Positions 1 through 64,000 of a stretch of DNA of 64,000 nt are shown here, piece after piece. This DNA is from Tribonema minus (taxonomy: Eukaryota > Sar > Xanthophyceae > Tribonematales > Tribonemataceae). The notes beneath the pieces were generated by a model that was given only the letters and a program-made list of their open reading frames with translations, did not search any database and was not told the origin of the DNA. Location of the stretch: contig JAFCMP010000553.1 in the NCBI GenBank assembly GCA_017506865.1, forward strand, positions 1-64,000. The letters run 5' to 3'. Every line of letters begins with the position of its first letter. Position 1 is the stretch's first letter. The position numbers and the translations under genes were made by a program.

Positions 1-157
1 CTGCAGGGCCTGTCGGGCTCGGAATGGAGCCCCCTCGTGCGACAGACCAGCTGCCCTGCCGCTAGCGATATGGTGCACGTGCCACCCGTTACATCATTAT
101 CATACACTCCGAAGTATATATGATGCATACACATGTATGTACATGTATGTGTGTATA

Positions 158-267
158 TGAAAACGAATCAAAAGATTGTAGAGCTGTAGGTGACAAGGGA
201 TGGTTAGCCGCGAGTGCCTTCCACCAATAGGCCGCTGCTGCAGCAATTGGCCACGAGTCGAACAGTA
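158..267 (+). repeat. Dispersed ~115-bp repeat, copy 1
   Basis: This starts with TGAAAACGAATC and runs through GGTGACAAGGGATGGTTAGC to GCAATTGGCCACGAGTC. Closely matching copies lie at 28028-28145 and 47458-47572. Copy 1 lacks a short CCCGTGGTCG-type segment that the other two have. No terminal inverted repeats or Pol III boxes were recognised, so the class is unknown. Confidence 0.75.
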
Positions 268-654
268 TATATCATATTGTGTACTTTGAAGTATGTATGT
301 ATGCGCGCCTGCCACGTCGTCGCCAGGTTGTCACAGAGCGCCATCAGATCCGCTGATGTCTCCTTGCCGCTCGTTGACTAGGTCAGACGTAGCCAGCAGA
401 TCCTGCGTCTCGGTGAACCAAATGAGATCCCCGGCACTACGAATGAGCCACTGCCATTTCCCCCTCCTGACCAAATGATCACACATATGCACGTCGAAGT
501 AACACGATTTTTTTTTTAATGCACATCCACGCTTGCTTCTGGAACCTTAGAACAGCACCCCATGCCCTACCACCTCTCTATCAATTCCCTTTCGAAGCCT
601 CACTAACACAGCAATCTATACCCACCCCCTCTATACATACCCCCCCCCCCTCAG

Positions 655-692
655 GCACTGTTCCTGGATACCTACCCCCAGCGGTTGACGAA
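655..692 (+). repeat. Acceptor-side echo of uricase exon 774-903
   Basis: A diverged copy of the exon start (TTCCTGGATACCTACCCCCAG) preceded by a C-run and TCAG, like the real acceptor about 118 bp downstream. It breaks off after about 35 bp and is followed by intron sequence. Confidence 0.75.
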
Positions 693-750
693 CCGCACTC
701 TATACAGGTTGACTTAACAGCACTCTATACCCAACCCCCCTCTAAACATA

Positions 751-769
751 CCCCCCCCCCCCCCCCCCC
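751..769 (+). repeat. Poly(C) run serving as polypyrimidine tract
   Basis: Nineteen consecutive C are followed directly by TCAG and the uricase exon at 774. Similar C-runs precede the acceptors at 3712 and 40914. Confidence 0.8.
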
Positions 770-773
770 TCAG

Positions 774-3700
774 GCACTTCCTGGATACCTACCCCCAGCT
801 GGTGACGTTCTGCCGCGTCATTGTCAAGCAGGACATCTGGGAGCGCGTGCAGGTGCCCGACTCGCGCGGCGTGGTGACGGAGCACAACCACGCCTTCAAG
901 AAGGTAAAACTTACTTGCTTTACAGGTTGGCAGTGTGGAGGTGCACTGCGTGGTTGCAGTGGTGGGTTACGATGGTAAAAGATACCGTGCACTGCGTGGT
1001 TGCGGCTTTATTAATAAGAGATACTAAGCACGGCGTGGTTGCAGCGGCAGTTCAAGAAAGTACCAGATATTTATTGATGAACGAACAGTTGGGTGCACCG
1101 CCGAGGGCTCAATCAGACCGACCGACATAGGCTTGTCATCACCTGTTCACGATGTGAACGCGCAGCAAATTGTCGTTTGTCGAGATCCTGATCCTCCCGG
1201 CCCCGAGGATTGTGTGCGCGGTAAACACAGGTGGCGCGCCCATGCATACATACGCACCCTCCAAGCGACTCCCATGCGGCTAACCAGTCATTGAAATGTG
1301 TTACTTCAGGTGGGCCCTCACTACATGTATGCGCGAGTGGAGGCCCCTCGCGGTGCCCCCATGCATACATACCCACCCTCCAAGTGACTCATCACTCATT
1401 ATGGTACTCTGTATTGTACTACTACAGGTTGGCCCTCACTACACGTATGCGCGAGTGGAGGCCCCTCGCGGCGCGCCCATGCGCCTGTGGGGCGGCTGCA
1501 AGGGCTACACGCTGCTCAAGACCACGCAGAGCTCGTTCGTCGACTTCCACAAGGACCCTTACACCAGGTGCGTGCTGTGAAATTACCCTGGTGTGCCGAA
1601 AGTTCACGCTGTTGACAGAATTATCCTGGTGTGCGGAGATGGTGTGCCGAGAATTCACGCTGTTAACAGGATTAGTCAATGAGGTTCATGAAAACACGCT
1701 GCGCAAGACCACACAGAGCTCGTTCATCGTCTTTCACAAGGACCCTTACACCACGTGCGTGCTGCGAAGTCACCCTGGTTTGCCGAGAATTCACCCTGTT
1801 CACATGATTGATGGGAGAGATTCATGAATACATGCTGCTCAGGACCACGCAGAGCTCCTTCATCGACGTAACTTCTGAAATTTCACGCGGTTGACATGTA
1901 CGGTGGTTGGGAATGATGAAGGCGTGCTGCTCAAGACCACACAGAGCTCGTTTTGTCCCTTTTTGCTAATAACATTTACACCATGTGAGCGCCATGAATG
2001 CATGCGTATTGCAATTACTTTCAAAAATCAATGAGGCTCCCCTCGACTGCAACGTGTCTGGCTGCAGATGGCACGCCGTGCTCGCTGAGAACATACTGCG
2101 GATGAAAGCTCAAGCGGCTCTGCAAGTGCAGTGCAAAGCGCAAGAACACAAAAATGACGCCTCTGCCCTCATTGCGCCACTCACCTTTCTCACTCCACTT
2201 TCCACCCACTTTCCTTTCATTTTCCGCCCTCTGCGCGCAGCCTCCCGCAGGCCACGGACCGCCTCATGGGCAGCAACTTTGACTCCGAGTGGACGTACAC
2301 GCCCGACACGGTCGCCGCCGCGGTGTCCGGCCGCGTTAACTTTGTCGCGATTCGTGACCAGATCCTGGACACCATGACCAAGACGTTCGCCGGCCCTGCT
2401 GACGTCGGAGTGCCTAGGTGAGCTGCCTGGTTGTAGTTACAGTTTGTCCAAAGAGTTGAAGTTTGTACATGAAGTAAGTCAAACTTTGTTGCCGTGCGCG
2501 ACCAGATCCTGCACACCATGACCAAGACGTTTGCCAGCCCCGCTAACGTCAGAGTGCTCAGGTGAGCCGGTGTAAAAGATGAGGTTAGTGAAAAGTTGAA
2601 GTTTTGCACATTCGTGAAGTAAGTGGACTTGGTCGCCGTGCGCAACCAGATTCTCGACACCATGAACAAGTCGTTTGCAGCCCCCGCTGACGTCGGAGTG
2701 CCTAGGTAAGCTGCCTTGATTATCAGTACGTTATGTGTCAAGCTTAAGTTTGCGCATGAACTCTGTCGCCGTGCGCGACCAGATCCTGGACACTTGACCA
2801 GGACATTCGCCGGCCCTGCTGACATAGGTGTGCCTAGGTAAGCTGCCTTGACGATAAGTGAGTTATGTGAAAAGTTGAAGTTTTGTACATGAAGTATGTG
2901 AACTTCGTCGCCGCGCGCGACCAGATCGTGCACACCATGACCAAGACGATCGCCAGCCCCGCTGACGTCGGAGTGCCTAGGTAAGCGGCCTTGATTATAA
3001 GCGGCAAGTTGATGGTTTGCGCGTGAAGTATGTGAACTTTGTTGCGGTGCGCGTACATGCATTTGAGAGCAAGTTGTGTCCCCCTTCGCCACCCTGGTTG
3101 CAGCGCCTCGGTGCAGGCGGCCCGGATGGGCGGCACCGTGCTGAGCACTGCTACTCAGGTCACTTTTCGTGCATACATGCGCTGTTGAGTCAGCTCTAGT
3201 AAGAGTTGAGTAAGGCTGTTCTGCTTGAAGTTTGTTGGAGTTCTGACCACATCTAGAGCGCGGCTCTAACATATTATCGTTTCCACTCATTTGTTGCATC
3301 TGCCATGTTATATGCACGAGGGCCATGTGGCTTTGTCCCCTCAACTTAAGTTTGAGTTGTCCCCTCAACTTCTCACACTCCAATGCATGAATTTGAAAGG
3401 CCCCCCCCCCCCCCCCCCCCCCGCGTGCAGCGCTTCGGTGCAGGTGACCCTGCACCAGATGGGCGGCACCGTGCTGAGCACTGCCCCTCCACAATTCGCG
3501 CATACATGCACAGTTGACTCAGCTAGTAAGATTTGAGTAAGCGTGTTCTGCTTGAAGCTTCAGTAGTTGGAGTTCTGATCAGGTCTTCGCATAGATGTCA
3601 TCCTTTCCACTCATTCGTTGCATCTTCCATGCTTCACCGCATGAAGTCAAAAGTCATTCCCTTAACATTCTATACTTCTCCTACCCCCTACGCCCCCCCC

Positions 3701-4614
3701 CCCACTTGCAGCGCCTCGGTGCAGGTGACCCTGTACCAGATGGGCGGCGCGGTGCTGAGCATTGCCCCCCAGGTGACGGACATCACCCTGTACATGCCCA
3801 ACGTGCACAACATGCCCTTTGACCTGGCCAAGCTTGGCATGAGCAACACGGACCACACGGGCAACATCGACATTCTGTACCCGATCGACGAGCCGCACGG
3901 CATCATCCAGGTATGCATACATCAACATCGCGATAGCCACATGCCCAATGTCAAGCGCTCCAGCAGCAGATACGATCAATTTACTGTGAAGAATGCATTT
4001 GAAAAGCTTTGCATGAGCAACACGGACCACACGGGCAACATAGAAATACTGTACCCCATCGACGAGCCCCATGGCATGTACTTAAGAGTGCACATGTAAA
4101 GTGGTTACCATTGAAGCCCTTCGCATCATCAACTTTGTTGCGGTTTAGTTTGTACATGTAACGGAATGTGCCCAAGTTCTCTGTGGCATCAGTTAAGAAA
4201 ACAACAGTTTCGGCTGTGATTTGTTTCTGAATGCCGGAAGCAACGGTCGTGACGGTGTAGCCCGCGGTGATGAGCAGGAAGTGAACGTCACAGCACTATA
4301 ACAGCTCATCACTGGTGGCTTTATGTCAAGATGGCAGCCATGGCAGATGAGCACACAAAATTGGACGGAGTGGTAGCTACTGAGCAAGCACTTTTCAGCA
4401 CGATAACTGCAACACCTCAGCCATGCCCCACGCCAACGCTTAACGCTATCTCCCGTCTGAACACCTGACGTCTATTTTCTCTATCGGACAATGTGGCAGA
4501 GCTGTGATCCAGTTGCACTGAGCTGCCAATAAACATGATGCAGATTACCAAACAACATGCGCGCTTGTTTTTGCGATGCAGGCGACCATCGTCAGGCCTG
4601 GCGCCAAACTGTAA
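774..4614 (+). CDS. Uricase (urate oxidase), peroxisomal, 5'-incomplete
   Basis: Uricase oxidises urate with O2 to 5-hydroxyisourate and H2O2 in peroxisomes, the first step of urate breakdown. The exons read are 774-903, 1428-1567, 2241-2417, 3712-3910 and 4582-4614. All four junctions have GT-AG borders and matching phases, giving 225 C-terminal residues of a family of about 300. Family marks seen: HFLDTYPQ, the signature LLKTTQSSF..F.KDPYT, the Arg of ATDRL and the Gln of SVQVTLYQM (equivalent to the urate-binding Arg and Gln of fungal uricase), and MPNVHN with the active-site Asn and His. The protein ends in A-K-L, a peroxisomal type 1 targeting signal carried on a separate 11-codon last exon. 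The N-terminal part with the catalytic Lys-Thr pair is not visible. Introns contain many echoes of the exons. Confidence 0.9.
1229..1366 (+). repeat. Acceptor-side echoes of uricase exon 1428-1567
   Basis: Two partial copies of the exon start lie upstream at a spacing of about 122-125 bp. One begins at about 1306 with CAGGTGGGCCCTCACTAC; the other is only a tail around 1229-1250 (GGCGCGCCCATGC). Both run into the same intron motif (CATACATAC.CACCCTCCAAG.GACTC), so the unit duplicated was exon start plus preceding intron. Confidence 0.8.
1650..1955 (+). repeat. Donor-side echoes of uricase exon 1428-1567
   Basis: Three decaying copies of the exon 3' half (CTCAAGACCACGCAGAGCTC type) lie at about 1694-1762, 1831-1866 and 1926-1952, each shorter or more diverged than the source. 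The first keeps the CACCACGTGCGTG splice-site context. Confidence 0.8.
2480..2982 (+). repeat. Four donor-side echoes of uricase exon 2241-2417
   Basis: Copies of the exon 3' end (GACCAGATCCTG to GGAGTGCCTAG plus GTGAGC/GTAAGC) lie at about 2480-2562, 2630-2708, 2760-2837 and 2905-2981. They are 5-15 percent diverged by eye and separated by repeated TTGAAGTTTGTACATGAAGT spacers. Each retains an apparent 5' splice site. The copies lie within short open stretches and do not extend the uricase frame. Confidence 0.85.
3099..3490 (+). repeat. Acceptor-side echoes of uricase exon 3712-3910
   Basis: Two copies of TGCAGCGC.TCGGTGCAGG and the following 45 bp lie at about 3099-3160 and 3425-3490. The second has a 22-nt C-run (3401-3422) before GCGTGCAG, like the real acceptor with C11 at 3693-3703. 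Confidence 0.85.
4010..4082 (+). repeat. Donor-side echo of uricase exon 3712-3910
   Basis: A 70-bp copy of the coding segment for MSNTDHTGNIDILYPIDEPHG lies 100 bp after the exon's donor and is still in frame with it, ending at a TAA at 4097-4099. It is the best case for a retained alternative end, but the normal end with AKL is supplied by exon 4582-4614. Confidence 0.8.
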
Positions 4615-4855
4615 GCAGGCGCGCGCACACATGCAGGCGAAATGCACATGGCTCAGCAGGGCGGCTGCGCTCGCGCATAGCGCCGCCCCCCTCCCCCCCG
4701 CAGCAGGGCTGCGCGGTTTCCGGTCACACACAACAGCAAAAAGAGCGTAGGAGAAAACCAACATAAAAAGAGAACAGAGTCATTGTTGTGTTGTTCCGAG
4801 TGCATGCGTATCCCGGTGGTTCCCATGGGCTGCCCACTCCTCTCGTGCGCTTTCA

Positions 4856-4907
<52 letters not shown>

Positions 4908-4909
4908 CG

Positions 4910-4940
<31 letters not shown>
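4856..4940. repeat. Poly(G)50-TTCG-poly(C)31 foldback
   Basis: Fifty G (4856-4905), then TTCG (4906-4909), then thirty-one C (4910-4940). One strand can fold as a 31-bp G:C stem capped by a UUCG-type tetraloop. The exact lengths are likely to be uncertain in any assembly. Confidence 0.9.
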
Positions 4941-4942
<2 letters not shown>

Positions 4943-6483
4943 CCGCCGCTGCCGCGTGCGCTGCGGCTGCGTGTATCACATGGTGTGTTTGTTTTAAGCG
5001 CGAGGCTGCTGCTGCGGACAGCGCCGCCGGCGTGCGCTGGCGTGCAGGCCTTGCTACAAGTTGAAGTAGATTTGCAGCGACCTCCATAAAATGGACGTTA
5101 TGGATTGAGCGAAAGTGAGCAGCAGCGCACCAGTGGTGTATTGTTTGCGCGTCGTACTGTGTCTTCTGCTCACAATAGTTGCCGTATGTTTGGTCATGCT
5201 GTTCTGCCCGAAGCGCCATGTAGGCCACCATCAGGCTTTTGTACAGAGCATGGGCAGAGCAAGTTGTGGTGGCTGTGCTACCTTGATGTTCTTATTCACT
5301 GCTGTAAGCTGCAGCTATGCTGTCAACGGCGCTGCACTACTGCTCATTGGCACTTACTTACCACAACTGATGATGCAGAGGGCACGATTGACTGCTAGCT
5401 AGCTGCATGTATGCATATAAAAATATACTACCATGTATGAACAGGCAACATGATATGTCAAAGTGCATCAGTGCAGCACAGCACTTGTTCTACAGCATCG
5501 CGCCTTTGCCTGTATTCATGTGCTGCAGCTGAGGCGGCTCGCCTTGCCTTTGTGGTAAAAGACTCAGAGGGCCAAAATCAGAGGCAGTAATGTTTGCACC
5601 ACGAGTAATCCATTGCGGCACGTATATTGTTGTATGCAGTCTTCTCAAAGCAGGGAAACATATGGCCATCACTACGGCGCGAGCCACATGAAGCATATCT
5701 CAAAGTAAGCGTGGACGATGCAAAATAATTCAACAGCAGCGCTCACCCCAAAGGCCACTCACCGATCCTCACCGAGGCGGGGATGCTACACACACATGTG
5801 CGTAGTTTTTAAGAGCATGTGTCAATGTTGTTGCATTTACACAAGTCCCAAAAGGTCGGCTTGGTTTAAAGGACCACCTGTGAAACACTAAAAACGGAAA
5901 GGCCCGTGCTGCAGGCTAGTATTTTTATTAATTGCGCTTGCCAATGGGGCGCGGATAGCCCCCTCATCTCGGAATGCACTTGATGCAGCAGCACTCCTGC
6001 TCCGCAGAGAGACACAAACTAGACGAATGGTGGGGCAGACACGGCACGCAGCTTGAGCCACGCCTATCGCGGCCGACGCCTCCATCTCTTGAACCACAAC
6101 GCCAAAGAACCCCGGTTATGCCCCTACACAGTTTTCATTTGAGCCAGAGGCGCCCGGTCCTCCGTTCGTTGCCTTGGCACGCCGCTGACGTGCCTGACCA
6201 AATGCCTCTTTCTTGTGAGTTCCACCAAATGATCCAAAGACTGACTGCCTTGATGTCATCGGCACTCCCAGTAACTCCAGGGCCTGCTGAATGCTAGAGG
6301 CATAGCCGCGATGCTTTTTAAATGCTGTGGCTCAAGAGAGGCCTGCTGCTGCTCAGAGCCTCAACCTCACCACATGCGGCTCCGCAGCTCCTGCACGCGT
6401 TCAGACCCAGGGACTCTTCTCCCATTGCTGCCCGCCACCATCGACGCTACCTGCAGGCGCTGGCGCACCCGTCGGTGGGACAC

Positions 6484-6507
6484 GCGCCCTGAGCGAGAAT
6501 TAATAAA
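6484..6507 (+). repeat. Recurring AGCGAGAATTAATAAA element
   Basis: GCGCCCTG followed by AGCGAGAATTAATAAA. The same element occurs on the minus strand at 22368-22392 and, without the GCGCCC part, on the plus strand at 43298-43314. It contains a canonical AATAAA and could be a poly(A) region or the tail of a retroelement. Confidence 0.55.
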
Positions 6508-7393
6508 CAGTACATGACGACGCTACTGTACATAGCAGTATATGACGCTAGCAGTATATCACACGCATTGAACAATGACAAGTATGATCATGTAACAAAT
6601 CAAAACCTCACATGCTGATACTTGTGCACGTCACACTTACACAGCTGCAAGATGGGACACCATAAAGTTCAGTGTTTGACTTGATCATAAGCTGATGGCA
6701 GGCACCAAAAAGACAGGCACAAGAACAAGTCCACAATAGTTGCTAGAATGCCGGTTGTAACACGAGCGAGCTGAATATGGTGAGTATGGGCGCCATTAGC
6801 TGCATGCTGTGAGAGTCGGCGCAACCCATACTTGGGCTGCTAAGGTTGGTCACAAAGTGCAGCCCCAGTATTGCAGCATAAACTGCACAACTAATATCAT
6901 GCCAAGCGTGTGATTATATTCGTGAGCATTGACGATGTTTTGCTAACAGTAAACTGTTGCAGTAAGCAGCAATGGCGTTATGGCGGTATCGTACGCTGTA
7001 GCACAATTATTAAGGCAGGACATGGTTTGCACGGCGTAAGGCATGCATCTTTCAATGGAACTGCCACTGCTTCGAGATCTTCGAACACTTCTTTGCCTGC
7101 ATTGGCAGTGAAGCCTCTAGAGTGCAAGAGCGTTTGTGCTGTGTTTTGCCAAACAGTGAATGCAATGAGAGAGAGAGAGCTTGCCGGAGGTGCACATGCT
7201 CCAGGAGACTACCCCACAACACGTCAAGTACTCGCTATGCAGCTGGCTGTCCTGGCGAGCTGCTAATCATGACAATCTACTTTCCAAACTCACCACACAC
7301 GACTTAAGTTCCAAACTCACCGCACTCACAGCTGCGCCTCAGGCTGCTTCGCAGCTTAAAAGTGTACAGCGACCTCAATGCATCCTTGGTACC

Positions 7394-7505
7394 GAAGGCC
7401 CGTTTGTCGACAGAAGGCCTGTTTGTCAGAACAGGCCTGTAAACAACGAGTTTGCCGCCATGGCCAGAAGGCCTGTTTGCCGACAGAAGCTGTTTGCCGA
7501 TATCC
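7394..7505 (+). repeat. Short tandem repeats of AGAAGGCCTGTTTG
   Basis: At least four copies of an AGAAGGCCTGTTTG-like 14-18 bp unit, one of them inverted (GAACAGGCCTGT), with CCGACAGAAG spacers. Confidence 0.65.
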
Positions 7506-7963
7506 TACTGGACCGACCCTAACGGACGTTCGACGGGGGGACGGTGCTGCTAGCACAGGTGTGCACACCAGGTTTGATGCCAATGCTGCTGCTTTCGGGT
7601 AGACCTCAAAACTCTCTGATTGGTCGGCCGAAGAAGGTGTGTCATGCTGGGTGCATGTGCGAGCTTGTGTGAACTTGTCAGACAGCGTGCTCCCGCGCTT
7701 ACTTCAAGACTCCGCCAGTTTTGCTCACATTCGACCTCCTGCAAGCTACCGCCAGTGTCGGTCTACAGTCAAACATGCATTCGGTCTACAGTCTACTGTT
7801 AATAACATGCACTACCAGTGTCGGTCTACAGTCAAACATGCAATCGACCTCCTGTCTCAGTCTACTATAAAAAAACGGCTCTTGTTCCAGAAGGTAAATG
7901 CGAGCTCTTCAAGCAATAGGTGCTCCGGCAGCGACGTCCGCCAGTTGCCCAAATGCATTCGGC

Positions 7964-8092
7964 CTCCTGCAAGCGCTGCCGCCAGTATCACTCTACGTTT
8001 AGCGCACCACAAGCCACAAAACTCTCTGGAGCACCTTCATGGGTAAAGATCGTTGCGATCATTCCTTAGTTCAAGATGCACTTGAACTTCAC
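7964..8092 (+). promoter_or_regulatory. Conserved promoter block of ankyrin-family unit 1
   Basis: Two shared elements lie upstream of the ATG at 8131. One is CATTCGGCCTCCTGCAAGCG with GCCGCCAGT and TTTAGCGCACCACAAGCC. The other is an inverted repeat, AGTTCAAG-N5-CTTGAACT (8068-8088), 42 nt before the ATG. The same elements precede the other family members on both strands. Confidence 0.75.
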
Positions 8093-8130
8093 CACTGCGG
8101 TTGATGCTGATCCCCAAGGCTACAGTAGAC

Positions 8131-9357
8131 ATGGCAGACAACCCGATCCTGAGCGTCGCCGCAGATGTCCTGGCTTTCCTGCCTCCGTCGCTCATGCTCA
8201 GCAGCACCTGCCGCGCCTTCCACGATGTGCTGGCGCACGGTCCAGCACCTCGCAAGCACCAGACCGTGGCGGCGGATGCTGTCGGCAGCACCAGCTTGAT
8301 TACGTGGGCGGTGCAGAACGGCATGGATGCCTCTATGGCGCAGACCTCGTGCATTCGCAGGGGCGATATGGGAGCATTGCTGCTGCTGCGCCGCACTCAC
8401 GCGACAGAATTGCGTCCCTGGCACACCGAAATCGCTGCCAAGAGGGGACATCTGCAGCTGTTGCAGTGGCTTCGGCAGCGCTGCCTCACTCTCAACGGGG
8501 GTACCAGATTGTGCAGAGTTGCTGCACAGGGCGGTCAGCTTGAAGTGCTGCAGTGGCTGCTCCACGACGGCTGCGCCTGGGACGAGTGCACGCCTATGGA
8601 TGCCGCGATGGGCGGGCACCTTGCATTACTGCAGTGGGCGCTCGCCAATGGCTGCCCATGGAATGCGTCCACAGGCAGGGTAGCTGCGTCAAGCGGGCAT
8701 CTTGACGTGCTGCAGTGGGCGCTTGCCAACGGGTGCCCCTGGGTTGCGAGCCTGTGCGCATCCGCGGCGGTAGGCGGGCACCTTGCGATTCTGCAGTGGC
8801 TGCGTGCCAATGGATGCCCGTGGGATGAAGACACGTGCGCATCTGCAGCGTACAGACATCTTGAGATACTGCAGTGGGCGCGCGCCAACGGCTGCCCGTG
8901 GGACCAGAGCACATGCATAGTGGCCGCAAAAAGCGGGCGCCTCGAAATTCTGCAGTGGGCGCACGCCAATGGGTGCCCCTGGGGTACAAAAACATGCAGC
9001 TGTGCTGCGAGGTGAGGGCACCTGGAGGTGCTGCAGTGGCTGCGTGCCAATGGGTGCCCCTGGGACGAGTACACATGCAGGTCCGCTGCAGAGTGCGGTC
9101 ACCTGGAGGTGCTGCAGTGGGCGCGTGCCAACGGGTGTCCCTGGGACAGTAAAACCATAGTGCTTGCCAAGTCCCATGGGCAGCAGCACAAGGTGGATTG
9201 GGCCCGTGCCAATGGGTGCCCGGAGCCTGAGGCACCCGATTCGGTTTATTCCGCCTCTGACGCCGATAGTGAGGACCTGAGCGGCGAGGACGCGAGCGAT
9301 GAGGAGATGCATAGCTCTGACGAGGGTAGTGTGGGCTCTGGTGAGTGGCACGTGTAA
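8131..9357 (+). pseudogene. F-box-like/ankyrin-like repeat protein, unit 1, in-frame TGA
   Basis: The N-terminus MADNPILSVAADVLAFLPP, followed by LM-SSTCRAFHDVL, resembles an F-box helix bundle. It is followed by about ten 27-residue repeats of the form GHLEVLQWARANGCPWDE-TC--AA and an acidic Ser-rich tail (SEDLSGEDASDEEMHSS). The start at 8131 is chosen because all relatives begin with the same Met-Ala-Asp. A TGA at 9013-9015 falls where unit 2 has TGT (Cys). The frame then continues open for 114 codons to the stop at 9357. One repeat near 8848 has lost a residue without breaking frame. If it were an F-box/repeat protein it would act as a substrate receptor of an SCF ubiquitin ligase; that is inference from domain order. 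A product truncated at 9015 (about 294 residues) is also possible. Confidence 0.75.
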
Positions 9358-11237
9358 GAACGGTGCTGCGGCAGGCATGGTGTGGTATGTTAGCGCATGC
9401 GCCCTAGTCCGCGCTCGCCTGATTCATGGGCCATTTAGGGCATGCTATTATGCTCTCAGTCAGGGATGGCGCATAGGTGATCGCAGTCAATCATTACAGA
9501 TTTGCGTGAGCTTTTCATAGCTCATCAGGACATACGAATTGTGTCATAATTGTGCTGCTGCTGCTGCTGCTGCCGCTCCTGCTGTTTCGCTAGTGGTGGT
9601 GGTTGCGCTTTGTGCTGCTTTTGATCCCCCTGTACTGGCAGTGCATTCATGGCAGTTCATGTGGCAGCAGCGATGTAGTGTTGTGCATTGTGGGATGAAC
9701 ACATGCTGGGTTGTGCCGCAAAGGGTAGTGCTGCTTGTGAGATTGCACTGCAGTTGCAGATGTCAGGTAAGATGCCGTGCAGTCTGCATGGATTCATGCC
9801 TTTGGCTGCATCTTCATGAAGGGAAATCCGCTGTCCAGCTTGTCTTCATCATGATGGTGTTGTCATGTTGTATATCTGTGTCGTCGTTCCACGGCAAGCG
9901 GATATGACATGTGTGGCCTGTGGCTGTACATGAGAGCTTTCAAATGTCATACACATCAGATATATGATATCATTCATCCTCTGCTGCGCATAAGCAGTGC
10001 ACCATGCGGGTGAGCAAGGCAACACCACTTCTTCAACGCTTCAATTGCACTCTTGAAGAAGGAAGGACCCAAATAAATAGTGCATTGTGTTTGGCCATGC
10101 TACTTCAGGATCGTGAATTCACAGCACGAGATTTGCCATGGATGCACACCATGATCGGCGCAATCGTACAAGCTTGTTGTTGTTTGGCTTGCGAGCCATG
10201 ATGTAAGTAGTGCTAGGTTGTGTGCTTGCAGATGTACACGTGTTGATTGCCACAAAGATGGGCCCTACTAAATAGATGTGGCATACAGTACAGCCTCTCC
10301 CCATTGTACCCATGGTGGACTCCACTGCAGTGTTGCCAGTGCATATCATGTAAATAGCGCCCTCAAAGTCTCTAGGTCCCACGACACAAACTCTCTTTGT
10401 GGTCACCTGGACTCATGCATGTGGGCCCAACTTCTCTGGGCAAGTGCCTACCAGAGTTTCTGAGCACCAGGCGCTGGAGTTAAAGAGAAACAAGCCAATC
10501 AAGCAACAATTGTTCCTGCAGATCTCATAGACAATAAAAACTTTTGCCCACCCCTCTGCCGCATCAGAACATGCAGTCCCAGGTGTCAACCTACGCCTCT
10601 GCCTCCTCAAACCTGCACTGAAAGCGCGGGCAAAGCGCTGCTGTTGTCGTGTTCATCACAACGCGCCTGAATCGAAGCGCCGTTGCCACTGATGCTGACA
10701 GCGCGGCTCAACTGCCGCCGTTGCCGTGCACACCGGCATCACCCGCACAAACATCTGGGGACACTCCGCTGTCGTGCACGTTGCCGCCATGTGGACAAAA
10801 ACGCGGTCGCTGCCAGCGATTGAAGCGACGCCAACAGCAGACCAGCAGTGTCGCACAATGCCGGCATCAGATCAGCTGCCACTGCACGCGTAGACACAAA
10901 GCGTCGCTGCCGCCAGCGCTGAATTTGCGGCTCGCATGCCGCCGCTGTCACGTGTTTCTCCATGGCACCTGCAGTGCGTACCTTTGAAAGTGCCGCTGCT
11001 GGAGCTGCGAGTGTAGAACTGCGATGAGTCGATTCACTCATGAACATGCGTTTTGGATCGCTGCATTAATTGCGCAAGTGATTTCATGAAAGCGAGTCAA
11101 AGCATTCACTCACTCTCGCAGCACAGCAAAGGTCATTCCGTTGCTCAAGCGCATTTGGCCACCTGTAAGCTGCCGTCAGTCTAAGTCTACATTAGCGCAC
11201 TCACACCCCTCACTTTCCGTTCCTCGGTTACATAGGC
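9358..11237. other. 3' flank of unit 1
   Basis: This is duplicated as 12623-14340 in unit 2. It holds a CTG-rich stretch (9553-9590). An open frame at 9539-9907 has a counterpart in the unit 2 flank (from about 12826), sharing a Cys-rich stretch (VRC.AVCMDSC.WL). Coding status is doubtful. No other gene was recognised. Confidence 0.5.
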
Positions 11238-11412
11238 AATACTAACCGTGCATTCGGCCTCCTGCAGGCTGCCGCCAGTCTCAGTCTACGTTTAGCGCAC
11301 CACAAGCCACAAACTCTCTGTGGAGCACCTTAAAATTATTTATAAAATAAGGTGGGCACCTTATTGGCGACAGTTCCATAGTTCAAGATACACTTGAACT
11401 TTGGCTGATGAA
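11238..11412 (+). promoter_or_regulatory. Conserved promoter block of unit 2
   Basis: CATTCGGCCTCCTGCAGGCTGCC, TTTAGCGCACCACAAGCC and CTCTCTGTGGAGCACC, then TTCCATAG followed by the inverted repeat AGTTCAAG-N5-CTTGAACT at 11380-11400, 64 nt before the ATG. Confidence 0.75.
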
Positions 11413-11464
11413 AAAAATCAAAAGCCAGTTTCACAGCACGCCTGATCCCAAGGCTACAGTAGTC

Positions 11465-12622
11465 ATGGCAGACAACCCGATCCTGAGTGTCGCCGCAGAT
11501 GTCCTGGCTTTCCTGCCTCCAACGCTGATGACCAGGAGCATCTGCCGCGCCTTCCACGATATCTTAGAGCATGGTCCGGCACCACGGAAGCACCAGACCG
11601 TGGCGGCGGATGCTGTCGGCAGCACCAGCCTGATTATGTGGGCGGTGCAGAACGGCATGGATGCCGCCATGGCGCAGACCTCGTGCATCCGCAAGGGCGA
11701 CATGCCAGCATTCCTGCTGCTCCGCCGCATACACGCGACAGTACTGCGTCCAGAACACGCCGAAATCGCTGCCAAGGGGGGACATCTGCAGCTGTTGCAG
11801 TGGCTGCGGCAGCGCTGCCTCACTCTCGATGAGGGTGAAAACTTGTGCCGAGCCGCTGCACAGGGCGGTCAGCTTGAAGTGCTGCAGTGGCTGCGTCACG
11901 ACGGCTGCGCCTGGGACGAATGCACGCCTATGGATGCCGCGGGAGGCGGGCACCTTGCATTACTGCAGTGGGCGCTCGCCAATGGCTGCCCATGGAATGC
12001 GTACACAGGCGAGTCAGCTGCGTCAAGCGGGCATCTTGACGTGCTGCAGTGGGCGCTTGCCAATGGGTGCCCCTGGGTTGAGGGTTTGTGCGCAGCCGCG
12101 GCGGCAGGCGGGCGCCTTGCGATACTGCAGTGGCTGCGTGCCAATGGGTGCCCGTGGGATGAGGAAACGTGCAGATATGCCGCACAAACTGAACGGCTTT
12201 CGATACTGCAGTGGGCGCGCGCCAACGGCTGCCCATGGGATGAGGGGACATGCATATGTGCTGCAACAAGGGGGCGCGTCGATATTCTGCAATGGGCGCG
12301 CGTCAATGGGTGCCCCTGGGGCGAGAAAACATGCAGCTGTGCTGCAAGGTGTGGGCACCTGGAGGTGCTGCAGTGGCTGCGTGCCAATGGGTGCCCCTGG
12401 GACAGTACAACCATAGCGCTTGCCAAGGCCCATGGGCAGCAGCACGTGGTAAGTTGGGCACGTGCCAATGGGTGCCCCGAGCTTGACGAAAGTGAATGCC
12501 TCGAGGCATCCGATTCGGTTTCTGATGCCTCTTATGACGATAGTGAGGACTTAAGCGGAGAGGAAGCGAGCGATGAGGGGATGCATAGCTCCGACGAGGA
12601 TAGCGTGGGCTTTGGTGAGTAG
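11465..12622 (+). CDS. F-box-like/ankyrin-like repeat protein, unit 2 (intact)
   Basis: A complete intronless frame of 385 residues. It starts MADNPILSVAADVLAFLPP (F-box-like helices at about residues 5-45, with STCRAFHDVL replaced by SICRAFHDIL) and continues with about ten 27-residue repeats built on GHL-VLQWLRANGCPWDE-TC-YAA. It ends in an acidic tail (DDSEDLSGEEASDEGMHSSDED) with casein-kinase-2-like sites. The repeats are shorter than the usual 33-residue ankyrin unit but keep the helix pattern and the hydrophobic LQW. Similar GCPWD repeats are known in stramenopile and giant-virus ankyrin families. An upstream in-frame Met at 11408 exists but is not conserved. A role as ubiquitin-ligase receptor is inferred only. 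Confidence 0.88.
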   Translation: MADNPILSVAADVLAFLPPTLMTRSICRAFHDILEHGPAPRKHQTVAADAVGSTSLIMWAVQNGMDAAMAQTSCIRKGDMPAFLLLRRIHATVLRPEHAEIAAKGGHLQLLQWLRQRCLTLDEGENLCRAAAQGGQLEVLQWLRHDGCAWDECTPMDAAGGGHLALLQWALANGCPWNAYTGESAASSGHLDVLQWALANGCPWVEGLCAAAAAGGRLAILQWLRANGCPWDEETCRYAAQTERLSILQWARANGCPWDEGTCICAATRGRVDILQWARVNGCPWGEKTCSCAARCGHLEVLQWLRANGCPWDSTTIALAKAHGQQHVVSWARANGCPELDESECLEASDSVSDASYDDSEDLSGEEASDEGMHSSDEDSVGFGE

Positions 12623-15235
12623 CAGGTGTAAGAACGGTGCTGCGATAGGCATGGTGCGGTATGTTAGCGCGTGCGCCTTTGTGCGCGCTCGCCTGCTGCA
12701 ATGGGCCATGTCATGTAGGGCGTGCTATCATGCTTGCAGTCAAGGATCCGCTGAGCGAGTCGTGTATAGGTGATAGCAGTCAATGGATGCGCATGAGCGT
12801 TTCACAGATCTGCAGGACGAACAATATGTGTTCGATTTGTGCTTGTGCTGCTCCTGCTGTGTTGTTGCTGGTGCTGGTGGTGCTGCTGCTGCTGCTTGTG
12901 ATCCTCCTGTGCCGGGCAGGTCATGTGGCAGCAGTGATGGGGTCTTGCACTGTAGACGAACACATTGCGGACTGTGTTGCTGAGGGTGGTGCTGCTTGTA
13001 AGACTACAGTGCATTGCAGTTGCAAGGTAAGATGCCATGCAGTCTGCATGGATTCATGCCCTTGGCTTCAAGTTTGTGAAGGGAGATCTTATGTCCAGCT
13101 TGTCTTTCTGGCGTTGTCATGTTGTACCTCATACTTCTATATACATGACGTCCCATGGCAAGCCAATGTGACATAAGTGGCCCGTTCATGAGCGCTTTGA
13201 AATGTCATGCACGTCTGTCGTCATTCATCTGTTGATGCGCATAGCCGTACACCACGTGGAGAGCAAGGCAGCACCCTGTCGTCTTCAATGCTATTGCTAC
13301 ACTCTTCAAGCGAAAAGGATAAGAAGCAATAGTGTGTTGTGTGTGACTGTGCTACCTGGGGATAGTGTATGATTCACAGTATAAGGATTGCCATGGATGC
13401 ATGTCGGCGCAATCGTACACGCTTCTTGTTTTTTGCCTTGCAACCCATGATGTAAAGTAGTGCTAGGTTGTGTGCTTGCAGATGTCACATTGTTACTGCC
13501 ATGAAAGTGGACCATACCAAAGAGATGTGGCATACAATACAGCCTCTCCCTTGCGTACCATGGTGGAGTCGCACTGCAGTGTTGGCAATGCAAACCGCGC
13601 AAGTAGCACCCTCAAGGTATCTAGTTCCTCAGACGCGAACTCTATTCATGGTCACCTGGACCCATGTACTTGCACATCCAGTTACAAGTATACTCTGCGG
13701 CCCTGGTTCATTTGTGCAAGTACCCACTGAGTTTGTGAGCACCAGGCACTGGTGCTGAAGAGAAACAAGCCAACTGTATCTGCAGATCTCATAGACTACT
13801 GAGACCATTTGCCCGGGCGCCCCCTACAGCATCATGACAGTCCCAGGCTCCGCCACACAACGGCGTCAGCCTATGCTTCTGCCTCCCCAAACTTTCACTG
13901 GTGCTGAAAGCGCGAGCAAAGCGCTGCTGTTATTGTGCACGTCCGCACGCACCATAATGACTCAAACCACTGCTCAGCTGCCACTGACGGCTGAAGTGCC
14001 TCCTTTCAAAAGGGCACACCGGCATCACCCCGCACATAATTATCTTGTGCACCTAGTAGTAAGCAATAGACTGTTGTGGACGTTGCTGTCATGCGCCCGC
14101 ATGGACTGCTGTCAATGCATGTCTGCACCATTTAAAAGCGTCGCTGCTTGCGCTGAGTGTGGCTGGGGTGCCTTCTGTTGCACACACAACTGTCAGAGTG
14201 GTCAGCCACATCGAAATCGTTTTACACATTGGTCTCAAGCAACCATGAACTGATGACTCACTAATGAAATTACATGTCGTGTTGCTGCAATCACCGTGAT
14301 TGCGCAAGTGATATGCATGCAAAGCGAGTGACTATAACTTGAAGCAATAGCTACATGCTGGTGACTTCCAACGTAGGGAGTCATGGTGGTGCAACAAGGC
14401 CCTAGGGCATGGTTTGCATGTCTGTCGCCAGGTCAAGATTATCGGAACTCAGGTGTTGGCGTAGTCTGCAAGCTTGCAATACCACGAGGCACCCTCAGAG
14501 GCTCATCAAAAGGCGACCCTCCCGTGCAAATCATTGAAGCCTCCGCCAGCCAAACGTCGTCTCCATGTACCTCTCTCTGTTGGCTGCAGCCAGCCTCTGC
14601 TTGCGTTCTAACTGCACTACACGCGCACGTGTAGTGTTTGCAGTGCAATGGGGCAGGACACCGCTTCTATACCCACTTTAAACATGCAGTTGTGCCCTCG
14701 CGCAGCCATGCCGCAGGCGATGCCTGCTGAATGATGTGTGTACATCTAGGGCTGCTGAGCAATGGGCTTGCGCAGATTTTCACGCAGGCCCATTCGCGCA
14801 GCTGGTCTGAACCGATTTGCATGAGCGCACTTGCATAGCTATGGTACTGCGAAGTCTTTGAAGTATGTTTACAACATACCCTCAGCATAGACCACGCCTT
14901 AGTTGAGTCCACGTGGTATAGGCCATCGGCTGCCGAAACTGAGTTTTAACCGCCAACACTGCTGTTGCTGGTGAAACGATTGAATGCAGAGGCTTGTGTT
15001 GCTCAATAATCGTCGTGCGCGACACCACTGATTGCACACCAGGGGATCGGTCTTTTGACGGCACCGCTTATGTATCGTGTTCAGGACGAATCGGACGCAG
15101 ATAAGATCGCAGCTTCTCCAAGTGTTTCAGCCGCAGAAGGCGATACGTTCAGGAAAAGCGTGCATGCTGTGCGAGCTACAGTTGTGATGCCAGCTGTTCA
15201 ACATAGATGCTCCAGCAGCTTCCTTCAATTACTCA
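12623..15235. other. 3' flank of unit 2
   Basis: Copy of the unit 1 flank, including the CTG-rich stretch (12845-12900) and an open frame (about 12826-13176) resembling 9539-9907. A repeated GATTGCGCAAGTGAT box lies near 14298. The part from about 14340 to 15050 has no counterpart that I recognised. Confidence 0.5.
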
Positions 15236-15445
15236 CGTGCATTCAGCCTCTGCAAGCGCTGCCGCCAGTCTCGTTCTACATCAGCGCACCGCACAGCTGG
15301 TGCACCCTCGCAGCACAGCAAAGGTCATCCCGTTGCTCACGCGCATTTGGCCACCTGTACGCTGCCGTCAGTCTCAGTCTAAGTCTACATTAGGCACTCA
15401 CACCTCACTGATTCCATAGTTCAAGATGCACTTGAACTTTGGCTG
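15236..15445 (+). promoter_or_regulatory. Conserved promoter block of unit 3
   Basis: GTGCATTCAGCCTCTGCAAG and GCTGCCGCCAGTCTC, then ATTCCATAG and the inverted repeat AGTTCAAG-N5-CTTGAACT at 15418-15438, 44 nt before the ATG at 15483. Confidence 0.7.
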
Positions 15446-15482
15446 CTGAAAAAAAATCACGAGCCACAGGTTGCAATAGATC

Positions 15483-16506
15483 ATGGCAGACAACCCGATC
15501 CTGAGCGTCGCCGCCGACATCCTGACGTTTCTGCCTCCGACGCTCATGCTCAGGAGCACCTGCCGTGCCTTCCGCGATATCTTGGAGCTTGGTCCGAAGC
15601 CACGGAAGCAGCACCAGACCGTGGCGGCGGATGCTGTCAGCAGCACCAGCTTGATTACGTGGGCGGTGCAGAACGGCATGGATCCCGTCATGGCGCAGAC
15701 TCGTGCATCTGCAGGAGTGACATGCGAGCGCTGCTGCTGCTCCGCCGCACCCACGAGACAGAATTGCAGCCACGGCACATCATAACCGCTGTCGAGCGAG
15801 GACATCTGCAGCTAGTGCAGTGGCTACGGCAGCGCTGCCTCAGCCTCGCTGAGAGTGCAAATTTAAGCAGAGCTGCTGCAAGAGGCGGTCATCTTGAAGT
15901 GCTGCAGTGGCTGCGCGGGGATGGCTGCGCCTGGGCCACCTACGTATCCAGCGCTGCAGCGGCAGGCGGGCACCTTGCAGTGCTGCAGTGGGCGCGCGCA
16001 ACAGCTGTCCGTGGGACGAGCAGACGTGCAGCGAAGCTGCATCTGGCGGGCACCTAGATGTGCTGCAGTGGGTGCGCGCCAACGGCTGCCCCTGGGATGA
16101 GGACACATGCGGCTATGCTGCAGGCGGAGGGCACCTAGAGGTGCTGCAATGGCTACGCGCAAGCGGGTGCCCCTGGGATACGTGGACAATCACAAATGCT
16201 GCCGAACGCGGGCATTTTGATGTGCTACAGTGGGCACGCGCCAACGGGTGCCCATGGGATAAGTATGCGTGCGCATGGGCTGCAGAAAACGGGCGCCTGT
16301 CGGTGCTGCAGTGGTTACGTGGCGCAGGGTGCCCCTGGGACGAGGACACATGCATGTTTGCTGCGCAGTGCGGTCACCTGGAGGTGCTGCAGTGGGCTCG
16401 TGCAAACGGGTGTCCCCGGAACAGCAAAGCTTTACGGTATGCCGAGGCTCAAGGAGAGCAGAGCGTGGTGGACTGGGCGCGTGCCAATGGGTGCCCCGAG
16501 CCCTAG
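15483..16506 (+). pseudogene. Ankyrin-like family unit 3, two frameshifts
   Basis: It opens with MADNPILSVAADILTFLPP and reads well to about 15700, where GCAGACTCGTGCAT lacks one base present in units 1 and 2. The second frame runs to about 15995, where another base is lost in GCGCGCAACAGC. The third frame gives five further GCPWD-type repeats to the stop at 16504-16506. Both lesions are single-base deletions; the rest is well preserved. Either the gene died recently or these are assembly errors. The acidic tail is lost; remnants (GACGATAGT) follow the stop. Confidence 0.8.
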
Positions 16507-18998
16507 CCCGGCGAGATAGGGTAGATATTCGGTCATATCTCTGTTGTGCCTGTTGTGACGATAGTCAGGGGCTTCAGCGAAGAGGGTGTGAGCGATCGGG
16601 GTTTTCGCTTTCGTTGCTCCGGCCAGGAAAGCGGGGGATCTGGTGAGTGGCAGTTGTGTTGGCTACTGCGATGGCTGCAGGTCTATTTTGTCAGTGCGTG
16701 CATACACCTTAGTGTTCACTTTCCTTCAACGAGCAGCGCATGCACGGCTCTGCTTGCAATCAATGACTGCACATGAGTGCTTCGGTTCTCTCAAGATAAG
16801 GCTGTGTCGAAGCTGAGCTGCTGTTGCATTGCTGCCGCTGCTGTTCTGCTTCTGCTATGCTGGACAAAATACGTGCCACTCAGTCTGGTAGCACTGATGG
16901 AGTGTTGCATGAGCAGTATGGTGTCTTCGACTTGAAGTAGCACTCAGACTGATGGAGTGTGGTGCGTGGGGACCAATTGCATGGTAGGCTGCGTCGATCA
17001 AGTGCGGTAACCGTTCTCTTGTTCTGTTAGCATTGACAATCAGCGTACTGCAGGTGAGCAGTCGCGTGCTATACATGCAGCGACAGGTACAAATTGCAAC
17101 CACTCCATCAGATTGTTTGCTGAGCATCACTGCCCAACTGTCATCCCCAGTAACTTCAAATGCATGCTGATGTTCACATTCTGGTTGACAAGTGCAGTTA
17201 TGCCTGTGCAGCAGCATTTGTGCCAGGCCCCTCTTGTTCATGCCACTTGTTTGTACACCTGGTCAGGAAGGGCAGCTCCATTTGCATTAATGGTAAACAC
17301 CAATCGAAAGCGTTGGCATCAATGCAACGCTTGCAACAAGGCAATTCGCTGAAGCGCTGACGTCAACTTCAAGTTGCGTGCTAGCATGCAGTGAGCTCCC
17401 CTCAACTGTGACTCATTGGATGTGCGTTGTATTCAAGTTGATTACTTCAGGGATATAAGCTAGCCGTATATTCATATGTGCTATAGCCTACAGCTGCAGC
17501 GTGTTCTAAGGTTTACTGCTATTGAACCCCCTTCACCCCCCCCACCCCATGCGTGCACCCCACCCCCCCACTCCCCCATCCACCGGTCCCGACTTTACCT
17601 CCTCACGGTGGCGGTGACAAACATCGGAACGCTGAGGTCATGTGCTAGTTAGCTGCTGTTAATCTCAAGGCTTGCCCAGCGCGTCGCCGTGCATTGCTGG
17701 TGCTGACAAGCGCGGCTCAGCTCTGCCGCTGAAGTGCAGCACGCACCATCACAACCCGCACTGACGAGTGGCAACTGGCCCTGCTGCTATGCCGCGTAAC
17801 CGCTGCGTGCACCTGAACTCGAGCACTGCCGCTGCCAGGGACTGAAGCGCGGGTGACGTAAACGTGTACCGACCTCGCTGCCGTTGCATGCAAGCACAAA
17901 ACAAACAAAAAATGCGACACCGCCGGCAGCGCTCAACATGCAGCTCAGGCTGATGTGCCATAGCGGTCGAGTGCATTGTGAGCGCATGCGTGCACCAAGC
18001 AGTCGCCGCGGCTGCTGCTGCTGCTGGTGGTGCTGCAAGCGTTGCTGAAGCATCGCTGCTGTTCTGTGGACACCGCGTGCTGGGTTACACTGGGACAATC
18101 TGACAGGCAAAGATTGAATGAACATATGGCGTTGCAATGATTCACTTAAGTCAATTGCGAACACTACATTTCCTGAACAATGTTGGAGAAGGGGCGACAG
18201 TGGCGCTCAGGCAAGGTCAGTGTTTGCATGACCACTGGCTAAACGATCGGATGTAGGTCACACAGGGGTGTGCAGCCTCTGGCAAAGGTATCATCTCACA
18301 TGCATCAAATCATCTGTCTGACGACATGCAGCAGTTGACATGCAATTGGTGCGCAACCCCCACCCACCCGGCCAGAAACACAGAGATTTGCAAGTGCAGC
18401 TGGTTGTAGGCTCCCATGTGCGCCTTGTTGAAACAGGAAATGCATGACTTGCCGTACGCCTGACGGCAGAATGCCAAGATAAGCCAACAGAAGAAAAGAG
18501 GCTTCCAGTGCTGTTGTGCATCGTACAAATCGTCCAATAGCGCCACCAGCTGATGCCGCATCTATTGCCACAAACCACCATTCGCTGCTGAGGTTGCAGC
18601 TCACAGTTTGGCTGCAGAATATGAGCTTTGCACTGGTTGAGCGAGTCAGCAGCCTGTGTGTTGCATGAACTGCGCAACTGATCTCATGCAGGCCTGACCA
18701 ACAAATTGGCCACTCCGATATCACCACATATCACCATCACCTCCTACTACTGACTCACATTGACCACCATGTTGCTACTGGGGGAGCGATGGTGCTGCAA
18801 TACTCAGGACGCAGTAGCACAGGCTTGCACGATGTGCGATGACAATGCTACTGCTTGCAATATTAGTAGACCTTGCAACTAGCTGCTTTGGTATTTTACC
18901 GAAGATGCTTCGTTCAGCAGTACACTAGTGTGTCTGAGCCTGCAATGAGCTCTGTCAGAGAAAACAAAGGGTGCTCCAGCACTCACCGACAGTTGCTC
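16507..18998. other. Decayed 3' flank of unit 3
   Basis: Weakly matches the flanks of units 1 and 2: TGGTGAGTGGCAG near 16640, a CTG-rich stretch near 16815-16850, GCGCGGCTCAGCTCTGCCG near 17710, and a GCGCAACTGATCTCATGCA box near 18670. No intact gene was found. Confidence 0.45.
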
Positions 18999-19135
18999 AC
19001 GTGACTTCGGCCTCCTGCAAGCTGCCACAAGTATCACTCTACATTTAGCGCACCACAAACTCTCACATGTGCACAGCTGGAGCACCATGGTCAATCAGTT
19101 CCATAGTTCAAGATGCATGCACTTTGAACTTTACT
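18999..19135 (+). promoter_or_regulatory. Orphan promoter block of unit 4
   Basis: CTTCGGCCTCCTGCAAGCTGCC, TTTAGCGCACCACAAACTC and TTCCATAG, with an inverted repeat widened by an inserted GCATG-like segment (19105-19130). The expected ATG does not follow. The unit 4 gene starts 1.5 kb downstream with different sequence in front of it. Confidence 0.65.
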
Positions 19136-20669
19136 TGAAAGCAGCTGCGCTGCCGGAGTCCTGGGTCGTAGACCAGACCCAGACCCAACCCCCGGGTTTG
19201 TGTGCGGTTGAGCAACGCGCTGCTATACAATTCACTCTCAAAAGGCGTGTATGTTAGAAAGTGTGTCATGCAGAGCATATTGCATATAGACACAATATCA
19301 TTAGCGACGGCTCCCATGGCAGAGCATCCCATTCCCACCCAACTACAGCTACCACTACGACGACTGCACTACCCTCCCCCTGCAATTGCGGGAGTCCCAG
19401 CAACTGCTGCACTGTAATCACACTCCAGCACACATGTCCGCCCTCAGCTCGCGGGCGATACTTCAGCGCTATGATGGTTGCAGCAAGCCCCACAATATGG
19501 TGCCATCACAGTTAGGTAGGTCCGGCAAAGCTGCTGCTGCCGCTGCTGCTGGCAAGCGCGCAGGCTTAACGCACTCCAGGCCCCCCTTGCTTCCTGATAC
19601 GGGCAACACTCCAAAGGAGTGGTAGCAATCATGGGCGCCATTAACCTATAGGCACCTCTGCTGCAGGTGCGGAACGAAGGTCCTGCTGCTGCTGGTGCTG
19701 CCGCCAACGAGTCCACAAGCGCGCTCCAATCCCTGCGCTGCCCTGAGCGATGCTGTTGCTAGCAGCAATCCCACAAGCGCGCACCGACCACTGTATCTGT
19801 CCTTCACATCAGGGCAACCCTCCAGGGGAGTGGATGTAGCGATTTTTGGGCGCCAACAGGATAGTGCCTCTGCATGCCGCTGCCGACAATTCAAGCTCCA
19901 CTTCATGGGTCCATCCTGAGCTGCCAGTGCTGCTGCAGCTGCTGACGTCGATCTTACAACCGCAACCCAACCAGCCACAAGCTCCGTCGTCTGCATGTGA
20001 GCAACGAAGATAGGAATGTGCTGCTGCTGGTGCTGCTGCTGCTGGTGCTGTCGGTACTGATGCTGCTCCCGACGCTGCTGGTATTGCTGCTGCGGCTTCT
20101 GGCATGGTTAGTGCTCCAACAATTCCGTAAGCGCGCGCCCTTCAGCACGAGCTGGCGCTGCTGCTTTCCACAAACGCGCTCCAGCTCCGTCCTTCGCATG
20201 CGGGCAGCACTGCAGCAGATAAGTGCGCCTGCACGGAGATCGTGCTTCCTGTACAGGCGCAGGTCCAGCTTTAGGCGATCGCTGATGCCATCCACCAGCC
20301 TCGCTTAGCCTGCTTGTGAGCTGCTTCCTACTCTACTGCACACCGTGGACGCCGCACGACGGTGGCAAGGGTGCAGCAAACCTCGGCCGCCGAGCTTTTG
20401 ACACGTGTCAAAATGCCACGCGTCACCCAGTGAATCTGCGGCCCGCCTAAGTGTTCCGGCTTTTCTCCCTCGTGCCGAGGCACGCGGTGGCCGCAGAAGG
20501 CGGCGACCCCAGAATAAATTTGCCAGTCCCCTAAGCTTTCGCCCAAGCCCCATCCGCCAGCGCCTCTCGGCCTGCGTCGCTAAATCGTTCTGCACACCAA
20601 CCACCACGTTTCCAACTTTCGACGGAAGCCTGGGTCTACGACCCGGGAACTTGGCTTGACGTAGGCTAG
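19136..20669. other. Sequence separating unit 4 promoter from its gene
   Basis: Not found in the other units. It is CTG/CAG-rich at about 19525-20100, with repeated CAAGCGCGC..CCAGCTCC-like words. A perfect 18-bp palindrome around CACGTG lies at 20396-20413. No convincing gene or transposase was seen. Confidence 0.4.
20396..20413. promoter_or_regulatory. Perfect palindrome with CACGTG core
   Basis: TTTTGACACGTGTCAAAA is a perfect 18-bp inverted repeat centred on a G-box/E-box core of the kind bound by bZIP or bHLH factors. It lies 256 bp before the ATG of the unit 4 pseudogene. Confidence 0.5.
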
Positions 20670-21752
20670 ATGGACAACCCGATCCTGAGCGTCGCCGCAG
20701 ATGTCCTGGCGTTCCTGCCTCCGTCGCTCATGCTCAGGAGCACCTGCCACGCCTTCCACGATGTGCTGGAGCATGGTCCAGCACCCCGAGAGCATCAGAC
20801 CGTGGCGGCGGATGCTGTCGGCAGCACCGGCTTGATTACGTGGGCGGTGCAGAACGGCATGAATTGTGACGCAGACCTCATGCATCCGCAGGGGCGACAT
20901 GCCAGCATTGCTGCTACTCCGCCGCACCCACGCGACAGTATTGCGTCCAGAACACACCGAAATCGCTGCCGAGAGGGGACATCTGCTGCTGGTGCAGTGG
21001 CTGCGACAGCATTGCCGCTTTCAATATGAGAGTACGAAGCTGCTGCGAACGGTGGTCAGCTCGAGGTCCTGCAGTGGCTGCGCGGGGATGGCTGCGCCTG
21101 GAACGCGCGAACGCCCGTGGCTGCTGCGGCAGGCGGGCATCTTGCGGTGCTGCAGTGGGCGCGCGTCAATGGCTGCCCGTGGGACAAGGGGACGTGCAGC
21201 AAAGCAGCGGGAGGCGGGCACCTTCAGGTCCTGCAGTGGGCGCGCGCCAACGGCTGCCCATGGCATGAGCAAACCTGCAGTTTCGCTGCCAAGGGCGGGC
21301 ACCTTCGAGTCTTGCAGTGGGCGCGCGCCAACGGATGCCCCTGGGATGCAGACACATGTTCCTCCGCGGCAGGCGGCGGGCACCTGGAGGTGCTGCGGTG
21401 GGCGCGCACCAATGGCTGCGTGTGGGATGAACCATGCACCGCGGCTGCAAGCGGAGGCCACCTTCAGGTCCTGCAGTGGGCGCGCAACAATGGCTGCTTG
21501 TGGGACGCATGGACGTGCAGCTTTACAGCGCAATGCGGCCACCTGCAGATGCTGCAGTGGGCGCGAGCCAATGGCTGCCCGTGGCACGTGTACACATGCA
21601 GCTTCGCTGCATGGGGGGGGCATCTGCAGGTGCTGCAGTGGGCGCGCGCGAACGGGTGTCCCTGGGACAGTAGAACCATATTGGATGCTAAGGCCAGTGG
21701 GCAGCAGCACGTGGTGGACTGGGCACGTGCTCATGGGTGCCCCGAGCCTTAG
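20670..21752 (+). pseudogene. Ankyrin-like family unit 4, offsetting frameshifts
   Basis: It starts Met-Asp-Asn-Pro-Ile-Leu without the usual Ala. At about 20860, five bases fewer than in unit 1 shift the frame after NGMN. The shifted frame carries the expected TSCIRRGDMPALLLLRR segment, and a second lesion near 21040-21050 restores the original frame for nine further repeats ending in GCPEP. In the original frame the middle segment contains a stop at 21027-21029. A TAG at 21750-21752 cuts off the acidic tail, which is still legible just downstream (about 21753-21870). Confidence 0.8.
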
Positions 21753-22473
21753 GAATCTGAGGCATCCGATTCAGTTTCTTACGCCTCGCATGACGATAGT
21801 GAGGACTGGAGCTGAGAGGACGCGAGCGATGAGGGGATGCATAACTCCGATGAGGATAGTGTGGGCTCTGGTGAGTGCAGGTGTAAGAACGGTGCTGCGA
21901 TAGCCATTGTGTGGTATGTCGGCGCATGCGCCTCTGTGTGCGCTTGCCTGCTTCAATGGGCCATGTAGGGCATGCTTGGAGTTTTTCGCTTGCAGCCAGT
22001 GAATACACATCGGCACTTGCGGCGCTTGCAAGATGATTTGGGTCAAGAGTGTGCTGCTGCTGCTCCTGGTGCTGCTGCTGGTTATGTTAGCTGTGCTTGG
22101 CACATTGCTGGCAGTTATTAATATGCAGTAGTCACTGTGCTAGAATGTGGTGCATGCAGGTCAATGCCTGGGACCCTGTGTTGCTGCAGTGGCAGTGGTG
22201 CTTGAATGTGGCGTGCGTATTGACGAATGCATGGTAGAAGCTGTCAATGAAGCGTTGGTGCTGCTTGTGAGTTTGCATTGGGTTGCAGTTATGACGTGAT
22301 GTATGCAATGCATTGTACATCGGTGCGTGCCTTCAGCTCGAGTGTAGGGGTGCAAAATGATGTACTTTTTATTAATTCTCGCTAAGGGCGCGAAAAAGCC
22401 CAGATGATTGGCATCTAGCTGTAAGGAATCTACATGTCGTATGACAGTCTGAAAGTGTCGCAACGACAACCAC
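21753..22473. other. 3' flank of unit 4
   Basis: Contains the untranslated tail remnant, GGTGTAAGAACGGTGCTGCG as in units 1 and 2, a CTG-rich stretch (22050-22080) and, at 22368-22392, the AATTAATAAA element on the minus strand. Confidence 0.5.
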
Positions 22474-22776
22474 TCAAACGCCGCCGCCGCTAAATGGCAT
22501 CTCGGGGTCCTCCCCTACGTCCTCCTCCATGTGCCCCCCCCCCCTGGATTCTGCCATGTGTGTCATGACACGGCCAGAGTACGCCATGTGGAGCGCTGCC
22601 GACAGTGCCGAGCGTAAGCGCGCCAGGGCGATGCCCTTGAGAGCTTTAGGGCGCGCTCCTCCGGGCACTGACATCCTGCTGGCATACTCCGTCGCCACAG
22701 CCTCCAGCAGCTTCCGCCCCTGCTCCCCGATGCTGCCAAATGACCCTATTGCCAATGTGGCAAGTTTGTAGCAATT
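22474..22776 (-). CDS. Hypothetical exon, unknown protein (C-terminal)
   Basis: A minus-strand open segment reads LATLAIGSFGSIGEQGRKLL, then EAVATEYASRMSVPGG and a basic Ala-rich helix, ending GGGV-stop at 22474-22476. A possible acceptor (GATCAG) lies at about 22777. Another short coding-like piece with a GTAAG donor lies at about 22913-22980 (DSLEPPRFAAAIAMVRR), but the phases did not match, so I could not join them. The style resembles C-terminal ends of retroelement-encoded proteins in algae; that is a weak impression. An AATAAA lies about 95 bp downstream on this strand. Confidence 0.3.
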   Translation of the reverse strand, partial: NCYKLATLAIGSFGSIGEQGRKLLEAVATEYASRMSVPGGARPKALKGIALARLRSALSAALHMAYSGRVMTHMAESRGGGHMEEDVGEDPEMPFSGGGV

Positions 22777-23386
22777 CTGATCATAATGACCAGAATAGTG
22801 GGTAATGATGTACTTCGAAGTATAGCAAATAAATCAAACACTGAATGCACTGAGTCTCATTGAGCACGCGGTTGCATGTCATGAGAGAATTGCAAAGCAT
22901 GCATGCAACTTACCAGGCGATGTTGTGCGACGGACCATGGCTATGGCGGCGGCGAATCGTGGCGGCTCTAGGCTGTCATGACTGCAGTAAAAACTTGCAA
23001 CGTTTGTGAAAGTTTTGGGTGCAATGTGTGTACTCCAGTCTATGATAATGCTGCACTGCCGCGGGGCACCACCCACCATACTCAATGCTATAACGCTAGC
23101 GCTAGCAAAAGCTTTGGGCACTCTCAGCTTGCATTGATGAATCAGTTTAATTCGCTTTCAGGGTTCAATTGTTACAGCGCGGGGTCAACAACTTGCATAT
23201 TTATGCGGGGTCCATCAGCTGGCATCAGTATATATTTTACGGCCCATAGCCGCACAATGTCATTGGCAAGTGATTCAATCAAATCTGCAAGCTCCAGCAC
23301 TTCAAAGCACACAGCAACTTCAAAGCAAAGATGAAGTGCCCCACTTGGAGGTGAAGAAGCGACACTAGACCCACCGCCATGCCCTG

Positions 23387-26300
23387 ATGGACGTCTTGGA
23401 GAGGGGCTCGAGGCGGAGGGCGGCTGGGCCGACTGCTCATGAAAGGTCCACTCCATCGCCTTCGCGAAGAAGGAGCCGCCTGAGGAATCACAATGGCTGT
23501 CGCCTCACTCTGCGCAGAGGCTTGACGGGGGTGGCAGCGGTGTCTCTGGGGTGGTTGCTGTTCAGGAGCGCGCCTCTACCGCACACAGCAAATGGCGTGG
23601 TGGGCGGGGACAAAAAGCATGCGGGCTTGGAGCAGCATGCGACTCTGCCCTCGGTGGCGCAGCCCACTATTGCCGAAGACGAGGACGACGACACCGAAGA
23701 CAGCGAGTCGGTGCCTGAAGGTGCCTCTTGTCGTTGCGTGTCTGAGTCAAACAGAAAAGTCCTGTTATGGTGTTGAAGTAGCAAGCTAACACTCGAGCTA
23801 CAAAGGCAATACCAGTCCCACAGCATCACGTTGTGCTGTACGTACGCATCGAGCAGACCAAAGTCATGATCTCGATGCGTGCTACCAAAGGTGCGCGGCC
23901 GAACACATGAATAACAGTTTGTAGGCCCGCAAGGGTTTTGGAAGCCACATTGCGCAGGCGGCCGGGCTGCATGTATAGCGCTCAAGCTTTTGCCAAGAGT
24001 GGACACAATCTGAGCAATTGACCCTGATCAATCAGCCTTGTACTAATGGTGTCATAACACCAAGCTGCACCGAAATGGGGCGTGCAGTGCAGTGAGAATT
24101 GTGCATTTATGAAATATTGACATATCCATATGCCTGCACCCAAGGGCGGAAGTTGAAAGCAACAGCGCTCATAACATTTGCTGAGGTGGCCTGAATAGCA
24201 GTTGCGCTTGCAGTCTCAGCCCTTTTTTTCTGTTTGCACATAAATTGCAGATTTGAAGTGAAGGGTCACGTAGGCCTTCACTACTCTGCTGCCAGCGCGG
24301 CAGAGTCATGTGTGTATTGCATACAATGCACATGGACCGCCTTCAAATGACGGCGGCTGTTGCAGAGGCAGTGGCTGCTGCGCCCAGAAGCAACAGTCTG
24401 AGGCGCAGTCAGATTTGGTGATAAGGCCCAGCACTGTCAGTGTCAGCAGCAGCACTTGTACCGTTGCGCCTATACCAGTACTCATGATGTTGCTTGTTTG
24501 GTCGCTCTGACGTGTCGAAAGCAATAGGCGCGCACTGCAGTTGGGCTCCTCAACGCACGCACACCAGCTTTAGTGACAGACTGACAGTGCGCTCGTAGTT
24601 ATATGCCCCCCTCTCTTCCGCATTCATACAGTCTATACCCATAAACCGCGTCTAAGCCACAATGAGGCAGTTCTCAGCATAACCACTGGTTGTTGGCAGT
24701 TACAACTGTTGACTCTGGGTGGTGAAATTCTTGCTCGCTGCAGAGTGACAGATATCTTGGTAACATTTGCCTGAGGGTGCTGCGAGGTGTCCATGCATGC
24801 CGATCTGTCGGCATTCAGTATGAACAATCATAACTACTTAAGTCCGGATCAGCGAGACACGAAGAAGGATCCAGATGCACCTGCATCATCCCCCTTCGAT
24901 ATGCCTGACATCGCAAACTGTTTCTTTAATTTCCCTATGGCATCAATGTCTTGCAGACATCATAATTCATTGCTTTGTTTGCCCTATGGCAATCATGTCT
25001 TGCGGTGCCCAACAACGTACAGATTAGCAAGATCGCGTGATGAAGCTTTTTCTACTGTGTCATATCATGACACGGCGGTGACGCCTCCGTCGTTGTGTCC
25101 ATCACGTAATGGCAGCGCTCTGTGTCATGCACTCGATAGCGTGACAAGTATGCGCTTCAAAATGGCTTTGCACGCACTTGCAGACGCCGCCACCCTGGCT
25201 GCAGCCGCGGCGCACCAGCAGCACGGCTCAGCCACGCACGACCTCGAAGACCAGCTTGAGAAGGAGTCGACGCCAGGGCCTCTGGCCACACCGGCGCCTG
25301 TGACAGGGGCGCCACCTGGCGGCATCAACACGCCGCCACCTGGCGCCAGCCACAACACGCCACCTGGCAATGTTGAAACTCCGCCACCTGGCGGCGCGAC
25401 AGACGTGCCACACGGCGACACACAGGCTGCACCCGACGGACCTGGCACTGCTGAAACTGTGCCACCTGGCAATGCGTCAGGCCTGACACCTGGCGGCACA
25501 GCGGCGACGCCACCTGGCGGCCTCACGGCTGCGCCGCCGCAGCGCGGCGGCAGCGCCGTCCACAGCGGCGGCCACGGCAGCGGCAGCGGCGGCGACAGCG
25601 ATGGCGATGGCGGCGGCGGCAGTGCTGCGCTTGGGGAGTATGCAGCGGATGGCGTGTGGCTGGGGAGGTCGCGGGCAGATGCGGCGGCGGCGGAGGAGGG
25701 GCGGGCGCGCATTGCGATTGTGAGCAACGCGGTGATGCAGCGCGAGGAGCCGGACGCCGCGGACCGGCTGCGGCGCTACAATGAGTTCTTTGCCAACAAG
25801 CAGTGCTACGCCGAGGTGAGGGATTGCTACGTCAGTGAGTGCTAAAGTTTGTGCTGCATTACTACTGCGCCAACAAGCCGTGCTGCGCCTAGGTGAGGGT
25901 TTGCTGCTACAATGAGTTCCTTGCAAACAAGCAGTGCTACGCGGAGGTGAGGATTTGATACTACTTTGCCAACGAGCAGTGCTACGCCGAGGTGAGGAGT
26001 TGTTGCGCCAGCGGAACTGTGGGTTGGCAGTTGTGAATGGGGGTACGCATGTATGCAGCAATGAGGCGGCACCGAGTTGAAGTGGCCAGTACGCCGTTAT
26101 GGAACTTACGACTGATCACTGCTGATACGGAGATGTGCGAAAGAATAGGAGAGAGACCACGCTCTAACATAGTCAACATATGAGCTGTGCTCATTGGGTC
26201 TGTTGTAGCATGCCACTGACAGCGGTAGATAACAGGCGACTGCACTTATGAGGTAAGTCGTGTGCTGGTTTGACCTGAAGGTGATGTATTATACTCTGCC

Positions 26301-29300
26301 TGTTGGCGAGCAGTGTAACTGCTGCAACCGCCAACATGAGTATGCAACGGCTTGAAGTGCCATCATGCTCCAAAGCATGGAAGATCATGGCTTCTCGCGC
26401 AGCGTGGCTGGCCGTTCGACACGTCTGATGGATACTGCTAACCCACTCCCTAAAGTTCAATGCTAAGCACGCCCCTCAGTGGTGTAGAAGCTGGCGGGGG
26501 CGCCTGCCGACAGTGATTAGAGTTAGGGTTAGGGTCAGGGTTCACTGTGGTGTCCAGAAAGCTGCGGCTGGCAATACACATGTACTTCTACGCCTAAGCG
26601 CGTGTGTACGTGCGCATCGCGGCCACAGCGCACTACACTCACAGCTCATTGGTTCGCACGAACTCCACTCTGATGCAGCACTTTGTGGATGATGTTCTGT
26701 GGCGCAGCACCTGATTTATTCACGGTCTGCGCCCGGTCAACGGCGCATTCACGCATGTTCACGCGCGCATGCACACGCAGAGACACACGGCTACAACCTA
26801 ATCATCGACTGGCACAAGATGTAACTCTTCACCCTGCAGACATTCATTAACCCAAGACTCCTGCCCGAAACGGTGCTTTCACTCATTTTCTCTCTCACTC
26901 ACTCACTCACTTACTCACGCACTGCAGACCCACGGCTACGACCTCATCATCGAATTGCACAAGCGGCCATTCTGGTGACGCCATTCATTCACCCATGACT
27001 CCTGCCTGCAACGGCGCATTTATATATTCACGCGTGCATTCACTCACTCACTCACTCACTCACACTCCCTCGCTCACTCACTCACTCACTCGCTACAGAC
27101 TCACGGCTACGACCTCATCATCGACTCGCGCAACCACGTGGAGGGCATGGGGTTCTACGTCAACGCCGACACTTCACTCATTTACTCACTCACTCACTCA
27201 CTCACTCACTTTCTCACGTGCTGCAGACTCATGGCTACGACCTCATCATCGACTCGCGCAACCACGTGGAGGGCATGGGGTTCTACGTCAACGCGGATAC
27301 GGGCGAGCGCGGCCCCACCAACGTGCACTTCAACAAGCCGTACCTCATCCGCAAGTGGCTGCCGCGCTACGACTGGGTGCTGTGGCTGGACCTGGACTCC
27401 ATGGTCACCGACATGAGCAGGTAGGATAGCGCATACAATATGTATGCTCTGGGTGCCATGCATACGGTACGTATGCTCTGGGTGCTGTGGCTGGACCTTG
27501 ATTTCATGGTCACCGACATGAGCAGGTGAGGTTGCGCATATACCGTATGTATTCACTAAGACTGGGCTCATACTGTATGTATGCACTAAGACAGGGTGCT
27601 GTGGCTCGACTTAGACTCTTCATGGTCACCGACATGAGCAGGTGAGGTAGCGCATGTACCATATGCATGCACTAAGACTGGGTGCTGTGGCTCAGTTTAG
27701 ACTCCATGGTCACCGACATGAGCAGGTGAGGTAGTGCATATCGTATGTAAGTATGTATGTTTTCAAAACATTTGCCATTGTTCAACCTTGCACAGCCACC
27801 AACGTGCACTTCAACAAGCCGTACCTCATCCGCAAGTGGCTGCCGCGCTACGACTGGGTGCTGTGGCTCGATCTGGACTTCATGGTCACCGACATGAGCA
27901 GGTAGGATAGCGCATACGGTATGTATGCTATAAGTGCCATGCATACGGGTATGCTCTGGGTGCTGTGGCTCGACCTCAACTCCATGGTCACCGACATAAG
28001 CAGGTAATATAGCGCATACGGCATGTATGAAAACGAATCAAAAGATCGTAGAACTCTAGGTGACAAGGGATGGTTAGCCGCAAGTGCCTTCCACCAATAC
28101 CCGTGGTCGCCGCTGCTGCAGCAATTGGCCACGAGTCAAACAGTACCACCGTATCCACCAGTCAAAAGACTTTGTGTGCAAGCTTTTAGCGTTCGAGGCA
28201 TGGGTGTTCAGTATTGGAAAGGTCTCACGCGTTCGGTAGGCCAGCTCCAGCCGGCTGCCCAACACAGAGGTTCAGCAGCTAGTGACAGCGCTCTTGAATG
28301 CGCGTTGTGTAGATGATGACGCGGGTTTTGAACCAATGTATGCTCTGGGTGCTGTGGCTGGACCTCGATTCCATGTTCATCGACATGAGCAGGTGAGGTA
28401 GCGCATACCGTATGTGTGCACTGAGGCTGGGTGCTGTGGCTCGACCTCGACTTGATGGTCACCGACATGAGCAGGTCAGGTAGCGCATACGGTACGTATG
28501 CTCAACGCTTCTCATGTCAAGCTTGGGTGCTGTAGCTCGATTTCGACTCCATGGTCACCGCCATGAGCATACATACCGTATATATGCTTAAAACTTGCAA
28601 TTCTAGCTTTCGTTGTGGCGCGGGGAGGGGGGGACTATTGAGCCTTGCAGAGTGCTCCTTCATTCATCGCGATGCCGTGGCGCAAACACCATGTACCGCA
28701 TGTATGCTCAAAGCTTGCAACCGTCAGCTTGCATCGTATCAAGACCAGCAGAGTGCTCCTTCGTTCGTCAAGGTGCTATGGCGCATACAGCATGTACACT
28801 ACAGTGCCAGCTACGTATGGTTGACTACAGTAGCCTAGCGTCTGCTTTGCTTCCAAGCAAGCGCTGCACGCGCATCTTGAGGTTAGGATTGGGTTTTTCC
28901 TGACCCCAAAACGTTCGTCAATCGCGTCAGTGACCCTCGTACTCGTGCCTTTGCCCAAATTGAAGCAATCAGGCTGCGACATGCCAACGGGCCATGGCAT
29001 GCATATCCGCGTTGCTTATTGTGTTGCTGAGCACTGCTGAGTTGAGACGCTCATCGACGGCCTCACCGGCCACAATCATGTCCTTGTGCGCTGTTTTTCT
29101 GTTTAAAAAAAATAATTATCCACCACCAAACAGCTGAGCCTTCACATTGCTGGTGCTGTTGAGCATTGTCACAGGCGCATCGAGACGACCGTCGACCGCC
29201 TCACCAGCTCTGGTCCGTGTGCTTGCGCCTTTAGCCTTCACCAAACCAAAGCACGCCATGTCATGAAATCAGGCCATGACACGCATGGTCCCTTTTGTGC

Positions 29301-32300
29301 TATTGAGCGTTGTCACAGGCGCACCGTGACGTTCATGGACCGCCTCAACAATTCTGGTCCGTATCCTGATGCCTGTAGCAAGGCCCTTCGCCAGAATTCA
29401 AACACGCCAATCAGACCATGACGCATTTGTCTCTCTGGTGCTCTTGAGCGTTGTTGCAGGCGCATAGAGACGTTCATCAAGCGCCTCAATGACCATATTC
29501 ATGTTATCGAGCATCTGCCCAAGACAGGCTTCGACATGTTCTGAGGCCATGATATGCATATTCACGTCGCTTGATCGGCGGAGCATTACTGCAGGAGAGC
29601 TGCTGAGCATTCACACACTTCTTGTGCTGTTGAGCGTTGTCACAGGCGCATTGAGACCGTCATGGACCGCCTCAACAAACCCGGTCCGTATCATTGTGCC
29701 TTTAGCAAGGCCCTTCACCAAACCGAAGCACGCCATGACATGCAATCAGGCCATGACACGCATTCGTTCTTGTTTCTCTTGTTCTGCTGAGCGTTGTTGC
29801 AGGCGAATTGAGACGTTCATCGAGCGCCTCAACCACCACGTGCACATCCTGGTGCCTCAGGACCAGAACACCGTCATGTTCTTCAGCGCGTATGCGCTAC
29901 TGATCAGGAACAGCGAAGAGAGCAGGGTGCGTGTTATGCGCACAATGATGTCCACTGCCGTCGCATGTGTTGCACTTGTTGCATATACTTTTGTGCATGT
30001 TTCTATTATGTACGTCAGAAAGGCTGAAGATGAAGATGATCATGATCCTGGACTTGTGGCTGAACTTCAAGCGCATATGCGCTGCTCATCCGGAACAGGG
30101 AAGAGAGCAGGGTGCGTGGCATGTGCATGAGCCGTCACACTTATCATCACTTTCATTTCCGAACTGCATGTTGGTGCATATACCTCTTGGTGTAGGCTTC
30201 TTATTGTGTATATTCCCAATTCAGTGCAGAAGTACCCCATGCATTCATGTAAGGCCCTGCAAGGCTGAAGATGAATGTTTTATGGCTGAACTTCAAGCGC
30301 GTATGCGCTGCTCATCAGGAACAGTGAAGAGAGCAGGGCGCGCGGCAGGCGCACAAACAATGATGAATATCGCCATTTCAGTCGTTGCAGTTGGAGCGCA
30401 CACTTCGTTGTGTATGTTTCTATGTACTGTGTACGAATACTTCTAAGTCCTACTTCAGTGCAGAAGCATCCATGTATTATTGTAAGGCACCGCAACGCTG
30501 AATATCAATCAACGACTTGTGGCTGACCTTCAAGCGCGTATGCACTGCTTATCAGCAACAGCAAAGAGACCAGGGTGCGTGGCATGCGCACAAGTCACAA
30601 CAATCACTACTGCCATTATTGTACGATGACCAGTCGCGGCTATACGCGGCGCACGCAGCTACGCTCAACAAATCCAAACTTCAACAAAGCCATACAATCC
30701 CTTCAAATGTGAACCTCAACTTCAATTTCCCCCCCCTCGTCGCGCGCAGGTCATGGTGGACGACTGGTTCAAGCTCAAGGACTCGTGCCCGTTCGCCATG
30801 TACGACGATCAGTCGCGCCTGTACGCGGCGCTGCTGCGCATGCAGCTGCGCGCAGCGAACGTAACCGTCGACCGGTCGCGCGGGCGCACGAGCGACTGCC
30901 TCGACGTGTGCGAGCGCAAGGAGACGCAGAAGACGTTCTCCTGGTGTTTCGGTGAGCGCGCTGCGGCATAATTAAATTACAACTCTTGAAGTTTGTAGGG
31001 CTTGGAGGCTCTAGAGACAAAAGCACTACATATGTGTGTAAATTATTCTGCCGAAGTTTTGGAGGTTTCAGAGACAAAGCGACTGCCTTGACGTGTGCGA
31101 GGGCAAGGAGTCGCAGAAGACGTTGTCTTGGTGTTTTGGTGAGTGCGATGCGGCAGAAGTGACTTAGGGCGTGAGGTTCTTAGGGTTCAGAGATATTGAA
31201 CGATAAAAGAACTACATGTACTGTGAATTTTTCTGGTGGTGAAGTTGTGGAGGTTGCAGAAACATAACGACTGCCTCGACGTGTGCGAGCGCAAGGAGGC
31301 GCAGAAGACGTTCTCCTGGTGTTTCGGTGAGCGCGCTGCGGCGGAATTGAGTTAGTGCGGCAGTGTAAGTTAGGGCTTGAAGTTCTTAGGGTTTGATGGT
31401 TATAGAGACAACGGGGCTCACTTCATTATTTCCTACTGCTAGACTACTTGAAATATTCAGAGACGAGGCAAGAACTGCAACACTTTCTCCAGCTGAATTT
31501 GTTCTCCTGATATTTTGTCGTCGAGTTGGTTACAGTACAGCTACACGCTGCCAACGTCGCTACTGCCTGCCGCCCCCACTGCTGCAGCCAGAGCTGCTGA
31601 CGTCGCTGTTTTTGTTGCACCTTAACCGAGCGGACGCTCCAAGCTTTGTACGTTGATTGCATCCCTTCGGCAGAAGAGGTTACGCTGGTGTTCCAATGAG
31701 CATGCATTGCCGCTACCGCCGCCACTGTTTCTGGCGAGTTGTCATTGCACCGGAGCTTGAATGTGTACCATACCTGATCATGACTGTAGCCATGACTACC
31801 AATGAGTGAACTTGCACTTTACGTACAGCTGTACAAAGGCCTCGACCCCTGACACTTTATCTGCATAAACATCATTCACACTGTCCTCGACCCTCACACT
31901 TGACGTGAAAAAAAGAAATCATGTGCGCGTTGCTGCGGTTGCTGATGTCCACCTAGCACAAACGTCGTGTTGTGACTACAGTAAGGGCAGTAAGGTAGGG
32001 CAATAACTGGGAGCGAGGTCGAGGGCCGCTCACTGAAAACTCAAGAGCTCACACTGGCCGCCACCCTGACACTCTGCTTACACACTGTGCTGACATGCTG
32101 AATTACGCACACGGTCAGATCGTGCGCTCAAGCGTCAGGGCATCTGGCATCTGCCCGACCAGAAGGGCCCCGTCGCGTTCAGCACGCTGCGAAGTTACGA
32201 TTTGCGCACCAGAAATTCGAGAGCCTCACACTGGCCGCCACCCTGACACTCTGCTTACAAACTGTGCTGACATGTTGATTTTTGCACGCGGTCAGACCGC

Positions 32301-35300
32301 GCCATCAAGCGTCAGGGCATCTGGCGCTTGCCCGATCAGAAGGGCCCCGTCGCCTTCAGCACGCTGCCCAAAGAGGACTTCCGCAAGGGCAACGACACGG
32401 GACTCGCAATGCAGGGCATGTTCGGTGGCATCAAGTTCCGGCCGGAGCTTGTGCACGAGGTGAGGCAATAATTAGTTGGAGTATGCGGACTCAGGAGTGA
32501 ACTTCAAGGCTGCACAGGCCTTCAGCGTCCTCCTCGCGCGTGTATGTCCTCCTTCTGTGTGTACTTCGAAGTATTCTCCTAAAGTACCAGAGCACGCAGA
32601 GTACAAGTAGTTGAGGAGTGCGCAGTTTAAGACCAACACGATGGCTCCAAAAAGATCACGAACATCTGTCAACACAATTGCTACAGAATTGTGTATTTGG
32701 GACGTGTCACTAGCTCAGATTTCATTGTGCCTGACTGCCGCTGTATTTGATTGATGTCAGAGAGGTCGCAGAGGCATTCGCGGTTCACGTCGAGCCCTTG
32801 TCTGCCTCACGGGCCACGGCATGTAACCTGATTTGAACCATGACACCTTATCATGCCCCCACACAATTTGACCATGCTGAATAGTATACCACCAGCCCTG
32901 CAGTATGTATGTATGCCGCGTGCCCACAGTACTTTGCGCGCATGAAGGCGTTTTCGGTCCACGTGAAGCCTGTCTGCCTCCAAGGCACGGTGCCATGTGT
33001 AAATTTGTGTACTTCATTGACATGTCGTCATGGATATCTTGTCCGCTTTCTTATGTATCCAACCATGCTTTGTGTGATTGCAAGCAGGCTAGCCATGTAT
33101 GCCGATCGCCGCTGTGCCGATGGCCGCGCGCAGGCATTCGCGGTTCACGTGAAGCTCGTCTGCCTTAAAGGGGCGGTGACATACATACTGTTGCTTACTT
33201 GATTGACATCTTTTCATGTCTCTGATCTACCAAGCCATGCTGTATTCGATTGCAAGCATGCTAACCATGTATGCCGTGCTGCCTGGCTGCCTACCGCGCG
33301 CGCAGGCGTTCGCGGTTCACGTGAAGCCTGTCTGCCTCAAGGGGGCGGTGACATGCGCCCCCTTTCTGGACATCCTCATCGGAGAGAAGTACCGACAGGG
33401 CATGGCCCGGTGCTACGGCAGCGGCGGCTGGCTTGCGGACCCCGTTCCCGCGCTGACAGCGCTCGCCAATGTGAGCGCTGACATGTTTGAGCTGCTTTAG
33501 TCACTACTTGAACAAACTCTGTCACTAAGACGTTTTAGAATGTTCCACTCTGTCATTTGTGATTTTGCTGATGCGGCTGGCTCGCGAACCCCGTTCTCGC
33601 GGTGACGGCGCTCGCCAATGTGATCTCTGACACATTTGAATTGATTCAGTCACTACTTAAACTATCTCGGTCACTTTGTTGTCTTGGAACGTCATAAGAT
33701 TGATGAACAACGCTACATCTGGAACCCCCATACTTGGAACCCCCCCCCCCTCTATCCACTGTGTGGTTTCTAAATTTGATGATGCGGGTGGCTCGCGGAC
33801 CCCGCTCCCGCGCTGACAGCGCTCGCCAATGTGAGAGCTGACACTCGAACTGTTTTAGTCACTACTTGAACTAACTTGGTCACTAAGCCGTTTTAGAACG
33901 TTCCACTGTGTCATTTCTGAAGTTGCTGATGCGGCTGGCTCGCGGACCCCGTGCCTGCACTGACAGCGCTCGCCAATGTGAGCGCTGACACGTTTGAACT
34001 GTTTTAGTCACTATTTGAACTATCTCTGTCACTTCGTCACTTTAGAACGTTGGAAAGGTGATGTTCACCGCAGAACCTGGAACCCCGGTACTTGAAGTCC
34101 CCCCTGTGTCCATGGTGTCATTGCTGAAGTTGGTGATGCGGGTAGCTCGCGGACTCCATCATTCCCGCGTTACAGTGGTTGCCGTTGTGATCGCTGACAA
34201 ATTAAATTTGAGCTTCTTCTGTCACTGAGTCGGTTTAGAAGCTGGTGAGCATAGCACTCATCTCTTGCACCTTTTCCCCTCCATGTTATGCAAGCGTTTG
34301 TTGTTGCGGGTGGCTCTCGGACCCGTGCCGTTGCGATTTTCAATGCAAGCACTGCCACACTGTGACGCAGCTGCGCTCTCCTGGCACCAGCACGAAGACG
34401 GCATTAGTGCTACCATACCATACCATACAGACATGCCATTCCATACATTCCATACACTGCTCGAATTCACGTGCACACACCCGCATGAGACGCTGCAACT
34501 TTGCACGGCGCCCATGCTGCCTTGTAGGCGTATGCTTATTATTACTCTAACCTCATATTTTAAAAACCTCTTAACCCTGACGTCGGTGCAACAGCCAGCC
34601 CCCACGCTCAACGTCACGTGAAGCACACAACCCTTTCTATGGCCCAATGACTTGCGCTTTTATGCATGCTGATTGCTGAGTGCCACTGCGCATGCCCGCC
34701 GTGACAGCGCTCAACCGGGCTCGACGCCTGCGATGAGGCTGACAGGCGCTCTAAAATGAAAGTGTTATATCTTCACTTAGAAGTGATCGTTTTTTGAAAG
34801 AGAGAGAGAGAGAGAGAAAAACAAATCTAAATTTCAAAAAACGAAGCAAAAAAATTTAATTTGTACCAAAGGAGAAATAAATATACTAATGCTCTTTGCT
34901 TGATGCCACTACGCGCGCCCGCCATTCCAGCGCCCAAAAGGGCCCGACGCCGACAATGAAGCAGAGCTCAGCAAGACGGAAGCAGTACCAGCGCTCAATG
35001 CGCCGTTTGCGGTCCCGTTCTCGGTCGCCGATGGTATGAGCGCTGCTGCTGCCGTAACCGCTGCCGCGAAGGGGCCGCAAGTACCGCAGCACGGCTGGCG
35101 CGCGTTCGGCGCCGACAAGGACTCAAAGGTATGTATGGGTATGGTAACGTGCATATACTGTAGGTATTGGGTGGTAATGCAGCAAGGCTGGAGCTTGTTT
35201 GGCGCGCGTTCGGCGCCGACAAGGACTCAAAGGTAGGTATGGGTATAATTACGTGCAGTATGCGGTATGTAGGTTGGTGATAGTGAATACGGGCATACTG

Positions 35301-38300
35301 CAGCACTTACGGCTGGCGCGCGTTCGGCGCCGACAAAGACTCAAAGGTAGGTATGGGTATGGTTACGTGCAATAGTGAACTTAAAACTTGAAGCAACTTA
35401 AAACTCGAAGCAAGGCTGGAGCGCGTTCGGCGGCCACAGCGACACACAGGCGCGTGTGCGTTTTTTTTTCGCATCTATTTTGCTGTGCGGTCGGTGCTAA
35501 CTTGCTGTAAATAGATACTGGTGAACTCGCAGTAAGCCGCAGCACGGCGCGGGTGTGGCGCATTTAGCGCTGCCAATGACACCCAGGCAGGGTATGTATG
35601 GGTACATGCAATGCAGTACAAAAGGTATGGGGGAACAAAAAGTGCAACATTACTGGCGCTCCTTTGGCGCCGGCAAAGACGCTCAGGGTATGTATACATT
35701 CAGAAGTGTGTACATAGATGTGGGTGTGGGTTTGTGCAGCGTACAACGGTAGGTACCCGGTGTCAACCTTAGATGGCGCAGCATGACGGGTACTTTTCGG
35801 CGGCGTCTAAGACACCCAGGAATGGATGTTGGCGTGAGCAGTGCAGTGCAGGCGTGTACGCTGTGTGAACTGACGGTGCGCTGGCCGTCGTACTGCACTC
35901 TAACCCTAACCCTGAGGCCATGGGTGGCTGCTTACAGGACAGGAGATCATCAGCACTGCTAGCGCCTGTTCGTGTTGTTTGAGGTGCAGGTTTGCACATA
36001 TTTGGAGATCGGCTTACAGTCGCAGACAGCAGTTGCCACTGCGCCGAAGTGCCATGCCACGGCTTGAAGTGCAGTATCAGGGAGAGAGGGTTTGGGTCAA
36101 GATCACACGTTGTCATGGGATACGCAGATGAAATCAGGACAGAGCTCTCAATCTGTCAGTGCTGCCTCTCGTGTAATGAGCGGCACTAGAACCATACGCC
36201 GCTTCCCGTGAAATGAGGAAAGAGATTTCATTTCCCGATATTCAAGTGTTGTTTGTTGCCTCAGGTGTGCTTTGCGGCAACGTGGCCATACATCGACTCC
36301 CTGAAAATTAGGATGGAGCTGTCATGTCGTGTGCTGCTGCAGGTGTGCTTGTACATTGTCTCCCATGAAATCAGGGAAGATCCCCAATTTGCCGATGTTC
36401 ACACTTTGTGTGCTGCCTCAGGTGTGCTTTGCTGCACCGCCGGCGGCCGGCGGCGAGGTGTTTGCCAGTCTCATTCTGGAGCCCACACTGGAGCAGCTAA
36501 CGTAAGTGCACATGATTCAGGAAGATGTAGAAGTAGAAACAACACCTATGCTGGTTTGATGGATCATTGGCGACTACCTAAAATGACATTGCCAAGCAGC
36601 ATGTGCACGTGTGTTGTACTTTTGTCGTACACCATTAAACCTGACTACTTCAAAAAAGTACTTCTATGAAGATTTGGCTCAGTTGGGTGAGAAAATGTTC
36701 TTCAAGCGAAACATTTGCAACTTTAGTGGCCACAGATGACTATTGCAGCAGGCAAGCAGCTCCTTGCCCAACGGCCACGGCTGCGCCTACTGGCATGTGG
36801 CCTGGGGTTAACATTAGCAGTGAGAGTAAGTGTTGAAGGTAGGTTTCATTCATGGTGCTCAGCACACGTGGGAAGCCATGAGCGGTGATGTCTTTAATAT
36901 GTTTGTTGTCAGATGTGCACCAGATGTGATTACTGCTACAAGTAGCTGAGAGTGCACATCAGCCATCCGGCGAGAGATGTGATCAGTGCCACAAGTTGCT
37001 GAGGAGTGCAATCAGCAGAAAAGCGTCTCAAAGCAATATCGTGTGTGTACCAGATATGCAATGCACCAACCACCACTGACGCCAGGGGACACCAGTGGCC
37101 TAATTTGCATGCCCGATCCCTGCCAAACACAGCCTCGTCCGCTTGACCTGTCACATCGGGGTCCTCGGCAACGCAGCACTCGACGGGACACGGCACGTCA
37201 CCTGCTTGATGTTGCGCATGGGCCAGCACTTCCCATTTTTCTACTGCACTACCGTGAGTGTACTACTGCTGACACCCGAAAATCTTCACGGGCAGGAGTC
37301 GGGATGACTAATTTCTATTTCTCGCCCTGCCATTTCACATTGCAGCTGTGCGCGATCGGGAAACTGTGGCGCCAGGGTCCTCGGCGAAGCAGCGCTCGAC
37401 GGGACGCGGCACGTCACCTGCTTGATGTCGCGCGTGGGCCAGCACTTCCCCTATGTGCTCACCAACGAGTATCGCTGGAAGTTCCGCTACACGGGGTGGA
37501 CGATGACGTGGCTGCGTGACCCCGTGGACCGGGTGCTGATGGCGTGGCTACGCTCAACCGCCGCGCATAAGGCGCGACAGGAGGGGGTGAGTTACAACTA
37601 TGCATCATAGACCAGACTAGGAGTATCGGACTTGTTCACTTGGTTTACTTGAAGTACAGAAAGGGTTGAGATTCATTGTTACTGGAAATGCTGATGACGT
37701 GGCTTCGTGACCCCGTGGATGGGGTGCTGATGGCGTGGCTGCGCTCAATTGCCGCACACAAGGCTCGACAAGAAGGGGTGAATGGTCAACTCACGGATAT
37801 CTTACTGCATATTTGATGCTTGATTGAGAAGGGGTGTGTCATACTGACGCAGGGTGCTGATGGCGTTGCTACGCTCAGCCACCCCGCACAATGCTCAACC
37901 TTAAGGGGTGAGCTGTGAATCTCCAGTATGTGTTTCTGTAAACCATTCTTTCTGTGGGAGGGGGTGAGGTATGTTGACACATGGTGCTGATTGCGTGGCT
38001 ACGCTCCACCGCCGCGCACAAGGCTCGCCAGGAAGGGGTGAGCTACAACTATGCATCAAAGACTAGGAGCACTGGACTTGTTGGAGTTCAAGTTTACCTG
38101 AAGCAGAAGGGGGTGAAACGTCACTGGAGGTGCTGATGGCGTGGCTACGCTCGACTGCCGTGCATAATGCTCGGCACCACGGGGTGTATTGTCATGTTCC
38201 AACATTATTCCAGAAGTAACCATTTGTCTTACTGTAGTTTTATACATCTATGAGAAGGGGTGAATTGTGTGTCGTTGGGTTTTGATGGCGTGGCTACGCT

Positions 38301-41264
38301 CAATTGCGGCGCACAACGCCTGACCAGAAAGGCTGAGCACTAAATTCAGCATGTGTTTTGTCAAAGTTACCAGAGTGGCGTTAACATGGGGGGGGGGGGC
38401 TGTACAAGGGGGGGGGGGGGGCTTAGCTGCTCCATTTTGCATTGCCAGCTAGCAGAGGGGGCGTTTACAAGGGGGAGGGGGCGTTTACTAGGGCCCGGAG
38501 GGGGTGTTTGCAAGGTGCGGCACACAAAATTTGGGAGCGATGGCGGACACCTCTCATAACGGCAATGGCGGTGCTGGCGAAGCTGCTGCAGCTAAGACAG
38601 CTCCTGTCAATCGAGCATTGTTGCCTTTGCGACCGTCTGTCGGCAAGTAGAGAAGCTGACAACGATATGAGTTCAAGTTCGGCTTGAAGTTCGGCTTAAT
38701 TCGACGTTTTTCCGGCTGTTTCTTGAGGCCCGTGCCGGCCTGCAGCCATTATGGTTGCTGGGAGGGCGTTTGCAAGGGGGGGGTGGGCGTAGTTGCCCAC
38801 TTTTGCCCTGGCAAGCACGCCCATGGGCGTTTACAAGGGGGGCGGGCGTGTACAAGGGGGGGGGCGTTTACTCGGGCATATGCGGTACATCACAAAAGCT
38901 GATAGAAGTTTGGACTGGAAGCAAACACGGAGGAGTGAGGCATGTTGATGGTGCAAGGACGCATTTTAGCGGTTACCTCTTCGCTTTTGCGGCAGCATGA
39001 CCGTACAATACAATGCTGATGAGGATCCTGATCTGCAAGTCAGAAGTGCGAGGGGTAGGTAGCCATGGCAGTCATTCAGGCATGCTCGTTTTCCTCACAA
39101 AGCGTTGATTGCGCTGTGCCGCTCTCAACCGTGTTTGTGGTGATTTGTTCGTGCATTCTTTGAGATAATGCAACTTCAAATTGGCTCTCTCTTGCAGTGT
39201 TTAGGTGGCGGCGTACCTCCGCGCTTGCGCGACGCGTGCGTCAAATGCGCACTCAGTGATGCGCCGCCGTTGACTTCAACTGTTGCTACCGTAGTACTTT
39301 TACTTGAAGTTCTTTGATGTGCCATAACAGTACACTGCTCAACTATGCAAGTTCAAGTTGTGACTCTCTTCGTTTCCCCCTCGCAGCGGGCAGCCATGCC
39401 TGCGGACGTTTGCATCGACGGCGCTCTAGACACTGTGCCGCCGCCGCCGCTGCCGCCGACGCTGGAGCAATACCTAGCGCTGCCTGGCTCGGATGAAGTC
39501 TACACCAAGTTCTACTATGGGGTGCTGTGGGACTCTTTGGGACCCTGGGGTGACCAGTGCGTGGGGCGTGCGCAGAAGAAGCACTACAGGGGCGGCGACG
39601 CGGTGAGTTGGGGGGCGCTCTAACCCTCATTGCGGGCACTGTAACCCTACAGTAGTTGCAGACAGACTAAGCCAACCTCCCAGTGGTGCCGAAGGAAAAT
39701 CTACATTATTCACAGCAAGACATTGGGACAGGATTGGCGACTGAGTGAGTTGGGGGCGCTATAAATCTAGCTGCACGCGCGCAGAAGAAGCGCTACAGGG
39801 GCGGCGATGCGGTGAGTGGGGGGCGTACTTTGTGAGCCTCAATTATTAGACAGCACTTTCTGAATTATTGGCGTTCTCTGAGAAAAAAAAAATACGACCG
39901 TTTCTGTCGGTTGGACAGCTCTAACCCTAGCGGCGGGCACTGTAACCCTAGTTGCACTGAAACCTTAATTGCAGACAGGCTAGGCCGACCCCCCAGGTGG
40001 TCCTGAATGAAATCTCACAGCATCAAAAAATGGTAGAGGGTTTATCACTGAGTAAGTAGGGGGGGGGGCGCTCTAACCCTAGCTGACTGAGTGAGTTGGG
40101 GGCGCTCTAACCCTACCTGCAGGAATCGTGCCTATAATCTCATGCGGTCCGGAATGTAACGCCACAGAAAGCAGAGGCTGTACAACGTTGGCAACTGGGT
40201 GAGTTTCGGGAGGGGGGACTGCGCAAAGTCGTTGTGAGCACTGCCACTCGATTGCCTGCGTGAGGCGCACCGTGCGGCGCGCCTTTTGTGCTTTCTGCAC
40301 AGCGCACCCCCCCTGACAAGCGGAGACAGCTGGAGGGCAGCAAGCACGGCACACGCCACAGCTGTGTGCAACTACTTTCTGCAAGCCACTCGCGTCAGCC
40401 GCCACGTCTGAATCGCAAACCTTTCCGGTCGACACAGTGCTCAAAACAGGACAAGATCGTCACTAGGGCCACGACTCAATTGGAAATCAAACCGCATGCC
40501 TTGGTCCTGAAACAATCGCAATGCATGGCTGTTGGCAGGGAGGGCTCCTTCACTCCTGCTGGAAATTCATACTTCTACATTGAAGTTCTTCAATCCATGT
40601 GCAACAGCCGCCCACTAACGCGCTGGCGCATGTGTGATATAATTTGCATTGTGGCAGGACCATGCAATCACACCAGTAGCTCCTGCTAGCGAGGGCGATG
40701 CACATGACCCCCCCCCCCCACACACGTAGCAGCAATGCACAAGCACCGGGTGCACGAAGTGACAAACGCAGCAGCAACGCAACAAGGCAACCAAAGCACC
40801 TTGCACACAGTCCTGACCAAATGGCCGTCCAGTCAGTATGTTACCAGAAACATGATGTTCACGATTATTTTTTCCAACCCCCCCCCCCCCCCCCCCCCCC
40901 CGCCATCATGCAGGCCTTCAGCTACTTCCAGGCCAACAACGCCGCGGCGACGCTCCTTGAGTTCCAGTTCGTCGGCCTCTACGAGTTCTGGGACGCATCC
41001 CTGCAACTTCTCGACCGCACACTGAGCCTCGGCACAACTTCAAACGACGACGCACCGCCGCCGCCGCAGCGACCATCTGCGGCAGACGCGCTGGCGCGCG
41101 AGCTGCCGGACGCAGCGCTGCGCGGCGAGTACGAGCGGCTGCGCCGCGACACGGGCGTGCGCGCGGCGGTGGAGGCGCACAACCCCAAGGACGTGCTGTT
41201 CTATGCACGCGCCGTCGCCGAGTTTGAGCGCCGCTGCCGCTACATGGGCGTACAGCCCGCCTGA
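23387..41264 (+). CDS. GT34-like glycosyltransferase fused to sulfotransferase-like domain
   Basis: Exons: 23387-23720, 25184-25815, 27227-27420, 29803-29926, 30750-30951, 32296-32459, 33306-33470, 34931-35128, 36422-36501, 37346-37586, 39387-39602, 40914-41264. All eleven junctions have GT-AG borders and matching phases, giving 966 residues. Residues 1-60 are a basic cytoplasmic tail plus a short hydrophobic anchor (GLTGVAAVSLGWLLF), as in type II Golgi enzymes. A Pro/Gly-rich stem (PPGG repeats) follows. About 295-605 resembles the GMA12/MNN10 (GT34) family: HGYDLIID, NKPYLIRKWLP, a DxD motif in WLDLDSM (Asp377/Asp379), and a LLIRNS segment. About 672-966 resembles carbohydrate sulfotransferases: a PAPS-loop-like PPAAGGEVF, WLRDPVDRVL (about 755), FQFVGLYEFWDASL, and a C-terminal helix. 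The loop Lys and the usual Ser after RDP..RVL are absent, so sulfotransfer is doubtful. Exon 1 is the least certain. Likely role: Golgi polysaccharide synthesis. Confidence 0.8.
25309..25545 (+). repeat. Coding CCACCTGGC repeats (PPGG stem)
   Basis: The word CCACCTGGC (Pro-Pro-Gly) recurs at least seven times at irregular 20-40 bp spacing inside exon 25184-25815. It encodes a flexible Pro/Gly/Thr stem between membrane anchor and catalytic domain. Antisense frames here are repeat shadows. Confidence 0.7.
25866..25998 (+). repeat. Donor-side echoes of fusion-gene exon 25184-25815
   Basis: Three copies of the exon end (GCCAACAAGCAGTGCTACGC plus CGAGGTGAGG) lie at about 25866-25894, 25907-25949 and 25968-25998, each with its GTGAG donor. 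Confidence 0.85.
26519..26542 (+). repeat. Interstitial telomere-like repeats
   Basis: GTTAGGGTTAGGGTCAGGGTT, about three and a half TTAGGG units with one change, inside an intron. Similar CCCTAA-type clusters occur at 35898-35912 and 47697-47727. Confidence 0.75.
26785..27171 (+). repeat. Acceptor-side echoes of exon 27227-27420
   Basis: Three copies of the exon start (CACGGCTACGACCTCATCAT) lie at about 26785-26820, 26924-26965 and 27098-27171, growing longer towards the real exon. The last copies 65 bp of exon almost perfectly before breaking off into a CACT repeat. Confidence 0.85.
26888..27215 (+). repeat. (CACT)n microsatellites between echoes
   Basis: CACT/TCAC tetranucleotide runs at about 26888-26920, 27042-27095 and 27172-27213 lie immediately before successive acceptor copies. 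They form the pyrimidine-poor spacer of each echo. Confidence 0.8.
27470..28570 (+). repeat. Eight donor-side echoes of exon 27227-27420
   Basis: Copies of GGGTGCTGTGGCTGGACCTG through GACATGAGCAGGT lie at about 27474, 27595, 27680, 27797, 27955, 28340, 28430 and 28523. The fourth carries about 108 bp of exon; the others carry 45-60 bp. Most keep AGCAGGTGAG or AGCAGGTAGG. The dispersed repeat copy 2 sits between the fifth and sixth. Confidence 0.9.
28028..28145 (+). repeat. Dispersed ~115-bp repeat, copy 2
   Basis: Matches 158-267 and 47458-47572 and begins at the same TGAAAACGAATC. It interrupts the echo array of exon 27227-27420 directly after a GGCATGTA sequence. Confidence 0.8.
29015..29720 (+). 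repeat. Acceptor-side echoes of exon 29803-29926
   Basis: About five copies of TGAGCGTTGT..CAGGCGCAT-GAGAC followed by GACCGCCTCA lie near 29025, 29155, 29308, 29446 and 29630. Each is followed by GCC/GGTCCGTAT-like sequence matching the exon's VHILVP region. The real acceptor is at 29802. Confidence 0.8.
30068..30580 (+). repeat. Donor-side echoes of exon 29803-29926
   Basis: Three copies of GCGCGTATGCGCTACTGATC through GAAGAGAGCAGGGTGCGTG lie at about 30070-30117, 30297-30345 and 30535-30580. Confidence 0.85.
31078..31330 (+). repeat. Donor-side echoes of exon 30750-30951
   Basis: Two copies of GACTGCCTCGACGTGTGCGA through CTGGTGTTTCGGTGAG lie at 31078-31142 and 31268-31330. A short acceptor-side copy (ACGATGACCAGTCGCGGCT) lies at about 30624-30650. 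Confidence 0.85.
32105..32195 (+). repeat. Acceptor-side echo of exon 32296-32459
   Basis: CACGGTCAGATCGTGCGCTC and the next 80 bp match the real exon start at 32296 with about 10-15 percent changes, ending inside the exon. The preceding CACTGGCCGCCACCCTGACAC spacer is duplicated too. Confidence 0.85.
32758..33180 (+). repeat. Acceptor-side echoes of exon 33306-33470
   Basis: Three copies of GCAGGCATTCGCGGTTCACG through GTCTGCCTCA-GGG lie at about 32765-32815, 32940-32993 and 33130-33178. GTATGTATGCCGTGC-like spacers are shared. Confidence 0.85.
33570..34190 (+). repeat. Donor-side echoes of exon 33306-33470
   Basis: Copies of GGCTCGCGGACCCCG..CGCTGACAGCGCTCGCCAATGTGAG lie at about 33577-33622, 33789-33836, 33934-33982 and, weaker, 34142-34190. 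Each is followed by the same TTAGTCACTA-TTGAAC spacer. Confidence 0.85.
34672..34735 (+). repeat. Acceptor-side echo of exon 34931-35128
   Basis: GCTGAGTGCCACTGCGCATGC and CCGCCGTGACAGCGCTCAACC match the sequence around the real acceptor at 34930, with about 25 percent divergence. Confidence 0.65.
34797..34819 (+). repeat. (GA)n microsatellite
   Basis: About ten GA units in an AT-rich intron segment. Confidence 0.8.
35185..35690 (+). repeat. Donor-side echoes of exon 34931-35128
   Basis: Copies of GCGCGTTCGGCGCCGACAA followed by GGACTCAAAGGTA lie at about 35200-35235 and 35315-35350. Weaker ones lie near 35405-35440, 35545-35595 and 35650-35690, where the sequence reads TTTGGCGCCGGCAAAGACGC. 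Confidence 0.8.
37150..37240 (+). repeat. Acceptor-side echo of exon 37346-37586
   Basis: CGGGGTCCTCGGCAACGCAGC through GGGCCAGCACTTCCC matches the real exon segment at 37370-37450 with a handful of changes. Shorter copies of the exon 36422-36501 start (GCCTCAGGTGTGCTTTGC) lie at 36260-36285 and 36340-36355. Confidence 0.85.
37690..38335 (+). repeat. Donor-side echoes of exon 37346-37586
   Basis: Five copies of GTGCTGATGGCGTGGCTACG through GGCTCG-CA-GA-GGGGTGA lie at about 37688-37780, 37855-37912, 37983-38042, 38128-38186 and 38276-38335. The first carries 90 bp of exon. Confidence 0.9.
38386..38880 (+). repeat. G-rich minisatellite, GGGCGTTTACAAGGGGGG type
   Basis: About six to eight copies of a GGGGGCGTTTACAAGG-like unit lie at 38386-38515 and 38760-38875, with runs of 5-14 G. 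Several G-runs per 50 bp make quadruplex formation likely. Confidence 0.75.
39620..40115 (+). repeat. Donor-side echoes of exon 39387-39602
   Basis: GCGCAGAAGAAGCGCTACAG followed by GGGCGGCGATGCGGTGAG lies at about 39779-39815. TGAGTTGGGGGCGCTCTAACCCTA-type intron starts recur at 39743, 40050 and 40085. Confidence 0.8.
40878..40901 (+). repeat. Poly(C)24 before final fusion-gene exon
   Basis: Twenty-four C followed by GCCATCATGCAG and the last exon at 40914; the run forms the polypyrimidine tract. Confidence 0.85.
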
Positions 41265-42480
41265 GCGCTGCTGCCGCTACTTGGGCGTTACATGGGCGTT
41301 CAGCCCGGTTGAGTGGGGGCACCGCGTCGCGGCAGCAGCTGTTGAGCGCTGCTAGAGCATGCTGCCTGCGGCATATATGTAGCGCGGGGCTGTGCTGAGG
41401 TCTGCCTTGCTGCCCAGCTTTGCACGCACCATCACCGACTTTGAGCGCTGCTGCCGCTGCTGCTGCGGCGCACGGAGCTTCCTGAAGTGTGGCACAGCAG
41501 CTGAGGCGTGCTGCAGCTGAAGGCTCCTGAGCGGCCCTGCAGCATTGAGCTGTGGGAGTTGCGTTCGCAATTGAGCGCTGCAGGCGAGCCCCCCTTAGCT
41601 GCGGCCTCACCGCACTACAGCGCTGAGCAATGTCACTTCTCTGGGGGGTGGCGCAGGCCGCAAACGGGGGGCACCAGACAAAGTGCGCCGCGCTGCGTCC
41701 TCGCTCTGTGCGCAGGCCTGCATGACACCATCAGCTTGCTGAGTGCTGCCGCCTCCACTGCTGCGCCCGCCAGCTTCTGCGGACGACCCTGCCTGGGAGG
41801 CGGTGCTGCTGCGCTGCCACATGGGGCACTTGAGCCTTAATGCAGCGGCGTGCGCAAACCGACAGCGCCGTCACGCGCTCGGCCTTCAGCCTTCATGCCG
41901 GGTGGCCGCGATGCGGCGGAGCAGCGGCACAGTTCTTCGCCGCAGAGGCAGCCCACTGGCGGCAGCGCGGCGCCACGCACGGTTGAGCGCTGTTGCCGTG
42001 GCAGTGCTCGCGGAGCACCTCCAGATGCATGGGACCGCAGGTGCAGCAGCAGCTGTGACGCATGTGCAAGTGCCGCGTTTGCGCCAGCGGCTGTGCGCAG
42101 CAGGCTGTGCGGCTCACAGGCGCCGCTGCTGTCGCGCGCACACAGGCGCCGCCGCTGCCGCGCGCACGCCGCGGCAGTGCAGAGAGACGGGATCTTACAG
42201 GGCACTAGCAGCGCCATGCGCGCACATTGATGGTGCGACGGACGCACCAGACAGCGTGTGTACTTGGTTGCGAGTTCACAGGAGCCGTTGCCCAGCTTTG
42301 ATCCTGCTGTCAGCCGCGGTGCTGCTGCTGCTACCGTTGCGGCGGTGGCGGCGGCGCGCTTTGCGGCATGCTGAGCACTGTGATCGGCTCCAGAGCGCCC
42401 TGCCGCAGCAGCAGTGACAGCAAAGAACAGCAATGCAGCAGCGGCAGCAGACTCATTATGGGGGGTGATAGCGTTGCATG
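41265..42480. other. Intergenic, convergent gene ends, exon-end echoes
   Basis: This lies between the stop codons of the fusion gene and RMI1. It begins with copies of the fusion gene's last codons (GAGCGCTGCTGCCGCTAC..GGGCGT at 41263-41312). TTGAGCGCTGCTG-like words recur until about 42000. It is GC- and CTG-rich; long open frames on both strands are compositional. Confidence 0.5.
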
Positions 42481-45400
42481 TCATTTCTTGCGGCTGCACT
42501 TGCTGGCAGCCAGGTCATGATCATCAAGCCAACCTACTGTCACAGCGGCAGCAACCGTCACGTTGTGCTCGCAGCCATCAATGTTGTGAATTCAAGTCGT
42601 GTGTGCAGGTGTGTATGGCAGCAAAGTGCCACATGTCAGGCATGTGATCAGGGATCAGTAGGATGTCCACTGCTAGCTGTAGAACGATGTGTGCGGCAGC
42701 GAAGCAGTGCTCACACAATACGTACATCCTTGCATTATGCTTCCAGGCTGCCTGCATGCATCTTCGATGGAAGATGGCATTCAGCATCGTTGAGGAAACG
42801 TGCACACAGGCAAGCGTGGGCCTTGGCTGGCGCCTTGTGTGTATATAAATACATCTTGAAGTATGCCAACAGATGGTTTCACTCTGCATCCCTCCTCTGT
42901 GCTTCACATTGCACACGTGTGCATCCATCCATTAGTACAAAAAGCGGAAATCTGAGCAAGACTCTTTATCCTGCACCAGTGAGTACCAACCCTGCATGAA
43001 AACACGGATATGTGAGCAAGACTTGAATAGCCATGTACCTGTGAATCTGTGGCGCCGGTGGCCGGCACGCCGATGGTTATGAAACCGCTGAACTGCCATA
43101 GCTGGGCCTCCACATGCTTCAGCAGCGCCTGTGCCCGGTCCATGTTGCCGCGTGCCATCTGCAGTGCACGAGGCAGTCGTGGTGAGCACTTGGCCCGCGT
43201 TTCAATGAGCACCAACAGAGGCCAAAGGTGAAGTGTGTGGTGCAGTGACTTCACCTGCGCTGTATCCCATCAGCCAGCAGACACTGGTAATGCTTCTGAG
43301 CGAGAATTAATAAAAAGCACTGCTTCATACCCCGCGATACATACATGTTCATGTGGTACATGCTGTACTTCGAAGTAGTTTTAAAAAGTAATTGTGCCAT
43401 GCATGGTCATGTGGTAAACGACATACTTTTGAAGTACTCGATGAAGTGAATGAATGACACTCCCAAAGACTTCAAATGTGCGCGCCTGCGCCGAGGCTGT
43501 ATAGCCGCTGCCGAAGAGCTGCGCGCACGCGGCACACGACAAAAGTGCAGTGCCGCAAGCATGACCGCAAACCTATTGCTGAGGTAAAGCTCCTGCCTTC
43601 GTTGATATATGCACTCCTGTTTGGCAGAGCTGTCTCTGAAGTGAACTTGCAGCGCTGTATGATATACGCATACCTGCTTGTTAAAGACATCATGCAGCAA
43701 TGATCAAGCTATGCGGCCCGCACGCTGTGGTATTGTACGTAAGGGGAAGGGGGGGGGGGGGGGGGGGGGGGCTCCTTCAGATGTTTGCGATTGAGACTCT
43801 CGAGGTGATTGAGCAACGCATTGAGTGCGCAATCCGACAAATAATACGTCGACAACCTCAATGCAGGCACCTGTTTGAAGTCCGCGGCGTTCATGCCAAA
43901 GAGCTGCGCGCACACGTCGTTGGACAGCGCCGCAGCCACACTGCCCTCTGCGCCGTGCGCGTTGCCGACCCCTTTCTCCTCCAGCATAACCGTCAGGTGA
44001 AACCGACCAGTGCGCACTTTTGCTGCCGTAAGGATGCTGCGAGCGAGAAAAATGAGAGCGAATGCATAGCGCGAGAAGCATGACACTCTGGTAATGGCGC
44101 AAGACAGCGTGCACGTGTGTCCGAGAAGCGCCGGGGGAAAGGGGGGCACGTTGCGCTTATTAATAGGCTTGAAGTGTGCAGTGCGCCGCAAGGGGAGGCT
44201 GCTGTCAAGCGTGGTGTTATTTGCCGATGTTCAACTACTACTTGAACTTGCATTAAATTGGTAATGATGATACTTTTTGCACTACTGAATTGAGGCGGCT
44301 GAAGAACCGGCCCACCCATCACAGAGTCATGATGGCTTTGAGCTTTGACGCAAGTTGCGATTGATTTCAGACTTGCGCGCTGGCATCATGGCATGCGCTC
44401 AATAAAAGGCGACAAGGAAACACCAGTTGTAGGATTTTAAACATTGACCGCATACTTTGAAGTGACAGATGCACACAGTGGCGCAGGTATATATGAACTT
44501 CAAACATAGGATATGATGCCAGTATCAAGTTTTACTGCGAGCCCTGATGGGGATATCCCGACCCTGGACCGAATGTCCATTGCAGTGCGGAACATTACCA
44601 GTGAGCTCGCACATGATGCCACTACAGATACTACAGACACAATAATGTCGCGGAGGACAAGTGCAGCCCTGCTGCTCGCCAGACCGAGGCAACTAATCAC
44701 AAAACGAGCTTGTGCAAGAGTGCACCCTGCTCCTTGCCTGACCCAGGCAACATGTCACAAAAGGACCTGTGCAAAGTGCATCAAGCGAGGGCACTCACTC
44801 GACGACGCCGGCGTGAACCAGCTGCGTGCTCCCAGGAAAATTCCTCAGCTCCGCAACAGCCATGACGTGCTGCCGCTGCCATGCCCCCGCTGCCGCCGCC
44901 GCCGCCACCCCCGCCGCCGCCGCCGCCGCTGCTGCTGCCACCGCGACTGCGGCCGCGGCCGCTTCTGCCCGCCCCTGGGGCTGAAGTTGGAGCTAGGGTT
45001 GAAGTTGGAGCTAGGGTTGAAGTTGGACCCCCCCCAACCCTCCTCGTCCCCCCTCAGGTCCAGCACCTCCGTCGCCGCCGCCACCGCTGCTGCCGCAGTG
45101 GGGGCAACGGCGGGCGCGAATGCTGCGCGCGCGGTGGAGAATGATGCCTGCGGCGGCGGCACCTGGCGGCGCGGCGCTGCTGCTGCTGCCGGCAGCGGGG
45201 GGCGCTGCGCCGGGGTCCGATGAAACGGCAGATATGTGCACACGTGGCGCGCTCAGTAAATGGCGCAAATGCTTCGTAAAATTGATGATTGTGGTCAGGC
45301 AGGAATCGATTGTGTATTGTGCATACGCTGTGCCTGACTGAAGCAGGCAGTGGATGTGCAGAGAGTTGGGGCGCACTGCACATGTCAACATCTGACATGA

Positions 45401-48400
45401 CCACAATCAACCAAATGCAATTGTATCTGATGAGCCTGCAGATTCGCATGCTGCAGCTGGTGTCGTGACTCATTCTACGAGTTGACTGTAAGACTGAGGT
45501 TCGATGGAATGCCTCTCACCAGCGTGTCCGCAAAGCTCACATGTAAAACGCCAGCTGATTCACAAAACTGACTGCGCCATATTTTTGACATGAGCAGCAT
45601 ACGTTATGCCCACCGCCAGGAGTCTCAGCTGCATGGCGTACTTCCAACATTCAACGCATTGAACACGCATACCCCTGGCAGTGACGGCATGCAATACCGA
45701 CGGCAGACTACTGGCTCGTACGCAAACCTCTGGTTCATGTCCCTTCATGCGCACAGCACATACACACCTCGAATACACACATACACCATACATACATACC
45801 TCAACAGGCGGCGTGACAGCCTGAGCCGTGCTGGACCCCCACGGCACCCCCCCAGCCACCGCAGTCCCCGTCCCCCCCGTCCCTCCTCCCGCCATTGTCT
45901 CCTCATCATCAAACGCGTCGTACAAGAACCCCATATCTGTCTGATCATCACCATCGCCAGCGGCAGCAGCGCCGCCACCCTGCGCCACCGGAATCACCGC
46001 CAATGTGCTGTGCGTAGCGCCGCCGCCACTGCCGCCGCCGGCGGCGGCGCCGCCGCCGTCGCCGCCGCCGCCGCCGCTGCTGCCAACGCTGCTGCTGCCG
46101 CGGTAAGGAGGCACCGCCATTACGGCCGCTGCTGCCGCCGCCGCTGCTGCTACTGGGGGCACCCCACGAGCACTGCCTGCCGCAGCGCTGCGTTGCTGCT
46201 GCTGTGCGTACGGGTTACCGGCCGCTGCTGCCGCTGCCGCTGCCACTCCTCTCGCAGGTGCTGCTGCCGCGGCAGCAGGGGCGGCGCGCTGCGTCTGCGC
46301 TGCGGCCGGCAGCGGCTGCGGCGGCGGCGGCGGCGCGGTCAACTGCTGCGACTGCGCAGCGGGCTGCTGCTGTTGCTGGAGCGTGGCTAGGGGGGGGCGT
46401 GGGGGTCCCCTGCCATCCCCTCCACCCTCGCCAGTCTGCAAAGTGAAATCAGATATTGCCGTTGTGAGTCGAGGCCCGAGTGGGCAGATAGGTTAAGGGT
46501 AGAAAAGGGTGTAACAGTAGCGCTGGCTGCAAAGAAGACATGCGTGGACCAATGCAGGAAGTTCCTGAATCTGCTGTGACACCAAGCACTGCAAGACGCC
46601 CATTGATGCATGGCGCTCACAGTGGAACAGGTTCCGACACTAGCCTTGGCACTTAACCTAGCTTACACTCCACCTAGCTCCTAAGTCACGATAACCAAAT
46701 GCCACTTCTGAAAACCCAACAAGCTGCACCCATCTGAACACACAGGATGTTAAGTATGTGGAGCGCTGCAACATGGCATGCCTCGGTCTGAAGCAGGTAC
46801 AGTACAACTTTGTGTCACCAAGATTATCTGTAACCTGAGCATGTGATGATGACAGCTCTTCAATGACAACATTCAATACTTCACGTCACAGTCCGCAATG
46901 CAAGTATGCGCAGTGGACGGCCGCTACGTATACGCAGTTATGTTGGTGAAAAGCACTGTACCAAGCCTTAACTTTTTCACTTCTAATGAGAAGTTCAGAG
47001 TATGAGAATAATTCAGTAGCAGGTAGATGTGCTTACAATTGCTCGTTGCAATCCTCCAATATTTCATTGAAATGCTCTCTCTCTGATCTCAACACACGCT
47101 ACTGACTTGAGCTCCACCAACATTCAGTTGTGATATACAGCCACAACATTGTCTGAAACCGCATCATTCACCTCTGTTGGAGGCTCTGGGGGCTTCGGCA
47201 TCCCGCCCCCCAGCAGCCGCGTATTTTCAGCGCTGAGCATCAGCATGCCCTGCCGCACATACTGTGAGCAGGGGACAGAAATGGATGAAATCATGAATGC
47301 ATGATGAAGTCCGACAGGACCAGATCATTTCCGCGCTGAGCATCAGCATGCCCTGCCGCTGGTACTGCGTGGAGCGATGAACGGATTCATGAATTCATCG
47401 TAAATGTAGCCAGAACCAGATGCTTCCATGCTGACCAGCAGCATGGCCTTCCCCACATGAAAACGAATCAGAAGATCGTAGAGCTCTAGGTGACAAGGTA
47501 TGGTCAGCCGCAAGTGCCTTCCACCAATTACCGTGGTCGCCGCTGCTGCAGAAATTGGCTACAAGTCAAACCACATACTGTGAGCAAAGTACATGAGCGA
47601 TATTCATGAGTTATACCAAAGCAAGTGCGACACCACAACTGGTAAGCAGCAGCTAGCACGAGCGAATCAAGTGGTGGGGTGGAGAAGTTCACTAAACCTA
47701 ACCCTACCCCTAACCCTAACCCTAAGGTTCCGTGCTTTCATGCAGGCGCAAACAAATTATGGCATGGCCTCAAGAGCCTGACTCTTTAAAACCAACACTA
47801 TGTTATGTACTGTAGAACCCGTATCTCTGGATGTTTTTCTCACACTTTAAAACATGCAGCTCTGAACGAACAATTGCAATCGCTAGCATGCGGGGGTGCG
47901 AAACACCCCCTGAACCGACCTTCAAATTCGTCATCTACCCGTGTTCACAATTATCTGCTGCCAGTGACAACCTGCTGCCTGACTTCTTGAAGCTGTCAGC
48001 GCTGATGCACGCATGTTCCTTATGCATGGTTCACCCACAACCTCAGATGGCCGGAGCTCCAAATGTAAAGTTGTGTCATCAGAGAAACCAGTGTCAAGTG
48101 CACAAACGCACTGGCACAAACAAAACGGGTAGATGTCAGTCGCTACAAATGCCCCCCTGAGCAGCAAGATTTCATCTGACCTGAATGCATCGCTCAGGGT
48201 AAGCTTGGAGTAGCCAAGTGGGTAGGTAACAGCAACACTTCATCGACGCAAATGGACAGAAACGCATTACTCACTGGGTTGGCCACCAGCAGCTTCACCC
48301 CCACCGCCCAGCTACATTATTTCACACACATCGACACACAAACGCGTCTCACTGGGTTGGCCACAAGCAGCTTCATCCCCACTGCCCAGCAACATAACAT

Positions 48401-50022
48401 AATTGACACAAAACTGACACAAACGCATCACTCACTGGGTTGGCCACAAGCAGCTTTACTCCCACCGATAGCTGCTCCATCTTCAAGTCCGGCAGCTTCC
48501 CATATTCAAACGCCACCACCTCCTGCCTCCCATCGCTGAGCCGCAACTTCAACATGCGCTTTCCGGATTCCGCGTCGCGCTGCTCAGCTGACTGCGCGGA
48601 TAGAAATAGCATCGCTGCCGTGCGTCATTACACCCGATTGAAGTAAATTGATATTGTTGAAAGAATTTTTTTTGCAAGAGGACACCATTGAACACATGTC
48701 CAGATGTACACGACGCGTAGAATCAGATCAAACTTGAACATTCTGCCTATTGTGCAGATGTACCTGGAATTCATGGAGCGGCACCATGTCATCAACGCCG
48801 ACAATTATTCTGTTGGAGCATGATGATAGAGATTGAAGCCATTGATTGAAGTAATTGCCATTTCAAGTTGGTGGTCGAAGCGGTCAGCTGGAATGCCAGG
48901 GACAGATGGCAACATTCCAGCCACACATGCATTGAGCATTAAAGTTCTATTGTTTGACCTTCTCTGAACGTGAACCTCTGCTTGTGTACAGCAACATTGC
49001 GCTAGTAAACAACAGCTCTCACTACGTTTCGCAACCGACTTCACTTTGCAGTTTTGTAATGAGGTGACGCGCCAAGCTGATGTCGACACATGGCTGCACC
49101 TGCAGCACGAAGCGGCCGCTCAGCACCCGGCAACACAGCTCTCACCGCGTCGCCACCAAACTTCACACTCAACTACAACAAGACGTGATGTTGACCCACA
49201 CCTGCACCCGCACCGCGCAAGGCCCGCTCAGCGCCTGCACCACAGCTCTCACCGAATTCAGCTTCAGCTTTAACAAGAGGCGCCTCACCGCGCCGACGTT
49301 GACCCACGCCCGCACCTGCACCATGCAACGGCCGCTCAGCGCCTGCAACAGCTCTCACCACATTGCCACCAACTTCACATCTGATTTCAAGAAGAGGTGA
49401 CTCGCCGCAACAAGAGGCGACTCACCGCGCTGATGTTGACCCACGCCTGCACCTGCAGCACGAAGCGCCCGCTCAGCGCCTGCCTGTGCAGCGCGCACAC
49501 GCGCGGCGGCAGGCACCCCGCGCCCGCCTCCCCCAGGTCCGCCGCCACGAATTGCGCCCACGCCGCAGCGGCGCACGCCGCTACGGGCCTGTTTGCCAGG
49601 CGCAGCGCGTCGAGGCACTGGCTCAGCCAGTCTGCGCGCGGCGCGGCGCCGAGATCCGCCAGCGCGGCTGCCACCTGTATTGTGTGGCGGAGCGAGTGCG
49701 CTTTTACTGGCTTTGCGGGGCACGTGTTGGGGAGGTTTGGTGTGTTTCGGAGTTGTGTACAGGTGGGAACTTTGTGTGCCGTGCAAGGGCTTTGATGTGG
49801 TTGCGAGAGCGACGGGAGCCGGTGCCTCTGCGTGGTGCTGTTGTTGTCATGCACTGCATTGCTGACGTGACTGACTGTCAGACTGCACCCACAGTGCAGT
49901 AGCCAACGCGCTGCATCAGGCGGATTTGCCTGGTGCTCTGCGGCCAGAATCTGGCGGAGCCGCTGCGCGTGAGGTGCGCCACCGCGCTGCGACAGCGCTG
50001 CTGCCGCCTCAAGCGTCAGCAT
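42481..50022 (-). CDS. RMI1: RMI1, RecQ-mediated genome instability protein 1
   Basis: RMI1 is the OB-fold scaffold that joins RecQ helicase and topoisomerase III to dissolve double Holliday junctions in the nucleus. Exons in transcript order: 49674-49426, 48591-48436, 47261-47172, 46435-45800, 45204-45067, 44974-44799, 44036-43871, 43158-43039, 42567-42481. All borders are GT-AG and phases match, giving about 605 residues; human RMI1 has about 625. A first exon from an ATG at 50022 is uncertain because its donor phase did not fit. N-terminal part: WLSQCL, QFVAADL.E.G.GCLPP, LSGRFVLQVQ, then the OB1 strands RMLKLRLSDGRQEVVAFEY and GVKLLVANP..VRQGMLMLSAENTRLLGG. The middle is low-complexity Gln/Ala/Gly, including a 107-bp intron in a repeat. 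The C-terminal OB2 is RFHLTVMLEEKG, AALSNDVCAQLFGMNAADFKQ (split by one residue change from the family pattern) and MDRAQALLKHVEAQLWQFSGFI. Confidence 0.82.
43298..43314 (+). repeat. AGCGAGAATTAATAAA element, copy
   Basis: The third clear copy of the element at 6491-6507, here in an RMI1 intron on the opposite strand to the gene. Confidence 0.5.
43749..43771. repeat. Poly(G)23 run in RMI1 intron
   Basis: Twenty-three G on the plus strand, a C-run on the coding strand of RMI1, between exons 44036-43871 and 43158-43039. Confidence 0.8.
47322..47450 (-). repeat. Echoes of RMI1 exon 47261-47172
   Basis: On the minus strand, CGGCAGGGCATGCTGATGCT and CAGCGCGGAAA recur at about 47322-47370, with a weaker copy (CTGCTGGTCAGCATGGAAGC) at about 47425-47450. 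They lie upstream of the real acceptor. Confidence 0.75.
47458..47572 (+). repeat. Dispersed ~115-bp repeat, copy 3
   Basis: Matches 158-267 and 28028-28145, beginning at TGAAAACGAATC. It lies in the RMI1 intron upstream of exon 47261-47172. Confidence 0.8.
47693..47727 (+). repeat. Interstitial CCCTAA telomere-like repeats
   Basis: AACCTAACCCTACCCCTAACC followed by CTAACCCTAAGG: about five CCCTAA units with small changes, inside an RMI1 intron. Confidence 0.8.
48260..48375 (-). repeat. Donor-side echoes of RMI1 exon 48591-48436
   Basis: Two copies of the exon end (minus strand AAGCTGCTTGTGGCCAACCC followed by AGTGAG) lie at about 48338-48375 and 48260-48300, each with a GTGAG donor. Confidence 0.85.
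49065..49345 (-). repeat. Donor-side echoes of RMI1 exon 49674-49426
   Basis: Three copies of the exon end (CAGGCGCTGAGCGGGC..GTGCAGGTGTGGGTCAACAT on the minus strand) lie at about 49285-49345, 49187-49243 and 49065-49130. Confidence 0.85.
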
Positions 50023-51000
50023 TTTGGTGACAGTGGCAACATTCACACATGTGAAGCTTCGTCAAGTGAACTTTTGGTGAGCTCTCTGCCGAGTTGCGAT
50101 AGGACGCGCACCGTCTCTGCTTAGGATTAAAGTTAGGGCGAGGTCCCAGCCTGATGGGGAGTGTGGCGCTTTTGAGCGCTGCTGCAAGTGGTCCAGAGCC
50201 GCAGTGCCTCCCATTGAATGTAAAGTGTGATGAGTGCTGCTGCAAAGTGCTCAGCCCTGAGCCCTCCTGCGCTGTGCCACCTGCGCCGTTGCAGTGGCAG
50301 CCGGTGGCGACTTTCTTGGTTTTTTCCTTTCGGAGAAAGAGTTGTCGTGCAACCCTCCACATCCGACTCCAAATACTGTTGCACAATTTGTGATGCAGCC
50401 ACGGACGAAGCTGGAGCATGACGACTGAAATCCTCGACGGGAAGAAGCGAGCGACAGTAATGGACTCTGAGTAAAGCGTCCGACACCTGCGGTTGTTGCA
50501 TTGGGCGATGGCTATTCGTGATGTCCAATCCAAATTATGTGCTGCGCCCAGCTGCAAACGTGCAATCTGCATTGGCCCTGCAACCCTGCTGCCATGGTGA
50601 TCTTAAGCGCCATACGCTCCGCGGAAAAGCTCATGGTCGCGATGGCCAGTAGACCAACTATTGTCAGTGGCACAGTTTGTTGAAACCAAGCGTAAGATCT
50701 GCGCACATGGCTGCGTTAATATAGTGCCACTGCCTGCACGAACCTGAGTCGCGTCGGTCGGCATCCTTGATTAACGCCTCCTTCCTTTCTTCTAAAAGAA
50801 AACGCAGCCCTATGCTTCCAGCGTGCCCCACTGGCTCCAACCTGAGTGTTCAGCAGCTGCTGCACCTTCTCGATCGATTCCAGCGTTAGGCTTGATATGC
50901 AAGCAAAGCAAGCAAGCAAGCGCGCGAAAAAAACAAACTTCAACTGGCGCTTTGAACTTGAAGTGAAGGGGGTTGGGCTTGTACTTGTAGACAAAAGGGC
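50023..51000. other. Intergenic upstream of RMI1
   Basis: No gene recognised on either strand. Confidence 0.4.
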
Positions 51001-51768
51001 TTTTATGAGAGCAAGATGAGGGCACCGTAGCGAACCCCATTGCATATGTCACCTCATGGTTGCTCATGAGAGAAGCACGTCACGTGGTTGTTGCAGCCTA
51101 GGTACCTTAGGTAGTTTTTGGGCATCCACTCACATGCAGAGCACTCTACTGCCGCCCACGGCTTGCCTCAAGACTCACCGATCTGCACATAGAGTGCGTG
51201 TGAATGTGTTGTCGCAGCAAAAGAATCATGGCTTTACAACCGCACTTGCTTATGTGAGAGCAAGCTGAGGGCACGCGACGTAGAAGAATGCAATGCAATG
51301 TCAACTCTCACACAAGAAGCACAACACCTGGCAGTTGCAGCCCATCCAGCATCCATCCACAAGCAAAGCACTCCACTTCTGCCGCCGTCAGCTAGCGATC
51401 TACAGCAGCATCAGAACTACCAGCAACAGAGCAGCTTCAGCAGCAGCACCAGCAGAAGCAGCACACAGACCGTGACACACATGTCATTCTCGGAAGAGCA
51501 ATCGCCTGTGTGCATTCATCCGCAAGCAAGCGTGGATGCCTAGACAATCGATGACATGGCGAGCGCGCACAAACGCGTTACCGCCAGCAGTGCACTACAC
51601 GTGCGACACCGCCTACTCATGTCATGCAATTGCTACACACCAGAGCCCTAGCTCTCCTGGTCGAAGCTACCGATGCCATGTCCTCTCACTAACAAGTCCT
51701 GATCACCGAAGCTCTAGACGATGTTTGAGAGCCGTACAGTGACAATCGCTGGCAGGTGTCAGCTTCGG

Positions 51769-52965
51769 CTAGGGCAGAGCGGGTTCAGGGCACCCATTGG
51801 CACGAGCCCAGTCTGCCACATGCTGCTTACCTGCCTCCTCAGCACTTGATATGGTGGCGCTGTTCCAGGGACATCCATTGGCGCGCGCCCACTGCAGCAC
51901 CGCAAGATGTCCGCCCTTGGCAGCATAGCTGCACGTGTCCTCATCCCATGGGCAGCCGTTGGCGCGCGCCCACTGCAGCACTTCGAGGCGCCCATGATGT
52001 GCAGCAAGTGTGCACGTCCACTTGTCCCATGGGCAGCCGTTGGCACGTGCCCACTGCAGGACCTGAAGGCGCCCGCGCGCCGCTACGGCGCTGGCTGTCC
52101 GTCCATCCAATGGGCACCCGTTGGCGCGTGCCCACTGCAGCACTGCTGGATGCCCTGCTTGTGCAGCGTATGTGCACGTCCACTTGTCCCAGGGGCACCC
52201 GTTGGCGCGCGCCCACTGAAGCACATCAACGTGCCCGTTTCCGGCAGCATTTGTGCATGTGCACGCATCCCAGGGGCACCCGTTGGCGCGCGCCCACTGC
52301 AGCACCGCAAGGTGCCCTCCGGCTGCAGCAGAGCCGCATGCATTCCCGTTCCAGCGGCACCCGTTAGCGCGCGCCCACTGCAGCACTTTTAGGTGCCGGC
52401 CAAATGCAGCTTCGCTGCACGTCTGCTCGTCCCACGGGCAGCCGTTGGCGCGCACCCACTGCAGTAATGCAAGGTGCCCGCCTCCGGCGGCACCGCTGGG
52501 TGTGCGCTCGTCCCAGGCGCAGCCGCCGTCCCCGCATAGCCACTGCAGCACTTCAAGCTGACCACCCTGCGCAGCGGCTCTGCACAGCCTAACACCCCAA
52601 TCGAGAATGGCGCAGCGCTGCCGCAGCCACTGCACCAGCTGCTGATGTCCCCTCGCGGCAGCAATTTCGGCATGAAGTGGCCGAAGTTCTGTCGCGTGGG
52701 TGCGGCGGAGCTGAAGTAATGCTGCCATGTCGCCCCTATAGATGCACGAGGTCTGCGCCATGGCGGCGTCCATGCCGTTCTGCACCGCCCACATGATCAG
52801 GCTGGTGCTGCCTACGGCATCTGCCGCCACTGTCCGGTGCTTGCGTCGTGCCGAACTATGCTCTAAGAGATCGTGGAAGGCGTGGCAGGTGCTCCTGAGC
52901 ATGAGCGACGGAGACAGAAAGGCCAGAAAGACGGGAGCGACGCTGAAGATCGGGTTGTCCGCCAT
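51769..52965 (-). CDS. F-box-like/ankyrin-like repeat protein, unit 5
   Basis: An intact intronless frame of 398 residues. The N-terminus MADNPIFSVAPVFLAFLSPS, followed by LMLRSTCHAFHDLL, is the F-box-like part. Eleven or so 27-residue repeats (GHLAVLQWARANGCPWDE-TC) follow, and the protein ends GCPEPALP without the acidic tail of units 1 and 2. Repeats are highly alike, and codon choice is like the other members. The start is the shared Met of the family. Confidence 0.9.
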   Translation of the reverse strand: MADNPIFSVAPVFLAFLSPSLMLRSTCHAFHDLLEHSSARRKHRTVAADAVGSTSLIMWAVQNGMDAAMAQTSCIYRGDMAALLQLRRTHATELRPLHAEIAAARGHQQLVQWLRQRCAILDWGVRLCRAAAQGGQLEVLQWLCGDGGCAWDERTPSGAAGGGHLALLQWVRANGCPWDEQTCSEAAFGRHLKVLQWARANGCRWNGNACGSAAAGGHLAVLQWARANGCPWDACTCTNAAGNGHVDVLQWARANGCPWDKWTCTYAAQAGHPAVLQWARANGCPLDGRTASAVAARGRLQVLQWARANGCPWDKWTCTLAAHHGRLEVLQWARANGCPWDEDTCSYAAKGGHLAVLQWARANGCPWNSATISSAEEAGKQHVADWARANGCPEPALP

Positions 52966-53009
52966 GATCTAGCCGCCTTGGATTGCAATCATTTTTGTGC
53001 AAAAGTGTA

Positions 53010-53150
53010 AGTTCAAGTGCCGTCTGGAAGTGCACGTACGCGTGCGGTGCGTGCGCGTGCACGGTGCACGTGCACTGTAGAAGCTGTGAGTGCGGTGCGC
53101 TAAACGGAGAGTGAGTTTGGCGGCATCTTGCAGGAGGCCGAATGCACGTC
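53010..53150 (-). promoter_or_regulatory. Promoter block of unit 5
   Basis: On the minus strand it reads CATTCGGCCTCCTGCAAGAT, GCCGCCAAACTC, TTTAGCGCACCGCACTC. Only one half (CTTGAACT, 53010-53017) of the inverted repeat seen in other units remains before the ATG. Confidence 0.65.
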
Positions 53151-54249
53151 AGTGATTGACGAATGTGTTGGTGAGGCTGCTGCACCAAGGGGGTCTAGAC
53201 GTTGGCTGCACCGTTTTTGACGAGCTCCGTTGCCGGCTCACCCACTGAATGACACGCCTTCAGACTGCGCAAAGAAGATGTTTTGAGGTCGCCTTTACTT
53301 GAAGCAGCGCTGCCATCGATCCTGGTGTGCAAGCCTGTGCTGCTGCGTTCTGGGTATTACAGCAATAGACCAAGTGTCCTTGAACTTGAGAATGTCACTG
53401 TACGTACAGAGTTCCATTGGGTCCACTGAAATGCGGAAAGCGCGCACGACAGGCCAAACGCTACCGTCGCTGCACAAGTGTGTGGCTCCATCAACAACCA
53501 CAGTTGCTCATGTGAGAGCAGGCTGAGGGCACCGTAGCGAAATGCAATGCGTATGTCACCTCATGGTCGCACATATGTACATGAGAAAGCGTGTCACGTG
53601 GTTGTTGCAGCCTACCTAGCTGGACATCTACTCACATGCAGAGCACTCCACTACTGCCGCCATCGGCTTGCCTCAAGACTCACCGATCTGCACATATGCA
53701 TACAGTGCGTGCAAACATTTTTTCGCTGCATATGATGCATGACTTCACAAACGCACTTGCTTATGTGAGTGCAAGCTGAGGGCACTTGACATAGAAGAAT
53801 GCAATGTCACACAAGCAGCGCAGCACATGGCCGTCGCAGTACATCAAGCATCCATCCACAGCAAATAATTCCATTTCTGCCGCCGTCAGCTAGCCATCTA
53901 CAGCAGCATCAGAACTACCAGCAACAGAGCAGCTTCAGCAGCAGCACCAGCACAAGCAGCACACAGACCGTGACACACAAGTCATTCTCGGCAGCGCAAT
54001 CGCCTGTGTGCATTCATTCGCAAGCAAGCGTGCATGCCTAGACGGTCGATGACATGCCGAGCGCGCACAAATACGTAAGCGCCAGCAGTGCACCACACGT
54101 GCAACACTGCCTATTCATGCAATTGCTACGCACCAGAGCCCTAGCTCTCCTGGCCGGAACTACCAATGCCATGGACACTAACTGACAAGCCTTGGTTGCT
54201 GAAGCTCTGGACAATGTTTGAGAGCCGTACAATGGCAATCGCTGGCAGG

Positions 54250-54411
54250 TGTCCGCTCCGGCTAGGGCAGAGCGGGTTCAGGGCACCCATTGGCACGTGC
54301 CCAGTCTGCCACAAGCTGCTTACCTGCCTCCCAGCACTTGATATGGTGGCACTGTTCCAGGGACATTCATTGGCGCGCGCCCACTGCAGCACCGCAAGAT
54401 GTCCGCCCTAG
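54250..54411 (-). pseudogene. Truncated 3' end of an ankyrin-family gene
   Basis: On the minus strand it reads VLQWARANECPWNSATISSA, then a small deletion after the SSA (a CTC-type loss compared with unit 6), then QVSSLWQTGHVPMGAL in a shifted frame. It matches the last 50 codons of unit 6 and stands alone with its 3' flank. Confidence 0.8.
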
Positions 54412-54780
54412 CTAGTCTACAGCAGCATCAGAACTACCAGCAACAGAGCAGCTGCAGCAGCAGCACCAGCAGAAGCAGCGCACAGACCGTGACACACATG
54501 TCATTCTCGGAAGCGCAATCGCCTGTGTGCATTCATTCGCAAGCAAGCATGCATGCCTAGACGGTCGATGACATGGCGAGCGCGCACAAATGCGTAAGCG
54601 CCAGCAGTGCACCACACGTGCAACACCGCCTATTCATGCAATTGCTACGCATCAGAGCCCTAGCTCTCCTGGCCGGAACTACCAATGCCATGGACACTAA
54701 CTGACAAGCCTTGGTTGCTGAAGCTCTGGACAATGTTTGAGAGCCGTACAATGGCAATCGCTGGCAGGTGTCCGCTCCGG

Positions 54781-55974
54781 CTAGGGCAGAGCGGGTTCAG
54801 GGCACCCATTGGCACGTGCCCAGTCTGCCACAAGCTGCTTACCTGCCTCCTCAGCACTTGATATGGTGGCACTGTTCCAGGGACATCCATTGGCGCGCGC
54901 CCACTGCAGCACCGCAAGATGTCCGCCCTTGGCAGCATAGCTGCACGTGTCCTCGTCCCATGGGCAGCCGTTGGCATGCAGCCACTGCAGCACCTCCAGG
55001 TGCCCTTCCGCCGCAGCCTTGGTGCACGCCATCGCGTCCCATGGGGCGCCGTTCGCATGCGCCCACTGCAGCACCTCCAGCTTCCCGCCCTTGGCAGCAT
55101 AGCTGCACGTGTCCTCATCCCATGGGCAGCCGTTGGCGCGCGCCCACTGCAGCGCTTCGAGGCGCCCATAATGTGCAGCAAATGTGCACGTCCACTTGTC
55201 CCATGGGCAGCCGCTGGCACGCGCCCACTGCAGGACCTGAAGGCGCCCATACGCCGCTGCGGTGGTGGTTATCCGAGAACTCCACTCACACCCGTTGGCA
55301 TGCGCCCACTGCAGCACCTGAAGGTGCCCTTTTCCCGCAGCAGACCAGCTTGTGTCCCCATCCCATGGGCACCCGTTTGCGCGAGCCCACTGTAGCACAT
55401 GGAGGTGTCCGCCGTGTGCCGCAAATGAGCATGTGCCCACACTCCATGGGCACCCATTGGCGTGCGCCCACCGCAGTATCGCAAGATGCCCGCCTAGCGC
55501 GGCCGCCATGGGTAGGGTTAAGTCCCAGGCGCAGCCGTCGAGACGCAGCCACTGCAGCACTTCAAGCTGACCGCCGCTTGCAGCAGCTCGGCACAACATT
55601 TCTCCCTCATCGAGCGTGAGGCAGCGCTGCCGCAGCCACTGCACCAGCTGCAGATGTCCCCTCTCGGCAGCGATTTCGGTGTGTTCTGGACGCAACACTG
55701 TCGCGTGGGTGCGGCGGAGTAGCAGCAATGCTGGCATGTCGCCCCTGCGGATGCATGAGGTCTGCGCCACAGAGGCATCCATGCCGTTCTGTACCGCCCA
55801 CGTAATCAAGCCGGTGCTGCCGACAGCATCCGCCGCCACGGTCTGGTGCTTCCGTGGAGCCGGACCATGCTCCAGCACATGGTGGAATTCGCGGCAGGTG
55901 CTCCTGAGCATGAGCGTCGGAGGGAGGAAAGCTAGAGCATCGACAGCGACGCTCAGGATCGGGTTGTCTGCCAT
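54781..55974 (-). CDS. F-box-like/ankyrin-like repeat protein, unit 6
   Basis: An intact intronless frame of 397 residues, MADNPILSVAVDALAFLPPT then LMLRSTCREFHHVL, about eleven 27-residue repeats, ending GCPEPALP like unit 5. One repeat is atypical (ANGCEWSSRITTTAAAYGRL), and AHANGAPWDAMACTKAAAEG loses the usual Cys. Likely the sister copy of unit 5. Function unknown beyond the inferred F-box/repeat receptor role. Confidence 0.9.
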   Translation of the reverse strand: MADNPILSVAVDALAFLPPTLMLRSTCREFHHVLEHGPAPRKHQTVAADAVGSTGLITWAVQNGMDASVAQTSCIRRGDMPALLLLRRTHATVLRPEHTEIAAERGHLQLVQWLRQRCLTLDEGEMLCRAAASGGQLEVLQWLRLDGCAWDLTLPMAAALGGHLAILRWAHANGCPWSVGTCSFAAHGGHLHVLQWARANGCPWDGDTSWSAAGKGHLQVLQWAHANGCEWSSRITTTAAAYGRLQVLQWARASGCPWDKWTCTFAAHYGRLEALQWARANGCPWDEDTCSYAAKGGKLEVLQWAHANGAPWDAMACTKAAAEGHLEVLQWLHANGCPWDEDTCSYAAKGGHLAVLQWARANGCPWNSATISSAEEAGKQLVADWARANGCPEPALP

Positions 55975-56012
55975 TATCTAGCCGCCTTGGATCAAGCAAA
56001 GTGCTGGAGGAT

Positions 56013-56080
56013 TTTTGAGGTTAAGTTCAAGTGCATCTTGAACTAGCTGAGGCACCGAGCTTGCAGAAGGCCGACACTGA
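56013..56080 (-). promoter_or_regulatory. Promoter block of unit 6
   Basis: Inverted repeat AGTTCAAG-N5-CTTGAACT at 56024-56044, 49 nt before the ATG at 55974, followed upstream by CGGCCTTCTGCAAGCTCGG, a weak match to the GGCCTCCTGCAAG element. Confidence 0.7.
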
Positions 56081-57073
56081 GCGATCGAGTAATAGGCGGG
56101 ATTTTCGGTTAGTGAGAAGCGAGCTTTTCAGCTCACGCACCCAGGGTTCATGAATGACACACCTTATGAGACTGACGAAAGAAGCTAGTTCGATCTATCT
56201 TTTTTTCAAGCAGACACGCTAACGCTGCCATCGAACCGGGTGTGCAAGCCTGTGCTACTGCGTTCTGGGTACCATAGCAATCAACCAAGTGCACCTTTGA
56301 TCGATAATTTTGAGCTCGCTGTGTACGCACACAGTTGCAACAGCTGGTCGCTGAACGCTGAAAGCACGCACGCCGGCTGTGAGTGCGGTGCGTCTCATTG
56401 TACATAAGAGACGTCGGCAACTCGCGCGTGAGTCTGCCAACTATCACCATCTCGTTTCAGCATTCTCTCTTCATCGACATTGGGCTGGGTTCTGTTCCCT
56501 TACGCTGCGAATGCGCCAGCTGTGAGTGCGGTGAGTTCGGAAAACTGAACCCTTACGGTCAGGAGCTTGCAAGAACTGCCAACTGCATAGCGAGTATTTG
56601 GCGAGGGTGTAGGTGAGGCATGTTCACGAAGCGTGCGAACTTGCGAGCTCTCCCGTTGCGTTCAGACCACTCTCATCACAACCGCTTCTGACGTGAAAAG
56701 CCTTGCGGCTGAGCAGGGTACTGTTTTATTGAAAAATGTCGAACACAGCAGCAGCCATTTGAAAACGCATGCCTGACATGTGAGCTAGTCCTGTGGTGCT
56801 ATATGGTCATCATATGATACCACCACTGCACTGCAAGTTGACAGCGCATCATCGTTGCTGAATAACAGATGCGACGGAGTTGGTTTACATTCTCGGCGCG
56901 TGGTCTTGCCTAACACGGCGCTTGCAAGTTTCCCTACATAGCAGCCCAAATATATCCTGACAGTGTGCCGAGTCCACAACATGCAGCTGCTGGTATGTAC
57001 TCAAAAGTTTGCCCGCTCATGATACAGCCTACTTCAATTGCTTTATCATAATTTTTTTTTACGTTCCGAGATG
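56081..57073. other. Intergenic
   Basis: Upstream remainder of the unit 6 duplication to about 56300, then sequence with no gene recognised. Confidence 0.4.
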
Positions 57074-57336
57074 CAATCTGGTTGATTCTGCCAGTAGTCA
57101 TACGCTTGTCTCAAAGATTATGCCATGCATGTCTAAGTATAAGCGCCTTATACTGTGAAACTGCGAATGGCTCATTATATCAGTAATAGTTTATTTGATG
57201 GTCCCTTACTACCTGGATACCCGTAGTAATTCTAGAGCTAATACATGCACTACGGTCCCAACTGCACCCTCGGGTGCGGACGGGATGCCTTTATTAGATT
57301 GACACCAATGCGGCGCAAGCCGGTGTTGTGGTGACT
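57074..57336 (+). pseudogene. 18S (SSU) rRNA 5' fragment, degraded
   Basis: It begins CTGGTTGATTCTGCCAGTAG and continues in register through ATGCATGTCTAAGTATAAGC, GAAACTGCGAATGGCTCATT, TACCCGTAGTAATTCTAGAG and TTTATTAGATTGACACCAAT, ending TTGTGGTGACT. These are the first ~265 nt of eukaryotic SSU rRNA. Differences at otherwise constant positions (GATTCTGCC for GATCCTGCC, AGATTATGCC for AGATTAAGCC) and the abrupt end mark it as a non-functional fragment. Confidence 0.92.
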
Positions 57337-57359
57337 AAATAAATTTTAAATAAATTTGT

Positions 57360-57360
57360 C

Positions 57361-57392
<32 letters not shown>

Positions 57393-57434
57393 AGTCCTGC
57401 GCCGAAAATGAACGGGGCTAAGTAATCTGCCGCA
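57360..57434 (+). pseudogene. 28S (LSU) rRNA internal fragment
   Basis: GAAAGAGTGCGTAATAGCTC followed by ACTGGTCGAGTAGTCCTGCG and AATGAACGGGGCTAAGTAAT is an internal LSU rRNA segment (domain II). It is joined to the SSU piece by a 20-nt A/T-rich linker in the same orientation, skipping the rest of SSU, the ITS and the 5' part of LSU. Confidence 0.9.
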
Positions 57435-58537
57435 ACTACTGATGACTTGACATAATGATTGTGAGGTACGGTCGGTAACAGATGTACCTCTGACACAGTC
57501 TGCACTCGGTCTGCCGAACTGTATGGCGTGCATTCAATCAACTAGCCAGTACTTAGGGTTGTATTGTCAGTTCTGAGGGCTGGCATTATCTAGTTCATCG
57601 CCTGCGCTCATGCAACCGTCAACATGCACCAAACCATGCAAGATCAGCCAGGCTGATCCGAGGGCTGGCATTGTTTTCTCTGGGTGCTATCGATATATCA
57701 CATCATGCTCTGAGTTCTGCACCACATAATACGGCTTGAGGGTAGAATCCAGTTCTTTCAAGTCCAACAGCTCCTGATTGCCTCAGTGTTAAGTGCCAGT
57801 CAGAGTTTCAGTTTCGCCCCAGTTGCTGGAGCCCAGTTGTAAGACCTACATGCATGGCCACAAACTGGGCCTCTAGCTCTTATTCACAGCAACACAACAT
57901 GTGTGCAACCTACCTTCGGACAACTATTAGCAGCAGGTGACAGGCCTGTCTGTCGTTGTCGCTCTACAGTACAAGCCCCAAGCCGTTCTTCCCCGATGTA
58001 TGTGACAAATGTCAGCCCTCTGGTGAGATGCGCCTTGCGTTTCCCTGCGGCATCAACGTGTTCTCCAGAAGTTGTGTGCATGCGTGTTTTGCTCGTACAG
58101 CTTGCTAGTTGGCATTTATGATGGCATAACATGGTAGCCTGTTCACACAGATGTATTGATACAGATACAGCAGACATTGGCAACATCAAAAAGCCACGGA
58201 GCCTGTGGATTGTGGCACAGCCATTGTCGCTCCTGCATCGCACATAATAAGCAAGCTTGTACATGTTAGCGCGCTCGTAAGAGTCAACGAAGTTTACATT
58301 GCCATCGGAGCAGCCGATAGTGTCACGGCGTTTGCGCTACCATGCAGCGGGCCACGTGCACGATCGCCAAATATATGAAGAGCTATACAGACAACTACGC
58401 CAAGCACTGCACCAGCGCAACATGCAACGGCTGCACTTTCACTCTGCGGCCGCCGCCTTGCCGACAGCAGCCGCTTCACTTTCGCCCACGCGACCGCCAG
58501 CAGCGCTCAGTCAAGTGCACAACGCTCAGCAAGCAAC
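57435..58537. other. Intergenic
   Basis: No gene recognised. A short repeat GAGGGCTGGCATT occurs at 57576 and 57660. Confidence 0.4.
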
Positions 58538-59025
58538 CTACACCAGCCCGCTGCCTTGCCCCTCGTCGTCCAGTTGCTGCGACGGGGTGACGGCGTGGCG
58601 GAACAGGCGCGCAGCGGTCGTGGCTGCTGCGCCGCCACCGCCGCCACGCGCTTTTGCCGACGTCCTTGCCGCAGCGCCCTCTTCGTGGCCACCGCTGTCG
58701 CCGCCGCCGCTGTCGCTGCCGGGCTCGCTGTTGAAGCCCGCGCCGTCGCCAGCGATGCCGCCGCCGCCGCCGTCGCTGTTTGCACCGCTGTTGTACCCCG
58801 CGTTGCTGCTGGCGTAGCCGCCGCCGCCGCCGCCGCCATGGCTGCCGCCACTGCGGCTGCCGCCGTGATGGCTGCCGCTGTCGCTGTCGCTGCCGAAGCC
58901 GCCGCCGCCGCCGCCGCTGCGCGGCGTGTCGCACTCGGGGATGCCCGCCAGCAGGCCACCGCTGCCAGCAGCAGCGCTCAGCAATGGTGTGGGCGGCTCA
59001 CTCTCATCCTGGATTTGCTCAGTGC

Positions 59026-59057
<32 letters not shown>

Positions 59058-62000
59058 TGCAGCAGCTGCGACGGGCGAGGCGCCGCAGCGAGCGGCGCCA
59101 GCGTCTTGCGGCGGTTGAAGCGCCACGCGACGGCGGCGTCGGCGCGCGCGCCGCGCCACTGCAGCAGCGCGCCGAGCAGCGCGGTCGCCGCGCACGCGAA
59201 GCCCGCGCATGTGTACGCGTACTGCGCAGCGGGGCATGCAGCACAGCGTGGTCAGCGCACACTATTGCAGAAATGGGGGGCGTGGGGGCGGTCAGTGGGC
59301 TGGCGGCGGTGGCGTGACGGCTACTGCGATGGCGCCTGCGGCGCCTGCGCTGCAGCGGACTACGGGACGCGTGCGCATGCAAAACGCGTGCCATGCGTCC
59401 GCGTAAAAGCACGATACAACGCTTGGCATTACTGGCGCACCTGCGGCTGTCAGCAATGCGTTAGATTGGGCACCTGCCGCACGTGGGTACTCTGTGCATG
59501 TAGCTCTCATGGGCTCTGCATGCAGGCACCTGCAGTTCTGGGTCTGTGCAAGACTACAAACTTAGCAAAAGGCCACCACAAACATGCTATCATGACACAT
59601 GCGTTGCGGCGGCCGCACTGTCATATGTGATTATGCACTGTCATACGTGGTGAACAACTAGCCTGAAAAATTCAAGTCCGCCGTTATCGTGCGGATGAGC
59701 TCATGCTCTGGGGTTGCACCAAAGATTCGCTGCCGGAATGTCAACTGCTTCTCACAGCATGGCTATACACAAAGCATGCGAGAACCTGAACATCTGGTCC
59801 GCTCTGACAACAGATGAAAACTGCAAAAACTGCACTACAGCCAAATTGGGTGCTAGCTGCAGATGGTAGGGTTGTTTGTGTGTCATATGCCAGCTGGCAC
59901 AGCAGCATTGATCAGCAGTGCTGACGCACGCCGCTGCCAAACACTTCGCTCACATAACAAACACTTGAACTAAAAACAGTAATGAACTTGAAATGTGAAG
60001 TGAGCTCACCTCTCCGCCGACGTCATCGTTCGCCGCACAGAAGTAGCTTGACGACTTCAAGTTGCTCATTACCGCGTCGGTGAACGCATAATTTGCGGTC
60101 ACACCAAAGACGACCATGACTAGTACTACATTCGCCACCAGCAGAGCCACAACGCCGCGGTGCGCGAGCTTGAACGCACGCCATGCAGGCGCCCTGAGGG
60201 CGCAGTTGAAGCAACACGAATGCATGGCGGGTGTCGCAAAGTGAGCTTCTGGCACACGTTGGAATGCAACCGCTGATGCGTTGTTTGTTGCCGGGGCTTG
60301 TGTGCGACTTGAGCACACGCGGCGCAGGCGCCCTGAAGTGGCTGGAGCGATGCAACACGAAATGTCAGCATTGCTGACATCTGCTGGCATGTGGTAGTTT
60401 GCATCTGATGATCAGCGGTTGCCAAGGCCGTGGCCTCAATGATGATACTGCTGACGATGGCCCGGCAGCAGCAACAGCGCAGTGCGCGGCGCTGCAATGC
60501 GTGTTGGCCCAGGGCCTCAAACATGCGATTATATGTGCTGGTGCTCATACTTAAGAATGTCATGTTCTTACACGTGTCAGGATTTGGCAACACATTGCAT
60601 GCTTGGTGTCTGGAGCAGACATCATGTGGTGCACTAGTCATGAAGCACTGAGTCTGCGCATCCGCTGTGCACTGCTACACGTAGGACAGCCCTGTGCCTT
60701 GCCGCCTGTACAAACGACAAATGTAACTGCATGCCGAAACAGCCCCGCAACGATAGACATCGGCTGCCTGTTGCAGGTTTATGGCCAAGGTTCTCAACAA
60801 GTCGTACATCGATTCTTCCAACTCAGTAGCTGTCCACAAACCACGGCGTTGCATCCTTTACATGGATGCCCATTCAGCAATGTCTTAGTAAGTTGCTTAA
60901 GGCAGGTCGGAACACCAATGCCACACATCACAGCAGTGGCGTGTGGCACATTGTGGCTGGGCTGACTCATGATGGGACTGACACTGTGCTTGGTGTTTTT
61001 GAAGCTACTGGTCAGCTGACCATACCAGTCATCCTGAGTACCCACTGGTCATAACCTAACTCATATATGATAACCTTACTCACAACATTGTTGCGTGTAC
61101 ATGCTGGCCTCTACACCAGCACACCTACAAATCCGTGGATATTGTACGTGATCTACTGAATTCACGCTGCCGCACCTGAAGTCATGTCGGAACAGCCACG
61201 CAATGGCGTACAGCAGTGCCGCGTGGCTCACTGCGGACACCAGATGTACGATGCCCGTGACGGTCCCAAAGAAGGCCGTTGCAGCGTCCACCTGAGCACA
61301 CAGCAGTGCAGGTGTTGAAGTGTCATGACTCGTGAAGACGAATTTGATGAAGGCTGAGGGTCACGTGCGCATTCATACCTGATTCAGGACTTTGTGAAAG
61401 CCGGTTTTGCGCATGTGAGCAATCAATGCCTATGCAGGCAAGTCGGCAGATCACCGTGCAGGTACATGTGGTGAAGGCAAACGGAATCGCGCGCTGTGAG
61501 CAGCCGCCTTTTGCAGGGTGCCACATGTATCCTTCAAGGCTCCACCAAATGATGCAAACTGACACAGTGGAACGCCCCCTCCTACCAGTATAAAATGTCT
61601 GTGGGGATACACTCTGTGCGGCATCGCACCCATTGCAGAGTCGTGGCATAAACAGCCTCACCAGTGGGCCAAGTCCTCCAACATAATTGCCTTCCCATTC
61701 CCACACCATTCTTGTGCAACGCCAGATGCTAGATGGTAGTGAATAAGCTGTTGCTGCTGCAGCTGCTGCTGCACGTGCACTGCATACATGCACTCCTTGA
61801 GAGCGCATCAGCAAGCACTTCACCAGTCAGTACCATTGTCAAGTTCAACCAGTCATTCTCCGTTCCCTGGGGAATCGGTCTCGGCTTTCCTGCATGAAGC
61901 GACTACAAATCTTATCTTTAACGCTCGACAATGCCGTTGAAGAAAATTCATGGTGCAAAGCACGACTCACCTTGCCGAGGGGAGTTGCAGCCCCTGCCAC

Positions 62001-63485
62001 CCCGCCATCGGTGATGACAAACTTTGCCCAGCCGAGGTCGTAGCGTCTGGTGAGCACACTGCCAGACGTGGTGCCGCCCAGCACCAGACCCTCGCACTTG
62101 ATGTCCCAGCTGAGCAGTGATACAGCAGCATTCAGAAACTAATTGAGTACACGTGTAATAGCAACATGATGCTTCGAAGCAGTGAATCGCAGCGGCACAG
62201 TGATGCAGCAGCATTCAGAAACGGACTGAGTGTGATAGTGGCACAGTAACTTGAAGCAGTGAATACTAGCTGCACAGTGCAACAGCAGCATTCAGAAGCT
62301 GAGTCAGTATGATAGCAACATGATACTTGAAGCAGTACTTGATGACAACAACAGCAATCATGAAAAGGAGTAGATGTGCAAACATTGGGGTCAATATCAG
62401 CCCCAAGGCAGGTGAAGCGAGGCTGCAACAGCACGCAGGGGAAATAGGAAGCAGCAGTAGGTGTGTGCTTGGCACAACGGGCAAGCGCCGCCCTGCCTGT
62501 GGTGAACTTGTGCTCGTGCAGTGCCGAGCTGACATGGTGGAGATGGCAATGCCCAGCAACAATCCCATACAACTCATGATTCAGGCTGCATGAGAGGTAA
62601 TGGCGAGCAGCACAAGTCCTGTGACCTGTAGCAGAGAAAGCTGGTACCTGAAGTAGCCTTTGGACGACCCTGTAAGAGCCGCGATGTGTATGGCCAGCGC
62701 GCCCGCCGAGAGCATCACCAGCAGCGGCAGAAAGTACGAGCCCACCTGTCGAAGCAATACACGACAGTGCTCATGATCTGGTACATAACAATGCTATGGG
62801 GGTCATTGAAGCAAAGTTGTCACGTGCAAGTCCAGGCCCTTGATTGAATGAGAGGTGCAGAAGCACTCGTGCAAGTGCTCTAAGTATTGCTACACACACT
62901 GTGGCACAACTGAATGTACGCAACCCTCACCACCAGCCGAACGATGCGCTAATCTGTGAAAGATACAGTCACTGATGCATTGAGCTTTGTGCTTGGTAGT
63001 AATGCACTTGAGTGCTACGGAGCATCAGCGCACTTCTTGTTCCAAACCACTTTTGACAGCAGACATAATCGAAGATGTGCATGATACTTTCATGCTATGC
63101 ACCTGGCCACTGGGACCAACAGGCAGGCCTGCCATTAAAATTTTGAGTGCATGCTGCTGATTGTTGCTGACAACAACTCAGGTCAGCTTTGAAGCATCAA
63201 GCTTCGCAGCAAGTCCACCTAATGGTGAGGCAAATAAACAAATCAGCTTACCCGCATTTCAAACCCCAGGTAGGCAGCAACCCACGGTGGTGGCGGCTTG
63301 TTGTTGCGATGTCCATGGGAAACCGTAGTCTGCCTCTTTTTCGTAGTCGTAGCCGAGATCGGTGGCCTCACTTTAGGGATCGGTGGCACCGGCGGTTCAC
63401 TCCTGCCCATGGGTATTCTGGGTGCTGCCACAGGCGCAGGCTCCCTCTCCTCCGCTTCGGTTCCGCTCATGGTGTCCTTCAACAT
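58538..63485 (-). CDS. Four-helix membrane protein with Gly-rich tail, unknown
   Basis: Exons in transcript order: 63485-63252, 62745-62648, 62109-61971, 61291-61176, 60193-60010, 59221-58538. All borders are GT-AG with consistent phases, giving 484 residues. Residues 1-78 are a Pro/basic cytosolic head. Helix 1 is at about 79-102 (VGSYFLPLLVMLSAGALAIH), then a loop of about 60 residues (CEGLVLGGTTSGSVLTRRYD). Helix 2 is at about 163-192, helix 3 at about 210-232 (VVALLVANVVLVMVVFGV), helix 4 at about 258-279. The C-tail has a Gln run, then long Gly/Ser/Asp-rich sequence. The plan (four helices, larger first loop, long tail) resembles tetraspan/claudin-like proteins, but I recognise no family motif. 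Plus-strand Ala/Pro frames over the last exon are antisense shadows. Confidence 0.75.
60310..60340 (-). repeat. Acceptor-side echo of exon 60193-60010
   Basis: On the minus strand, TTCAGGGCGCCTGCGCCGCG matches the real acceptor and exon start CTCAGGGCGCCTGCATGGCG at 60193. It lies about 145 bp upstream. Confidence 0.7.
62117..62345 (-). repeat. Intron tandem repeat, ~70-100 bp unit
   Basis: Three copies of a unit containing CAGCAGCATTCAGAAAC and GATAG..CA.ACTTGAAGCAGTG in the intron between exons 62745-62648 and 62109-61971. Confidence 0.75.
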
Positions 63486-63823
63486 GACGTCGGTCTCTAG
63501 AATGATGTTCCAGCGCTTTCAAGCAGCAAGTGTTGTCAGGTCAGCATCGCTGTCGCGTGCATACAGGCAGCACTCGCACTCCTGCCCAGCACGTAACCGT
63601 CAGATGTTCAACCAGAGGCGAGTCAACTTCTTGAAAGCTCGGCCAGGAAAAGATCGCCAAATTCTTTGCGCAAGCTCTGCACTGTAGCTGCCAGCTGCCA
63701 GCTAGCACGCTTTGTGTGTCATTGGCAATTCCATCTTTAGGGGCGCACAGGTTACATGGCATTGCAAAGGCACTAGGAAATTGCAGAGCGGCCACTGACC
63801 AGCGGTAGCTGCCAGACACTATC
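63486..63823. promoter_or_regulatory. Shared divergent promoter region
   Basis: 338 bp between the start codons of the membrane-protein gene (minus) and monodehydroascorbate reductase (plus). No specific element recognised. Confidence 0.4.
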
Positions 63824-64000
63824 ATGAAGGTGCTGATTGTGGGTGGGGGTAATGCAGCGGGCTACGCAGCAAAGGCCTTTGCAGATAGAGGCGCGCTCGG
63901 CAACACCTCCACAGCTCCAGTCCAGCTCACCATCGTCACCGAGGAGGAGTTCCTGCCATATGAGAGGCCTGCTCTCAGCAAAGGAATGCTGCTGAACGCC
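63824..64000 (+). CDS. Monodehydroascorbate reductase, N-terminal part
   Basis: This NAD(P)H-dependent FAD enzyme regenerates ascorbate from its radical in the ascorbate-glutathione cycle. The 59 visible codons show the FAD-binding start MKVLIVGGGNAAGYAAKAF, a strand VQLTIVTEEE, and YERPALSKGMLL, a hallmark of this family (plant enzymes have YERPALSKGYL). No intron lies in the visible part. The gene runs off the window edge. An upstream targeting peptide cannot be excluded, but the Met at 63824 starts the Rossmann fold directly, which suggests a cytosolic form. Other pyridine-nucleotide disulfide oxidoreductases are less likely. Confidence 0.85.
   Translation, partial: MKVLIVGGGNAAGYAAKAFADRGALGNTSTAPVQLTIVTEEEFLPYERPALSKGMLLNA

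Follow-up and report, generated by a model that had tools for sequence, protein, structure and literature searches.

Introns of the alga Tribonema minus carry serial, diverged copies of the edges of their neighboring exons, each copy including the adjoining splice site. We analyzed a 64,000-nucleotide stretch of the genome (the window; contig JAFCMP010000553.1, positions 1 to 64,000) and found 44 such copies spread over all 12 introns modeled there. This is probably exon stuttering, that is, recurrent short tandem duplication across one splice junction, tolerated through use of the outermost splice sites.

The window introns belong to two genes that we modeled by eye. The four exons of the first were checked by joining them; the joined sequence reads through in a single frame, with no stop codon, and matches the Pfam Uricase family (E = 2.1e-30). 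The second, at 25.2–39.6 kb, has 10 exons that also join into a single open frame without a stop and match Glyco_transf_34 (PF05637; Pfam E = 3.3e-9). All 12 introns run from GT to AG, and the frame is open with the outermost sites at 12 of 12. Judging from these reading frames, the outermost sites are presumably the ones in use. Coordinates of exons and copies are listed in Table 1.

Table 1. Exons and exon-edge copies in the window.
Feature	Positions	Strand	Remarks
Uricase exon	774..903	+	copy of own acceptor and 5' end upstream, 608-690 (by eye, self-alignment)
Acceptor-side copy, 5' end of uricase exon 1428-1567	1310..1364	+	93% identity, border distance 0
Donor-side copies (3), 3' end of uricase exon 1428-1567	1694..1952	+	90-96% identity; 2 of 3 begin 23 and 30 nt from exon border
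Uricase exon, source of next donor-side array	2241..2417	+	open frame, Pfam uricase
Donor-side array, 4 copies (exon end and GT)	2482..2980	+	82-86% identity, 126-145 bp spacing, Tandem Repeats Finder
Acceptor-side array, 2 copies (AG and 5' end of uricase exon 3712-3910)	3104..3487	+	
3'-end copy of uricase exon 3712-3910	4004..4077	+	91% identity, donor site decayed
10-exon gene, glycosyltransferase 34-type domain	25166..39602	+	coordinates of modeled exons, outer ends undefined
10-exon gene, exons 1-5	25166-25815, 27227-27420, 29803-29926, 30750-30951, 32296-32459	+	
10-exon gene, exons 6-10	33306-33470, 34931-35128, 36422-36501, 37346-37586, 39387-39602	+	
Donor-side copies, intron 1 of 10-exon gene	25906..25991	+	
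Acceptor-side copies upstream of exon 27227	26928..27172	+	86 and 96% identity
Donor-side array, 8 copies, after exon 27227-27420	27478..28569	+	86-97% identity
Acceptor-side copy ahead of exon 29803	29460..29495	+	additional diverged repeats within 29133-29857 (self-alignment)
Donor-side array, 3 copies, after exon 29803-29926	30065..30574	+	
Part-copy of exon 30750-30951	30620..30652	+	49 nt off its border
Donor-side array, 2 copies, after exon 30750-30951	31078..31326	+	92 and 98% identity
Acceptor-side copy ahead of exon 32296	32128..32190	+	
Acceptor-side array, 3 copies, ahead of exon 33306	32774..33182	+	
Donor-side array, 3 copies, after exon 33306-33470	33573..33977	+	
Donor-side array, 2 copies, after exon 34931-35128	35200..35346	+	97 and 100% identity
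Part-copy from 5' region of exon 37346	37159..37234	+	29 nt off border
Donor-side array, 5 copies, after exon 37346-37586	37693..38319	+	
Acceptor-side copies before exon of 47.2-49.5 kb gene	47225..47452	-	self-alignment, by eye
Donor-side array, second exon of 47.2-49.5 kb gene	48230..48467	-	self-alignment, by eye
Donor-side array, minus-strand gene (earlier name RMI1)	49034..49483	-	self-alignment, by eye
Acceptor-region array, few exon bases only	62104..62336	-	self-alignment, by eye

Copies were scored by comparing each exon with its adjacent intron, in a screen modeled on the one used for chicken. The threshold of 41 bits was the top control score (maxima of 32.8 bits for shuffled introns, 26.5 for the minus strand and 41.0 for introns of other genes). 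Over the 12 window introns and 33 introns from elsewhere in the genome, 71 same-strand copies scored above every control, in 23 of the 45 introns. An earlier note on this stretch had reported such copies and put them at more than 45. Their presence in introns is confirmed, and the number holds as well, since self-alignment and inspection by eye add to the 44 screened copies those at 608–690 and 4004–4077 and further ones in the minus-strand gene at 47.2–49.5 kb. The name RMI1 given to that gene was not confirmed, as the single stretch tested matched no Pfam family. The minus-strand array at 62104–62336 does repeat an acceptor region, but by eye its exon part comes to a few bases only. An Rfam search of the window returned an 18S rRNA fragment and nothing else.

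The copies have a uniform anatomy. Those downstream of an exon hold its 3' end followed by GT, and those upstream hold AG followed by its 5' end. The position claimed earlier is borne out: the exon border lies at most 1 nt away in 59 of 71 copies, and none of the 71 extends to the far exon edge (outside the window, the far edge of the profile match standing for the exon). The copied exon part measures 27–135 bp (median 49), which corrects the 30–110 bp first given. Median divergence from the source exon is 10%. Splice dinucleotides are intact in 61 of 71 copies (GT in 39/45, AG in 22/26), so the arrays do supply decoy sites, as proposed. The median distance from copy to exon is 0.23 of the intron, and nine of the 71 copies lie past mid-intron from their own exon. 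This placement bears on models in which introns arise when an exonic AGGT segment is tandemly duplicated (the Rogers model) or through a one-junction duplication of the potato type. Tandem duplication and splice sites are involved in those models too, and the potato RdRp duplication crosses an intron-exon boundary (PMC4974935). However, the AGGT route requires copies at the opposite end of the intron, whereas here they sit beside their own exon, and we regard an origin of this kind as very improbable.

Successive copies are spaced by a median of 146 bp (10th–90th percentile 86–226), and the median offset to the nearest copy is 172 bp. Homology covers at least 0.9 of that offset in 18 of 31 arrays, as measured with a lenient extension that may exaggerate the span. 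This supports the earlier proposal of tandem duplication across splice junctions; six of the 31 arrays have a span below 0.6 of the offset, which counts against it. Junction arrays account for 60% of intron sequence in the window (12 introns) and for 24% elsewhere (33 introns), in line with the suggestion that they lengthen introns.

Under exon stuttering, short tandem duplications, mostly of about 80–230 bp and crossing one splice junction, would occur repeatedly. Each would leave the full exon in place and add to the intron an exon edge with the intron start or end, splice site included. A duplication would be tolerated because the outermost sites, attached to the complete exons, are those used; the new copy would be removed by splicing and decay afterwards. 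The copying itself may proceed by slippage or by unequal exchange between tandem units.

Once formed, the copies decay like noncoding DNA. None of 16 indels was divisible by three (1 of 13 in a second alignment), and 14 of 71 copies are frameshifted. We also weighed whether the copies are functional, as partial exons sometimes spliced in or as regulatory decoys, and hence under coding constraint. The intact splice dinucleotides fit this, as do the few indels in exon parts, 10 times fewer per base than in the intron parts of copies, a difference on which the hit threshold bears by favoring clean exon parts. Mismatches fall at third codon positions 2.88 times as often as at positions 1 and 2 combined (bootstrap 2.18–3.80), which exceeds the factor of about 2 expected if the copy of a conserved exon evolves neutrally; with each event counted once, a partial sum puts the ratio at about 2.2. 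However, third positions change in the source exons as well (61 of 138 are mismatched where the source carries A or T), both exon edges never occur in one copy, the indels ignore the frame, and one of two paralogous LHC blocks has no copies. Function of this sort therefore seems unlikely.

Exon-edge copying is not peculiar to the window. We surveyed gene families and sampled loci in the 158 Mb genome and found copies in 11 of 33 introns modeled in CCT and kinesin genes. The other 22 had no copy at the 41-bit threshold, and several genes were free of the pattern; echo-free introns have a median length of 664 bp. The 33 introns remain after three of 36 models with poor splice scores were excluded; no model could be built for five exon pairs, and pairs with wider gaps in the profile were left aside. 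The chaperonin sample used 45 of 56 matches, four of them copies themselves, and the kinesin sample covered six gene regions with 28 of 132 matches. The absence of copies from some genes is unexplained by the tandem-duplication model and counts against it as the best explanation.

At ten loci chosen at round coordinates, 20 of 22 arrays overlapped an exon predicted from composition, a figure that may be slightly high, as in a window test the predictor missed two exons and called several copies as exons. At one of these loci, L005, with exon predictions restricted to strong calls, 15 of 16 arrays crossed one and only one exon edge, against a mean of 7.2 and a maximum of 12 in 397 circular shifts. 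Two paralogous LHC blocks, whose exons are about 90% similar, differ: one (C1) has arrays at exon edges, and its sister (C79) has none. Of the 92 LHC-family matches, one antenna protein was compared further; a multi-domain set aside, its best-matching names were of the chlorophyll a/c type, and an initial assignment to green algae was given up. Arrays are present on contigs as long as 2.45 Mb. Intron GC ranges from 0.45 to 0.67, with arrays also at 0.45–0.55 and no relation between GC and array presence visible by eye.

Repeated units in many introns could also suggest a mobile or introner-like element as their carrier. Two of three array queries (one of 121 bases, and one of 1,100 bases from a CCT gene) matched only their own place, pointing to a local origin. 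The third, from L005, matched its own neighborhood and 18 other places, but all 18 matches are short and confined to the query's initial 132 bases, a part that contains a predicted exon. We give a mobile carrier next to no credence. We rate equally low an assembly or sequencing artefact, a concern here since the copies are known from assembled contigs alone and the assembly contains near-identical contig pairs (C70/C489 at 99.86% and C296/C490 at 100% identity). Against it, the copies differ from their sources (median divergence 10%), are spread over many contigs and keep to exon edges. The two contig pairs contain no exon-edge array, only one 32-base repeat pair in C70/C489, and two array queries of the genome found no second haplotype.

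We then asked whether junctions are favored over other intron sequence. The 45 introns (38.8 kb) hold 36 junction arrays and 8 others, and 25 of the 36 are still detected with the exons cut off. Part of this excess comes from the window genes, which have 19 junction arrays and one other and were chosen for showing the pattern. Outside the window the counts are 17 and 7, or 10 and 7 by intronic detection only. More than one pair is present in 21 of 36 junction arrays, whereas all 8 non-junction arrays are single pairs (Fisher p = 0.004); outside the window the contrast is marginal (8 of 17 vs 0 of 7, p = 0.054). Introns carry non-junction arrays at a density (8 in 38.8 kb) close to that in noncoding DNA of an ankyrin cluster (3 in 17.5 kb).

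Purifying selection might hold the exon end constant and thus keep a matching template for more rounds, while purely intronic duplicates would diverge on both sides and their growth would end. We see the odds on these two steps, taken together, as about even. The rival to them is that duplications land anywhere and exonic ones are purged, so that in once-short introns most survivors cross junctions and exon ends are nothing special. It needs no additional mechanism, and purely intronic arrays do exist. Our null placed 146-bp duplications at random while varying ancestral intron length. At 250 bp the expected junction share is 0.63, and the counts outside the window fit (10/17 with the exon cut off, p = 0.74, and 17/24, p = 0.30); for all introns, 25/33 gives p = 0.095. 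At 400 bp, p is 0.18 outside and 3.2e-4 overall. At 664 bp, the median of echo-free introns, the expected share falls to 0.30 and the fit fails (p = 0.012 outside, 6.5e-8 overall); nor does random placement sit well with non-junction arrays always being just one pair. We consider it a serious contender, though we would bet against it. The exon end as a lasting template is thus only partly supported, and outside the window random placement fits if introns were once short. Divergence is also a weak clock of distance: among 17 multi-copy arrays, similarity peaks at the nearest copy in just 7 (pairs 54 vs 33, 4 tied), so the arrays do not cleanly follow simple outward growth.

More speculatively, and we hold this to be doubtful, exon edges might drive intron growth in general, the selection-frozen end serving as a permanent template so that junction arrays renew themselves without end while intronic repeats die out. 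This regime would have had separate origins in birds and in an alga, perhaps as an overlooked general mode, with a spliceosome that reliably takes the outermost of near-identical sites. At the least, padding of many introns in one alga by decayed exon-edge copies with their splice site offers a concrete way for introns to lengthen without mobile elements, possibly one mode of growth among others. It also poses a splicing puzzle, as the right site is apparently chosen although an exon can be trailed by as many as eight near-identical copies.

Several known systems resemble this one in part. Mutually exclusive exons likewise involve exon sequence tandemly repeated within a gene, but they are whole-exon duplicates with both splice sites, whereas here a single edge is copied and none of 71 copies is whole. 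Introners, which are dispersed mobile families, also enlarge the intron complement with repeated units; here the units were locus-specific in two array queries, the third matching elsewhere in its exon part. The potato RdRp case (PMC4974935) and the AGGT model likewise involve tandem duplication in which splice sites are crossed or supplied, but there a single duplication makes a new intron, whereas in T. minus repeated duplications lengthen introns and the copies sit next to their own exon.

The closest parallel is exon stuttering on chicken dot chromosomes, where a lateral portion of an exon, splice site included, recurs along the neighboring intron (Hron et al. 2026, PMC12954441). The statement in the earlier note that no described class matches was therefore wrong. 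In a literature search that covered few subscription papers, this was the only source among the matches listed to describe the anatomy. Both systems have direct, imperfect, local tandem repeats of a lateral coding-exon part with donor or acceptor in the adjacent intron, and an intact source exon (here, open frames over 4 and 10 exons). The source lies within 1 base of the border in over 90% of chicken cases and 59 of 71 here, with a median copied exon part of 36 and 49 bp, respectively (PMC12954441). Stuttering in chicken is associated with small GC-rich chromosomes (PMC12954441); we did not find that concentration in T. minus, whose arrays occur on large contigs and whose modeled introns are 45–67% GC. 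Hron et al. anticipate that introns with purely intronic stuttering are far more numerous (PMC12954441), whereas junction-spanning arrays outnumber purely intronic ones here. Length variation between individuals is a main feature in chicken (PMC12954441); for the single genome available here, the near-identical contig pairs hold no exon-edge array and the paralogous LHC pair differs. What T. minus adds is a distant lineage, an alga rather than a vertebrate, with copies in ordinary genes on large contigs and at a higher frequency (11 of the 33 introns from outside the window, compared with 3.4% of chicken dot-chromosome introns, though genes, screens and thresholds differ). Exon stuttering would thus need neither birds nor dot chromosomes, and T. 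minus may offer a microbial system in which to test its cause.

Our screen set each exon against its adjoining intron and covered 45 introns. Twelve belong to genes of the window, and 33 belong to CCT/Cpn60 and kinesin genes in other parts of the assembly (158 Mb, 554 contigs; the window takes up bases 1-64000 of a contig of 588,653 bases). The window genes were picked because of the finding; the 33 outside introns were not. By eye, we drew a 4-exon model for the uricase gene and a 10-exon model for the gene at 25.2-39.6 kb. The joined exons of each give a single stop-free open frame, every intron is GT...AG, and the Pfam families are Uricase and Glyco_transf_34, respectively. Junctions of the outside genes were set by profile matches and splice sites. 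With the top score among shuffled, reverse-strand, and other-gene controls as the threshold, 71 copies of exon ends were found, in 23 of 45 introns (12/12 in the window, 11/33 outside) and at 31 of 90 junction sides. The copies match up to within 1 nt of the exon border in 59/71 cases and within 20 nt in 67/71 (maximum 49 nt), and across the 45 introns none of the 71 reaches the far edge of the exon or profile match. The exon-edge copies claimed in the earlier note are therefore real and edge-bound. A search made before exact modelling, with bare profile-matched exon cores as queries, agrees with a few exceptions: upstream copies run from the core's start, and downstream copies run to near its end. 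In that search, copies turned up for 13 of the 28 kinesin cores and reverse-strand matches for none of the 28; among 45 chaperonin cores, 3 had a single reverse-strand match each.

Local self-alignment of the window, a check proposed along with that claim, showed that direct repeats are dense in the intron-containing genes and that few flank the single-exon ankyrin genes, ankyrin coding repeats aside. These ankyrin-type genes have repeat units of 81 bases, and Pfam ankyrin was found in all four genes tested. The 18S piece is apparently a stray rDNA fragment, and we take its look to be stramenopile-like. A near-same repeat, seen by eye at three places, is probably a mobile element fragment; one place lies within an intron array.

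Further features of the window
Feature	Window position	Remarks
Ankyrin-type genes, six, single-exon, clustered	8.1-9.4, 11.4-12.6, 15.4-16.5, 20.6-21.8 kb (+); 51.8-53.0, 54.8-56.0 kb (-)	
0.5 kb duplication	53880-54929	97% identical
5' end of 18S rRNA gene	57075-57391	~300 model positions matched, unrelated sequence after
Dispersed repeat	~148-270, 28030-28140, 47450-47560	

The median spacing of successive copies is 146 bp (10th-90th percentile 86-226), and the median nearest-copy offset is 172 bp. Under lenient extension, the homology span was at least 0.9 of the offset in 18/31 arrays, as tandem units predict, which supports the proposal of tandem duplication across splice junctions; it was below 0.6 in 6/31. 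The AGGT intron-gain model is very unlikely, as copies are concentrated close to their own exon, unlike in that model.

In 38.8 kb of intron, 36 arrays span a junction and 8 do not; 25 of the 36 are detectable by their intronic part alone. The ratio is 19:1 in the window and 17:7 in the unselected genes (10:7 with exons cut off). Random placement of 146-bp duplications served as the null model, with an expected junction share of 0.30 at 664 bp (the median echo-free intron), 0.45 at 400 bp, and 0.63 at 250 bp. The share over all introns (25/33) rejects the null for 664 and 400 bp, and the share outside the window (10/17) rejects 664 bp only (p=0.012; 400 bp, 0.18). More than one pair was seen in 21/36 junction arrays versus 0/8 non-junction arrays, all single pairs (Fisher p=0.004; outside the window 8/17 versus 0/7, p=0.054). 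An exon end held constant by selection could act as a lasting template for repeated duplication at junctions. On these results, we give this step close to an even chance. Plain duplication within once-short introns, without the template step, is possible, and introns of 250 bp fit the array shares (p=0.095 for all introns; 0.74 outside the window). With or without the template step, the copies are junction-spanning duplications.

Splice dinucleotides are intact in 39/45 donor and 22/26 acceptor copies; the decoys, which the earlier note had anticipated, are therefore not purged. A frameshift was found in 14/71 copies and an in-frame stop in 4. Indels were a multiple of three in 0/16 cases, and in 1/13 in a second alignment (61 copies). 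The mismatch rate is 0.167 at the third codon position versus 0.069 and 0.047 at the other two, a ratio of 2.88 (bootstrap by array 2.18-3.80; 71 copies, 45 introns). For neutral copies of an exon under constraint, a ratio of ~2 is expected, so the observed excess is not fully accounted for; counting shared changes once lowers it to ~2.2 (a partial sum). At third positions with A or T in the source, 61/138 sites are mismatched, suggesting that the source itself has changed. Indels are scarcer in the exon parts of copies than in the intron parts, partly because matches were selected on the exon part. Neither this scarcity nor the third-position excess is proof of function.

Copy presence is clustered by gene (permutation p ~0.0009, 12 genes). 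Of two CCT genes on one contig (C279), one has copies in 2/3 modelled introns and the other in 0/6, the latter with two weak short matches in the core search plus a single array whose end lies at an acceptor. Paralogous LHC gene blocks on contigs C1 and C79 have exons ~90% alike; C1 carries arrays at exon edges and C79, unlike it, no local repeat at the cut-off. Arrays are therefore not demanded by the coding sequence itself, and the array state shifts on the time scale of gene duplication. For one antenna protein tested, the matches were solved structures with names such as ACPI, CAC, and FCP, presumably chlorophyll a/c-type antennae, except for a multi-domain set, whose single-domain scores were weak. 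Two pairs of stretches are near-identical (C70:83801-86800 and C489:4001-7000, 99.86%; C296:12801-16300 and C490:833001-836500, 100%) and thus represent duplicate contigs or very recent duplications in the assembly.

Ten stretches totalling 44 kb, taken at round coordinates on contigs already met or picked by number, were read blind. They hold 22 local arrays, 20 overlapping an exon predicted from codon composition alone; four stretches have none and C1:1000001-1010000 has 16. There, 15/16 arrays straddle just one edge of a strong predicted exon (397 circular shifts: mean 7.2, maximum 12), 0 cover a whole strong exon (chance mean 2.7), and 15/20 strong edges have their own array, making it a good test gene.

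The earlier note knew of no described class, and here it must be corrected: the same anatomy is known from chicken dot chromosomes, where Hron et al. 2026 (PMC12954441) call it exon stuttering. In that paper, 236 introns in 115 genes stutter, sources lie at the exon border with splice sites included, length varies between individuals, and gerbil genes are mentioned with data not shown. A literature search with its terms gave only this paper among the matches listed. The algal anatomy agrees with the criterion stated there; compared with chicken, it differs in host, genomic setting, and frequency, and in that junction arrays dominate.
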